Source: Ulota crispa (Eukaryota; Streptophyta; Bryopsida; Orthotrichales; Orthotrichaceae). Taken from it: 64,000 bases of DNA. This document shows positions 1 to 64,000 of the stretch, one piece after another. Within the stretch, counting starts at the first letter, position 1; each line of letters opens with the position of its first letter. The stretch lies in assembly GCA_963920765.1 (NCBI GenBank), contig OY987248.1, positions 4,560,539-4,624,538 of the forward strand, given 5' to 3'. A program made the position numbers and the translations under genes. The notes under the pieces were generated by a model. That model searched no databases. It saw nothing but the letters and a program-made list of their open reading frames with translations, and was not told the origin of the DNA.

Positions 1-262
1 AAGAAAAATTATGAACATTTTATGCAAAAATATTGGTAGAATTTGGGCTAAACATTAGGTTTAGCAAAATAGTCAATCCAAATCTTGAGTAAAGTCCAAT
101 TTTCTTTGACACCAAATCTCCCCAAAAATATGACTATATAAGTAAAATGCAATGAACGGAAATGTGCAACTTGTGCAAAGCGCCAATTCCCAACTTTTGA
201 CACTACACCAATTAAATTCTGAAATATCAGGGGAATGTGGTGCGTGGGACATAATATGAAGT
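1..262. mobile_element. Truncated Tourist/PIF-like MITE relic (family D)
   Basis: This stretch aligns by eye with the interior and right part of the complete TTA-flanked element at 48803-49180. Shared blocks include ATTTTATGCAA, the ATGTAAGTAAAATGCAATGAA-like segment and AAAGCGCCAA. The left part lies outside the window and the right terminus is degraded. No coding capacity is seen. Confidence 0.45.
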
Positions 263-1053
263 GCCATTTATATGGAACGCAATTCGGACTTTAATTTTTA
301 GTGAGCTATTGTAATTGATTAATCCGGCCTTCAAAACAAAATTAGTTCTGGCAGAGGATTGAGGGTTTCTTAGTGAATTCGAATTTCAGTGGCGGGTGAA
401 TTTTTCAAGGGACAATCTTTGTTGATTATATCTCGCAAACACAATACCATCCAAAGTTTGCGATACGTGACATTTTTGCATCTCAATTCGATTAGTAAGT
501 TTTTCAGGGGAGAAAAATCTCAATTTTGAAGGGAAAATAAAGTAAACATGTCGTCACTTGCACACTTTTGTTTATTGCACTAACTAAGTAGCCAATAGTT
601 GTTAGAAATCTTTGTTGGTATTGTAAGAAGATTGATTTCCTTTCTGTGAATACATGTCCCACGTTACCATTGATTATAGAATTGCAAGAAACTTTCTTGT
701 ATGAACAACTTTTACTCTTTATTCTTACTGTGATAAACACAATATTCACTAATTTGGAGAAAAAACTTGATTTTATGACTTTTAGATTTACGTTCTTGAT
801 AAAGTACTCAATAATTACTCTTTTGAGAATATAAAAACTCAAATGTCCCAAAATTGGATTCTTCCCAAATTAATGAATATTGAGTTAATAACTATAAGTG
901 GTGGGTAAGGGAAAGCACTTTCTTTTTAGTAAAATTTAACAAATCCATCTTTGAATGTATTGCAAAATGCAAACCACAAGACATACACATTTCTTGGCCT
1001 TTTTTTGGGTTTCCTTGAATTTTTTTAACTCAATCATTTAACATTTCAAATCA
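263..1053. other. AT-rich intergenic DNA, no gene seen
   Basis: AT-rich sequence with only short open frames (115 aa or less) and no recognisable protein motif, RNA gene or complete transposon ends. Confidence 0.5.
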
Positions 1054-1294
1054 TTAACCCTTAAACAACCAAGCAACCCTTTGCAACAAGTACAATACGG
1101 GTATTTTTTTTGTATTTGGAGTGCATCCACACTTTTACTACATTTGAGATTAACAAAAAAGTTAGAATATAGATCAATGGTGTTCTAGTGAGGTAATAAA
1201 GACCCCAAATTAAAACTTTTTGTTGGTAGCATATGCCAACTATACAACAATGTACATGCTATGTATTATAGTAGCTTGATTCTTTACGGGTTAA
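1054..1294. mobile_element. TTAA-flanked piggyBac-type MITE, short class
   Basis: The element runs between TTAA at 1054-1057 and TTAA at 1291-1294. Its termini begin CCCTTAAACAACC on the left and end TTTACGGG on the right. The interior matches the short class also found at 9309, 12658, 15893, 37526, 37813 and 55719, with the shared block GAGATTAACAAAAAAGTTAG followed by ATCAATG. CCYT...ARGG ends with TTAA duplication are typical of piggyBac. There is no ORF, so it is non-autonomous. Confidence 0.7.
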
Positions 1295-1302
1295 ACACAT
1301 AT

Positions 1303-1819
1303 TTAACCCTAGAGTGTCCCAGGGGTGATTATATTGCCTTTGGTTTTGAAAAATGTCCACGTTTGACTCTTATCCTCTTTTTAATGATACAGTCAAAGGA
1401 CTTGTACTTTTTCATGTACCTTCAAGTGTGTGTCTACTACCACTCAAAAAAAATTCAAGCTATTTGACTGTACCTAAGTAAACGCCATATTTGTTAATTT
1501 GGGAACTATGTTTGAATTTGGGACTTCTGAAGGTTTAAGGTGATCACCTTAAACCCATCTTTAGGTTTAAGCAACGTTTTTTTGGTACACGTGTCCTCAC
1601 CTAAGAGGAGGAATTTGCAAGAGAAGAAATCTTTGTGACTCAAACTGAATCTGACACCTTTGAATTTAATTTAAGATAACTTTTTGGATTTAAGATGAAG
1701 TTCAATTTGGGAATTGCATTTCCCAATATAATGAATTTTGATGTTGGTAATAGTTTTATTGGATTAAATACAAAAAGGTATGAATTTGAGTGAATATGGC
1801 CTGGGCGCCCAGGGGTTAA
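1303..1819. mobile_element. TTAA-flanked piggyBac-type MITE split by a nested element
   Basis: The outer ends are TTAA-CCCTAGAGTGTCCC at 1303 and GGGCGCCCAGGGG-TTAA ending at 1819. With the inserted AACGCCAT element (about 1481-1747) removed, the two halves match the uninterrupted 255-bp copy at 12882-13136. Both copies have a TGACT/TGATT block, the AAAGGAC block and the GGATTTGAGTGAA-like block before the right end. It starts only 8 bp after the preceding TTAA element. Confidence 0.72.
1481..1747. mobile_element. AACACCAT-family MITE (family B), nested
   Basis: The left end is AACGCCATATTTGTTAATTT, followed by the family's GGGACTTCTGAAGGTTTAAG block, the GGTGATCACC palindrome, a TTTTTTTGGTACACGTG block and CCTAAGAGGAGGAATTTG. 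The right end near 1740-1747 is degraded. It interrupts the TTAA element at 1303-1819. No ORF. Confidence 0.65.
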
Positions 1820-2284
1820 AACTTGCCTAGCCACTAGAAACTTGAGGGATGAGGCGAGGGATTACTCAATACTGTATGCCACCAAAGGTACACGTCAGAA
1901 TATGAAACGATGGCAAAGACGGAGCGAATGAAGCGATGCCACGTGGATGCAAGTGACGTCGAAACAACCGTACTCGCTCCGCAAAATGAGTGGCAAACCC
2001 CAAACCCTAACTCCAGCAGCACATGGATAAGCACGCATCTCATGAACATACAATGGCCGTGCTTAGCTTGCTTCGCAAGCACGTACCAATGCCGTCGTAG
2101 TCATGAGTTGAAAGCCAGCTGACGTCGTCTTCACCAGCAAATGGTCGCTCCACATGGAAAGCGATGATAGTGACTGGTAACCACTCGTCATACAAGTCTA
2201 CGCAACTCTAATGGCGACGTTTCAATGCCGCAATTTAACATGAAATCATATATTTTTTCTCTTATGACCATTTCACAAGTCTTG
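1820..2284. other. Intergenic, moderately GC-rich, no gene seen
   Basis: The segment at about 1840-2220 is less AT-rich than its surroundings and has 70-82 codon open frames on both strands. None shows a family motif or a supported splice structure. It may be an old genic or transposon fragment. Confidence 0.35.
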
Positions 2285-2286
2285 TA

Positions 2287-3278
2287 CTCCCTCTGTCCTA
2301 TTATAAAGCTCCAAATTAGGTATAGTTCTTTTCCCACTAAAAAGTTCCCTTTTGCTAATTTCAGTTGTTGGGAAAGCGTTTGATGTCATTTTCAAAGATC
2401 TCATGGGGGTAACTTAAGTAATTAGAGAGCATTCCTTTCCTACCAAGCTTGGTCTTGCCCATATGAGGTACCATTGTTGCTACTAATCTTTAGACCATCA
2501 ATAATGAGGAAAAGTATTATTCGTTAAATTGGGATAAATGGAGGTACCATTTTGTACTCCACAAACCCAATAAGTCACCTTAAACCAGATTCAAAGGTAT
2601 TAGATTCAATTTGAGCCACTAAGATTTTTTCCCTCACAAATTCCTCCTCTCAAGTGAGGTACACATGTACCCAAAAAAAACGCTGAGCTCAATTTTAGGA
2701 GGCCTCCTGAAACCTTCAAAAGTCCCAAAATGTAAGGTTTTTCCCAATTAACAAATAACGCTCCTGGAGCTAGCAACATGTACAAATAGGTACTTTTTGC
2801 ATGGAATTTGGGTGCCCAAACAACAACATCAAAGTTGGAAATTTTGCATACATTTGGTATATGGTATATTGATTCTAGAATGCATGTGCCATTAGTACAA
2901 AGACTAAAATAATGAGGAGCTTACAGCATTTACAGTACAAATAAGGTAATTTTTAGCATGGAATTTGGCTGCTCAACCGGCAACTTTGAAGATGGAGAAT
3001 TTGCGTACACATTTGGTAGTTGGTATTAATATTGATTATAGAACGCATGTTTCATTAGTACAAAGACTATAAATATTGAAGAGCTTGCAGCATTGACAAA
3101 CTATGTATAAAGATGGTATTTTTAACATGGAATTTGACTGCTCAACCAACAACTTTAAAGATGGAGAATTTGCATACACCTCGTAGATGAGTTACTTATT
3201 TTGGATTGCATGTCTCATTAGAAATAACATTGAAAATACAGTTAAATTTTTTGGAGCTTTATAATGGGACAGAGGGAG
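2287..3278. mobile_element. Stowaway-like (mariner-type) MITE with TA duplication, copy C1
   Basis: The terminus CTCCCTCTGTCC at 2287 is mirrored by GGGACAGAGGGAG ending at 3278, with TA on both sides. This is the classic plant Stowaway signature. The interior carries about three diverged tandem copies of a roughly 150-bp unit (TTTGCATGGAATTTGG... ATTGATTCTAGAATGCATG). A family B element is inserted at about 2510-2765. No transposase frame. Confidence 0.8.
2510..2765. mobile_element. AACACCAT-family MITE nested in the Stowaway element
   Basis: Internal blocks are the reverse complement of the family seen at 17798-18053, including the CGTGTACC-type block, CACCTTAAACC and CCTCTCAAGTGAGG. Stowaway copies at 38485 and 57635 are uninterrupted here and read ATGAGGAGCT-like or ATGAAGAGCT. 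This exposes the insertion point between ATGAGG and GAGCT. Confidence 0.65.
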
Positions 3279-3530
3279 TAGAAGTTAATTTGCAGAAGTT
3301 CACGATGAGGTCGAATAACGATCTTCACCAAATCGGTCAGAACCGAATATGCTTCCATTGACTGCAGGTACGCTTATGGTACAGCTCCAGTTCAATATGA
3401 ATGGTTTTTTGGCCATGGTACATTAGCCATTTTTCCGACCGGTCAAGAATCCAGGCCGCGATGTGTGGAGATGTTTTACGAAATTTTCACCATCGCCGAA
3501 ATGCGTAAGGAATCCATGATGATCTTCAAT

Positions 3531-3795
3531 AACACCATATTAACACCATATTAGGTAAATTGGGAAAAATAGTACTTTTTGGGACTTTTGAAGGTTTAGG
3601 TGATCACCTAAAATCAAGCTCAGCTTTTTTTTTGGGTACACGTGTTGTCACCTAAGAGAAGGAATTTGCAAGGGAAAAATTCTTAGTGGCTCAAACTGAA
3701 TCTGATACCTTTGGATCTGGTTTAAGATGACTTCTCTAGATCCAGGTGACGTACAAATTGGCACCCCCCGTTTTCCCAATTTACCTATTCAATAT
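3531..3795. mobile_element. AACACCAT-family MITE, duplicated left terminus
   Basis: The terminal AACACCATAT occurs twice in a row, at 3531 and 3542. It is followed by TAGGTAAATTGGG, the GGTGATCACC palindrome, GGGTACACGTG and CACCTAAGAG. The right side ends with CCCAATTTACCTATTCAATAT at about 3795. No ORF. Confidence 0.65.
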
Positions 3796-4768
3796 ATTCT
3801 GCCGTGATTATCGCAATCTCAGGGACGTCATAACTTAACTTACTGCTTGTTATGCCTTGGGTTTTTTCTGGTTGCCTCGTGTCTCTGGCTGCCAAGGACG
3901 ATCCAGGAACAGGATATTATCGTTTCTGGCTTCATTTCTACTTCAAGCGGTGACGAACTATGTACTACAGGTAGATACTTTCCGTGTCTTTGAACATTGA
4001 CTGATGCGTGATTTTCTTAGAGTAAATTTGGTCAAGGAGCAAGCTTTGGTAATAATCTTGTCTTGCCTCTGTTTTCCATGTTAGTTTCTATTCCAGAAGA
4101 TCGCCATCGTCGTATGTTTCTAAGCCGGTTTCAATTTGTTACAACAGACCTTTGAAGCTGTTTTGTTGTTGTCTCCAAACTCTTTTTCTGACGAAGCCGA
4201 TTCTTATCTTAAAGCAATTGAGATCTTTCAGCGAGTGTCCTGGCGAGTGTGTGAATTACATGTAAGAGGATGACTATGGAACCCATTTCAATGAGTCATT
4301 GAAGCCAGTAGCAGACTCCGGGAATCGTTTCAGAGTACTTACAATTAACCTGAACTTGAAAAGCTGACATAATTTTGTGCCAGGTTCTTGCGCATTGCGA
4401 CGTGGGTATGTTCCTGTTGACGCTTACAATATTATCTCTTTTTGTTGTTATAAGTTTATGCGTGAGTGAGGAAATTTTCCATTGAGTTTGTCCTTGTATT
4501 TGTTAGCAATGGCGGTTTGGAGTAAATTGTCCGGCTGTATGTTTCGGTAAAGGTTTCCTGCAATTCTCCAACCATTCTTTTTAAGTCGATAGCGTGTGCT
4601 ACTGGCTCTCCAGGGTTATATGAAGTTAGTTTTCTTCTCATGCGCAGGTCGGTTAGGACGCGCATTTCCGTGTCGCAATTCGAGCTTCGAAGCTTAGGCC
4701 TTGGAGTGCACATATCGGCCTTGATGATTTCGGAGGTGATAAAGAGAAATATTGCAGCGATCTCCCTC
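3796..4768. other. Upstream flank of the DUF688-like gene
   Basis: About 970 bp without a recognisable gene or complete transposon. It is less AT-rich than the deep intergenic DNA and probably includes the upstream regulatory region of the gene starting near 4.8 kb. No specific binding site can be supported. Confidence 0.35.
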
Positions 4769-4775
4769 TATATAG
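4769..4775 (+). promoter_or_regulatory. Candidate TATA box for the DUF688-like gene
   Basis: A TATATAG motif sits in a pyrimidine-rich context (CTCCCTCTATATAGAC). It lies about 30 bp upstream of the point where a short 5' leader exon would start. The position is consistent with a leader exon at about 4800-4878 spliced to the coding exon. Inferred from motif and spacing only. Confidence 0.4.
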
Positions 4776-4878
4776 ACTTCTTTTGACCAGATCACTTAGT
4801 GCGGAAGAGCCGCCAGATGCAAGTCGTCCGTGACAACGAGACCCATTTCTTAAGCGCAAGCTCACTTGGCTGTTTCAG

Positions 4879-5475
4879 GTAATCGTTTCTTCACATTCAA
4901 TAAAACTCGAAAAAGGTGACTTTGCGTACGATTTTCACCAGCTCTCCAGAATGTCATCATCCCTTTCCAAGCCATGCCAAGTTTTCGTGCTAGATTTTAT
5001 GAGATAACCCCCTGGTCAGCCACAAAACAAGCCGCAAAAGAATTTGTCAGTACAGTTTTTTATGTTCGCATGCCACTTAAATCTTAGCCGCCGCAGTAGG
5101 CATTTGGGTCTCTAGTACAGCTATTCTACGATCATTACACTGAATATTGCATTTAGGTTACCTCACACTAATGGTTGACCATGCTTGGATTTCACATGGT
5201 TTACAACCTTGCTATTTTTTTCTGCAGCAGCTTTGTAGTGGTTGCAAGGCCCTTTAAAACTGGTTTTTTGCATTAGTGATGAAAATCATTTTTACAAGTG
5301 TAAGATATGAGAATTAGTGTGGAGCAACCTAAACGCAATATTCAGTGTAGGTGTTGGGATCACGAGATACAAATATGTAATACAGATTTCCAGGGTTTTG
5401 CGGCTTTCGGGCAGTAGAAATCTCTGGCAGAGTGCAGATTCATTAAATTGCGGAAATGACGTCTTCTCGTGACAG
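4879..5475 (+). other. Candidate 5' UTR intron of the DUF688-like gene
   Basis: A good donor (TTTCAG|GTAATC at 4878/4879) and an acceptor (CGTGACAG|GCC at 5475/5476) bracket this stretch. Splicing would remove the out-of-frame ATG at 5456 just before the gene. The proposed leader exon holds an ATG at 4817 whose frame would run to a TAA just after the junction, giving a 20-codon upstream ORF. This is inferred; the polypyrimidine tract is weak. Confidence 0.35.
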
Positions 5476-5489
5476 GCCATAAGATTCAT

Positions 5490-7661
5490 ATGATGACACG
5501 GCAATCTATGGCGAGGGTGTCCTCCGCATCGCCGGAGGCTGATTTAGCTCCTGCTGTCCAGACACCATTTTATTGGGAGGCTGTGCCTGGGAGAGCTGCA
5601 GCAAGGAAAAGTACTGAGTCTGAATTCTCTGGAAGTCCAGACTGGGACTCGGATGATGCCCCAGCGCTTCCATTTCCTCCTGGCAGACGACCGAAGGATG
5701 GATTTTATTTGCCATATTCCCGTGAATTCGGTGAATCTCCCGATGTGCAGCTCGAGTCACGTGGAAATAGCCCGAAGCAACGGAAACTATTTAACCTAAA
5801 GTTTCCTGGATCTTTCAAGAAACCATCTCGGATGCGCCTGCCATTTCAACACTCTTCAAAGCAACCAAAGGCGAGCCACATGGACGAGGATCAAGGATTT
5901 CATATGGTCAATCCTTTATCAGGCCAAAGGTTTGGCTCCAGCATCACGAATAGAGTGCTCATGCAGTTCCAGAAGAAACAACCCTTGTGGAGGCGATGCT
6001 TACCATCTAAGCCAGAGCAGGTGAACGGAGGATCTTCTTACATAGATCCGAACAGACGCAGAAGACTAGACGAAGGCTTAAGTGATGGTTACGTCACTGC
6101 CGCCAATTCCCCTGTCTCGGGACCTTCCCTTCCGTCATCCCCCGGCCCCAACTCCTCGCCTGGAATGGTCAACAGTAGCCGATTTATGGCCTCCATGTTG
6201 ATTTCCCTCTGTCCAGATGACGCTAGTGATTCACAATTTGATGCAGAGGATGGAAACTCTGATGATTGCAACGACGAAATTGGTATCCCTCACTCAACAA
6301 CACCGAGGACCAAAAGTTCATCGCCGACAGCATTTGAGGACAAGGTGGATCCAGCTTCACAAACCGTTACATCACAGGAAAATTGGACGTGTAATTGCAG
6401 ACATGTTGCTAGTATGATAGAGTCGTCAGCGTCTCAAAGCGGGAAAACGTCCAGGAGTTTGCACGAGCTGGAGCTCGCCACAGCTAGTAGGTCGCCGTCT
6501 GAGCATTCCAAGAGTGAGAAGTTTGTATGGCCAAGAATCCACGGCACTAACGACTCCGCAAGCAAATTTAATGAAAATTATCAAGAGGATAGTGCAGATG
6601 CGTATCCAGCGTTTTTAAAAGCATCTTCAAACAGGGAGCTATTGCGAAGTAGGAAGATTTACAAATCTCCTTTTTCTTGGAAACCATGCACGGAAAACAA
6701 TCGCCAGAATGAGGAGCCTATAGAAGATTCAGTTGCTGCTCAAGAGCCAAACCATTCTGAGTTCGTGCAAACGATTCTCGACGACGATGAGGAGGAAGAC
6801 GAGCGCCGACGAAGAGACCAGTCCTTTTTTTCTCCAGGTAGCAACAGATCTTCCTCACCGGAGTTCAATTCTCTGCACAAGACCGTCTGGTTCCGATCTA
6901 ATTCTCTCATTAGTACAGATGTAGATAAATCCGAGCCAAAATCGAAGAACATAGTACCTCATAGCATGGTTGGTTACTTATCACCGCCACGGATCTCAAT
7001 CGAAGATTTGAATTACACCAGCAGTAACGGTAAACTGAAGCCCTTTGCGAGGTGGAGGTCCACTGTAGAGCCATCTGCTTCGAGAAGAAGTTCTTTAGAA
7101 CCAGGGGGGTCATCTGAGCGAAACGAAGCATCTGTAGCCCTAGATTCCCTACACCTGTCGCAGAAGCAAGCCTTGCAGATCAAGATTAGGGTCAACGCTC
7201 TCAAGCATAAACCGTCCTTCCTACGGCCGGCTTCCTTAAAAGCCCCGAATGTCTGTGGCTCAGATGAATCTAGTGACGATTCTGACTGCAGCACAGACTC
7301 TTCCAGTTACGATACTTCTTCAACGGTCTCGGCTCAAATGCGGTACAATTTTGCATCACCGAAACCTACATCTCCGAAGATGGTCATGCCCAACTTCCAT
7401 TGTCAACCACGAGTCAGCCCCTTCACGGAGGATCAAGAGACCAAACAACCAGGACCTAGTTTCAAAGAGATCATGATGGCACGGAGCCATTCGGTACGCA
7501 CCTCTTCCTCACGAAGATTCCCGCCCCAGGAATGTCAAGGACATACCAATCCAAGTCATCACCCTACAGCAACAAGCAGACTTCAAAAAACGTCGTCAGG
7601 TTCGATTGTGATGAGCAAGGTGGCTCTGTTTGAGTCGAGGGCTGGAGTGAGCAAATCTTGA
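5490..7661 (+). CDS. DUF688-like serine-rich plant protein
   Basis: Single uninterrupted coding exon of 723 codons, starting at the ATG-ATG pair at 5490. The frame stays open upstream to 5469, but no in-frame ATG precedes 5490. Near the N terminus (about residues 25-36) is TPFYWEAVPGRA, which matches the (V/T)PFxWExxPGxP motif of the plant DUF688 group. The following 50 residues are rich in D, P and F (PDWDSDDAPALPFPPG). The middle is a low-complexity Ser/Pro/Asn region with RFMASMLISLCPDD near residue 231. An acidic-then-basic run DDDEEEDERRRR starts near residue 431. The C terminus is SKVALFESRAGVSKS. No membrane segment or signal peptide is seen. The molecular role of this family is not established; a disordered, possibly phosphorylated protein is an inference. 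The family assignment rests mainly on the WE..PG motif and overall composition. Confidence 0.85.
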   Translation: MMTRQSMARVSSASPEADLAPAVQTPFYWEAVPGRAAARKSTESEFSGSPDWDSDDAPALPFPPGRRPKDGFYLPYSREFGESPDVQLESRGNSPKQRKLFNLKFPGSFKKPSRMRLPFQHSSKQPKASHMDEDQGFHMVNPLSGQRFGSSITNRVLMQFQKKQPLWRRCLPSKPEQVNGGSSYIDPNRRRRLDEGLSDGYVTAANSPVSGPSLPSSPGPNSSPGMVNSSRFMASMLISLCPDDASDSQFDAEDGNSDDCNDEIGIPHSTTPRTKSSSPTAFEDKVDPASQTVTSQENWTCNCRHVASMIESSASQSGKTSRSLHELELATASRSPSEHSKSEKFVWPRIHGTNDSASKFNENYQEDSADAYPAFLKASSNRELLRSRKIYKSPFSWKPCTENNRQNEEPIEDSVAAQEPNHSEFVQTILDDDEEEDERRRRDQSFFSPGSNRSSSPEFNSLHKTVWFRSNSLISTDVDKSEPKSKNIVPHSMVGYLSPPRISIEDLNYTSSNGKLKPFARWRSTVEPSASRRSSLEPGGSSERNEASVALDSLHLSQKQALQIKIRVNALKHKPSFLRPASLKAPNVCGSDESSDDSDCSTDSSSYDTSSTVSAQMRYNFASPKPTSPKMVMPNFHCQPRVSPFTEDQETKQPGPSFKEIMMARSHSVRTSSSRRFPPQECQGHTNPSHHPTATSRLQKTSSGSIVMSKVALFESRAGVSKS

Positions 7662-8679
7662 CCATTGAGTTCTTACACCTGAGTTGCGAGCCCACCTTAA
7701 CGAACCAGCTGCAAAGTAATTACAGTAATACTTCCTTGCATTTCCTAGTCTTAAGGCTAGGAACCTTAGTCTAATCCATGCCGGCAGTGTTGTCCTCTTT
7801 CAACTTGTCCTGAGCATTGACGTATTGTAACAACAGAAACTTAGCCTTGCGTGACAATTTCCAGGTTTTGGAACATGGCTGGTGTGGGTGTCTGCTCCAT
7901 ACTTGCAACTTGAGAGTTCCATGTATTTTCGTATCCATGCTTTGAATTTTGTAGCGTTGTCTTCCACTTCTTGCATGGAGCAGTGAATGAACTCGTATGT
8001 TGTAACGGATGGTCAGATCTCTGACGGTTTCGTACTTGTACCTGACAGCGGTACAAGTGCAACATGCCGACCACTTTCTGTACTACAGTCGGTCCCTCTT
8101 AATTGTTAACCCCTTGGAAGTTGGAACTAAGAATTTCTCAACGTATTGAATAGTCTAACGCTTCAATAGATAGAGAGCAGTGAACTCACACGTAATATTC
8201 ATAATTAGCTGAAGTGGTTAAAACCAATGCTAATTGTACCAACCATTCAAAGATCTAATACTGATACTTACATTTTGTTTGTAACAGTAAGTTTCTATGA
8301 TAAGAGGTTTTGCGTAATTTAGAAATAAATTAAGCCACATTTGTGAACACTATCAGAGAGAAAGCCATTGGAAAGTTTTCGGCCTCTCCCTTTGTGACGT
8401 TTCACCCTCCTTTTTCAACCAGTAAGACATGGGGTTGGTTGACCATTGCGGACACTTTCAAATTTGTATTCTATTATAATATAAGGAGATTTACAGAGAT
8501 ATCAAGGTATTTATTGCAAGCCCAAGCCTCAAATCCTTCTTCAGCTTCTGAAGAAGAAACTGCTCCTAGCCTCAAGTACTTTTTAATTTCTATTTAGAGA
8601 TCTTCTTTTTGAGATTTGAGATTTCTTTTCCATACTTGTGTATATGTCCATCTACAAGTTTGTTAGTTCATAAAATTCA
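7662..8679. other. 3' flank and intergenic DNA
   Basis: The 3' UTR of the upstream gene probably occupies the first few hundred bases. The remainder is AT-rich, has no supported gene, and the small frames here lack family motifs. Confidence 0.4.
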
Positions 8680-8943
8680 TTGGGAATTGATATGTGTACC
8701 ACACCCTTCGGACTAGTGTACCACATTCCAAGGCAAATTTTAGATTTCTGCCATTAAAAAGCTGAATTTGAAAATTTGGAATTTAGAGTTGGACTCAGAG
8801 ACCATGATTTAGTCTAGAACCATAATAAAGGTTGCAATTTAACAACTCCCAATGAAAAAGTTTAGCTAGGGAGAAAAGTGTTAAATTTACCCTGGGGTTT
8901 GGTACACTAGTTCAAAGGGTGTGAGACACATATCAATGCCCAA
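8680..8943. mobile_element. MITE with TTGGGAATTGATATGTG ends (family F)
   Basis: The left end TTGGGAATTGATATGTGTAC is mirrored by CACATATCAATGCCCAA at the right end. The interior contains GCAAATTTTAGAT, TTTGAAAATTTGGA and TTTAGTCTAGAACCATAA, which recur in the relics at 50181 and 51888-52165. Target duplication not resolved. No ORF. Confidence 0.55.
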
Positions 8944-9308
8944 ATTCATTTTGTCAACATTCACAAGTGTGAAAGAATTTACAAAGAACAAAAGGAGTAC
9001 ACTTTTCTAAAATTTGGCTGAAATTCAACATTTTCATGATTCATGATTTGCAACATTGAATTGTGCACAACAATTAACAAATATAATGACTAAACATTTA
9101 TAAATGAAACATTGCAAAAGGTCAAAATACAAATAAGTAATGCACTTCTTTGCAAACTTCTTAGAATCCAATGTTGTGGCATCCAAGTTGTATAATTTCT
9201 ACACATGTTAGTGAACATTATTGTATACCTCTCTAATTTGATTTTCTCTTATATCATGTCCTTCATTATTGTTTGTTCTCTCACCAAATCCATAAAAAAC
9301 TAACATGC

Positions 9309-9500
9309 TTAACCCTTAAAGGACCGAGGAACCCTTTGCGGTCAATATAGTATCTAGTATTTTCTTGTATTTGGAATGAATCCACACCTTTACTACATTT
9401 GAGATCAAGATCCCAACTAAAACTTTTTATTGGTAGCAAATGCTGGTTATATGACAACGTATTTACTATGTAATACATAGAGCGGTCCTTTAAGGGTTAA
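9309..9500. mobile_element. TTAA-flanked piggyBac-type MITE, short class
   Basis: TTAA-CCCTTAAAGGACCG at the left and CGGTCCTTTAAGGG-TTAA at the right form a 14-bp perfect terminal inverted repeat. It is about 50 bp shorter than the other members of the class. The interior shares the CATCCACACCTTTACTACAT-like block. Confidence 0.75.
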
Positions 9501-9550
9501 ATTAAAACAACCTACAATGTTACTATCATACTTTGTTAGGTCAAAAAACC

Positions 9551-9577
<27 letters not shown>
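9551..9577. repeat. (TA)n microsatellite
   Basis: Uninterrupted alternating TA for about 27 bp, followed by TGTG. Confidence 0.95.
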
Positions 9578-9582
<5 letters not shown>

Positions 9583-9738
9583 AGATAACAAGAAATTTGA
9601 TAAGAGTAAAGGTCTTTTGATCACTTTTTGGATTCTGTATTTTCAAGAATTCAGTTAATGTTACTTTTCCATATAACACTATTGGTGTAATACTAAATTT
9701 TGGATCATATCAAAAAAGAGTAGTTGATATCTCAATTC

Positions 9739-9977
9739 TTAACCCTTAAGCGCCCTAGCGACAGGATCTTGTCGCTGGGGCCCACAACTTCATCTCATTT
9801 TTTCTCTCAATTTGTAAAATGAAAACAGTCATGGTTGGTCTCCATCAATAAAGAAGGTAGTCTTTTTTCAAATCCTACAGTCGCTTTTTTCTGGATGTAA
9901 TTTTCCAAGTTGTGGTGGCCATTAAACCCCCCATTTTCTCCTAAATCCAAAAATAACTTTGGGCGCTCAAGAGTTAA
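9739..9977. mobile_element. TTAA-flanked piggyBac-type MITE
   Basis: The left end is TTAA-CCCTTAAGCGCCC and the right end is GGGCGCTCAAGAG-TTAA. The interior differs from the GGACCG class, so this is a separate subfamily with a GCGCCC motif in its ends. No ORF. Confidence 0.7.
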
Positions 9978-10009
9978 GGCCATTTAAAAACATAACAAGT
10001 ATCATTGCA

Positions 10010-10425
10010 CATTTGAATAGGCTACAAGTCCCAAGTCCCAACAACCTCCATATCCATCACAAAACATTTTTGCTAAAACTTGGAAATCAGAACTCATACA
10101 ATTCATACTATGTCCCACGTCCCATGTGACTAAGTCCCATAGGAGTGCAAAATTCCATCTTCGTGGGCAAGAAAAGATGGGACTTGGGCTGAAAGATGGG
10201 TCTAGCATTTTGGTGGACTCAAACCTTGAGTGAAGTCACACTTTTTTTGACGCCAAAACTTCCAAAAGTGCTGCCATGTAGGTGCCATGTAAGCAAGTGG
10301 GATGTGGGACTTGAAACATAGTGTGAAACACCAAGTCCCATCTTGCGCTTCTCCACCAATCAAATTCTCAGATTTCATCAGATTTCAGAGGGGCTTGGGA
10401 CGTGGGACATAGTCTAAACCGCCCC
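10010..10425. mobile_element. Tourist/PIF-like MITE relic (family D)
   Basis: The right end GACATAGTCTAAACCGCCCC at about 10425 resembles the ends of the complete copy at 48803-49180. Internal repeats of GTCCCA and CAAGTCCC and the CACACTTTTTTTGACGCCAAA block are shared as well. The left terminus is not recognisable. Confidence 0.45.
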
Positions 10426-10871
10426 TTTATACTACAGTATTCAAACTGAGAACAAATGTGCAACACTGTAAAGTGCCAGCAATATCACCACTCTTTCATG
10501 ACCTCCCTCATTCAGATCTGTGACAAATTGCAAAATTTAGGGGTTCTACAGTACATGGGGGTTCTTCACAACTCGCAACCACAATGAAAGCAATAAGCGG
10601 CAAAATGCATCTCAAAAGGAAAATGAACATAAGAACTAAAAAGAAAAATTCAAAAGAGGTTTCTAGATTGTTGGAAAAAAAAGTTGAAAAGTCTTGTACA
10701 ACACAAAAAACCTCTCTCGACATTTAAAACCGTGGCCATTAAACCAGGCATCCAAAGCCCATCCACAGGTCATGAACTTTATATTCCTTTCTCTAAGCAT
10801 GCCTTCGTTACAACAAGTGGAAGGAGCTCCATTCGAGCTTTCCTGCAATATCCCTCCCTATACTTGCTGTC
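10426..10871. other. Intergenic, no gene seen
   Basis: AT-rich flank with frames of 60-71 codons only and no motif. Confidence 0.4.
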
Positions 10872-11182
10872 TATAAGGTTTAGAGAACTCTAAAGAACGC
10901 GAATTTGACTCTAAAAAGGTAAGTTTTTACATAAGAAAAAGATCTTAGAACCTTAGGATTTCCATGTGTGACATTCTATTGATACAGTCTAGAGCTAATA
11001 TGACCCACACATCCTTTCAAACGATGACCCGTGGTATTTCTAACTTGCTCTAGTATCTAATGCTCACCCCAGAAAAATTCAAGCTGGTAACCCAAATTCT
11101 TGAAAACAATATTGGGTTTCAGTACAACGTGGAGCAAATCATCGAACAATGTACAGTACTGTGCACCTTCTCGAATATCACC
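10872..11182. repeat. Tandem repeat copy 1: duplicated 3' end of the SdpI-like gene
   Basis: Diverged copy of 11475-11795. Shared blocks include TCTAAAGAACGCGAAT, AAAAGGTAAGTTTTTACATA, GATTTCCATGTGTGACATT, CTAATGCTCACCCCAGAAAA and TACAACGTGG. The last part (about 11116-11182), read on the minus strand, corresponds to the final codons of the SdpI-like gene plus its 3' UTR. The copy stops after about ten residues of similarity. It is a non-coding partial duplicate. Confidence 0.75.
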
Positions 11183-11292
11183 TCAACTTCAACATCTATC
11201 TCCTCGCTTTCTATAATATCACAAAGATTGAAGATGTCATATTACAAAAGTCAATTGTGATATTACAGAGGTCACTGTGATTTTAGTAATGT

Positions 11293-11474
11293 GATAAGAT
11301 CTTACAAACCTTAGGATTTCCATAAGTAACATTCTAGTGATAGTCTAGAGCTCATATGACCCACATATCCTTTCAAACATTGAGCCGTAGTACTTCTAAC
11401 TTGCTCTCGTATCTAATGCTCACCCCAGAAAAATTCAAGCTGGTAGCCCAAATTCCTGAAAACAATATTGGGTA
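11293..11474. repeat. Tandem repeat copy 2 (shorter)
   Basis: Shares GATCTTA, CCTTAGGATTTCCAT, AGTCTAGAGCTCATATGACC, CTAATGCTCACCCCAGAAAA and GAAAACAATATTGGGT with copies 1 and 3. It lacks the segment that reaches into coding sequence. It directly abuts copy 3. Confidence 0.75.
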
Positions 11475-11795
11475 TCTGTAAGGTTTACAGGATTCTAAAG
11501 AACGCGAATGCGACTTTAAAAAGGTAAGTTTTTACATAAGAATAAGATCTTAGAACCATAGGATTTCCATGTGTGACATTTTAGTGGTATAGTCTAGAGC
11601 TCATATGACCCACACATCCTTCCAAACGTTGAGCCCTAGCATTTCTAACTTGCTCTAGTATCTAATGCTCACCCCAGAAAAATTCAAGCTGGTAACCCAA
11701 ATTCCTGAGAATAATACTGGTTTCTGTACAACGTGGTTGTTGAAATTATCGAGCAATGTACTGGGCATCTTCTCGAACGATGTAAGAGTACAAGA
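11475..11795. repeat. Tandem repeat copy 3, includes the gene's own 3' end
   Basis: This copy carries the authentic stop codon and last about 16 codons of the SdpI-like gene (11746-11795) and its downstream flank. Copies 1 and 2 lie immediately downstream in transcriptional order, so the gene is followed by two decayed copies of its own tail. Confidence 0.75.
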
Positions 11796-12390
11796 CGGAG
11801 AGGGCAGTGGGGACGACGAACAGACCAGCCAGGAGCAGCAACTGCCACAGCCCAGACGGCACGAAGAAGAGGAGCACGACGCCGGCGACGCCGGTGGCAG
11901 CGAAGGCGCAGGAGGCGAAGAAGTGCGTCTCGTCCCAGACGTTCTCACTTCGAAGAGTCCACGTGTCGCGAATGCCCACCACGTAGTTGGGCTCCACGTG
12001 CTGGAACACGGCGCCCAGCGCCAGCTGCAGCAGGCACGCGAGCAGCACGAACGGCGCGGTGCTGACATGGCCCCGCGTGGACGCCACGATGACCAGCACC
12101 TCCAGCGGCACGGCGAACAGGCACGGCATGGCGATCACCGCCGCCACGGCCGCTCTGGAGGGCGCGGACTGCGAAGCCATGCGGGGGTCGCAGGCGGTGA
12201 TGAGCGCCAGGAACAGGGCGATGCAGAAGGCCGCGAGTGGGATGATGAGGATGGCCAGCATGCGTGGGATGGGCACGCTCTTCCACATGTGCAGCTCCTC
12301 CGGTAGCCATGACACCGCTGCTAGCCCCTCCAAGAATGCCACCGTGCTCAGGCACGCTCCTGCCTCCACACCCCTCCCTATGAACCCCAT
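11746..12390 (-). CDS. SdpI-family six-helix membrane protein
   Basis: Intronless frame of 214 codons. The ATG at 12390 is the first in-frame ATG. The signature NYVVGIRDTWTLRSENVWD (residues 135-153, followed by ETH) matches the conserved 'N-x-x-x-GIR-T-x-W-T-L-x-S-x-x-V-W-x-x-T-H' block of the bacterial SdpI/YhfL family, an integral membrane immunity/signalling group. About six hydrophobic helices are visible: about 12-30, 42-66, 79-104, 111-131, 156-177 and 181-205. Upstream, LPEELHMW (29-36) is reminiscent of the LPxxxPxHW block of the DUF1648 domain that precedes SdpI, but it is degenerate. Length fits the family (about 200-220 aa). The gene is much more GC-rich than its AT-rich flanks. 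The role in a plant is unknown. Old bacterial acquisition is an inference; DNA from an associated bacterium is unlikely because plant MITEs flank it closely. Confidence 0.72.
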   Translation of the reverse strand: MGFIGRGVEAGACLSTVAFLEGLAAVSWLPEELHMWKSVPIPRMLAILIIPLAAFCIALFLALITACDPRMASQSAPSRAAVAAVIAMPCLFAVPLEVLVIVASTRGHVSTAPFVLLACLLQLALGAVFQHVEPNYVVGIRDTWTLRSENVWDETHFFASCAFAATGVAGVVLLFFVPSGLWQLLLLAGLFVVPTALSVLYSYIVREDAQYIAR

Positions 12391-12657
12391 TGCCACAAAC
12401 CCCCACGTGCTCTGCAACCCTAATTGCTCTGCATCCCCTTCCCTCTCAAGGCTCGGATCTGGACGACGAATACAAACACCGCACGGCTGCTGCCGAACTC
12501 GATCTCATCTTCACGACATGAAACTCTCGACTTCGGCAAACAACACTCGAAATGGATTCTCTTGCAGGTGCGTGTTACTCCACTTGTAAACCCTAAGCAC
12601 TCCTGAGCAGTTGTCTTCCTACCATTGAGACACAAATCCAAGGCTGCTAAGTTAGCC

Positions 12658-12885
12658 TTAACCTTTAAACAATCGAGCAACCATACGACATAGTATGTAC
12701 GCTGCTGTATAACTGGCATTCGCTACCAATAAAAAGTTTTAATTTGGGATCTCAACTTCCTCACTAGAACAGCATTGATCTATATTCTAACTTCTTTGTT
12801 ACAAGAAAAATACATCTACTGTATTGCTTACTATACTACAAGCTGCTTACTATACTACAAGCTGCTCAGACGTTTAAGGGGTTAA
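12658..12885. mobile_element. TTAA-flanked piggyBac-type MITE, short class
   Basis: The left end is TTAA-CCTTTAAACAATCGAGC and the right end is GACGTTTAAGGGG-TTAA. The interior matches the short class in opposite orientation (CTACCAATAAAAAGTTTTAA, TGGGATCTCAACTTCC). A small internal duplication of a TACTATACTACAAGCTGCT unit lies near 12829-12866. It lies about 270 bp upstream of the SdpI-like start codon. Confidence 0.7.
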
Positions 12886-13136
12886 CCCCTGAGCGCCCAA
12901 GGGGCCAAAATATGGCCTCTCGGTTGTGAAAAATTTCCTTGTTTGATTGTTATAATCTTTTCATTTTCAATGGTACAGTAAAAGGACGTGTCCTTTTCCT
13001 TGGAGCTCCGGGCCTATCTTCACTACCAATCCCGTAAGGTCAATTTTTGTGGATCTCATTTAGGTGATAATTTGATTGGAATGAGTTCCAAAGGGTTTGG
13101 ATTTGAGTGAACTTGTACTGGGCGCTCAGGGGTTAA
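12882..13136. mobile_element. TTAA-flanked piggyBac-type MITE abutting the previous one
   Basis: The ends TTAA-CCCCTGAGCGCCCA and TGGGCGCTCAGGGG-TTAA form a 14-bp TIR with one mismatch. The left TTAA (12882-12885) is the same four bases as the right TTAA of the preceding element. This is the uninterrupted counterpart of the element at 1303-1819. Confidence 0.78.
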
Positions 13137-13395
13137 GCACCATAATTGGTAAATTGGGGAAAATAATACATTCTGGGATTTTTCACTATTTCTGCCATAT
13201 TGTATATATTAGCATATCACCCAAAAAGAACAAGTGTGCATTTTCTTGTACAATAGTGAAGTCTCAATGATTGCCTCCAAGAACTTTGATAATAACAACT
13301 TTTGAGCAATAGCTATGCCTACATTTACTGATGTGGGATTAAGATAGAGTACAAAATGGTCCCTCCGTTCTTCCTAATTTACCTAATTTGGTGTT
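13136..13395. mobile_element. AACACCAT-family MITE (family B)
   Basis: AGCACCATAATTGGTAAATT begins at the TTAA of the preceding element, and ACCTAATTTGGTGTT ends at 13395. The terminal repeats are recognisable, but the interior differs from the typical members. GTTA occurs on both sides if the right end is taken as 13396. Confidence 0.55.
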
Positions 13396-13610
13396 AGTTA
13401 GCAATTAGCTTTTACATATTTCTCGATCCCAACCGATAGGTCAGGAACAACAAATGGGGTTAATTATTTGCATTGCGTGAAACCCTAGTACGCTTCCATC
13501 CTGACCTCTCAAGAGATTTGCAACATTTCCATGCGTGCCTCCAGAGAACCTAACGAAAGAAGTGAGACCACGTTATGGAAGGTTGCTTGCTAGAGGATTA
13601 CGTAAGAGTT

Positions 13611-13717
13611 AGGGTATGTTCACAGTTGGTGTTAAGAGTGGTAATAGCCAAAGAAAATAAGATGCATTTGGACACATCTTGTTAATACCCGTCCTGACAC
13701 CACGTGTGAACATACCT
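13611..13717. mobile_element. Small MITE with AGGGTATGTTCACA ends
   Basis: AGGGTATGTTCACAGTTGGT on the left is mirrored by CACCACGTGTGAACATACCT on the right, giving a 107-bp foldback-prone element. The flanks read TTA on the left and TTTA on the right, compatible with a PIF/Harbinger TTA duplication. Confidence 0.55.
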
Positions 13718-14460
13718 TTACACAAAAAACCACGTTAACGAGTTTGTAAGTGGTTCCCCCGGGTGGATTCTAAATAAACACTTCCTCGCGTACCAATCCC
13801 ACTTTCTCAGTCGCTTAAACGTTGAACGGAGCTAGACACGAAGCACCACGTGCAGAAATTGGAAGGAAAACAAGAAAAGGAAAAGACAGAAATTGTGAAC
13901 CGTAGCCACTCATGCGACCAGAAAGAAGCAACACGTACCACTGCGACACAACCGATGTTGGATGCAAATCAAGCTGGGATCTGATTCTCCTCCGACTCTC
14001 GATCGTCGTCCACGGCCATGGTTCTCACGAGCACTCACAAGAGCGGCGTTGGAATTCTGCACAGATCGGTCAAGCACCCTTTTCTTTCACGTGCATGTTG
14101 AGTGCAGATTGAATGAGAGCTAGATTGTACGCTGCAGCTCCGTGGGAGTTTGAGGGTGCAGGGGAGGGGAGGCGGTAGGCGTGGTGGGCAGCGAGCAGCA
14201 TGGCGTGAATCGGAGGTGGAGCAGCGCATGCACGCAGCGGAGATCCTGAGAAGCGTTGTCCGCCGTCCACGTGGTGGGCTGTGCTGCCCCCGTCATCGTT
14301 GTCGTCTGTCTCGCTCTCTTTCCCGGCAGAATCTCCCGCCGTGGTTGCCAACTCCTTTCTTTATTGTGTCTACCGCCAGAGTTTTCCAGGTGGCGCTGGC
14401 GAAGTTGGCGTGAGCCTTTCGCCTTTACTGGAATTGGTAAAAGAAGATTCTCGAATTAAA
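13718..14460. other. GC-rich stretch without a supported gene
   Basis: The segment at about 13745-14430 is distinctly GC-richer than its surroundings. Open frames exist on both strands, but they begin at non-ATG codons, overlap each other and show no family motif. It could be a promoter, a decayed gene fragment or a non-coding transcript. Nothing more can be supported. Confidence 0.35.
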
Positions 14461-15120
14461 AAAATTAAAGGAAAAAATACTAAAATAAACCCCTCAATTT
14501 TATTCTAAATATCAAATATACCGCTATATGATCATTTGAAATATTAAAAATACCCTTGCCTTTGTGTAGGAATATCAATTATATCCCTAGTTCTTTGAGA
14601 TCCTCAATTATTATAAAATATCAGATATATCCTTGTATTATTTGAATTATAAAAGATACCCCTAACTCTCTTGTGTCTCTTTTTGCAAATTTTGCAAATT
14701 TTGGTACATACATGGATGATAATGGAAAGTAAAAAAAAAAAAAGATGTAAGTTGAATGCAAGTCAAATTATGGAAGCAAGCTCTTTAAGCTCTATATAGG
14801 GTGTTTGCATGTAAGTTTATTGTGGATTTGTGGTCAAAGCCATTATAGTGAATACATAGTTATTTTTGTTGCCATTATGATATTTAAAAAATTGTGTTAA
14901 AGAGGCACAAAAATTTAGGGGTATTACCGTATTAATGAAATTCTAATAGATAACTAGGGGTACAAATGCAATTCCCATCCAAAGCTAGGGGAATTTTTGA
15001 TATCTTGAAAGAATTGAAGGGTATATTGATACATTTCATTTAAAAATGTAGTGTTTAAATTAGAACTACACAAGCTTTTTCAAGTACATCGTGTCTCTAG
15101 TACTAAGCTGCATGGCACCA
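14461..15120. other. AT-rich intergenic DNA
   Basis: Contains imperfect short repeats of the type 'ATATC...AAATATACC' and 'TTTGAAATAT' around 14505-14660, and a poly-A tract near 14731. No gene seen. Confidence 0.4.
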
Positions 15121-15123
15121 TAA

Positions 15124-16395
15124 GAGCATCTCCACTTGTATGGACTCTATCAAAGTTTTCCATCTATTTTGGGTGATCCTCAAGCTCCTTGACCTTCACT
15201 CATACTCTTCAAAAAGGTGGCCTTGCACTCCAACATGCCCCATAAATAACCATTTGACCACTTTTCAAGGAAAGTAAAAGATATAGAGTTCACCAAACTT
15301 AAGATGAATAGTGCTCAATAGTGTCTTTGAGGGCCCTTGCTAGACATGGGTTAGAAACAATAGGACATAGTGTCAAGAGAAGATTTTGAGAGGGCTAGCA
15401 ACACTTTTCATTCACTTTTGAGCGTGTTGCAGTCCCAAGTGGATAACTTACCGCATTTTAGATTTAGCGTGTGGCATAATATAAGGAGGGGTTTATTCCT
15501 TTTAGCTAAAAATTATAACAAACTTAGAACTAATAAATGGTACATTAAAAGGGCTACATTCAGTATAAGTAATATAGGGTGAGAACAAAATTGGGATATT
15601 ATTTATTATTACAAGTAATGAAGGGACCAAAAACGTGGGGTATCCTATGGTAGTTACTGTACATAGTTTGAGAGCGTGGTATATGAGGTGCCAAGTGTTA
15701 CTGGATGAAAAACGAGATTAACAATTGCAGGAATGACTATGAATTTTTTGCATAATACATACATGTAAATGAAGATTGTTCACTTGCTTTGATTTTTAGT
15801 TTAGTTACTTATGCACTCTGGAAGTTATGTCATAATATATTTTTTTAAGAATATGCTCTTTTTTTTTATCTTACCTATAAGACTATGGTGCATTAACCCC
15901 CAAAGAACCAAGCAGCCCTTTGTGACCAGTACAATATGCGGTATTTTCTTCTATTTGGAGTCCATCAGCACCTTTATTATAGTTGAGACCAACAAAGAAG
16001 TTAGAATTTAGATCAATGCTATTCTAGTGAGGTAGTCAAGATCCCAAATTAAAACTATTTGTTGGTAGCAAATGCTAGTTATACAACACCGTGCATATTA
16101 TGTATTATAGTAGATTGGTCCTTTAAAGGTTAAACCCCTAAAATGTCACCTTGCTTATCAATCCATGCCTTTTTTTAATAAGTAAACTAGCCTAGGAAAT
16201 AAAGAGCTATCTAGCCCTTATAAGTAATTGAAGAGTGCCCTAAAATAGGTCATTTGGTCGAATTATATAATTATAGAGACCCTTTTATTCAACCAAAAAA
16301 ACTAAATAGCCCCCTAAAAACTACCCATTGCACGTGGGATGCCCAACTTACTAAGAGTGATCCACTCGAGGTTGGAGTCATTGGTGGAGATGCTC
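15124..16395. mobile_element. Element with GAGCATCTCCAC ends and TAA duplication
   Basis: GAGCATCTCCAC at 15124 is mirrored by GTGGAGATGCTC ending at 16395, with TAA on both sides (15121-15123 and 16396-16398). The 1.27-kb span includes a nested TTAA element (15893-16133). A 3-bp TAA duplication fits PIF/Harbinger. No frame above 70 codons and no transposase motif. Confidence 0.6.
15893..16133. mobile_element. TTAA-flanked piggyBac-type MITE, short class, nested
   Basis: TTAA-CCCCCAAAGAACC at the left and GGTCCTTTAAAGG-TTAA at the right. The interior is collinear with the 240-bp copies at 37526 and 55719 (GACCAACAAAGAAGTTAGAA, TTGGTAGCAAATGC). It is inserted within the GAGCATC-ended element. 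Confidence 0.75.
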
Positions 16396-16676
16396 TAAAC
16401 CAACAAACTTTAGGCCACAAAATGTCAAATAGTGGTTAGATTTAAATACTATTATCTATTTTTTGACAAACAACAACTACAATTGTTTTTGTAACAATTT
16501 TCCTAAGGCTTGCCTACATATAGTTACAAAGAATTTCAACTTATTAGAGGGTGTTATGGCATAAAACAACAAAGACCTAACAACCATATGAGCTATTCAT
16601 AGCACGCCTCAATAAGCTGAAACTCTTTGTAAATATAAGCAAGAAGATCTTAAGAAAAAAATTACAAAAACAAATT

Positions 16677-16796
16677 AACACCATACTCATTAAATTGGGA
16701 ATTTTGTAACATTTTGGGTTTAAGGTGACCAACTTAAACTGACCATTAGAGTACAACTTGGGAATTTGGTTTTCCCAATTTCATGAATATGGTGTT
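16677..16796. mobile_element. AACACCAT-family MITE, internally deleted
   Basis: AACACCATACTCATTAAATT at the left and ATGAATATGGTGTT at the right enclose only 120 bp. The flanks AATT / AATA are close to a 4-bp duplication. Confidence 0.68.
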
Positions 16797-17797
16797 AATA
16801 GGAATTATTCTTTGCCAAAAACAAGTTAACAATGTTCAAATTTGACCACTATTTAACATTTTGTGGCCTAAAGTTTGTTGATTTATGGTATCTTGCATTA
16901 CAACAAGGTCAACTTACACTAATTCAGTTATAACTGAACTTGCAAGGTGAGCTAATAACATAGTTAATAGTAATTTATATGAACTTGATATACTGGGGAT
17001 TGTAGGGGTTGTAGTATTTCAAACTCATTTCAAATTATGTGACTTAACTGCAAAAAAATCCTTAAAATATTTTGTGAGCATGCACATATCTTAGCTAAAG
17101 TGTACGTGAAAGATGCTATAAAGTTTGTGCCTCCAAGTTGCTTCTTGAGAGGCTACATAAGCCAAGTTCCTACTAAGAGTGAGGGTAGATAGTATGCTAT
17201 CCCTTCACACAAATTTTAAAAAATTCATCAAAATTAGTGTGAAAGAGCCATTCCTTGTTCAAATTACAGCACTAATTGAAATAATTTGTGGGCAAAATTT
17301 AAAAGAATCAACTTTTGATAATATTACATATGTATATACTGAATGTTTGCATGCATACATACATAATTTTTTACAAAAAAATACAATTCTTTTGAACACT
17401 TGATGAATATGAAAATGTTCCATGGATATGGAAACTTGATTTCTCATCCATCCACATGTTTCTAAGTTCATGTGTTATTTCTCTTAGTATTTTTTAGTTA
17501 GATCTCCAAAGTTCTCTTCACAATTGTTTTATAATTAGATAGATGCAAGTTTGTTTACACTATATTCAATTCATGAAAAGCGTTTTATTTTTAAAATGCC
17601 AAAGAGATGCCTTATAAAAATATAAAAAATTATCAATACTTGATTCTTTAAATGTTAATTTGTTTCAAACTTTGCTTAGAAAAATGTATTTGTTATCAAG
17701 AAAGTCATGATTGAGTGTTTTTTCAACAGCATTCCATTTGTACACTTTTCTAGAATTTTCAAAGAACATTCAAATGGCACTTAACAAAATCTATAAG

Positions 17798-18053
17798 AAC
17801 ACCATATTTGATAAATTGGGAAAAACAATACATTTTGGGACTTCTGAGAATTGAGGTGATTACCTTAATTCAAGCTCTAGCGTTTTTTTTGGTACACGTG
17901 CCCTCACCTTAGTGGAGGAATTTGGGAGGGAAAAAATCTTAGTGGTTCACACTAAATCTGATACCTTTGATTCTAGTTTAAGGTAACATTTTGGGTTTAA
18001 GGTGGAGTACAAAATGGGACCCTTGTTTTTCCCAATTTATCTAACATGGTGTT
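17798..18053. mobile_element. AACACCAT-family MITE, best-defined copy
   Basis: AACACCATATTTGATAAATT at the left is mirrored by ATTTATCTAACATGGTGTT at the right. The same four bases, TAAG, flank both sides (17794-17797 and 18054-18057). The interior has GGTACACGTG and CACCTTAGTGGAGG. Length 256 bp, no ORF. Confidence 0.78.
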
Positions 18054-18057
18054 TAAG

Positions 18058-19487
18058 AATCTAATTGAGTATCTAACATTACTCAAGACAATAATAATTA
18101 TGTTGTTATTTTGAAAGACTTCAGTGCAATCTCATAAGCATTTTTTAATCCACAAAGTAGGAAATTTTTATTACAAAGATTTAAGAAAGATTGTTCACAT
18201 CAGCATTCACAACAACATAAAGAAAGTGATCAATCAATGGATCTGAAATTCTGAATAGCAATAGAAGGACATAAGTTAGGCATTGGAATTAGAAAATATG
18301 CAAGTGAAATTCAAAAAAAAATCATTAAGCTCCATGTCCATTACTTCAATTAAAATTTAATCTACATTTATGTAAGATTTGCCAACAGCCAGCAGTTGCC
18401 GTCCAATAATGGAAATATCTAAAAACGAGCAATTGATTGAATTTTTTGGAAACAGGAATAAAAAACTTAGGTGTAATTATTGGTTGGCATTGTATAAGAA
18501 ATTAAGAAAAAAAGAATCCTCCTGAGATTACTGATTACGTATCAATTTTCCTTTTTGTTTGTTTCAAAGTTACAATTTTAGACAATGATTGAAGGTTGAC
18601 TTGATTCAAAAACATTGCATTTTGATGTGGAGTTCTAAACAACATTGTAGTCAGATTTCTATTTTCTAAACAACTGATATTGTTTAGAAAATAAATCTTT
18701 TTTTTTCACAGAGACCATTACTCAAAACTCACAATTTGTTTAAGTGAATAAAAAAAGCGAAGAAACTTTTGAAACACAACAAGTTTTAAGCAAGCTGCAC
18801 TTTACCAAATCAAAGTAGTGTCTCAATAAGAATTTAAAGTATGCTTTTGTTGACATTGAAGCAACTCCTTGGTCCCTACCAACGTTTAAAAATTAGTTTC
18901 TTCACTCCATAGTCTTCTAACACCAAAGAGTATATTCGTATAGAATCCAAACACTATTTATGAACAAACAATCAAGCATAAGAATTGAAGCAAAAAGTTG
19001 GAGAATACCAGTGATGTAAACAAAAGTAACGATCAAGTGCGATTGTGAGAGGTGCATACATTTATAAAAAAACTGAAATAAAATTACAAAAAAGAATCTC
19101 AATAGGGTTGTGGCGTTGTTAAGTTGCCCAATCTGCTCACTGGACCGTGTCACTTCGAAGAAACTCTTATTCATTCTAAAATGGCACTCCATGCACCATT
19201 GTCAATGATTAAATATTTTGAAACCTCACGTACTTGAATACAACCCTTTTACAAAACGCTTAGTTAATAATTTCATATCTAACAAAGTCAAAAAGCTTTT
19301 TTTTTAATACCGTAAGAAATTACAAAACCTTGGGTTTCATAGCCCCCAATGCTTTTTTTCTCATTGTAAGAGATCACTCACAAAGTCACAATAACGCTCA
19401 CAATTTTCCTCTCTTACCACAAACAAATGCATAGGTTGATTTCTAACCTTGTTTAATTCTATTAAGCTGACTAACATGTAACTAAAG
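18058..19487. other. AT-rich intergenic DNA, no gene seen
   Basis: No supported gene or complete transposon end pair. The longest frame (91 codons on -, about 18917-19192) has no recognisable motif. Confidence 0.4.
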
Positions 19488-19750
19488 AACGCCATATATG
19501 TTAATTTGGGAGGAACGCCCATTTTGGGAATAAACCAGGTTTAAGGTGATCACCTTAAATTGAGCTTTAGGTTTCATCAACATTTTTTTGGTACACGTGC
19601 CCTCATCTAAGAGGAGGAATTTGCTAGGGACAAAATCTCAATGGCTCAAATTGAATCTAATACCTTTGAATATGACATTTCAACAACTTAAGGAGAAAAT
19701 ATGGGTTTAAGGTGAAGTACAACTTGGGAATTTGGTTTTCCCATTGCTTT
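19488..19750. mobile_element. AACACCAT-family MITE, degraded right end
   Basis: AACGCCATATATGTTAATTT at the left. The interior has GGTGATCACC, GGTACACGTG and CTAAGAGGAGGAATTTG. The right end is reduced to CCCATTGCTTT. AAAG flanks both sides (19484-19487 and 19751-19754). Confidence 0.68.
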
Positions 19751-19754
19751 AAAG

Positions 19755-20803
19755 GTCAATTCCTTTGGTATATTGAAATGGTCCCCTATCTTTTACCTAA
19801 GAAAATCTATGGATTTGCTTCCAGGAATGTGGTAAAGGCTCATTTTTTATTATGCTTGCATGTGCGTTTCACAAAGAAGTGATAATACAATCAGCTCATT
19901 TATATGCAAACGAACTGAAAAAAAAAGTAAAGTAGGCTACATTCAGTTCTGGCCAGAGCACCATCAAATCGGCAGACAAGCTCAGTACCATTTCGGCCGA
20001 GCATCACCTTCATGAATCCAATAAGTGCACAGAGCCCGATCAACTCAGACTTCTATATTCTCAAGCTTTTATGCAAATTCCAGTACACAGAAATCAAAGG
20101 TAGAAAGAGCTCATACATTTCACATGCTAACCTAATCACAATCTATACAAGTCGTTGTTAGAAATTACTCAGTTTAAAGATCGCCTCCCAAATAGCCCCC
20201 AAGTAGACAATCATGCAAAAGAGTAAAACACAGTAACCAAGCATTCAAGACGAAATTCTCAAACATCGATCAATCATTACAGAAGACATTAACCAATAAA
20301 ATATTAAAAATCAACTGAAGCCATTTTCAAAATCCTCGGGGAGATTCTAAAACCATCTCCTACAACAAAATCTCCAAAACTATTTACCAGCCCGTAATGA
20401 AGAATCTGGCTCTAAAAATGCAAAAACTTCAAAAGCAAAAGCATGTAAAATAAAAGGGTACCACGCCGGTCCAAGCCACATAGGGTAACGGTTGATATCA
20501 TCCGGAGTAAGTAGGTAGGCAAGCTCTTGCCACAGACGAAGGATGGTTTAGCAAGGCAAGTTTCGTGCACAACTCTGCAGTAAAAAACCAGTCCGTTGCT
20601 AAGGTAGGACTCGGGCTCCAGCTGTGCTATATCATTCAGGAATACTGCGTTACTTACCAATTACTTCTTACTGGTGTTACTACTACTACTACTACTACTG
20701 ATGCATTTGAGATCACCAACGTGGCAGGAACGGAACTCAAGGCGGTAAGAAACTTGGACTGAAGGGAGGCTCTGAACTTACTAGTAAAACTGGGATCTTG
20801 CGT
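19755..20803. other. Downstream flank / 3' UTR region of the BZR gene
   Basis: The gene is on the minus strand, so part of about 20400-20803 is probably its 3' UTR. No other gene is seen. The remainder is AT-rich intergenic DNA. Confidence 0.4.
20679..20699. repeat. (ACT)n trinucleotide repeat
   Basis: Seven uninterrupted ACT units, about 105 bp downstream of the BZR stop codon and possibly within its 3' UTR. Confidence 0.9.
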
Positions 20804-23768
20804 TCAAAGGTTCAAACAATGGACAGCGTGTGGCTCCGAAGTAGGTCTCGCTGAAGTGCACAGAGTCAGTGCCAGGTCATCTGCCACGTCCTTCTCGAGA
20901 GATCCTTCAGCAGCAGCGTGTGTTTTGGCTCCACCATGCTCTCTGCCTACAGTGGCGGGGTGCAAGCTGAGACGAGTGGAGCCTGTACTGACGGTGGCAC
21001 CAGCTCGTAAGAAGAGCACGTCGTCCGGGGAATCGTAAGCTTGCCCGGTGAGATCCACCATTTCGTGCGTCAGGCATGAGTACTGATCTCCTTGAGCCTG
21101 CTGGTTCAATAGACCCGCCGCTTCAGGGAACAGTGTGTAGTGCTTGCCTACATTTGCTTCATGAGGAGCTTCTCTCGGAGCTACCGGAGCTGGTGCAATG
21201 CGGTCACCATGCCTTTGCACTCTGAAGTATGGATTAGCCTGATCATGCTCCACTTGCTGCTCTAGGAACCTCCGCCGTCGTCCAAATTCCAGCACTTGAT
21301 CTTGCTCTGCACAGTTCGTCATGTCCAGAACTTCGGTGTCCCTCGTTCCTTTGTCATGTCCTGCAGTCAAGTAAAAACAATGAGAAACTCATCTCGCACA
21401 TATTACTTCTCATTTATGACTTGCATGAAGACAAAGCCTGTATCATGTAAACATGTCGATAAGAGCAACACCTCATCGATCTCAAAGTGCATATTTAGAG
21501 CCTGAGCAATGCTTCCAACAGAGCACACAGGTCTTTTAAGCACCTTTCAAAGCGAACATGTCGAACCTTAGCCAAAACATCAGTGAAACTATACTTGGTT
21601 TCATGAGATCATGGGCTTAAGCAAGTTACATTTTTTAGTTCAGAAAAAGAAAATGAGTGTATGTTGAAAAGAGTACGATGACATGATTACCATTGGAAAC
21701 GTGCTTTTCGGATGCGAAGGAGATCATGGGAGACTTGTCGACAGCTCGCCTTCCGGAATACCGCGCTCTTGTGGTATTCAGAGTGGATTCCCATTCGTTC
21801 TTCACCGGCAAGGCAGTGCACACAACGTCGGCATCTAAGACACCAGGAACTGGCGGTTCATTCAAGTTGTTCAGGTGCAAGCTCATGGTTTGCTCGGGTA
21901 GAACTAAACTTGCCATGGACTTCCGAGAGAGCCTGTTGGTAGGATCTCTGGCGTTGTGGTGCATGTTTTGTGCTTGTGGCTGTTGTGCCAATCCTGGGGT
22001 CAAACTTGCGACAGGAATCTCACCTCGCTGCCCGGTAATATCTACATACTGAGAATCCACAACGCTAGTTCTCCCGAGCCGCCTCGCTTTGCCACCGCTC
22101 CTCGCAGTGCAGGTGGGTTCATCACTCGTCTGCCCCGCTTGGCTGCACGACGTGGAAGGGCTGGTGTCTGATTTGAAGGATCTCTCGTATGACGGCGTGC
22201 CTTCAGGGCTGTTGTTGGTTACGTCCCTTGGAGGTGGCTTTGATCCCTGCAATAAAAGTGGAAAAAACGCATCAGGATCTGTAATCAATCTAATACGTGT
22301 CGTACGAGATTAATTTGCTCGATTTGCTCAAGCTGTGAAATGCCTGGAATGCCCTTTCTGCTTTGTCAGGAATGTGGAATTGAAGACTAATAAATTCTAC
22401 CTCGATTAGAGTCGCTCCTGCTTTGATAAATGACCATGAACTTATTAACTAACAGTCACAGAAATTCTCGTTAGCGTCATTTTTTTCAGATATTCGATGC
22501 CTGTGTCAGTCAGCGGGGCTCGCCTGACATGCAGAAAATCAATTCCTCAGCCCTGACATGACCCAATCGTATCAATCGTAAGTGATCACTGACGAAATAC
22601 ACTGAAACGGTACACAAGACAGAGCATAATGGACAAAAAAATCAGAAACTTCGATTCTCTCACACTGCCATGCAGTCAACCTCGAAGTTCTAATGCACCG
22701 AGCTGGAATGCCTTTCCTCAAAAAACACACTGAAAACAAAGTGGTGAGTAACCAGTCAATTCTAGGAGGCAGCTAGAAACCAAGAGATCATCGCTGCGCG
22801 AATTGATCATTAATACCTTCTGTCAAGTTACACACTTCAGATCAAAGACGAGCACTACTAATTAACAAGCTACTTAACCATCTCATCATGGTTGCAAGCA
22901 TTACGAAACCAAAAAACTTCGATCAAGCTCGATCGAGTATTGAGCAACAAACTTGAAATTTAAGACCTCAAACCCAAATGCACATCAGCGCTCAGATGCA
23001 ACCATTTTCCCCTGGTTTCAAGCTCTATGTTGCACCCCCGAAAAAGATCGACACTAAATTCGAGTGACTACGCTACAAGTTCACTACTACATGAAGTTAA
23101 CCCGGATGGGGGGTTCATGACAGACAACGTCATACTCATTAAACAGGCAGATTTCAAGGAATTTGGCGCAATTTTTCAGTAGCCAAACCGGGACCTCAGA
23201 TCTACATCAGTCGTAGTGTTTGGAGCTCTGAAACATGCGTTTTCAATTAGTATGGTCATGTAGAGAGTTGACGCAATGAATAGACTTCAAGCACATGTTT
23301 GGAGGAATGTCACAATGCATCTGCACATGAGACATCATGGTTATGAAGTATTTGTGAAGTGGGTTAGAGAGTAGAAAGCTTGTGACATGAACCGAATGGA
23401 TGCATCACATGGTCACATACCTTTCGAAATATGGTGCCATCCTCCTCCACTTGCCACCCGGCCTCTTGACACAAAGCCTTGAGAACCTCGTTGTGGTCGG
23501 CGTGCTTGGGCAAACAATAGTTCCCGTGGGCGCGCAGCCCAGCGAAGATCTTGGCGGCGATGGCACGCCGCCGGCGCTCCCGCCGCTTGTTGTTCTCACG
23601 CTCTCGAGCCGACGGCATGCGCAGCACGGCGGGGGCCGTGGTCTGGCCTTTTCCTGGTGGGCGGCGGACTATCCATGGTCCCGAGGTTGACTTTATGCAG
23701 CCTCGAACGGTGCATTTGCGCACCTCATTGCTGTCTCCTTGTTCGAAGCTCGGATCGCCGACGTGCAT
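20804..23768 (-). CDS. BZR1: BES1/BZR1-family brassinosteroid-response transcription factor
   Basis: Three-exon model, 486 aa: exon 1 23768-23421, exon 2 22246-21691, exon 3 21360-20804. Introns 23420-22247 and 21690-21361 have GT-AG borders (GTATGT...GCAG; GTAATC...GCAG), and the phases fit (0 and 1). The family start '[19 protein letters not shown]' is at residues 55-73. [28 protein letters not shown] and [17 protein letters not shown] follow across the first junction; this is the atypical bHLH-like DNA-binding domain of BZR1/BES1 proteins. A Ser/Thr/Pro-rich region follows ([22 protein letters not shown]), suited to GSK3/BIN2 phosphorylation. LALTL (464-468) in ADDLALTLC matches the C-terminal EAR repression motif (family form DLELTL). 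Known family role: nuclear regulator binding E-box/BRRE sites in brassinosteroid response. The first in-frame ATG (23768) gives a 54-residue N-terminal extension; a start at the internal MPSARE (residue 51) is possible. Confidence 0.9.
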
Positions 23769-25830
23769 GGTTGCCGTAACGAGCTCGCCGTCCACTCCGG
23801 ATGTGATGTCGACTGCTTTTGGATGTCCCACTTCGTCCACACACGACGACTTCAATCTCTAGTTCGTGCGCATGTGCAACTCGTAATCCGGCACTGCGAC
23901 TGAGTTTGCATGCTCGGTCAGGGTCGCCAGCGAGATAGGTGTGTGCTCTCTCTCTCACTGCGACTACAGCGTCGTCGTGGTCTTCGTGCACATGGGTCGA
24001 TCTGCTTCAGCAAGGTTGTCGTGGCCGGCCAGGTCTTCGAAAATTCGGTTACACAAGGCTCTTGATGCAGACAGGTGCAGTCCAAGCACGTGTAAAGACT
24101 CAGTCCAGTATCATACTAGTCTCGCCACACCTCCTACGAGTGGTAACCAAAGAAGTCGAATGCTGGCGTCGCACGACACACTGATGTGAGCCCCCAGTTG
24201 CAGTTTAATTGATGTGTATATCTTTCAAGTCTCTTTTTTCTAATCGGTAGTCCGCTGTACACCTTTCGTGCGATTGGTTCGAGTGATTCGCAATTGAGAC
24301 GAGACCCTCTGCGCTGAAGCTGAAAGACGTGAGGACTTTGTTGTGATGGCAGTAGTAAATGCGGCCAGAAGCGGTGAAGCATTTGCTGCTTGATGCTGCT
24401 GCGGAAGTCCCGCCAGTTGGCTAAAAGTGCACAACTTGGGGGTAGGCTTCTGCTTCTGCTGCTGCAGCAGAAAGATGCAGCCGAAGTCCTCGCTTCATGT
24501 ATCGAACTTCTGCAGCGGCCATAAACACTGACAGCGGAGGAACTCAAACTCTCACTCAAGCAACTCTTTCTCCCACAATCTCAACTCAGAACTGCGTGCA
24601 ACTGAACCCTCGTCAAGACAACTGAACCGCAACACCCAACCCTAGTTCTTCTTTAAGTGAGATGCCTGCACCGCCTTGATCGAAGACAACCAACACGAAG
24701 AAGAACAAGTCGCACCGAAATGGCTAACTACAGTACTAAGCTCAACCCTACCCCACAGAAATGGGTAAAGAAAAACCCGTAGCGAAGCCAAGCCAATGAC
24801 CTCAAACACAAGACCGCCACGCAATCAAAGAAACCCCCCCGCCTCTCCAGTGAATTTGCACCGGCGGCTAAAAGAACGTCGATCGAGGTTACAACACGCG
24901 GGTACCGACTGAAGCCGGCTAGCTAGAGCGGAGTACGTCTCAGCACTTGCACCACCGCAAACCCCGCATGACCGCACAGCAGTACGTGACACTGGCCTCG
25001 TTTAGTGCATTACGTTGGCACCCTCTAGCGACAATTAAACACGAAATCCACCCCGCAACGTAACATCGTCGCGCTAGTACGTACGACAACTGCAACAACA
25101 TTCAACACTGGACAGACTCACTCCCCTTCCCCACATGAACACGAACAGTGACAACAAAAAGCAGCAGCAGCATGAGACTGACTGACTGTTGTACTTGTCA
25201 CGTAACACAGCCGAATCGAAAGCGTTTTCCACGACGTTTGAAGGTGGGTCGGAGGTTAAGTGTGTGCACGGCAGCATGGACACACGACACGACACTCTCG
25301 ATCGGAGTAGTGGGAGGGAGGGAGAGCAAAACAAACAAAACAAAAGGGGGGCGAGAGAGGTGAGAGGAGAGACGCGCGTGATGGCGATGAATACCGTGCA
25401 TGCACTGTCTGTCTGAGTGTCCTCAACGGGCCCTGCCTGCAGGTTTGATCAACCCCAGCTCTGGTGGGAGCCAGCCCAGCCAGCGGCGGTGGGTGCTTGC
25501 TCTCTTTTGCTCCTGCAAGTGATTCGTGCGTGGATCTGTGTGATTTTTTATCTTTTTCTCTTCCTTTTTTTTACTTACCATTGATCTTCTTCGTCTTCAA
25601 GCTTATTTTTTATTCGTTGCTGCTGCTGCACGGCCGGTAATGAGAGAGAGAGAGAGCGCGCGCGGGGGCGGGCTCGTCGTTCAAGGCCCGACACCCGCGG
25701 CGTCAAAGTGATATCCCTGTCGCACCCTGCGTGCGCAGCCGGTCGACCGTTCCGCGCCGGAACGCGTCGCCTCCGCTCTCCACTGCGCACGGGTTTAACT
25801 GTGAGCTCATTCCCCCCCACGGTCGTAGGT
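23769..25830 (-). promoter_or_regulatory. GC-rich leader and presumed promoter region of the BZR gene
   Basis: About 2 kb upstream of the BZR start codon is GC-richer than the intergenic background and contains CpG-rich blocks near 24830-25100 and 25620-25800. The minus strand carries several small frames that would be upstream ORFs if transcribed. The longest lies at 24134-24559 and begins at a real or near-cognate start without family motifs. The transcription start cannot be fixed. It ends where AT-rich transposon DNA resumes at about 25.84 kb. Confidence 0.4.
25642..25664. repeat. (GA)n-(GC)n dinucleotide tract
   Basis: GAGAGAGAGAGAGA followed by GCGCGCGCGGGGG. On the minus strand this reads as a CT-rich tract, which in plant promoters often lies near transcription starts, upstream of the BZR gene. 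Confidence 0.75.
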
Positions 25831-26001
25831 TTGGGATGAATGTTAACCCTTCAACTGCTTCAGTAAAGGCCCAAATTCAAAAGATAAGCAAATCCTCTTT
25901 GAAATCTTATTACAGCTAGCAACTTCCAAATTCTGTTTGTATCATTCGAGAATCTTAGGTTGTGATTTCTTTTCTCTATTGATTTATTCTTATAACGTTA
26001 T

Positions 26002-27560
26002 TTAACCCCTAAATGCCCAAGAACGAATGGGGACCTCTCAAAATAAATATTAAAATGAGATTTTTCAGCTGAGTTGACCTAATTTTTTTTTTGTCAGATT
26101 GCCCTAAATCTTGTTAATTTCAAATTGTATTTCCTTTAAATTACTCTCATTTCATTGGAAAACACTCATTATAACAAATATGGTGTTCAAGGCACCCAAT
26201 TTGGGTGTTTACAAAACTTTAAAGATGATCAAAGCATTATCAAATCACTATTTTCAGTTTTTTTTTTTCAATTCAAGTTTTTTTTAGAGTTTGTTTTCAA
26301 CATCAAAAATCTGATTCTAAAAATGAATATTGATGATTTTTCTACTCTATTATTACTTTGTACAAGGGTCTCCATTGTAATCTTAAGTTTTCTAGTGTTG
26401 GAAAATCTTGCAAATGAGCCTCAAATACTAGAGCTTAGAGAAAAATTCATATTATCAATTCATTTATATATAAAAATAGGAGTAGATTTTTGAAAGCTGT
26501 AAGTTGCTTAAAGTTCAACATGTAATGACCTTAAACCTCAAATTTTTTTGATGACCAACTTTTTAGATTTGATATGTGAAATGAGGATTGGAAGACTTCA
26601 AGTCACTTTTGCAATTTTAACAACCTCATGTTCAAACATTATAATCTTTCAAACTATAAGTGATATTGTTGTGTTTTTTTTTCCATACAATCTCTAACAT
26701 GTCTAGTTTGAATTTGTGGGTGATTGCAAGAAACACTTGTACTATTTTTTGTCCCCTCCACCTCTTGGAGGTCCTTTTTGGCTTGTAACTTTTGCGCAAC
26801 AAGTTCTTTTGAGCTAAAATTTTAGAGGAAAGGTACATGCCATAATTATAGGCCTTTCGTAATTTTTGCAATTTTTTAAAATTATTTTACTATTTTTGAA
26901 CAGCCCCCAAATAGGTGTCTACCTTGACCATTTTGAGGGTTTATAGTACTATTTTGGGTTCAAAAAAGCTTTCTAGGGCTATGAATCAAGGATGTTGTTT
27001 ATGGAGCATGCTTACATGCATTTGTAGAAGGGTTTTGCAAAATTACAAATTCCATGGCATCTACATTGTCTCAAAGTGGGCATCCTATCTCCCTTCATTG
27101 GCAAAATACAAAGAAATTTCTCAACAAAGCAATTGTACCATGTGAATGTGTTTAATGGGTTTTCAAATGGCCAATTTTTATTTTATTTTTTTGAATTATT
27201 TACTATTTTCTAAAAAGCAAGAAAGAAATTGGCTATTTGTTGGTGATTTTATTTTGTGCATAACTTTTAGAATAAAAAATTTCTAGGTTTGAATTTTCAC
27301 AAGTATGCTATTTTAAGTGCATTACAAATTTTCCATATTTTATTTTATCTAAAAAATATATATTCCAAAAGCTCATAGTACTACATAGTACTACCAGTTT
27401 TTAGGTTGTTTGAGACAAAACTGTGAAGTGTTTCTTGCAACTACCCTTGTATAGTTACAATTGAAAAAAACTTGATTAGATATATGAAAATATTGGTTGA
27501 TTGTTCAATTTCTTGAAAATTCCAAGAAGCTCAAAAAGGCCTTGGACATTTAGGAGTTAA
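26002..27560. mobile_element. TTAA-flanked piggyBac-type element, longest copy (1.56 kb)
   Basis: TTAA-CCCCTAAATGCCCAAG at the left and CTTGGACATTTAGGAG-TTAA at the right. It is collinear, in inverted orientation, with the 1.03-kb copy at 44469-45502: GGCACCCAATTTGGGTGTTT near 26195 and TTTTTTGATGACCAACTTTT near 26545 recur there. The extra length is about 180 bp near the left end plus about 700 bp in the right half. Largest frame 112 codons (26155-26493), without transposase features. Confidence 0.72.
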
Positions 27561-28537
27561 TGGTGTTGCCTAAAGTGATTTTTGAATAATTACCCATTTT
27601 GAATATCCTAATTGATATAAATAAGTTGTAAATCTATGATACACAAAGGAATATTTGATACACAAAAAGGCCCTTTTGAAGACAAACATGGACAATCAAC
27701 ATCTATTTTTCAAATTGTACTTAATTTAAACAAAAGAACAATTATGGAGCCAATAAATTGTCATTTACACATTCTAACATATTAAAGTAATAAATCACCA
27801 TCATTTGCTTTGATTTGGAAAAATGATTTTTAAATTACCCTTTAATTGCTATATCATTATAAAGTGTCTAGTTGCAATCATTCAAAATTGTTGCAAATTT
27901 TTTGAAGCATTCTAGATTAACAAAATTCAAGCTCCACGGACAAATATGTAGCTTCTATGAACATATAAGAACTTTATGGTGTAAATGACACCAAATTGCT
28001 AGACCACACATAGCACTTTGATGCCACACTATTGTTGTTATTTTTGGTATTAAAGTTTCATTCAAATGGTTCAATATTCTATCCTATTTTTAAGTAACTT
28101 ACAAGAATATGGTAACACTAAAATTGAGTTCTAAAAAATTGGTGAGTTTATCTTTAGTTTTTTTTTAAAAATTGCTTGAGCCCTAAGGTTGCCGCTATGC
28201 TCAAGGAAAAATATACTATTTTTGCCACAATGCTTTGAAAGTGAAAAGTTTAACTAGAGAATGTCGACAACTCAAGACATGATAGAGGAGTTGTAAAAAA
28301 GAAGGGAAGGTAGGGTCAAATATCACCTTATTGTTGTAGCCAATATGTGGTTGCTGTTGTTTTATGCAAAACTAAAAACAAATTTAATTTAATTAACTAT
28401 ATATATTATTATGAAAAAAAACAAAATTAAGTGGACAACTAAGCTCAACAAGGAAGTTTTTTTTTCTTCTCTTTTTCAAAGTAAATGATTCAAGTATCAC
28501 CCAAGTTGAACCCCCATCACAAGGAATTAAGATCTTC
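27561..28537. other. AT-rich intergenic DNA, no gene seen
   Basis: Very AT-rich, with no supported gene, RNA or complete element. Confidence 0.4.
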
Positions 28538-28608
28538 AATGAACATTTAGTCATTGCCAATGAACATTTAGTCATTGCCAATGAACATTTAGTCATTGCC
28601 AATGAACA
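28538..28608. repeat. 21-bp tandem repeat, three full copies plus a partial
   Basis: The unit AATGAACATTTAGTCATTGC(C) occurs at 28538, 28559 and 28580 without mismatch, followed by AATGAACA. Because 21 is a multiple of three, the minus-strand frame reads a seven-residue repeat (SLAMTKC), but no gene is supported. Confidence 0.92.
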
Positions 28609-29000
28609 ATCCATAATCCTTGGTGAAGAATTTGCACTTCTCAATGATAAATCCGTAAATATTGCTTGAATAAAGTCCTTTGCATTTTTGGTTGCCTTAA
28701 ACTTGCAAATATAAATGAAAATTATAAAGTGGTGTCATATTGTTGTAATGTTAGTGTTGTTTGCACTTGTGTTAGCAAAAAGGATATGTGGCAATATTTT
28801 GTTCAAGCAATATTTATGCATGTTAAAGTCTTCACACATAAGCACTCTCACACTTGCACCACTAGCTACTCAGGCTCTATCCATGTTCACAATGACTTAA
28901 ATATGAGAATGCCTCTACATGATGAGGCCCTTATTCTACACATAATCTCCACTGAAGTATCTATAATCCTTAATTATACAAGAAAACTTGCATAACGCCT

Positions 29001-29644
29001 TTAACCCCAAAGCGTCAGAGGGGACAAAAACTGTCCTCGACCAAATTTTGAGGTTGAATTAAACCTGACCAAATTACTATTTTTAGTAAATTATATTTTT
29101 GAAAAGTTATTTCTTAATTTTAGTTTTAGCTTCAACAATCTAATTTTGTAAATGATTAATTATGAATTTTCTATTCAAGATTTTATGCACAGGTGTTCAT
29201 TGCAATCTTGTCTATATATAGTGTTGAGGGCTCTTGGGAATGAGTCTCAAATACACTAGATCTTCAAGAGAAATTTACATTAGAAATTCATTTAAAAAAA
29301 TTGTAGAGTAGATTTTGAGAAGTCATAAATTGATTGAGGCTATGCATGTTAGGCGCTTTAACCTCAAATTTTTTTGATGACCAAGTTTTTAAGTTTGACA
29401 TGTGTAAAGAAGACTAAAAGACTTCAAATCACTTTTATAGTTTCAACACCCTCATGATCAAACATTATAATCTTTTAATCTATAAGAGATATTGTTGTAT
29501 TTTCTTTTCTGATGAGATCTCTAACATGTCTAGTTTGATTTTATACAGTTACAATTCAAAAAGAATTGATACAACTTATCAAAATATTGGCTTTTTGTTC
29601 AAATTAGAGAAAATTCCTAGAAGCCCATGTCACTTTGGGGTTAA
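29001..29644. mobile_element. TTAA-flanked piggyBac-type element (0.64 kb)
   Basis: TTAA-CCCCAAAGCG at the left and CACTTTGGGG-TTAA at the right. It is the inverted counterpart of 46583-47237. The central blocks TTTTTTTGATGACCAA and CTCTAACATGTCTAGTTTGA are shared with the 1.56-kb and 1.03-kb copies, so all four form one superfamily. No coding capacity. Confidence 0.72.
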
Positions 29645-30762
29645 AATCCTAATTCTGCAAAATAACCTGCCATGAACAGGAACGAAAGGTTTAGGTGAAA
29701 TTGTGCAATTCTTAGTTTGAGACTTCATGGGTTTGGATTAATTAAAAACCTTAGCTTCTAGAAGGACCCCCAGGAGGGCCTGCCACCTGCCACAAAACTA
29801 GTGCACTAAGGAAGAGATCAAATCAAAGGGAACTTACACAAGACGTACGTACCCAACTCTCAACGTGTAGGAAAATTATTGCAGTTGGGTAAAAAGGTCT
29901 TGGATGTCCCTCTCAGATGCCCATGCTCCTGACCTCAAGGCAGTAGTTACTAGTTACCACTAAGTTACCACTAACTCCACTGTAACTTCCTCTAGCATAT
30001 GTAATTTACTTATACCCTGGCACAAAATCTAACTCAAAGTCTTCAATGAATTCCTCAGGCTGCACCTTTCTCAACTGTAAAATTAAGTTATGTAGAAAGG
30101 GGATCATAGTAATAATTTGAACTTGCTATGCGGCGTATCTTTATAAAAAAAAAATCTAATTTGATTTATAGTTGAACAGAAAACTAGATCAAACACTTGA
30201 AAAATAGGAAATGATATTGTGCTTCGTTTAAAGCTTCTACACTTTGTTATCAACATTAGTTCTTCTTCTTGTAGAGTTTGCTAAGCTTTTTCCATGCACG
30301 TATTTACAAAACAATAAGAATCATATAGAAATATAAAGGGGTGCTAAAAAATAAGATTTTCTGTATTGACAAGATGGCTATTCAACAAAGTAAAAAACCT
30401 GTATTTTTTTCCATTCAATTTATAGAAAATTTTCATGGAAATCGTATTTCTAAAATTATGTGATGGGTTGATTTGATTTTAGTAGCGCAAAGTTGCAAAT
30501 ACATCTCAAATCTTCCCTCTCTGCTTCTTCTTTTTCATGTGAGCATTGCATTCCCCTCTAACATGTGAGCAAAGGTGTTAGTTCAAAACATCTCCCTCCT
30601 TCGTTCTCTCGTATTTCAAAATTTGCAAACTCTACCTGCTGGATTTTTACTAGCAAGTTTTGCATTTTTTTTCCTTCTTTAATAGAAAATCAAAATCTTT
30701 GTGGATTTGTGAGTGATCAGTTTCATTTTTACAAAATTGTCAAGAGATCACCAATGACCAAG
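29645..30762. other. AT-rich intergenic DNA, no gene seen
   Basis: No supported gene. Frames are 73 codons or less and lack motifs. Confidence 0.4.
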
Positions 30763-31022
30763 CATAACATTAAGTAGCCTGAAGAGAGGGAAAAGCCTCT
30801 CTTCAGGCATCATCCACAAACCATCCTGACACCAAAAAAAAATATAATAATTAAACTTTCTGACATCCCACATCGACATATGTGCACTAAATTGAGCCTC
30901 TCTTTTGTAAACTCTTTGACAAATTCAGTCAAGTGTCCCCATAGTTAAAGATGGGTGTGAAATATTCCACACCATTTCATCTAAAGGGAGGGCAGCGCCT
31001 GGTAGCGCTACTGAATGTTATG
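30763..31022. mobile_element. MITE with CATAACATTCAGTAGC ends (family E), copy 1
   Basis: CATAACATTAAGTAGC at the left and GCTACTGAATGTTATG at the right. A subterminal hairpin CCTGAAGAGAGG...CCTCTCTTCAGG lies at about 30779-30808. The interior is shared with copy 2 at 47454-47757 in reverse orientation (GAGCCTCTCTTTTGTAAACTC; GAATATTCCACAC type). Superfamily not assignable. Confidence 0.65.
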
Positions 31023-31701
31023 AGAGTCAATTCATAAAGCTTGATGTCTTGAAAATTGAGGATTTTTTTTTATATAATAAATTACCTAACATTGAAAGTT
31101 GACAAGTAAAGAAGGAAAACACATGATAAGAGCATTTTGAATTCCATATCAAAATCCTTAATAGGAGTAAAATAGCAAATTTATGGAAGGAGATACATTT
31201 TTGGAAGGGAATGTTGGATATTTGAATTTGGAAAAAGATAATCTAACGTTGATGGAACATTCACTAGCTAAATGATGTTAATTACTTTTTTGGCTTTAAA
31301 ATTCTCTGTGTAAATTTTAAGCAAATTTGTTGCCATCCAACTGATCCAAGCACTGTTGAATTTGCTAAGAAATTTTAATTATGGCCCTCATGTAACTCAC
31401 GAAGAATTTTTGCCTGCAACTTCACTATTTGTTCAGGCTCTAGAGTTGTGCTCTAAACCAAGATTTGCATATTCAGTTTTAATTGAATTTTTGTAATTAA
31501 AGCTTCTGACATTGATAATTTGAAAATGCACACCGGTAATGGAGTCTTTGATCATCAACTAAAATAGACATAGAATGGTGAGGGGTATTTCTGATATTTC
31601 CCCAATGCAGAATCCACTTGCTTGATCCTCGAAGCCCAACTCCTCAAAGCCCAAGTCTCTCGAAGCCCAGGTCCATGGCATTGAACCCACAAATTCACAG
31701 C
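31023..31701. other. AT-rich intergenic DNA
   Basis: No gene seen. Short imperfect repeats of a CGAAGCCCAA/AAAGCCCAAG motif occur at about 31627-31672. Confidence 0.4.
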
Positions 31702-32029
31702 AAGGTAGAAGGCTCGAAAACCGACCATCTAAGGGCTGAAACTAAATTTTGGGGAGGTAGAATTTCTTGAAATATTTTTCAATAAAATTTCCTTGCAAGA
31801 CAAGAAAAATTGACATCTAATTCAAGTTATTTCATATTTTTTGAAATTTTGTAAATTAGTTATGAATATTTGAAGTTGAAGTGGCATAAGGCTCTATAAC
31901 TGCTCACCTCTTCAAATGTACGTCACCTGTACATTTTAGAAGTCTATGAAAAAAATACATGTATAGAGTGAGAACATTTTGGAGGGTGAGCGATTTTAGA
32001 GCCTGAACGGTTTTCGAGCCTTCTACCTT
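31702..32029. mobile_element. MITE-like element with 22-bp perfect terminal inverted repeats
   Basis: AAGGTAGAAGGCTCGAAAAC... at 31702-31723 is repeated perfectly in reverse complement at 32008-32029 (22 of 22 bp). The element spans 328 bp. A related end, GGTTTTCGAGCTACCTACC, occurs at 41798-41815. No clear target duplication and no ORF. Confidence 0.65.
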
Positions 32030-35000
32030 AGTGCAACGGTCCAATATGCAAACATTCCTGGCGGAGTCTAAAATATTAAATAAGAAAATGGTTCTCATGA
32101 AGGGATGGTCCAATGTGAGAATGGTACAAGAGGGGGCATTATAATGCAAGAGCACCTGAGTGGCCAACATGGGCAATCTCCCATCAACTTCATACCCAGC
32201 TCACAAAGTCACAAGCCATCATCTAATATGCGCCGTCCTTTACAGGTCCTGCCCTTTGCCTTGCCCGGCTTTCAGTAATTTGCGCCCGTCCTGTGGCTGA
32301 GGTGACCACATTGACATTCACTAAGCTTAGGCTAAGCTTACTTGGCCCACCAGTGAGTGCAGCATGGAGCACGCCATCTCCTACGTCCTAATCATACATT
32401 TAGAACCATCCAAGTCATGATTGGCACATATATGAAAGAAGCCATTATGACTTGTCTTAAGGTCGGTAAGCTTAAAATATAAGATTATGGTCATTTACGG
32501 CGCTTGAATTTTCAATGTGTTCAATTATGACGCACTTAATTAAATGTGGAGTGTCCAAAATTCACGAGTAAGAACCCTAAAATTGCTTTGATTTGCAAAT
32601 TACTAATTGATACTAACAAAATGTTGGGAGATATTTGCAAACCATCTTGAGGTAAGTCCAAAGGAGAGGACATGCAAAAATTTGGAAAAAAAACATGCAA
32701 AATACTAGGAAATTTTCCTTGTTCAAGAATATAGAAAGTATATACAATGGTGTTTGGATAAGGTCAACACTTTGGGCTAGAAAAAATGTTAATCATATCC
32801 AAACATTGATTGTAAACAAGCGCTCTATTTGCATTACTTGCCCTAATTCTAATGGTTGCAACTTTAGAGGTGCTTCCCCACGAGTGTTTCTAGTGCACTA
32901 ACCAAGCGCCTTTTTAGTTGATGACTCAAAATGGACGTTGACATAAAGCAAGTATTGATTAAAGGTAAGCACTTAACCTTAATCGGCCTCATAAAGTCAT
33001 AATACACATTTCAGGCTAAAGGGAGTGGGATTGTGACCCTATCTAATGGTTTCTGTTACAAAAATTGATGTTAATCAAGCACCATTGTATTTGCATAAAT
33101 AGGCCACCATATTTAGTTGAATGTGGCATGATTATGGTGTTATGACCATAATATCTAAATGAAAAACATCAATGTTCTTTTCTGAGATGGATGCAACTTG
33201 ATAGTAAGCTTACTTTTGATATTCATGCAAAAATCATATGCTCTATGAAGTGGTTGTTTTTGCCAGTTTGAGGTAGGTTGGTCATAATTTGTAAAAATAT
33301 GTGAAGTACATTGCAATTTGTGAAAAAACATGACAATAAGTAATAAAATTACAAAAATGAATGACCAAATCCATTGTCTACATGGTTGAATTTAACCAGC
33401 TTTAAATTAAAATAAAAAGGGAATTTAAAATTTGAATATGGCAAGGGCCACTCCACATTTGGCCAACCAAGTTGAGAGGCCACGGGATTAAGTGACCAAA
33501 TTTTGTTGAGGGGTTCAAGAAATGGGCTCAAAATAGGTAATCAAAAATTGTTCTTGAAACCTTTAGCCACCCTCAGTGTGAAATCCCTAAAAATCAAGCC
33601 CTAAGTCCAAATTTATAACAACGAATTTTCATGGCCTATCAATTTGAATGGTCATAAAGTGAAGCATACAAATGCCAAGTTTGAAATCAAAACCTTCTAA
33701 TCTACTAACCAAGATCTTGTCAAATTTTAATTGTTTTATGAAAAAGAATTGACATCCTCTTGATTGTAGTTTGGGTTTCCATTTTTGTTTGACCCAGTTT
33801 TTTGAAAGACCATGATTTGAATCAAAAAGTTATGCCATGTAAATAATTTGGAGAATGACAACTTTGGACTTTGTCCTCTAATGTGAAGAATCAAGAAGCC
33901 AAAATCTTGATTTCTAGCAATTTGATTGGTGGAAATTGACTGCATCTTGACCTTTGGACACAGTGTGAAGTGGCCCTAAAACAAGCATGTTTGCTCAAAT
34001 CAAGTGTGCAAGACCTTATCAACTATCATAAACATCAACTTAGACTTTTGCAAAGAAGTAATTGTCTTAGGAGGAACAGATTACAAAAAATCATTAGTAA
34101 GGAGCTGAACTGGTTCTTGTCCAACTATTAAGGCTAGTACTCACAAGTGTTCTCAAATATGGCTAACATTTGCAAAATTTCTACTAGACAATTGTTTTAG
34201 CTACAAAACTTGTGACTATTGTTGAATTCTGAGCATATTTCCAATATTTTTTGCAATTTTAGCTATTTATGAAATCCAACGCTTGACAGAACTAGTGATC
34301 ACAAGTGTGACATCCATAAAAGCCAAAGTTGCTATAAACAATGCTACATATGCCAAATTTTCAAATTTAACCTATGACAGAGCCAACGAACGTGGACAAT
34401 GAGAGGTTTCAAATGCTTAATTTAAGGGGCTATAGGAAATGGATGAAGTTCATCCAAGCACGTTTAGAAAGTAACGTTTGTCTATTCTTCAGCTATATGA
34501 TTCGGTTGTTTATGAAATGCTTCATGGTTACTCTACAAGGCTTTGAATCAATTCATGCTAATCTTGGAAAAAATAGAAGACGTTGTTTCTAGAAAATGTC
34601 TTTAGCCAAAATTTAATTGCCCTCAAAACTCTTGCCACCATCCAAGCAAATAAATAATAGAAATGTGGTGCTCCATATATGAACTGTCAATGGATCTTGA
34701 CAGCATACTTAAAATTAATTGCTACTTTATTAAAGGGTGGGAAACCCACCCGTAATTACAAAAATTGCACTGCAGCAGGTAACCATAAACGATGACAATC
34801 GGAACCACCCTTGTATTTGACTTGGTAGATTTAATTTGAACCACTTTCCAGGTCTAGGGTAGTGCCCCCCTTTTTATAACTCCCACTAGGCTTTCCAAAC
34901 CCTCCATAACTGCATGTTACACACCCCCGTGCACTCTTGTTTTTCAGATTTTCTCACATTTCTCACTTTTCTCACATTTTTCCACATTTTTTCACAATTT

Positions 35001-35495
35001 TTGGTGTGGCAATGAGCAGTTATCCACATGTATGGAGAGCAGGGAGATAGCATCATTCATGATACGCCCTGTCCAAGTACTAATTTCTAACTAAGGGAGA
35101 CACTAAGTGACGTAGAGTGAGAGGGGGTCTCGTGAATGATGGCATTTCTACAACAGCTTCCCAGCCAATTTGGCACCTACAACGTACCATGATTGGATCA
35201 CTGCCTGCTCGCCCTGTTGCAAGGGCTCGGTTCACAGCACATACGTCAATGTGGGGCCAGGTTGGAAAAGCTTTGTTTATTCACCTAGTAAAAAAAATGT
35301 AAGAGTTTAGATATATACCATCTGGAGATTGAATTAGTTAGGGAATTTCGAATTCATATTTAGATTCACGCCCCCTGATTTAGTTTGGATTTACAGAGGA
35401 GGATACAACTGACCAACTCCAAAATAAGAACATGTAATTTACTTTTACCCTTGCTAGTATAAAAAAAGTTGAGACTTTTCATTTTGGCATGTTGT
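32030..35495. other. AT-rich intergenic DNA, about 3.5 kb, no gene seen
   Basis: No frame above 90 codons, no family motif and no paired transposon ends recognised. The short stretch at about 32210-32400 is GC-richer but featureless. A GAGCATCTCTAC-type terminus at 35491 begins what may be another relative of the element at 15124, without a recognisable partner end. Confidence 0.4.
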
Positions 35496-35868
35496 AAGAG
35501 CATCTCTACAAGGGATTCCCTATCTCTATCCTTGTTAGGATGGAGGGGGAGCAAAGATAAGGATAGGGATGGGCAAGTCCCACCAATTATTCTTTATTAG
35601 GGAGTTTTTTTCTTCTGTAGTTACTAAGATGGGCCAAGAGAGACAAATGGGAGAAGAGGTGGGGATGAAAGGGGTAACAAATTGCACTTTTTGGAGAAAA
35701 ATGAGGATGATGTTTATTGCATTTGAGTTTCCTATATATGACTTCTTGTATAATGAATTGGGGCTCCCTTGCATCTGCATTCTCTAAATTTTTGGAAATA
35801 GAGGCTCTTGGTGGGGAGGATTCTTCCTTATCCAAATAAATTATATCCAAATACAAATAGGGAGCCCC

Positions 35869-35895
35869 ATATATATATATATATATATATATATA
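35869..35895. repeat. (AT)n microsatellite
   Basis: Uninterrupted AT dinucleotides for about 27 bp. Confidence 0.95.
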
Positions 35896-36630
35896 ACCCT
35901 CGGTGTGCATATATCAACTCCCTAAATTTACTACTCAACGCTAAGTTGCTTCTTTAGTGGTGCTTGAGGAGAGATACTTTGGTGTTCTTTTGTATCATGG
36001 ATGGTTGCTGGCGTGGTTGTATATTTTTTTGTTAGTTACATTACAATTGTACCATAGTACTATGAAACCCATGTCGAGGTATTTTGACAATTTCAAAAAT
36101 GCCAAGGATGTTTTTCAGAATATGGCAAAATGCAGGGGTGTTTTTCAGCTTTCCCTAAATAAAAAGTTGGTAGTTGTTATGCCAAAAAAACCGCCCCAAA
36201 AGAAGACTAAGCTTGCAAGGAGCAGCAATGAAATAAGGTAGCCGCACCCATAAGCGTGAAAATAAGGGTTTTGGAGTAGGTAAAACAATTGACTGACTTT
36301 GAAAAAAATATTGTAAGTTATCAAGTGGAAATCAAAAATATTGGTATTAATTTCAAGGTTCCAACTGCAAGCATTTGTTCACTAAGTCCAAAATCATTGA
36401 AAATGTAAAGTTGTGTGTAGGATATCCTAAAAACAAGGCTTATTGGTTCTTAAATTGTGAGATGGGGACTCAAAACTGTCATGCCAGTCACCTACAACCA
36501 TCATTTTGTCACCCATAACCATCACTTAGATATCCATAATCAAAATTTTAAATATTCTTCACTCTTGACAGTGTGACAGAGGCATAGGTCATGGGCATGG
36601 AGACCCTCACAAGGACAGGTGTGGCTACCT
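35896..36630. other. AT-rich intergenic DNA
   Basis: A 94-codon frame at 35957-36241 ends in a lysine-rich stretch. It has no recognisable family and no supporting context, so it is not called as a gene. Confidence 0.4.
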
Positions 36631-37062
36631 TAGTGTGCTAGGAGATTTTGAGCTTGTTTTGCAAAAATCCTACATTTCTCATTTTCAACCAAATTTTTTT
36701 TTAGTGCATGTATCAGATATTGCCTATATACTTACACTATGATAAATAAAAGTTCAAAAATTTAATTGGTTTTTAGCCAATTTCAATCAAATTTTTTCCC
36801 ATTTCATTTAGCTGACTTTCTATTATTATTTTTTTGGCTCTCCCCGTAGTTAGTGTGCGGGGAGATTTTGAGCTTAAGCCTACATTTCTCATTTTCATCC
36901 GGTTTTTTCAGTGGATGCACCGGCTATTCTCCATATACTTACACTATAATTGAAAATTTCCCAAAAACTTCATTGGTTTTTAGCCAATTTATTTAGATTT
37001 CAATCGATTTTTTGCTCATTTCATTCGGCTGACTTTCTAGTGTTTTTCGGCTCTCCCCATAC
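36631..37062. repeat. Tandem duplication of a ~215-bp unit
   Basis: The unit at 36631-36850 is followed directly by a diverged copy at 36851-37062. Both begin TAGTGTGC(T/G)(A/G)GGAGATTTTGAGC. Both share CCTACATTTCTCATTTTCA, ATATACTTACACTAT, TTGGTTTTTAGCCAATTT and GCTGACTTTCTA, and end in GGCTCTCCCC. Confidence 0.85.
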
Positions 37063-37525
37063 ATTGCCCCATACATTGCTATGAAGTACGGAAATACTAA
37101 CCAAGCAAGCGGGCACAAACGGACAAAATCCCCACCCATTAACTAACCTAAACACAGTACCCTATTTTTCAAAGTTTGAAATTAGTTTAGTAGCCAGCAG
37201 CATAAAATCTCACTAGAGAAGGAAGCTAATCCTAATTAGCATAGCCCGGCGGCTGGCGTTTAAGATACAAAAGATATATTATATTAGTGAATCTACCGGA
37301 TTATTGTGTACAATACACGTTGATTAGCGCTCCTACGCTTGGAGAGTACGTTGAGTTAGTGAGTTATTAGTGTCTGCGTTTATTGAGAATCTCGGTTCTC
37401 TTAGTGGAGGCCAATGCCACTAGCCACGGGGGCGCCACCTCCCCACCCATTTATTCTCTCCTTTTTATGTGACCCAATTGGCATTTGCAGCGTGATAGAT
37501 GTCATTAGTTCTAGAGTTGTGGAGT

Positions 37526-37766
37526 TTAACCCTTAAAGGACCGCTCTACGTATTACATAGTAAATATGTTGTTGTTCAACTTGGCATTTTTTACCAATAA
37601 AACGTTTTAATTTGGGATCTTGGCTAGCCCACTAGAACTGCATTGATTTATATTCTAACTTCTTTGTTGATCTCAAATGTAGTAAAGGTGTGGATGCATT
37701 CCAAATACAAGAAAATATTAAATACTATATTGGCTGCAAAGGGCTCCTCAGTCCTTTAAGGGTTAA
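37526..37766. mobile_element. TTAA-flanked piggyBac-type MITE, short class
   Basis: TTAA-CCCTTAAAGGACCGCTC at the left and GTCCTTTAAGGG-TTAA at the right. It is nearly collinear with 55719-55958 (CCAATAAAACGTTTTAATTT; CAAATGTAGTAAAGGTGTGG). 241 bp including target sites, no ORF. Confidence 0.82.
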
Positions 37767-37812
37767 TCTTAGTGAGATACGGTTTCAATTTCTATATTTT
37801 ATTTTCTTAGTA

Positions 37813-38046
37813 TTAACCTCTAAACGTCTGAGCGTGCTGCTCTAACCAGTACAATGTGGGGTATTTTTCTTATATTTGGAACGGATCCACACCTCTACTA
37901 CATGTGAGACTAACAAAGAAGTTGGAGAACAAATCAATGCAGTTTTAGTGAGATATTTGAAATCTCAAATTAAAATTTCTTATTGGTAGCAAATGACAAT
38001 TATATGTCATCGTATATACTATGTCCTATGGACGTTTATGGGTTAA
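37813..38046. mobile_element. TTAA-flanked piggyBac-type MITE, short class
   Basis: TTAA-CCTCTAAACGTC at the left and GACGTTTATGGG-TTAA at the right. The interior is collinear with the short class in opposite orientation to its neighbour at 37526, only 47 bp away. Confidence 0.75.
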
Positions 38047-38484
38047 TTCCTCATAATCAGTTTGTTCACTTGCCAATTTTATAAAATCCATCAGCTCATA
38101 GAGTCATAGCATTGCTATTCTTGTGCACGGTACCAAGCATAGTACCCAGAAGATAAGATACATTCATGCCTATTTTGTGGTTCAAAGAACATTGCATAAT
38201 ACATAATAAAACTGGGATTTTGTTGTATTGAATCATAGATATTGATTCTTACGTAATCCCTATTAAGTATATCAAATCTTGATTCCTAAAAGTCAAAACT
38301 CCATTTTTGATGAATTATTTTGTGCAAAATTCATGGTGTTACATAAAATTTGATTGAAGAAAATTGGTGATAAATTTTTGAGATTTGATTGCATGGATAT
38401 GTAGGAAACATTCATATGCACATTTTTTCTTTTAATAAGCGTTTCCAAAAAAAACTTCAAATTTTTATTTTTAGAAATTTCATA

Positions 38485-39066
38485 CTCCATCTGTCCCAAT
38501 ATAAAACTCCAGATTAGGCATAGTTCTTGTCCCACTAAAAAGCTCCCTTTTGCTAATTTCAATTGCTGAGAAAGCATTTGTCATGTCCAATGATCTCATG
38601 GGGGCAAGTTCAACAATTAGAGAGCATTCCTCTCCTAACAAGCTTGGCCTTGCCCATATGAGGTACCATTGTTGCTACTAATCTTTAAATCATACAAAAT
38701 GAAGAGCTAGCAACGTGTACAATTATGATACTTTTTGCATGGAATTTGGGTGCCCAAACAACAAAATCAAAGCTAGAGATTTTGCACACATTTGGCAAAT
38801 GGCATATTGATTCTAGAATGCATTTGTCATTAGTACAAAAACTAAAATAATGAGGGAGCGGCAGCCTTCAAAAACTATAAAAAAATATGATACTTTTTGC
38901 ATGGAATTTGGGTGTTTAAATGGCAACATAAAAATTTGAGATTTTGCAGATATTTGGTAGGTGGTGTATTGATTATTGAATGCATTTGTCACGAGCACAA
39001 TGACTAAAAATATAGTTAATCCCTCGTGGAGAAGTTTTTTGGAGCTTTATAATGGGACAGAGGGAG
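38485..39066. mobile_element. Stowaway-like MITE with TA duplication, copy C2
   Basis: CTCCATCTGTCCC at the left and GGGACAGAGGGAG at the right, flanked by TA. Collinear with C1 and C3 but carrying no nested element, so it serves as the empty-site reference. Includes two of the ~150-bp internal units. Confidence 0.82.
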
Positions 39067-39187
39067 TAGTTGGGTGGCTATGTTCAAATCTTGTAAAATA
39101 AATATTTCTCTATGGAAACTAGATTTTGCTATATGACTCACATATTATGAATAAAATTGTACCTTTGAGCATGATGGTATTTTTACT

Positions 39188-39359
39188 CACTAGAAGAAAA
39201 ATTAAAAAATTGCATTGAAGTCAACATAATTTACTTGATGTTATTTTGTTTTTAACGCAAAATTTTGCATTTCCAACGCAAAATTTTGCATTAGGAACAA
39301 AACAACATCAAGTAGATTATGTTGACTTTAACACAATTTTTTAAATTTCTCTTCTAGTG
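39188..39359. mobile_element. CACTA-ended foldback element
   Basis: The 172-bp sequence begins CACTAGAAGAAAAAT and ends ATTTCTCTTCTAGTG. The two halves are near-perfect reverse complements (GTCAACATAATTTACTTGAT vs ATCAAGTAGATTATGTTGAC). The centre holds two copies of AACGCAAAATTTTGCATT. Flanking triplets are ACT and GCT, close to the 3-bp duplication of CACTA transposons. Confidence 0.72.
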
Positions 39360-40873
39360 GCTGCCAAAAATTAGTTTAAAAATAGAGATATCTATTTTAC
39401 AAACTTTGGTCATATCATACCTCACATAAGATTCTTTATAAATCATATATTTGTTACTAAATGGGATTTCTTGTAACAAAAAAGATGTGTTCATGGATGT
39501 TACCTACATACCAAGCAGTGAGATCTCAAAAATTCATCACCAATATTTTTTAATCAACTATCATGTAAAACCATAAATATTACGAAAAGTAGTTCACCAA
39601 AAATGAAGTTTTGGTTTTTTGGAATTGAAATTTGGTATGCTTGATCAAACCTATATAAAACTCTAATATCAATGATGCAAGACCAAAAAAAAATCAATCA
39701 TGTATTATATTATGCAAGTTGTTTGAATAGCAGAAAAAAGAAAACTTAGACTTCTTTCAAGGGATTGCACATTAAGATTCTACTGCAGATTAATAGATTG
39801 TAGGTTTGCAACTATGATCCCAAATAAGATAATCATAATTCAAGTGGCCAAAAACCCCTCTCGATGTGATAAATTTTCAAATTAAACATACAAAAGAACT
39901 AGTACTGGACTTATGACCAATCATTAGTACTCATTAGTTGCATGTTAAAATTGAGAAATTAGAAAGATTTATTAGATAAAATAATAATATTAATGATAAT
40001 ATTGGATAAAAAATCCAAGACAAATATAGTTGAAATTTAGGATATTATTGAATATATTTTTTTATTAAAATGATATGTTTTAATTAGATCAAGGACTTTA
40101 GGGTGTTGCCAATGGCTCATATTAGCTTACGCTAACCTTGAGGTCCTATATTTGTGGTGTCGATTTTCAAAATCTATTCACGTGCAAACATTCTAAGTGA
40201 ACTTGGACTTGAGACATAGTGTGAAACAATAAGTTTCATTCTCAATCTTTTAACCAACTAAACTTTTTGAAACGTGGACATCCCTTAAGATTTTATTTTC
40301 AACCTTTCAATTAATCATAATTTTGAGAAAATTTAGTGGAACTTGAGAAAATAGATTGTGGGACATAAGGTAGGAGGCTCTAAAAGCGACCATGTTCTAT
40401 ACGTGTTTCCTATTTAAGAATGAGTGACATGTTCCTTCATATATCTATTATAGTTGTTGATAAGTTTGGTAGGCTTTAATGATATGTTTATGGACCTCCT
40501 AACTTAAAGTAAGCTCAAATTGCAACCCTCTCACCTAAAGCGTCCTTATAATTAGCTCATGAATGGATATGGACTGGTCGTTAAATGGACCCTCCATTGA
40601 GTGGACAAAAAAAATGCATATTCTTGTGCAAGAGCCAACCAAACTCCATGTTTTCACCTATCTTTGTACAACTTGCAGGGTACTGATTTTGGGAGACCTA
40701 GAGTCACAAATAGGTTTCTAGTATAGAAAGCTTTGAAAAATCATCAACAATTCAATAATACTTCAAAAAAGAAGAAAAAAATTGTGTTACATTTTATATC
40801 TATTTTTGTTTGTCTAAAAATTAGACAGAAAAATTTCTTGTCCTAGGAGAACCATGAAAAATCCAACCATCCC
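39360..40873. other. AT-rich intergenic DNA with family D fragments
   Basis: About 40150-40385 contains GACATAGTGTGAAAC and GTGGGACAT blocks like the Tourist-like family D, without intact ends. No gene seen. Confidence 0.4.
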
Positions 40874-41789
40874 TTAACCCCTAAAGGACCAAGGAGCCCA
40901 CTTTGGGCTTTATGAGAACTTGGGCAGGCTCTATTGACTTCACAATTTGGAAATTTTTCAATTTTTTTAATGATGGATGCTACTCATCATAATCTACGTG
41001 TGAAGCTTTATTTCATGGCATTCTGATAAGTAATGCAAAAGTTATAGGGTTTTTCCAATTTCAATGTCAAACCAGGCAGCAAAAATTATATTCTAAACTT
41101 TTATTTTTTATTTTTATAGAATTTTATAAATTAATTCCTACTCAAAAAAAGTTGAATCTCTCAATTTCATATATTGAGGTAAGAGTTAAAAGGAATTTTA
41201 TTTTGCAGGCAATGAAGTAGGAAGAGGGTACAAAAAACATATAAAGTTATCTTTCACTCTCAGTTTTGAAAATTCTCAAATGAAAATGAAAATCAAAGTT
41301 ATTAATTGTCTGTTAGAGCATTCCCACCATTGGGATTAACAATTTTCAAATTCTTCCAAAACTTATTAGCATATTAGTTATATATTTCATTCATGAATAC
41401 CTTTCACTTTACAATTTTTGTAAAAATGAATCCAAATTTTTTTGGTCAAACTTTGTCATATATGCTTTCAACTTGTTTTCTAACATATTGCCAAAATTGC
41501 ACAAGAAAAACAACAAACAAGTTTTTCTCTAAAAAGTTTGAAAAACAAAATTTCACCTTCTAGAAGGACTAAAAAGCCTACATTTTGAAATTTAGGCACA
41601 TTGATCTTACAATTGGTGGAAATATTCATTCTAAAATTTTGGGACAATGTACTTGTGCAAGTCAACCAAAGGATCCTACGATTGAATTTGTTAAGAAGTA
41701 AATTTCAATGAAGATTTTGACCTTGGTTTGGGGACTAATATTTTGAAGCAGTTTTGGGCCTCTAAACAAATAAGAATTTTAGGGGTTAA
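40874..41789. mobile_element. TTAA-flanked piggyBac-type element (0.92 kb)
   Basis: TTAA-CCCCTAAAGGACCAAGG at the left and TTTTAGGGG-TTAA at the right. The left end resembles that of the 0.96-kb element at 50475. No frame above 61 codons. Confidence 0.68.
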
Positions 41790-44468
41790 AGTGACGGTTT
41801 TCGAGCTACCTACCGTAGTGTGAATCGCCCCCTCAAACCTTGTCGTCAAGATCTGCAATAGTTTTACAGGTACCACTAGCAGGAAGATTATAAAGTTTAA
41901 GTCAAAGATTAATAAATGTTGGATTAGATTAATAGTTGTTATACTTGAATGAGCAAAACAACTAAGCTAAGTTACGTACTTATTAGAAGTTACTCATGCT
42001 CTGCAAATGATTGGAATTACTGACAGCACCCGTTGGGGCTAGTAAATACGTGTATTTTTTTTGACGGTTGTAAGTTCGTGAAACAAGCAATACTGTAGGG
42101 TACAGGGAATTTTATTTAATATACTTTATTTTGGTCAAAGACAACTACTTTTTTACATAACTTTGTACAAATCATTTTTATCGCGAGTAACCTAGAAATG
42201 ATTCTCGTACTCTAAACCCATATCTCAAACTGTAAAATAAAATAAATTATTTGAGGCCTATCAATCTTACTTTTTGGTGTAGTTATTTAAAATTTTAAAC
42301 TCTCAAGGCCCCACACCATCCGGTATCGTTGAGTTGCTTTTAGGCCCCATGCACATTTTAGTGTGGTTTTGGTAACATGCAAGATTGTTACATATATTTT
42401 ACAGTCGAATTGCATTCTTAGCTTAGTGACGCATCAAAGAAGAATATTTTTGCATGAATTGAGACTAACAATTTTTAGTTTATATAGTTTATAGTAATTG
42501 AAGGTGGCAAAGCTCTTCAACTTTGGAGGTTTTTTAGTGTCTTTCGCACATTGTAAGGAGTCTTGCATGAGCTGGTGCACAAAGTACAATATAATTTTGG
42601 ACAAATGTGCAACGACTTTGAGCCAATATAATGGGCAACTTTATTAGCACATTTGAAGAAAAAGTTTCAAAAAAGGTAAGCGTTCAATTTTAAAAAGGTT
42701 TGTGGGATATTGTAAAGAACAATTGGCTTGGCAATTGTATCACTTGAACTTTCACTTGTCAATTTGCAATTTATAACAACCAACAATGGAAGCCCATTGA
42801 TTAGCACGTTTATAAGACAACCAAATGGCTCCTTACTCTTTAGACATTATGATCAAGAGATTACAACCTTGCCTTCTCCACATGCACTATTGCAACAATA
42901 ATGAGTAGTGCAATTTGAAGGCGCCCTATCACCAAGTACGACTTTATCATTGCAACACCCATATCTCACTCTCTATTTACAACAATGTATGTGTGAAGCA
43001 AACTAGAAAACAAATAAGACAATAAGTGCTCAATATTGGCAAAGCCACATGCATGAAGTCATCCATTGCCAAACAAACACAACAACTATCCATTGGCTAT
43101 GTCCAATCAATTTCCGAAAATCTAATACAAGTTGCTAGGTCATATTTTTACTTAGTGGCATTTTAGCATAAGTTAAGCAAATTCTAAATTACCTACACTA
43201 AATAGTGCATTTAAGTTGCCTTAACAATTAGGCTACATTATCATGGCAATGTTACCTCATGACTCACCCTTGGCCACCTAGAGGGGCATGCAACTCTCTT
43301 TGTGCTAAAGTTGTTCATGATTTTATGTTAAGTTCTAACTTCCTTGCTCCCTAATTGTGGCACTTGTTGTTGCACCCAACCTTTGCTTGCTTCCTCCATT
43401 GGGTATCACAGTTACTATCAACAAAAGTTACTGTACTCTTGATAAATAGTTAAATAATGTAAATTGTTGAAAAATTAGTATGGGGCAACCTAAATGCACT
43501 ATTTGATGTAGCAATCTAGCAAGTACACCTAGGGGGTTACAAAGGAAAGCAATCTAACTTGAATTCATTTCACCACACTCTCCAATCATCTACCACTACT
43601 AGTCTAGATTGAAAGATATTGTATGTTAGAGCAGATTCAACACTAAGCTACCAAATTAACTATTTTTTGTGAAAAGTTTGATTTAGCATTCAATTTTGCA
43701 TTAATTAAGGATTGGGCATTTTCAAAAAAACATATATAAATTCAATCATTTTTTAGTACAATCAAGCATTTTACAAATTATCTTTGATTTTCAAAATTTA
43801 CCCTTAATATACGGTAAATTGAGCCTTCTTGAAATTAGCCTAAGCCTTCCAAAATTAGCTGAGCCTAATGACTTTTATAATATTTGACACTTCAATTTTT
43901 AATTTGTTTAACATTAAACATTTTTGGGAAATAATTTACAGAATAATTGGGCTATATTTTGGGGAATTATTTTATGCCTAACCTGCTCTCAACCTACAGT
44001 AGCCAAAGACGTATTTTGCACTTGGCATGTGGCCTTTGTTTACGGCACACACCAGTTTTCGAACCAAGGGTATAATGTTTGGCTCTTTCACTTGCTAGGA
44101 AAACATAGGAATTTTGAAATTTAATAATTCGAAATCAAACCCAAAAACTTCAGCTCATATTTGAATTCACAAACTCTAAATCATACATGAGTTGTTGTGG
44201 TAAAACTGACTAACTATAAACTAAAATAAGACATCACATTTTTTTAAAATTTTATCCGCATTTAAAAATACATTTGGACTTTTCCACCTTAGGGGTCCAC
44301 AAATAGGCTTGTGCATTTAAGAAACGTTGAGAATTAATAACCAAAGTAAAACACTCAAACCTTTGCTAAGTGCACAAATGAATATATACATGTATGATTA
44401 TGTTCATCGTAATTTATGACAATGGCATAGGAATTAAATATACAACAATCATTTGAGATAGTGAATGT
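41790..44468. other. AT-rich intergenic DNA, about 2.7 kb, no gene seen
   Basis: No supported gene, RNA or intact element. The start carries a GGTTTTCGAGCTACCTACC sequence related to the ends of the element at 31702. Confidence 0.4.
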
Positions 44469-45502
44469 TTAACCCGTAAATGCCCAAGGCCATTATGAAC
44501 TTTTTGGCATTTTCAGGAAAGTGCACAATTAATTAACCTTTTCATAAATTTCATCAAGTTTTTTTAAACTATAATTGTACAAATTTAAACTTGACATGTT
44601 AGAGATTACATGGAAAAAGAAAATACAACAATATCATTTGTAGTTTGAAAAACTACTGTAGCTTGGTAGCAGATTTGGCTTAAAATAATTTCCTAAAATT
44701 TTGCCTAATTATTCTCCAAAAATGTCCAATATCAAACAAATCAAAAAATTGAAAAATATTATAAAAGTCATAAAACTTACTAACAATGAAAGGTCAAGGT
44801 TGATTCAAAGAGGGCTCAATCTATTGCAAGTTTTATACCAAGGGCTAATTTTAGAAAGTGGAAGATGCTTAGAAAAAAACTTAACTCTACTAAAAAATTG
44901 GTTGAATGCCAAATAATAACAACTTTTTTTGAAAGTGCCTAATCTTGTTTAATTATGAAATCAGATGCCTAATTGGGTTTTTCTCAAAAACAATTGATTC
45001 GACAGAGACCTGCTGAATCTGCTACCAACCTATAGTATAACATTTGAACATGAGGGTGTTAAAATTGCAAAAGTGGCTTGAAGTTTTCTAATGCTCATTT
45101 CACTTGTCAAATCTAAAAAGTTGGTCATCAAAAAAATACAAGGTTTAAGGTCATTATATGTTTAACTTTAGTCAATTTACAACTTCCAAAATCTACTCTT
45201 GTATTTTTTTTAAATGGATTGCTAATGCGGAATTTTCTCCAAGTTTTGGTGTATTTGAGGCTCATTTTCAAGATCTTCCAACACTAGAAAACTCAAGATT
45301 GCAGTGGACACCCTTGTACAAAATCTTGAGTAGAGAAATCATCAAATTTTTTTTAAAAATCAAATATTTGATGTTGAAAATAGACTTCAAAATAAACTTG
45401 TATTCAGAAGAAAATACCAAAATTAGTGATTTGATAAGGTTTTATTTGTCTCCAAAGTTTTAAAAACACCTAAATTGGGTGCCTTGGGCATTTAGGGGTT
45501 AT
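44469..45502. mobile_element. TTAA-flanked piggyBac-type element (1.03 kb)
   Basis: TTAA-CCCGTAAATGCCCAAGGCC at the left and CCTTGGGCATTTAGGGG-TTAT at the right; the last base of the target site has changed. Same family as 26002-27560, inverted and shorter. A 101-codon frame at 45158-45463 has no transposase features. Confidence 0.75.
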
Positions 45503-45844
45503 ATTGTTATTTTAGTCTGGAAGCCCTGTTTTTCTTTCCCAAGTTTAAAAGAATGCTACTTGAAAGGACAAAATGAAATTATTGTGGACTTTCTTTGTTG
45601 TTCAGTTTTTAAATATGTTTCAATCAGCAATGACTTTTGCAGGTGAGAACCGAAGCAAGTACCTCCCTGTCGTTTGTTTGTTAATTAGAGACAAAACCAA
45701 AATATCTGTGTTTCTCCAAGTGTTGCCTATCATTCTTCTTAACTAAAAGACTTTTCAATTTGGACTTAACAACCAATTTTTCTTATTTAGCAATTCATCA
45801 AACTTTGCACACTCTCCACCAGCATATTATTTTTGGATTTTCGG

Positions 45845-46100
45845 TAGGTAGAGCGACACGCACCCCACATGCGAGCAGGTAAGGAAAATTTTGACAGATT
45901 CATCGACGTCTGCTTGTTCATTCATAAATCTACTAATTTTCGTAACTTTCATCCAAAATCTGACAAATCTACTGCAAATCTCGGGAGGGATTTGACGAAT
46001 TCATCCATTTTTTGAGAGGTTTTTCCTAATGTTATGTTCGTCAAGCTAATTTCAAGGTATGATTTAGGCAACTATTTGCCAAGAAAATTTACGTTGCTCT
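45845..46100. repeat. Diverged dispersed repeat, partner at 52500-52773
   Basis: Shares in the same order GCAGGTAAGGAAAAT, TTCATCCAAAATCTGACAAAT, GACGAATTCATCCA, ATTTCAAGGTATGATTTAGG and GCGAAGAAA-type blocks with 52500-52773. No coding capacity, identity unknown. Confidence 0.5.
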
Positions 46101-46582
46101 CCACCGTTATCAAACCTCAATTCCTTAATATCTCATTAGTCTATTGACTTTTTTCTTAAATGATCAATTTTTTTGAAATCTTGGAACCAATTTATTTCAA
46201 AATATTAAAAAAATAATCCCATGACCAATTGTACAATCTCCCGGATATAGTTCCAAAAGTTTTATGCAAACAATTTCCTAGGAGTTTAAATATTCAAATG
46301 TAAGGATTGTGAACTTTAACCACTTGAAAAGAGGGTTGGCTCAATCTTTAGCAATTATGACCATCTTTTTACACTCATTCCTATATTTTGGTAGCCAATA
46401 TCTCTTGAGTTTTTCCAATGTCTTGACCACGTGGCAGCTTAGCTAAACTTGATTTTTGTTCCAAGTTATGTAGTTCCTAATTACCTACACACGTCTCCTT
46501 TGCCACATACTCAAATTCCTTGACAAGCTCTCCCTACCAACTAAAAAGAGCCAAAATTGACTAGAAACTAATCAACCGGTCT

Positions 46583-47237
46583 TTAACCCCAAAACGACCC
46601 CAGAATTTCTTGAGCTTCTAGGAATTTGTTCTAATTTGAACAAAAAGTCAACAATTTGATAAGTTTTATCAATTTTTTAAAATTTGTAATAGTATATAAT
46701 CAAACTAAACATGTTAGAGATCACATTAGAAAAGAAAATACAACAATATCTCTTATGTATTGAAAGATTATAATGTTTGATCATGGGGGTGTTAAAACAA
46801 TAAACGTGATTTGAAGTCTTTCAATCTTCTTTTCACATGTCAAATTTGAAAAGTTGGTCACCAAAAAAATATGAGGTTAAAGGGCCTAACATGCATAACC
46901 CCAATCAATTTATGACTTCTCAAAATCTACTTTACAATTTTTTAAAATTAATTTCTAAAGTGTTCTTTTGTCAAAGATCTAGTGTATTCAAGACTCATTC
47001 CCAAGAGCCCTCAACATTACATAAAGTCAAGATTGCAATGGACATCCATGCACAAAATCTTGAATAGAAAAGTTATAATCAATCATTTGCAAAATTAGAT
47101 TGGCAAAGCTAAAACTAAACTTCAAAAATAAATTTTCAAAAAAATAAATTACTAAAAATAGTAATTTGGTAATATTTTATTTAACTTCAAAAATTGATTG
47201 AGGACACATTTTGTCCTCAATATCATTTTGGGGTTAA
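46583..47237. mobile_element. TTAA-flanked piggyBac-type element (0.65 kb)
   Basis: TTAA-CCCCAAAACGACCCC at the left and CATTTTGGGG-TTAA at the right. Inverted counterpart of 29001-29644. Confidence 0.75.
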
Positions 47238-47453
47238 TGCGTTAATTAGATGTCATTGAAAATCTTTGACATGAGGTAGAATGGTGGATTGCTGCATGAT
47301 CAGGGCATTTTTTTTGACGAGTCTATTTTTGCTAGATTCCAAAAGAGCGCAAGCGATTGGAGAATAAATAGAGGGAGCAGCCTCAATTAGTTGTCTCTGT
47401 CGCTAGTTGGCTTTTTTTTGCCAAAAAACAATGTGCTGATGATCATGATTAAT

Positions 47454-47757
47454 CATAACATTCAGTAGCACTCATCAAGCCTACCCTCCCTCCAACCAAA
47501 GAGTGTGGAATATTCCACACTCTTTCATCCAGCCGATGAAAGAGTGCGGAATATACCACACCCATCAGTAGCTAAGAGGACACTTGGCTGAATTTGTTAG
47601 AGAGTTTATAAAAGAGAGGCTCAGTTTAGTGCACATACATTGATGTGGGGGCTAGCCATGTCAGAAAGAAAAAGGAAAACATTGTGTCAGGACAAAGTTT
47701 GTGGATGATACTTGAAGAAAGAGAAAAGCAACCTCTCTTCAGGCTACTGAATGTTAT
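47454..47757. mobile_element. MITE with CATAACATTCAGTAGC ends (family E), copy 2
   Basis: CATAACATTCAGTAGC at the left and GCTACTGAATGTTATG at the right: a perfect 16-bp TIR. Interior inverted relative to copy 1 at 30763. Contains a direct or inverted repetition of the AGAGTGTGGAATATTCCACAC block. Confidence 0.72.
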
Positions 47758-47949
47758 GATGAAATTTGCACTACAATAACCACTTGAAAAATAAAGCAAG
47801 ATACTAGAAAGTGGTTACAAAATAATTTTGTAACTTTTGGTGCTTGGATTTTAGTATTCTTCACATAGGTAGAGGTTGTTTAGCATAGGCACAAGTAACT
47901 GGTAATTGCGCCATAGTTTGTTAATCCTCAAGGGTGCCGATTTTAATTA

Positions 47950-48313
47950 GGGCGGCTTCACACTATGGTCAAAGGTTGAGAGGCCGTTGGTTTGCACCAA
48001 TCAGATTGTACAAAATTGAGAGTCTGACCGCTCAACCCTTCACACTAGAAGCCAAACTCCAAAGGCCGTCATCCCCATTTGCCTACATGGCAGCACTTTA
48101 TCATACAAGGTTAGCAACCTCTCAAAAAAAAATTTGGGTTTAACAAAAATGGAGACCCAAACTATGTACAAGAGACCATCAATTTTAGCATTTATTGATG
48201 TCAATTTTAACATTTATTATCTATTTTCAGCCGGATTTCTTGACCTCTTAGCAAAGTTTGGCCACTCAGTTTGATGGCCTCTCGCCTTGGCCAGTCATAG
48301 TGTGAAGCCGCCC
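47950..48313. mobile_element. Tourist/PIF-like MITE with TTA duplication
   Basis: GGGCGGCTTCACACTATG at 47950 is mirrored perfectly by CATAGTGTGAAGCCGCCC ending at 48313, with TTA on both sides. G/C-rich GGG start plus TTA duplication fit PIF/Harbinger. 364 bp. The 69-codon frame inside is not a gene. Confidence 0.8.
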
Positions 48314-48802
48314 TTAGTACAGTACAATACACACTCAGGAATTGTTCTTATGTAAGAATTAAGAAATTTTCATCAATCGTTATCACATGCATTTGTCAAA
48401 TTTGATTTGCGTAATCATTATAATTCTGTTTTGTAATATAGTATGTAGGAATGAGCTTATACTAATTTATTTATGATTTGTTTTGTTTATTCTTGCACGT
48501 TATGTGCCTAAGCTTCACCAGGTCTTGAAAAGTCAATGGGAGTTGAAGTTGAAGAATTGTAGGGACTTAGAACACACGGTAACATTATAAGAATTAGTTT
48601 TTAGCCACTTCACCAATCAAAATTTGAGAATTTATGAGGACTTTAGACTTGAAATGGAGTTATAAATTTCAATTTCCAACCTCTTTACCAATCTTCTTTT
48701 GAAAATGCAACGAGACTTTGGTTTGAAAATTTTAGTGAAACTTAAGATTGAATCTTTAGTAAGGTTAAGGTTTGGAATAAATAATGTGAACTTGGGATCT
48801 TA

Positions 48803-49180
48803 GGGGCGGTTCAAACTTCAAACCACGTCTCATGTCCTATCTTTACAAATCCTACCTCAACACAAGATCCTAGTTTTGTTGGATTATTAAAGGCAAAAAG
48901 GAGTACCAAAGAAAATCATGGATATTTTATGCAAGAGCGTTGGTGGGACTTATAGTGAAAGTTGAATTTGGTAAAATGGTTGACCTAAATCTTAAATAAA
49001 ATTCCACCTTTTTTAGCACCAAATCTTCCAAAAAATGATGTTATGTAAGTAAAATGCAATGAATTGGGACATGAGACTTGGGATCAACATAATACAAAGC
49101 GCCAAGTCCCAACTTTTGGCTTCACTCCAATGAAACTCTCAAATTTTAGTGGGATGTGAGACTTAGTGCGAACCACCCCC
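48803..49180. mobile_element. Tourist/PIF-like MITE with TTA duplication (family D reference copy)
   Basis: GGGGCGGTTCAAACTT at the left and GTGCGAACCACCCCC at the right, with TTA at 48800-48802 and 49181-49183. The right TTA forms part of the TTAA of the next element. Confidence 0.75.
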
Positions 49181-49851
49181 TTAACGCCAAAGTGCCCGAG
49201 GACCTCAAATTGGGACACTTAGAATTAAACTTTTGAGAGAATCTGCTTCAAATCAAGGTGTACTATGCCAGGACCGTACCTACTGTTTGGGGGTGGGGGT
49301 ACCAATCATGGGGGTTTGCGGCGATCTTAGGTTTGGATTTAGGGCACACATTTTACATTGATGGGAGCTTGAGCTATTTAGGCATATTTTATGTTTGGAA
49401 GTATTGCGCTGATGTTTGAGGGGCAATGGCACATAGGCTTTGGTAGGAAAAGACCAGAGGACCTGCACTTCAAGCGTCCCAAAATTTGACATTGAAAGAT
49501 GAAATTTTGACCAAATTTTGGCTTTGGGCATAGAACCCAATCACTCAACCCCTCCAAAAATTACAGCACAAGGGTTGTACTCTAACACCCTAGCCTTGGA
49601 GCCCAAACGAGAAACCCGCCCCAAAAAAGATCCTCGTCCCCGGAGTCAACGTGTCTTTGACTATTATAATCTGGCAAAATCAACGCTACAAGAGCAAAAA
49701 AAATTCCACCCGAGGCAGCTACAAGCCATACAGTACATTCAACGGTCAACCAGCCCAGATCGCAATATCCAGATCAGGGCGCCCATAAGAAGGGAGCATG
49801 GTATGAAAAAACCTCGGAACCCCAAACCAATTGGGGGCGCTCAGGGGTTAA
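49181..49851. mobile_element. TTAA-flanked piggyBac-type element (0.67 kb), GC-richer interior
   Basis: TTAA-CGCCAAAGTGCCCGAGG at the left and GGGGGCGCTCAGGGG-TTAA at the right. A 113-codon frame (49518-49859) reads a proline/arginine-rich sequence across the element end and is not considered a gene. It abuts the TTA of the preceding Tourist-like element. Confidence 0.65.
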
Positions 49852-50180
49852 AGTTTTGAACAAATGGTGAGGCACTATATCCCTCTTTTCATCTTCTCAT
49901 TCAAACAAAGGACTCAATGGGACTTAGGACTTGAGACATATGGTGAAACTCTAAGTCCCACCTTTAAACCTTTTGACCAATCAAATTCTAAGAACCAGTA
50001 AGACTCATGACTTGGGTTAAAACCACAAGGAGAACCGCCATTTGGTGGACTGTGTATCTCAATATAAATACACGCAATATCTGGTACAATCCAATGAATT
50101 ACTGGTTGAAAATGAGAAATGCTAGACCTAACCCCTAAACCCCTAAGGGAACAAAAATTGGTCATTTTGCTACCCAAAAA

Positions 50181-50410
50181 ATGGGGAATTGATATGGGCA
50201 CATCTGGTGTTTGATATATGCACATCCCGGCCTTGGGGTAAATTTTAGATATTTACCATTAAAACAATAAATTTGAAAATTTGGAGTTTAGATTTGGACT
50301 TAGACACCTTAATTTAGTCTAAAGTAGTCAACTCGTAAACCAATCATCTAAGGGAAAAATGACATATGTACTAAAATAAATTTAGACTAGCAATTTGGAA
50401 ATGTTTTTGC
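50181..50410. mobile_element. Family F MITE relic
   Basis: GGGGAATTGATATGGGCACA followed by GGGTAAATTTTAGATATTTA, TTTGAAAATTTGGAGTTTAG and TAATTTAGTCTAAAGTAG, as in 8680-8943. The right end is lost. Confidence 0.5.
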
Positions 50411-50474
50411 TGGAAAGTCAAAGACAAATGAGTTCTGTGGTTATTTAATTTGAAATTTTTTGAGTTGGTACAAA

Positions 50475-51434
50475 TTAACCCCTAAAGGACCAAGTGGCTA
50501 TTCAATAGCCACTTGAGAACTTGGGTAGGGTCATATGAAATTAATTTTTATTGGATGTTCTCAAAATTGTTACACAAGGTGCATATATGTATCCCATAAG
50601 TGGAGGTGTAATTTTTTCCCCAATTGGATGCTTGGTTTAAAAGTTATGTTACCCAAAAGAATTTGGGCAGCTTGGACAGCTTGGACATCTTGGAGAATCT
50701 TATGCTAAAATTCTCATCAACTTTTGAAGTTTGGCAAGTATGTAACTAAAAAACATAATGTACAATTGTCAAAAAAAAAGAAAAATTTGAACTCTCACAT
50801 CACATTTAGAAGGGAGTCAAACTTTGTTAATTATATTTGGGTAGTTTCAAGAAAAAAAAAATCTTTAACTTCAGGTTTTATTATCTTTCAATCTATAAAT
50901 CCAAAACTCTTGAATATTTTTTTCACATATTTGAATTGATTATCTCTAACTTTTTACTATTCAATTTTCAAATAAAAGATTTCTTCATTGCACAAGAAAT
51001 CATGAAAGAATGACTAATGTATTGCCAATTCACTAAACCTCCTTGCACTATATGGTGATTTAGAATAAGCTAGATTCTATATTTGCATTTGAAAATTTTC
51101 ATGAGTGAACCTAACATCATATACTTGGGAATGGTCAACAAGCTCAAATTTATGTAGAGCAAAACTTTTACTCTAGAAAGGCTCAAAGTCTACTGACCTT
51201 GTTTTGCAAGAATGAAAAAAAGTTATTTTTCTCACTTCAAATATTATAATCTTACAATCTGTGCGGTCAAATGGGCTGAATTTTTTTTCACACATTAACT
51301 TATCTATTTAACACACTTTTGTATGGTTGGAATTGAGAAATTAGGTTTTTATTTTCAATTTTGGGCAATGCACTAAAAGTTGGCAATTTTTGAGATTTGT
51401 TCTCAAAAAACACCCTTGGTCAATTAGGGGTTAA
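50475..51434. mobile_element. TTAA-flanked piggyBac-type element (0.96 kb)
   Basis: TTAA-CCCCTAAAGGACCAAGTGG at the left and CCTTGGTCAATTAGGGG-TTAA at the right. No frame above 71 codons. Confidence 0.75.
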
Positions 51435-51887
51435 TTACAATTTATCAAAGCAAAAGGTACTTAGGTATCTACTCTTGAACATAGATGGTAGCATTCATGA
51501 TGCAAAGGCAGCTTGTAAATGGAGCACATGAGTCCTAAAAGCAACCATTACAAAGCCAAGAATGCTCTAGTAACTAAGGCTCTTAAAGCGTGCAAGCACC
51601 CATTTCATAATCCAATGCTCAAATCATGATTGAGAACATGTTTTCTTTTATTTTAGTATGACATATATCTATATTTTATTGAAAGACAAAACTCAACACA
51701 ATTAAGGCCAATAAGCACATTGAATGGTAGCTCATGTCACTCTCTCGAGGCTCTAAAACCGTGCATGCACAAGTACAATTTCTAAACATAAAAAAATGCA
51801 ACTCATTTAAGAACCTTTGTGCACTATTTTTGTAACCCTACATGGTCGGTTCAAAATGACCAAACGGTTTTAGATCCAACTACCTTA
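51435..51887. other. AT-rich intergenic DNA
   Basis: No gene seen. A GGTTTTAGATCCAACTACCTTAG sequence at the end recalls the termini of the element at 31702. Confidence 0.4.
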
Positions 51888-52024
51888 GAACCACAAAGGA
51901 GGTTACAATTGAACAACACCCAATGAAAAGCTTAGCTAGGGAGCAAATTAGTACTTTTACTTTTGTTTGTAAAAAAAGCTAAGCTTTTTCATTGGGTGTT
52001 CAATTGTAACCTCCTTTATGGTTC
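51888..52024. repeat. Long inverted repeat (hairpin) made from family F sequence
   Basis: Arms of about 50 bp: AAGGAGGTTACAATTGAACA... on the left and ...TGTTCAATTGTAACCTCCTT on the right, separated by about 30 bp. The outer sequence to about 52165 continues as a family F end (GGTGTGTCCATATCAATTCCC), so a partial element was duplicated head-to-head. Confidence 0.78.
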
Positions 52025-52499
52025 TAGACTAAATCAAGGTTTCTAAGTCCAAACCCAAATTCAAAATTTTCAACTTTAGCTTTTTGATGGAAAAAATACA
52101 AAATTTACCCCAGAGGGGGGGGTGCATATATCAAATCTAGGGTGTGTCCATATCAATTCCCAAAAAACATCATGCAAGATGGGGAAAAGGTAATTTTTGT
52201 CTAGTTTGTTTTTAGAAGTGGTCATGGAGATGTACTCCTTTATGAAATGCCAAAAAAAGTTTCATTGAATGCTCCCATATTTCTAAAAACTTCAATTTGC
52301 AAGAAGATTCACAAGCACTCTATTAGGACCCATCATACCCTTCTTGTAATTTTTGTGAGGGTTATATTGACTTTTGCAATGTTTGGGGACAATACTATAT
52401 TGTGTGCGCACATGCCAAAATGCTATAAAGCATTGTAGAGCAATTGTAGTGAGGCAATCATGGGACCAACAAGACCAGGGTTTAATTTTTGTTTTTGTT

Positions 52500-52773
52500 A
52501 GGGTAGAGCAAACCACACCCTAGAATGTAGGCAGGTGAGGAAAATCTAGCAAAGATTGAAACAAATGAATGATCAGCATAAGTTCATCCAAAAATTACTA
52601 ACTACTTGCATCCAAAATATGGCAAATTAGGTTTCCGCTCAAGTAAGAATGTGTCAATTTCATCCAATATTTCCTTGAAATTTCTTAGTGTAGTTGTTGC
52701 CATCTCACTTTTGAGGTAAGATTTAGGTGAAAATTTGCGAAGAAATTAAACGCTGTACCAGGCGTTCAAGAGT
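52500..52773. repeat. Diverged dispersed repeat, partner at 45845-46100
   Basis: Collinear with the earlier copy (GGCAGGTGAGGAAAAT, TTCATCCAAAA, GAGGTAAGATTTAGGTGAAA). Its end GGCGTTCAAGAG-TTAA (52773-52776) looks like a right terminus of a TTAA element whose left partner is not recognised. Confidence 0.5.
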
Positions 52774-52776
52774 TAA

Positions 52777-53970
52777 GCCAGTGAAGCTGAAATTTCTCCC
52801 AAAAGCTAGTTGAAGCTATAAATCCCACTATTCAACCTTATACTAGAGTCTCATTTTTTAGCCTCGTGACCTATTTTAACAAGACTTGGGACATAATGTG
52901 AACAGCCCCTTATGAGGTTTGCGCACATACTACGCTAATTATCAGGAGGCCAGGCCCTGCAAGTACCACTTCAGTTTCTTTGCCTTTACCTTGGGGTCTG
53001 GTCTCCTGATCACCAAAAACATGCGACATGAGAATTCGGGGCATGGTCTCCTAATGCTCTGCTCTGGCAGCCGTTAATTAGGCTTTCTGGCTGCATTTTT
53101 TCCTGACCCCTTTGCTCCTTTGTTGCCATAACTTATTCCTATGTTTGTCCAGTACCGTACCAGGGGAATGCTCTGCCTCAGCACATGAAAAACCCAGCCA
53201 CTTGTTTTCTCTGTAGAAATCTCAAGCTCCCATTGTATCTATGTAAAAGAATATGTCCTTTTGAGCCACTCATTCTAATTGGCTGAGAGAGTGTTGTGGT
53301 GCAATTTTCATTGATCCATTTGTCCTTCTAGCAACAGATCAACATGGGAGAGAGAAGTACATGTGTAAAGTGTTTTATATTGAGTGTTTTTAATGGAAAA
53401 TCAATAGGGAAGAGAAGAATATATGCGTAAAGTGATTTACACTAAAACTTTACTTGGAATCATGTTGACATTTGTGAGTTAATCAATTACTCATGATTTT
53501 CATGTTTAAAATGGCCACTTTTGTAATAAGATTGCTACTGAATTATTTTTTTATTACAAAAATATTCCTTTTGTTTCCATTAGTACAACAGGTACCTAAA
53601 CTTGCAATTGTTTCAACATAAAGCACCGCAAGTAAAATGCTCCTCTTCATATGTAAGGGCATATTGGTCTATGGACTTAGGGCTTTGAGAAGTACTCCCA
53701 TGTGGAGACAACCTACTGGGGGCAACCCTAATCCTCCAACGTGATTTAAATTATGGCAAGGGAAATTTGATAGATCTATTTGCATTTTGTAATATTTTGA
53801 TGGATACTCTTGATTGTTCAAAAATTGTGGGAATATTCTTATAGGGTTTTGGAGAAAGGACAATTATCAATATCTTCTCTTTGATCAAAAAGCAAGCTGC
53901 ATGTACTTGTGTGCAAGTTGGAGCACCAAGGGTTGCATGAATTGCACTATTTGTCACATAAAAATAGCAA
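52777..53970. other. Intergenic DNA, no gene seen
   Basis: Moderate base composition at about 52920-53240, otherwise AT-rich. No supported frame or RNA. Confidence 0.4.
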
Positions 53971-54767
53971 TTAACCCCTGAGCGCCCAGCGCGAAAATGA
54001 GAAAATGAGGCCAGGAGTGACCATGCTCGTAAAAATTGCAGCCCCAAGTTGGGAACTTAGATCGGGGAGGATTCACCGTTGAAATAGCAAAAAGAGTGCT
54101 TGATGCACCCAACTAGAAATTTGCAAAATTTTTGACCGCATCGTTTCGGAGATTATAAAAGTCAAAGTACAATTGACTATGTGGCAACCGGCTAATTTTG
54201 GGGGAGTCCATGGCTATGGATGCAAAAATTCATGCCTTAGAGGAGGCTCCTTCATATGAAATTTAGACAGGGGGTGCAATTTACAAGCATCTTGCTTGCT
54301 GCCAAATTTGGTAATGTTTTGACATCCACAAGGTGCTTTTTTAGAGGCCCAAAGTTGCAAGACTCACACGGCATGGTGAATGATAGATGGGGTACGGATA
54401 CAGTTTTGACCTCCACAAGGGCACGAATCTCGATAGTATAGCTGTAAAACCCTTTTCTAGTCTAAGGCATGCATGCCAAAATACCCTAATAGTATTAAAC
54501 TGGCCATAGCCGGTGATCTTTATCCTTGCACCTAAACCCTAAACCGCTTGGAATGAAGTTTTAATGTACTATTGTCATGGTTGACTTGCACAATCCGTGC
54601 TTGTACAAGTGATGAAACCCCCGTTGCGCACTTCCCGATATGAGAATAGTACCATACCTTTGACCAAGTTACTTTTCCGGGAGATACAATATAAATTTGA
54701 ACCAGATTTTAAGGAAAGTTCGATTTGCAGAGGCCATATTCTGGCCTGTGGGGCGCTCAGGAGTTAA
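53971..54767. mobile_element. TTAA-flanked piggyBac-type element (0.80 kb)
   Basis: TTAA-CCCCTGAGCGCCCAGCG at the left and GGGGCGCTCAGGAG-TTAA at the right. It shares its end type with the 255-bp element at 12882 but has a different, larger interior. Confidence 0.75.
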
Positions 54768-55718
54768 CTGCGTTTGCGCAAAGAATGTAATTTTGACTCC
54801 ATGATGCACACATATGAGCAATGTTTGACTCCACATACACGGAAAGAAATTAACAATGCCGCGACCAAGGATGTGATTGCCAAAATCAGTAGCACGTCTC
54901 TCCTTAAACTATATGCAATCTCTACATTCTCAAGGATACCCTTGCAAGTTTTCAAAAAATCAAAGATATTCACCAAATAATATAAAATATAATGGTATCA
55001 ATCAAATTTTCTCCCAAATTAAGTACACTAGTGACTCAAACTCTCGTAGTGTATAAGAAACAATAGGAATGTGGTTTCTATTCCTTAGAGAACTGATATT
55101 TTTAAGTTTGTTGTTATGTTCCATTAAGTTATTATTTGTATATAGAGCACCAAATTGCCATACCTATTTAGATGGTGCCTCTCCACGCCCTTTGTAATGG
55201 ACCCTCCATGGATGGTGCTTCCTTGCGTTGCATAGCCAAGCAATGCTACTTTGTGAGCAAGGATTTGTAAGATTGAATTTTTAGTCAAAATACTAATTGT
55301 ATTCATAGGGCCTTAGAATTGTGCAGTTTAAACCATCATCTCTTGAAAAACTTGCTATTTTTTAAAAATTATTCCATTAATTTTTAGTTAAGAATTAGCT
55401 CTTGCTCATGGAACCTTGAATCACCGCTTATGGCTCACCATTTTACTCTCACAAAAGAGTGTCATTCATGCATAGCCCTTCTATTGATAACCATGGATCA
55501 CAAATTATTCCTCTATTTCTACAAATTTTGTTCATCCTTTTCCATGTGGTGGTTGATGTCGAGGTAATACTTGACTCATTGAGCATTATTCTACTCAAAC
55601 ACCACTCAAATGCCATTACCTTGTGAAAAGTTTAAAAAAAATAAATTTGCAAATTTCATTTTGAAGTAAGATGTGGAATCTTCTCATTTTTGGTTTGTTT
55701 TTTCTGTTGCATGTTATT
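54768..55718. other. AT-rich intergenic DNA, no gene seen
   Basis: Only frames of 60-70 codons; no motif. Confidence 0.4.
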
Positions 55719-55958
55719 TTAACCCTTAAAGGACCGCTCTATGTATTACATAGTAAATACACTACCATATAACTGGAACTTGCTACCAATAAAAAGTTTT
55801 AATTTGGGATCTTGACTAGCTCACTAGAACCACATTGATCTATATTCTAACTTCTTTGTTGATCTCAAATGTAGTAAAGGTGTGGATGCATTCCAAATAC
55901 AAGAAAATACAAAATACTGTATTGGCCGCAAAGGGCTCCTCGGTCCTTTAAGGGTTAA
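55719..55958. mobile_element. TTAA-flanked piggyBac-type MITE, short class reference copy
   Basis: TTAA-CCCTTAAAGGACCG at the left and CGGTCCTTTAAGGG-TTAA at the right: perfect 14-bp TIR. 240 bp including target sites. Confidence 0.85.
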
Positions 55959-56116
55959 ACACTGGTAAATAAACAAACATGAAACTCAAATTGAATTCCA
56001 TTGTTGTAGATTGTGCTAGAATACAATGAGTGTGTTGTGATAGGATAGAAGTTTAAATGATGCAAACAAAAATGAACTCATCATTCAAGAATAAAGGATG
56101 TAGGAAAACAAATTGC

Positions 56117-57027
56117 TTAACCCTTTAAAGACCACACACATTTTCCCAAAATCCACTAGAAACCAGGGCAATAAAGTTAGTTGTGTATTTGAATCAAATT
56201 GGGACCCAATTTGAATAATCCAACCATACAAATGTGAAGGACACTTTGTTTGTTGTAACGTATCAAAATTTCAGCTAGATTTGTTGTTGGAGGTGAAATA
56301 TTATAATGATTGAGTGAGCCGCACATGAAGAATCTCTAATTTTTCATGCTTGTATGGTTTTGAATGTTAACGCTTCATGCAAGCTTTGATTGAGAAGAGC
56401 CTTACATTTCTAGAAAGTAGGGTTTCTCACCTTTCCAACAAGACTAGTTTCACACAAAATAAACAAAAATATCAATCACAAGGTGTAGCTAAGTGGACAA
56501 AAAGGGTCAAAAATCCCATTTTCTTTGCTACCCTAAAACGGTTCTACAAGAAATTTGATAACTATTATGGAAAATCCAACCAGTGAAAGCAATCAAGAAT
56601 TGGCCTTTAATGTAGGATGAATTTTTTTAAAATAAATTGATAGCATCATTTCAATGGGTTCTCAAATACTACAATTGTACTACTATTGTATAGAGAAATA
56701 ATACAAACATATTTCTTAAGCAATTTGAATTTTTTTAAGATTGCACAATTGAAATGTGGCATTCTTCTTGGATGTTTGATGTATTGTGTTGTTGCTTTAA
56801 TCTATCTTTGACCAAATATGGATACGTATTTTGAGGCCATGATGTATAAACACCATTATTTATCAACTCACATATCCAATTCCATTGTCATTTTTGGGTT
56901 GGATGCAAAATTCTTGTGATCACAAGCATTCTTAAAGATCATTTTCCAAATTGTTGAGCAATTTTACTATAGGCTAAAAACTACTCTCCCAAACCAAAAT
57001 ATGGTTTGGTGGTCTCTAATGGGTTAA
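56117..57027. mobile_element. TTAA-flanked piggyBac-type element (0.91 kb)
   Basis: TTAA-CCCTTTAAAGACCAC at the left and GTGGTCTCTAATGGG-TTAA at the right. Related ends, distinct interior. No frame above 69 codons. Confidence 0.68.
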
Positions 57028-57634
57028 AATGTATCTCTTATAAGATCTTAATTGGCACATGTGTTATGTTCTACAAACATGAAGCTTTTATATGAATACT
57101 AGTATACCCGTGTGTCCCTTGGACACAATTTGGCTCATCATAACATCAATGAGTAATATCTACTTTAATCCATGTAGGCATTGCCACGCAGCCACTCACA
57201 GCCATTACCATGTAGGCACTCACAGTAGGCCACATAGGAAAAACCTGCTTAACCAACAAACACCCAGATCTATTATATATAAACAAAGCAACTATACTAA
57301 ATATGCCACATGCAATTAAATATGGACTTTTCATGTAAATCTGGGCTATTTAAAATCCTAAATAATGGAGATTTCCTAATATTTGCACGGATTTTTTTCA
57401 AAGTTTTGTATGTCTTCTCCTATTGACATATCTTTAGGTAATTTGTAAGTATCTCTTAATGTTTTGTTAATAAAAATCAGTTTTTTACAAATCAAAAGAA
57501 TTTTAGAATTATTACTTATGGACACTAGTACATGTTTAGTTAAATGTGGCATATGTATTGACACAACTACTTGATGGGTTACATCTTGGGTAGGTTGGCT
57601 ATTCAATCATGTGTTAACAACCATTTAAAATATA
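57028..57634. other. AT-rich intergenic DNA
   Basis: No gene seen. Short repeats of CCATGTAGGCA and CACTCACAG occur at about 57171-57226. Confidence 0.4.
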
Positions 57635-58477
57635 CTCCCTCTGTCCCAATATAAAGCTCCAAATTAGGCATAGATCTTGTCCCACTAAAAAGCTCCCTTT
57701 CGCTAATTTCAATTGCTAAGAAAGTGTTTGTCATGTCCAATGATCTCATGGGGGCAAGTTAAGCAATTAAAGAGCATTCAACACCATATTATGTAATCTG
57801 GGAAAAAGGGAGGTACCATTTTATATTCCACCTTAAACCCAAAAGGTTACCTTGAACCAGATTTGAAGGTATCAAATTTAGTCTAAGCCACTAAAATTTT
57901 CTCCCTCTCAAATTTCTCCTCTTAGGTGAGGGCATGTGTACCAAAAAAAACGCTAGAGCTTGATTTTAGGTGATCACCTAGAACCTTCAAAAGTCCCAAA
58001 AAGTACCCTTTTTCCTAGATTACATAATATGGTGTTATACCTCCTCTAACAAGCTTGGTCTTGCCCATATGAGGTACCATTGTTGCTACTAATCTTTAAA
58101 TCATCAATAATGAGGAGCTTGCAACATGTACAATTATGATACTTTTTGCATGGAATTTGGATGCCCAAATGATAACATCAAAACTGGAGATTTTGCACAC
58201 ATTTGGTAGATGGTATATTGATTCTAGAACGCATGTGTCATTAGCAAAAATATTAAAATAATGAGAAACCGGCAGCCTTCACAAACTATGCACAAATATG
58301 GTACTTTATGCATGAAATTTGGGTGTCTAAATGGCAACATAAACACTTGATATTTTTCAATTATTTGGAAGGTGATATATTGATTCTAGAATGCATTTGC
58401 TACTCGCTTAATGATTAAAAATACAGTTAATCCCTCATGGAGAAGTGTTTTGGAGCTTTATAATGGTACAGAGGGAG
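57635..58477. mobile_element. Stowaway-like MITE with TA duplication, copy C3
   Basis: CTCCCTCTGTCCC at the left and GTACAGAGGGAG at the right, flanked by TA. Collinear with C1 and C2 once the nested element at 57780-58036 is removed. Confidence 0.82.
57780..58036. mobile_element. AACACCAT-family MITE nested in Stowaway copy C3
   Basis: AACACCATATTATGTAATCT at the left and AGATTACATAATATGGTGTT at the right: a 20-bp perfect TIR. The empty site in copy C2 reads GAGCATTCCTCTCC. The filled site has ATTC before and ATAC after, consistent with a mutated 4-bp duplication. Confidence 0.8.
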
Positions 58478-58479
58478 TA

Positions 58480-59157
58480 CATTTTAAAGTTGTCAATATG
58501 GTGTCAACTAGGCAACAACCTCTCACATACGTCACCAAGGAACGTCTAACATTAACATTAATTTTTTATGTATGTAAATGCTTTTATGAAAAGGTAAATC
58601 CTTAATAAATCCAAAAAGCAAAAGGGGGTATTTCATGTTATGTTCTAGGTCTTCAATCCTAGTAACTTCTCTGAGCCTAATTGGATGAAATTGAAAAATT
58701 TGAAACTAATAGTTTCACACCGTGTCCAAAATCCCACCTCCAATCCACCTAGTTTACTTAGAAATGTCTATCTTGAAACGTTTATTAGAAATTTAAGCTT
58801 GAAGAAAGTGATACTTCAATCCAAACATAGGATTTACTAATATTGGAAACCCACGTTAATAACCAAGATCTAAAAAAAACCTTTGAAATTTTAAAATACG
58901 TCTCTACTCACTTTTCTTTTCTTCCATTTACAAGTTACAACCCAACAAAGTTTAGGTTTTTTTTTTTTTTTTTTTTTTTTTTGAAATACATGTAGAGTTC
59001 AGACATGGGACATGGTGGTGCGCCTTTTTACTCTAGAGGCGTCTTCATTCTAGCCAAATTGTGAACAACATGAAACCTTGAATAATGTACCAAATGTCGC
59101 CATTCCTTGGGCGGTATTCACTAGCAAAGTCCAAAATACACATAACAATATTTTGTA
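58480..59157. other. AT-rich intergenic DNA
   Basis: No gene seen apart from the poly-T tract noted separately. Confidence 0.4.
58957..58982. repeat. Poly-T tract (26 bp)
   Basis: Uninterrupted T run; could be a retroposon tail relic, but no adjoining element is recognised. Confidence 0.9.
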
Positions 59158-59431
59158 GGGGAAATTACAAATAGGGGCTCAAAAACAAAAAAATGATAGG
59201 GGCATAGTTTCAAAACAATAGCAAATAGGGGCTTAGTTTCAGGACTCCTTTACAAAAACAATCTTATTTAGGTTTGATTTGGAGAGGTTTTTTAGTTTTT
59301 TGGAAGTTAGCTAACATTTAATGTGATGCCAATGTGCAAAACAAAATTTTATGAGATTTTACAAAAAAAATTGAAACTGTGCCCCTATTTGTAACATTGT
59401 TTGATTTTGTGCACCTATTTATAATTCCCTC
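59158..59431. mobile_element. MITE with GGGGAAATTACAAATAGG ends and TA duplication
   Basis: GGGGAAATTACAAATAGGGG at the left and CACCTATTTATAATTCCCTC at the right, with TA on both sides. Subterminal repeats of AAATAGGGGC occur internally. A mariner-like origin is possible. Confidence 0.62.
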
Positions 59432-59761
59432 TATTTTGTACATGCCCAAATAGCATTATTTATCCCACATGAAAATTAGGTTAACGTAGCAAATAGTTTG
59501 GTGTTTGAGTAGAGCTTAATGAAGTGATGAACATTTAATGTCAATGTTTGTAATTATTGTTTACAAAAAACAGTCTATCATAACATTAGACAAAATATCA
59601 TGTTCACAGGAACTAAAAAAAAAAGTCCAAAATCACTCATTTTAGTCATTATTCAGTCACTCGTTGTAGGCAAGATTTTTCTTTGAGTGCTAGTAAACAT
59701 GGAACAATAATGAAAGTGAATGTAAGTGCATTTGAAGGAGGACATGAGTGATTGTATTAAT

Positions 59762-59870
59762 CATTAAATTGGGAAAAAGTGGCATTTTGGGATTTTATGT
59801 TTTTTAAAGAGTATTCAAAAAGACGTAAAACTCAATAGTCCCAAAAAGTCACTTTTTCCCAATTTAATGA
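59762..59870. mobile_element. Small foldback MITE related to family B
   Basis: CATTAAATTGGGAAAAAGTG at the left and CACTTTTTCCCAATTTAATG at the right: long, near-perfect inverted arms around a ~50-bp core. The AAATTGGGAAAA core matches the subterminal part of family B. Confidence 0.65.
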
Positions 59871-59871
59871 A

Positions 59872-62800
59872 AAACACACTGGCCTATGAACAATGACCTA
59901 ATTTAAATTGTGTTGCACACTATTATTCATGCATTTTTTACCATGGTCCCAAAGTTTGTCGTTTTCTTGTGGAAGGCCATTGTTATGCTGTGTATTTCCT
60001 TGACAGGGACACGTGAAAAGAAAAGATTCCTCGTTGTTGGACGGGGAGATCCAAAAACCAAATGAAAGTCAGCCAAATAAATTGCCAAAAAAACCGGTTG
60101 AAACTTGAATGAACCAAATAAAAACTTGCTACTTTTTTGGAAACGGATATTTGTGGTATAGGTTTATAGGCAACATCCAATGCATGCACTAAAAAAACTA
60201 GTAAAAATTGAGAAATGTAGGATTTTCACCAAGGAAAATCAAAATCTCCCTTTACACTACTTGCACACAAATTGCATATAACTTCTAGGGAAAATTTGAC
60301 GGATGTCCTTGGAGATTGCAATATTTGTATATAGTAGACCCCCTTGGTTCTTCAAAAGTTGTACAAATATTCTTAAATCATAGTTTTCAAATGTTTATTT
60401 TGTTGTTTATTTTGTTATACATTTTACTTCTTTCTCCCATTTGTGTGCACATTACTTCTTTCTTGTTTTGTTGCACTCCTTATTTCAAGATTAGTCATGC
60501 AGGAAGTGGTATGCACAATAAAACAAATGCCTAAAAATTACAATCCAAGAGTATTTATGTTTTTTTTAAAAAACCAGGAATATCTGTACAAAATATTGTA
60601 AACTTCGGGGGTATCTATCAAATTTTCTTTTCTTTGGAGTTTGGAGAGTACGGATTTGTTCCTGTTGATTTGACCGAATTAAGCACACCGCCCGAATTCA
60701 TGTAAGTAACCCAGTTCTAAGCATGCAAGTTAGTAACTCAAGCAAGCATGAGAATATTCCTTAAGTACAGAAACTGAAATCTGAGCCCTCTTTTTCATTT
60801 TTGTCAACCAGGTAACTCATGGCATGGACTCTTTAGTCTTTACCAAAGATATAAGTGTGATCTGGCATTGAATAGGGGGTTTCAAAGTTCAAAGAAACTC
60901 TGGTTTCTCTTGTAAAATCACCAATTTCTTTTTAAACGCAAAGAAAAGTAAGTAGAGTTTTATCTTCAAGCAAAATATGAGTTGTCACGAGAAAACCAAA
61001 AAGTTTGCTTCACATCCAACTTCAACATCTCCTCTTGGAGCTCCATTGCATGAGAAAACATAAAGAATGGACAAAAGATATCCAACCGTTGGTTCTGTAA
61101 TTCACCTTCCAACTAAAAAGCTTATTTTTTTCAAAATTTTGTGGAAAGAGAAGGGAGAGCTTTGAAACAAATGATTTTTTTTTTTTTTTTCTTGAACGTG
61201 AAAAAGGGCGGATCAAGTTATATTTGAGAACACTAATCTTAGTGAGAAGCAATGAAAGCTTAGAATTGTCAATGTTTATCTCATCTATTCTCTTAAGGGT
61301 GGAAATCTAAAACAATGTATGATCTCTTTTCACTTGGGTTCCTAAGGAATCATGCATTAACCTAGAGTTTTATACTAAAATAAAAACTAAACGCATTTTG
61401 ACAAATTTGGGCAGCATGATTAGAATTTAGTGTTTCCACCATAGGGATTGGGACCTGGAATTAAAGCGTACTCCCCTCTTGATACTTTTTCTTGGAGGGG
61501 TACAGATAGTTTACCCTATTATCACTCCGCTCCTATTATCACTCTTTCATCTTTCAAAAATTCATGTCTTTTAGGATTTCATTTCAAAACCAAATTTACA
61601 AATATTGCAAGAAAGGCCTTAGAGTCCTTTACTAACCGTGCAATTTTTATTCCATTTGACAAAAATTTGCAAAAGATATAGCGTATTAGCTATGAAGACC
61701 TTAGTTAGATATACAATTTATTTGCCCCGCACCTTAGCTATAGCAATGGTAGTTGCAAAATACCAAAAGTAAATGAAAATTGTCAACTAAATTAGCACTT
61801 ATGGATGACCATAGAGGTTAAGGAAAGGAAGAAGAAGTTCAAAGATGAAAATGACAAAATATTATCACGTACAACAATGAAAACCTCTAAGGAAGTGAAA
61901 AGGAAGTGATAATAGAGCAATTTCAAATTTGAGCTGAACCTTGACCTTACCTCATTGAAACCTTGATAACTAACTCATACTGCACTCATTTAGGAATTTG
62001 GAACTTGATACAAAACCTTGACTTGATTATCTTTATTATGAGACCATAATCATGTCATTTGATATATTATACCTATTTTTTTATTGATTTTTTGTGTAAG
62101 GCCCAATGATAATAGGGTAAACTACCTGTAGACCTCTAAAAGTCCTAACATGATTTCACCCAAGCCCTTTTGGTGCATAAAATATCTATACTTGCTAGTT
62201 TTTTTAGAATACTTTCAATCTAGACTTGATCATGTAGTACTATCCTTCAAAACCAACACATAAAAGCAAAAAAACTGAAAACATGAACCTATCCTTTTAT
62301 ATTCTTGTCCTACATTGCAATTTACTACTATACAAATGTTTGCAATACTTATTGGAGTATATGGTATTGGTTCTTGAATAAAACATGCAAACTTTCTAGT
62401 TAGAGCTTTATCTATGGTAGGGGTGTGTCAACTTGGTAGAAAAGCCTTGAAGAATAGGTTACATGTATGCAATTGGTGATCCCAATTGTGGTGTTAAATA
62501 AGGGGTTTCGCAACTAAAGGCACACAAATAATACAAACACACAATATAGTATGAAAGTGTTTCTAAAACAACAACACAACCACAATATTGCTTGCTTCCC
62601 ATTTGGCAGAATAAGAGACCAAAGAAGTTTTTCTTTCGTAATCATAGAGAAATTGCAAGAGATAATCAAGTGTATAATACTATGGAAAGGTACAACTGGA
62701 AAAGATACAATGCTTGCAAAATTGAGCAATGTTATTAGTTATAAGATTTTGGAAGTACTAAAAGTTGTGAGACAAACAGCAAGCGATTGATAGTTATTAG

Positions 62801-64000
62801 TTAGCAACAAGTGGTTGATACTTAGCAACCAACGGAGAGTGAATGAAGAGCAATGACCAATAATAAACAAAAAAAAGGGCTACAATAGAATTGAGAATGA
62901 AGGACACAGCAACACTGTGGGTGTGTCCCTATTTATGATCACTTTCACTTTTGTACCGTTATTAATTATTACTTTACAATTTTTATGACTTTGTACCCAA
63001 ACTTGTAAATTCTCCTTTTCACCACTAAAAGTACTGCTAAATGTGCTACAAACTTCAAATTTAATGCTGATGCTTGAATTATTTTTAGTAGATGTAAGAT
63101 GACAGCTACAAAAGGTGAACACTGCCCACAATTGGACCCACAGTCCAACAATGCTACTTCAGTGGGGGAGCGTGGTACATGGTGCAGGACTGTACAAACG
63201 AGGTAGTATATTGTAAGTGAAGCGTTTGCATGAATGAAATCTTCCTAGAGGCAAATCCTAACCATTCTGTAATGATACATGCCTTGCTCATCATAACCGA
63301 GTTTGCTTTGCTTTGCTTGCTTGCTCAAGCGAGGCTGATGGTACACACCAATAAACTGGCTCTCCAACATTCAATCCTGCCAGATCTTTCCACATGGGGT
63401 TAGATGGTAAGGACTTTTGTCTCCTAAGTTTAGCCTCATATGTCAGGCTTGAGTGATCACAATCTTAAGGTCTCAATGGACCTGGTAAATGAGGTCAGAA
63501 ATTAAAAATCTCCCGCTTCTTTTCTAATACGACAGTGATGATGATTCTTGACACTAGAATAGGTGGAAATCATAGGATTTTTGCATCAAATTAAGTATCG
63601 GTGCATCGCAGTTTGCCAAACACTTACCATACACCTTTAAGATTGCAGCAAAATAAATTAACCAATTAATTAGGCTGAAACTATCTATTTCTTTGCTTTG
63701 TTCAAGAGAGGCATAGTGTAGAAGCCCTAAAATTCTTACTTCAATTTTGGGAACCAATCCACAGGACTCACCTGAAATGCGTCCCGGATTGAACATACCT
63801 GGAACATGATGGAGTTTGGTTCATGGCACTATTAGATGAGCCCTTGAAAACCAAAACTCGCTAGTAGACGTGAGAGGGTGCCCTGGTTGAGGAGCTCAAT
63901 CAAGTAATTGCAAAGCAAACTCTGTTCCAGATCCCTTGCTACATGGAATGAACAAGTTCAGAACAGTTCTAGATTTACTTACAGTTTTGTGCAAGTGATA
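59872..64000. other. AT-rich intergenic DNA, about 4.1 kb, no gene seen
   Basis: No supported gene, RNA or complete transposon. A poly-T run of 16 lies at 61175-61190. Frames are 83 codons or less without motifs. The last kilobase is slightly GC-richer (about 63120-63960) but featureless; it could be the flank or an intron of a gene beyond the window. Confidence 0.4.

Follow-up and report, generated by a model that had tools for sequence, protein, structure and literature searches.

Introduction

The piggyBac group of transposons has been studied mostly in animals, where piggyBac is a workhorse of genome engineering. Animal piggyBac-type MITEs are short, non-autonomous and TTAA-flanked, and have mainly terminal sequence in common with a transposase-bearing partner. 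Kolobok and Sola3 elements also target TTAA, using different transposases. As far as the cited passages go, piggyBac is known from plants (PMC10140906) and reviews include it when listing the DNA elements of plants or angiosperms (PMC10794571, PMC10004981), but its occurrence in plant genomes is described as no more than occasional (PMC12732532), with annotations amounting to 1,230 copies, 122 kb and 0.00% in the fern Ceratopteris (PMC6890710) and a single 75-bp match in Stipa (PMC8319324).

The window analyzed here, by which we mean the whole 64-kb stretch of DNA, carries 19 elements that resemble the animal MITEs in being short, non-autonomous and TTAA-flanked, and differ from them in their plant host and in the several end types and transposase lineages found side by side. 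We consider it highly probable (roughly 0.92) that these elements are non-autonomous piggyBac elements (MITEs), moved by piggyBac transposases encoded elsewhere in the genome. That the host is a plant, as the preliminary description had it, agrees with the BES1/BZR1 domain and LFY segments that were found; the LFY segment carries H at a position occupied by D in mosses and by Q in hornworts. A land-plant host sets the system apart from T. ni piggyBac and piggyBat.

Elements of the Window

The 19 elements with CCC-type ends first proposed from the sequence were all recovered: each of the 19 listed positions begins with TTAAC, all left ends are real, and right ends could be placed for 19 of 19, one of them, that of 40874 (at 41789), tentatively. 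The elements are as follows (window coordinates, given without strand).

1054..1294, family A MITE, 241 bp including both TTAA
1303..1819, group C MITE, 517 bp; unrelated nested repeat at ~1481-1736
9309..9500, family A MITE, 192 bp; lacks ~48 bp that other A copies have
9739..9977, MITE, 239 bp, ends of group C type; without blast relatives in the window
12658..12885, family A MITE, 27% off the majority consensus; right TTAA (12882-12885) is the next element's left TTAA
12882..13136, group C MITE, 255 bp, ends CCCCTGAGCGCCCA
15893..16133, family A MITE, 241 bp
26002..27560, family B MITE, 1559 bp; nested element 26718-27446 with 21-bp inverted repeats
29001..29644, family B MITE, 644 bp; 85% identity to 46583-47237
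37526..37766, family A MITE, 241 bp
37813..38046, family A MITE, 234 bp
40874..41789, MITE, left end strong, right end tentative (10/16 bases agree)
44469..45502, family B MITE, 1034 bp; right flank TTAT; nested element 44654-45037
46583..47237, family B MITE, 655 bp; right end from homology to 29001-29644 and TTAA
49181..49851, MITE, 671 bp, one end of group C type; without blast relatives in the window
50475..51434, MITE, 960 bp; paralogous empty site L023:9032-9313
53971..54767, group C MITE, 797 bp
55719..55958, family A MITE, 240 bp, young subfamily
56117..57027, MITE, 911 bp, ends CCCTTTAAAGACC / CCCATTAGAGACC; similar end pairs in L013 and L017

With lengths of 192-1559 bp, inverted ends, many copies and no coding capacity, these elements have the properties of MITEs, and a tblastn search of the window with the transposase frames (E 0.01) returned zero matches, that is, no transposase similarity. 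The terminal consensus, CCCCTAAACGACCAAG, obtained from 32 ends of 16 window elements, describes CCYT-like inverted ends, a layout that recurs in the transposase-bearing copies L015 and L016. Recomputed, the elements sum to 10,699 bp, or 16.7% of the window, close to the 10.8 kb and 17% originally estimated, and to 9,330 bp (14.6%) once three nested repeats are subtracted; the elements at 12658 and 12882 have one TTAA (12882-12885) in common.

An end profile, built from the listed ends and refined in three rounds on the window, located 43 sites (22 left, 21 right), whereas ten first-order Markov simulations gave 0-5 (mean 2.4), a contrast that is optimistic because the window itself served to train the profile. 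Seven of the 43 sites lack TTAA at their start; two of them, 12884 and 45502, are element ends, and the remaining five are probably due to chance.

The TTAA Target Site

As initially described, TTAA flanks the elements with one exception: it is present at 37 of the 38 window ends, a count that is partly by construction since TTAA is included in the profile, and is replaced by TTAT at the right end of 44469-45502. Tests independent of the profile are provided by exact genome termini and by an empty site. Among exact genome copies of one family A terminus, 46 of 48 are preceded by TTAA, and TTAA lies on both sides in all 12 fetched copies of a young family A subfamily, one of which is the window's own. 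The paralogous empty site of element 50475, at L023:9032-9313, fits a 4-base duplication, in a single case at 83% identity and with another TTAA immediately before it, at a position that reads CAAA in the filled copy. Target duplications other than TTAA, which the preliminary description had named as evidence against itself, were not seen in these termini, young copies and empty site.

These data are those expected of a TTAA target site duplication, and the sequence alone reads the same for a TA duplication within a fixed TTAA. The true duplication could thus in principle be TA, produced by a mariner-like element that has ACCC...GGGT ends and strongly prefers TTAA, since its insertion would leave an identical sequence, and the window does contain TA-flanked arms resembling Stowaway ends, which we take to be of Stowaway type. 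We nevertheless regard this as extremely improbable, as the transposases enclosed by such ends are of piggyBac type and TTAA duplications are reported for piggyBac elements (PMC12732532).

Transposase Genes of the piggyBac Superfamily

The counts in the cited portions of the plant annotations above are traces. In the 275-Mb assembly, by contrast, PF13843, the domain of piggyBac transposases, is matched at least 120 times (best E 1.3e-73, with 116 of 528 first-look candidates scored), alongside 25,829 strict termini, whereas none of 14 named control genomes gave a PF13843 match. Most copies are decayed, with stops inside 110 of the 120 listed matches, and present activity therefore cannot be claimed; stretches free of stops occur in L012, L013 and L022. 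By pattern, and across frames, the first, second and third DDD motifs were located in 13, 17 and 15 of 20 loci, respectively, with N for D in the second motif of L018 and L027 and in the third of L013; all three patterns occur in nine loci, L013 included, as expected of the DDD catalytic triad of the superfamily. A downstream cysteine pattern, in keeping with a cysteine-rich C-terminus, was found in 18 of the 20 loci, in some of them weakly (e.g., L013). Relatives with solved structures are 6x67/6x68 (listed as Transposase, 4.1e-20), which we take to be T. ni piggyBac, and piggyBat (9c0f, 5.8e-17), such that the transposases of this genome match solved piggyBac-type transposases in sequence. 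In its TTAA target, CCC-type ends, PF13843 domain, DDD-type motifs and downstream cysteine clusters, the system thus resembles the piggyBac superfamily as represented by T. ni piggyBac and piggyBat.

A difference lies in size, as the transposase-bearing elements span 5.0-7.0 kb, compared to 2.1-3.5 kb and 2.2-3.5 kb given for beetle and bee piggyBac in the passages cited (PMC12732532 and PMC10140906, respectively). In L016, ~310 residues of open frame lie ahead of the DDE domain. A Pfam search at E values up to 0.1 returned nothing for five open frames that precede the transposase (L011, L013, L017, L019 and L020). The only similarities detected linked L011 to L020 and L017 to part of L028.

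Ends around the Transposase Genes and Their Match to the MITEs

The one element pair delimited by copy comparison is that of L015 and L016, 5.2-5.3 kb transposase-bearing copies on two contigs (C1 and C2) that are ~90% identical within unrelated flanks, the similarity stopping exactly at TTAA-CCCCTTGAGG...TTAA on both sides. In a blind search, which took the best TTAA-anchored inverted pair flanking each gene at a spacing of 3.5-7.5 kb, CCC or CTC occupied both ends at 12 of 20 loci, compared to 1 of 20 for the direct-orientation control, and no such pair was found at the other eight. The score cut-off itself was also passed by L010 and L025, despite unrelated ends, and by 4 of 20 direct-orientation controls (L027 with 35), and the pairs at L020 and L021 probably each include one end that belongs to a neighboring MITE.

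When the 38 MITE ends were compared with the L015/L016 ends, 27 agreed at 9/16 bases or more, compared to 15 among the window's 915 other TTAA-anchored sites, and 18 compared to 4 of 915 did so at 10/16. Against seven elements chosen with their ends in view, and thus not blind, the figures at 10/16 were 35/38 and 26/915, and against the 12 loci over a cut-off set regardless of end sequence they were 38/38 and 45/915; a random-reference control (mean 11.8, maximum 36/38) is compromised by real element ends in its pool. The expectation of a source transposase with matching ends was borne out in favor of piggyBac: PF13843 genes do lie between TTAA-flanked CCC-type inverted ends, with the qualification that none with family A's own ends was found among the 20 loci. 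Family A is linked by its short end motif alone, which agrees with known ends at 9-12/16 only, less closely than B and C.

It is on these grounds that some families, above all family A, could instead have been moved by Kolobok or Sola3, which have the same TTAA target, with the piggyBac resemblance confined to the ends. We consider this quite unlikely, on a transposase search that covered PF13843, given that one end design is common to the families, that a single motif covering the A, B and C end types accounts for all 25,829 strict termini compared to 2 for a reversed-pattern control, and that the genome holds the PF13843 matches described above. No source from another superfamily was seen in this PF13843-based search, and the piggyBac-type reading originally put forward is supported. 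As a separate observation bearing on preferential insertion beside sister elements, AGGG is flush against TTAA at 717 of the 25,829 strict ends, a count from which no such preference is claimed.

Families, Divergence and the Question of a Burst

Sixteen of the 19 elements fall into family A (seven copies: 1054, 9309, 12658, 15893, 37526, 37813 and 55719), family B (four: 26002, 29001, 44469 and 46583) and group C (five: 1303, 9739, 12882, 49181 and 53971), the last defined by at least one GAGCGCCC-like or variant end and linked by blast only for 1303, 12882 and, over 39 bases, 53971; 40874, 50475 and 56117 lie outside all three. Family A copies are 3-27% off the majority consensus of an 18-copy alignment, 11 of which were picked for similarity to 55719, so that this divergence may partly reflect subfamilies rather than age. 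Elsewhere in the genome, 55719 has 39 more copies at 93-95% (among 40 scored of 3,354 first-look candidates), and 50475 has 39 more full or near-full-length copies at 85-90% (40 scored of 2,082). The L023 transposase groups in the clade of L014 and L018 (in a tree without support values and with L007 left out), but its nearest ends are of another type, a mismatch that weighs against the piggyBac reading.

The preliminary description had spoken of a dense burst. We set a single burst aside because the families are intermixed and because of the spread of family A around its consensus. A local burst peculiar to the window, which could account for its 13 strict termini, about twice the genome mean of 6.0 per 64 kb, is very unlikely for the same two reasons, and also because a 64-kb frame slid along the first 1.57 Mb of C1 contains at least as many forward termini as the window (9) at ~5% of its positions and up to 12. 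Such ends abound throughout the genome, and the cluster is not special to the window.

Directly observed are the ends, the TTAA on both sides, one fitting empty site, thousands of dispersed candidates and piggyBac-type genes inside ends of like design. Under the piggyBac reading, transposases of this superfamily, encoded by elements of 5-7 kb at other places in the genome, would recognize the short CCC-type ends, excise the MITEs at the flanking TTAA and paste them at other TTAA sites, with duplication of TTAA. We infer that these transposases mobilized the MITEs in trans and that several transposase lineages were active at different times, in which case the 19 copies would represent layers of repeated activity, not one burst.

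Conclusions

The mechanism is ordinary; the host and the scale are unusual. We consider the chances evenly balanced that this is one of the largest non-animal piggyBac radiations, with several old transposase lineages, each with its own end types, and MITE swarms occupying several per cent of the genome, and in which at least one transposase gene, L022, which lacks paired ends and is free of stops over two stretches, may have been domesticated. If true, TTAA-specific and potentially seamless transposition could be studied in a plant that hosts it natively. The genome offers sets of transposases and ends for studies of specificity. The data also suggest that such elements may go unclassified when plant repeats are annotated, and that the piggyBac superfamily can form a sizeable genome component in plants.

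The 19 Elements and Their Families

The preliminary description had placed 19 TTAA-flanked nonautonomous elements (MITEs, named here by start position) in the window, and TTAAC is indeed present at 19/19 of the claimed starts. A terminus profile built on these starts and refined on the window finds 43 sites, whereas ten Markov simulations average 2.4, and left/right pairing of the ends yields 19 elements of 192–1559 bp each, with the right ends at 41789 (tentative) and 47237 (homology-based) taken from a laxer scan. TTAA was recovered at 37/38 ends and TTAT at 1/38, in line with the single TTAT copy already described, although the 37/38 count is partly by construction because TTAA belonged to the profile. 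The measured sum of 10,699 bp (16.7%) agrees with the claimed total of about 10.8 kb (17%), and becomes 9,330 bp when three nested repeats are subtracted. A single TTAA at 12882–12885 is common to two neighboring elements. The window lies on contig C7 of the 275 Mb assembly. We also note the following features:

50128 and 52776: terminus-like sites that lack a partner, one left-to-right (CTAACCCCTAAACC) and one opposite (TTAACTCTTGAACGCC), perhaps remnants of additional elements
26718–27446 and 44654–45037: elements nested within MITEs, with 21–22 bp inverted ends (GGGTGATTGCAAGAAACACTT; TACTGTAGCTTGGTAGCAGATT)

Blast comparison shows that the 19 elements form more than one family, namely family A (7 members, about 240 bp), family B (4 members), and group C, a looser set defined by its end type.

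Divergence of family A members from a majority consensus built on an alignment of 18 copies; this consensus is biased to the young 55719 subfamily because 11/18 rows were picked as the best genome matches to 55719
55719: 3.3%
37526: 7.1%
9309: 7.8%
15893: 16.7%
1054: 19.6%
37813: 24.0%
12658: 27.4%

The reading of these elements as a burst did not hold up, with several families mixed and family A members 3.3–27.4% off their consensus; the set presents what looks like a layered picture rather than one burst.

Targeting of TTAA

Targeting of TTAA, as originally proposed, is upheld by tests run apart from the terminus profile. Of 48 exact genomic copies of one 22-base family A terminus, 46 are preceded by TTAA. 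All 12 fetched copies of the young family A subfamily (the window's own included) are bounded by TTAA left and right, with no mutual similarity among their 200-base flanks. Furthermore, a paralogous empty site of element 50475–51434 is found elsewhere in the assembly (L023:9032–9313), where empty and filled sites align over 283 columns at 83% identity, the junction being ungapped when one TTAA is kept; this argument rests on length, because the junction reads TTAATTAA in the empty copy and the upstream four bases are CAAA in the filled copy. Back-to-back ends over a single TTAA were observed at other loci of the assembly:

L011: 9026–9029
L015: 9307–9310
L024: 2157–2160
L018: 129–132 and 807–810
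Among 12 family A loci: neighbors at L030 (both sides) and L032 (left), and a weaker one at L036 (right)

piggyBac Transposase Genes and Their Borders

The piggyBac transposase domain PF13843 was matched 120 times in the assembly (best E 1.3e-73, from 116 scored of 528 first-look candidates); 110 of these matches carry stop codons, and 14 named control genomes yielded none. With the frame of L013, which is free of stops, matches were obtained to 6x67/6x68 (entered as Transposase, and which we take to be T. ni piggyBac) at 4.1e-20 and to piggyBat 9c0f at 5.8e-17. By pattern, the first, second, and third catalytic motifs are found in 13/20, 17/20, and 15/20 loci, respectively, and the cysteine pattern downstream of them in 18/20, with the catalytic D replaced by N in L013, L018, and L027. 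On this sequence evidence, the transposases are assigned to the piggyBac type.

Ends were sought at 20 transposase loci of 9.9 kb each by listing TTAA-anchored inverted pairs around the gene. A first choice, made with the ends in view, comprised seven pairs of 5.0–5.7 kb (L009, L011, L015, L016, L017, L019, and L028). Under a fixed blind rule, the best pair starts with CCC or CTC on both sides in 12/20 loci (L009, L011, L013, L015, L016, L017, L018, L019, L020, L021, L024, and L028), compared to 1/20 in direct orientation, with the L020 and L021 pairs being insecure, as each probably borrows the end of a neighboring MITE. At L014, the top-ranked pair has GAGCGCC-like ends and a low score. The borders are settled by L015 and L016, because their likeness (about 90% identity) runs from TTAA to TTAA while their flanks are unrelated. 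Further observations at these loci are:

L022:4050–4541 + 4812–5738 (contig C1, about 1.18 Mb): transposase gene of the piggyBac type, stop-free over two stretches, with no CCC-type end pair found around it; a domestication candidate
L011:5902–7191, minus, and L020:2284–3675, plus: long glutamine/glutamate-rich open frames that precede the transposase; the two share weak similarity and have no Pfam match
L027:1723 and 7007: two 16-mers anchored at TTAA, identical at 15/16 positions and in direct orientation, perhaps a direct repeat around the transposase gene between them

Comparison of MITE and Transposase-Element Ends

The MITE ends agree with those of the transposase-bearing elements.

Ends matching each reference: MITE ends; other TTAA-anchored window sites
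Four L015/L016 ends, at least 9/16: 27/38; 15/915
Seven picked elements, 10/16: 35/38; 26/915
Seven picked elements, 11/16: 30/38; 2/915
12 loci above the blind cutoff, 10/16: 38/38; 45/915

The proposed test for a source transposase with matching ends favors piggyBac: PF13843 genes do lie between CCC-type ends. Family A, which matches at only 9–12/16 at best, is the weak point. In a transposase tree of 25 domain rows, with branches without printed support, clade and end type coincide in four pairs, where L013, L025, and L020 contribute one end each, those of L013 and L025 having been located with the profile built on the MITEs:

L014/L018: GAGCGCC
L017/L028: AAAATG
L013/L025: TTTARCGACC
L011/L020: TAAATGCC

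L023 falls in the L014/L018 clade, yet the profile-found ends nearby are of another type, making it either unassigned or possibly a contrary case.

Genome-Wide Abundance

The strict motif TTAACCCYTRARNGNCC, a single terminus pattern for the A, B, and C types, occurs 25,829 times in the genome, and its reversed control twice. It recovers 13/38 ends in the window, and 17 ends vs 63 profile-scored at the 20 transposase loci. Scaling by these recovery ratios, an extrapolation from small samples in which the 20 loci were picked around transposase genes, suggests ~75,000–96,000 ends, or 38,000–48,000 elements, and thus very roughly 8–10% of the genome, assuming the window's mean length. Strict-terminus density in the window is 2.2 times the genome mean, and its forward count is matched or exceeded by about 5% of the 64-kb stretches obtained by sliding along the first 1.57 Mb of C1.

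Other Features

23364–23855: encodes a BES1/BZR1 domain
11746–12417, minus: open frame encoding an SdpI/YfhL domain (E 6.8e-12), a family known from bacteria
2281–3284 and 57624–58488: long-spaced inverted repeats with TACTCCCTCTGTCC ends, as in Stowaway/mariner-type elements
1481–1736, 2519–2757, 3542–3733, 17798–18039, 19488–19743, and 57829–58036: another dispersed repeat, in which some copies show TAAATTGGGA-like sequence
L042 (C1, about 33.97 Mb): weak SAM_LFY-like match near an open frame that looks, by eye, like a BED finger

LFY segments are present elsewhere in the genome, which has six SAM_LFY matches, one of them strong. Together with the BES1/BZR1 domain, they mark the DNA as that of a plant. 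An LFY segment has H at a residue that is D in mosses and Q in hornworts, which would speak against either group as the source.

Relation to Published Work

In open-license PubMed Central, we found no description of abundant piggyBac in a land plant; novelty is not proven by this, because subscription papers and repeat databases lay outside the search. There, piggyBac is called occasional in plants (PMC12732532), plants are among its known hosts (PMC10140906), two reviews (PMC10794571, PMC10004981) list it with plant or angiosperm elements, and two genome papers (PMC6890710, PMC8319324) record traces. The wording in PMC10619864 is "piggybacking". Mechanistically, the elements belong to a known superfamily, and the surprise lies in the host and the abundance.
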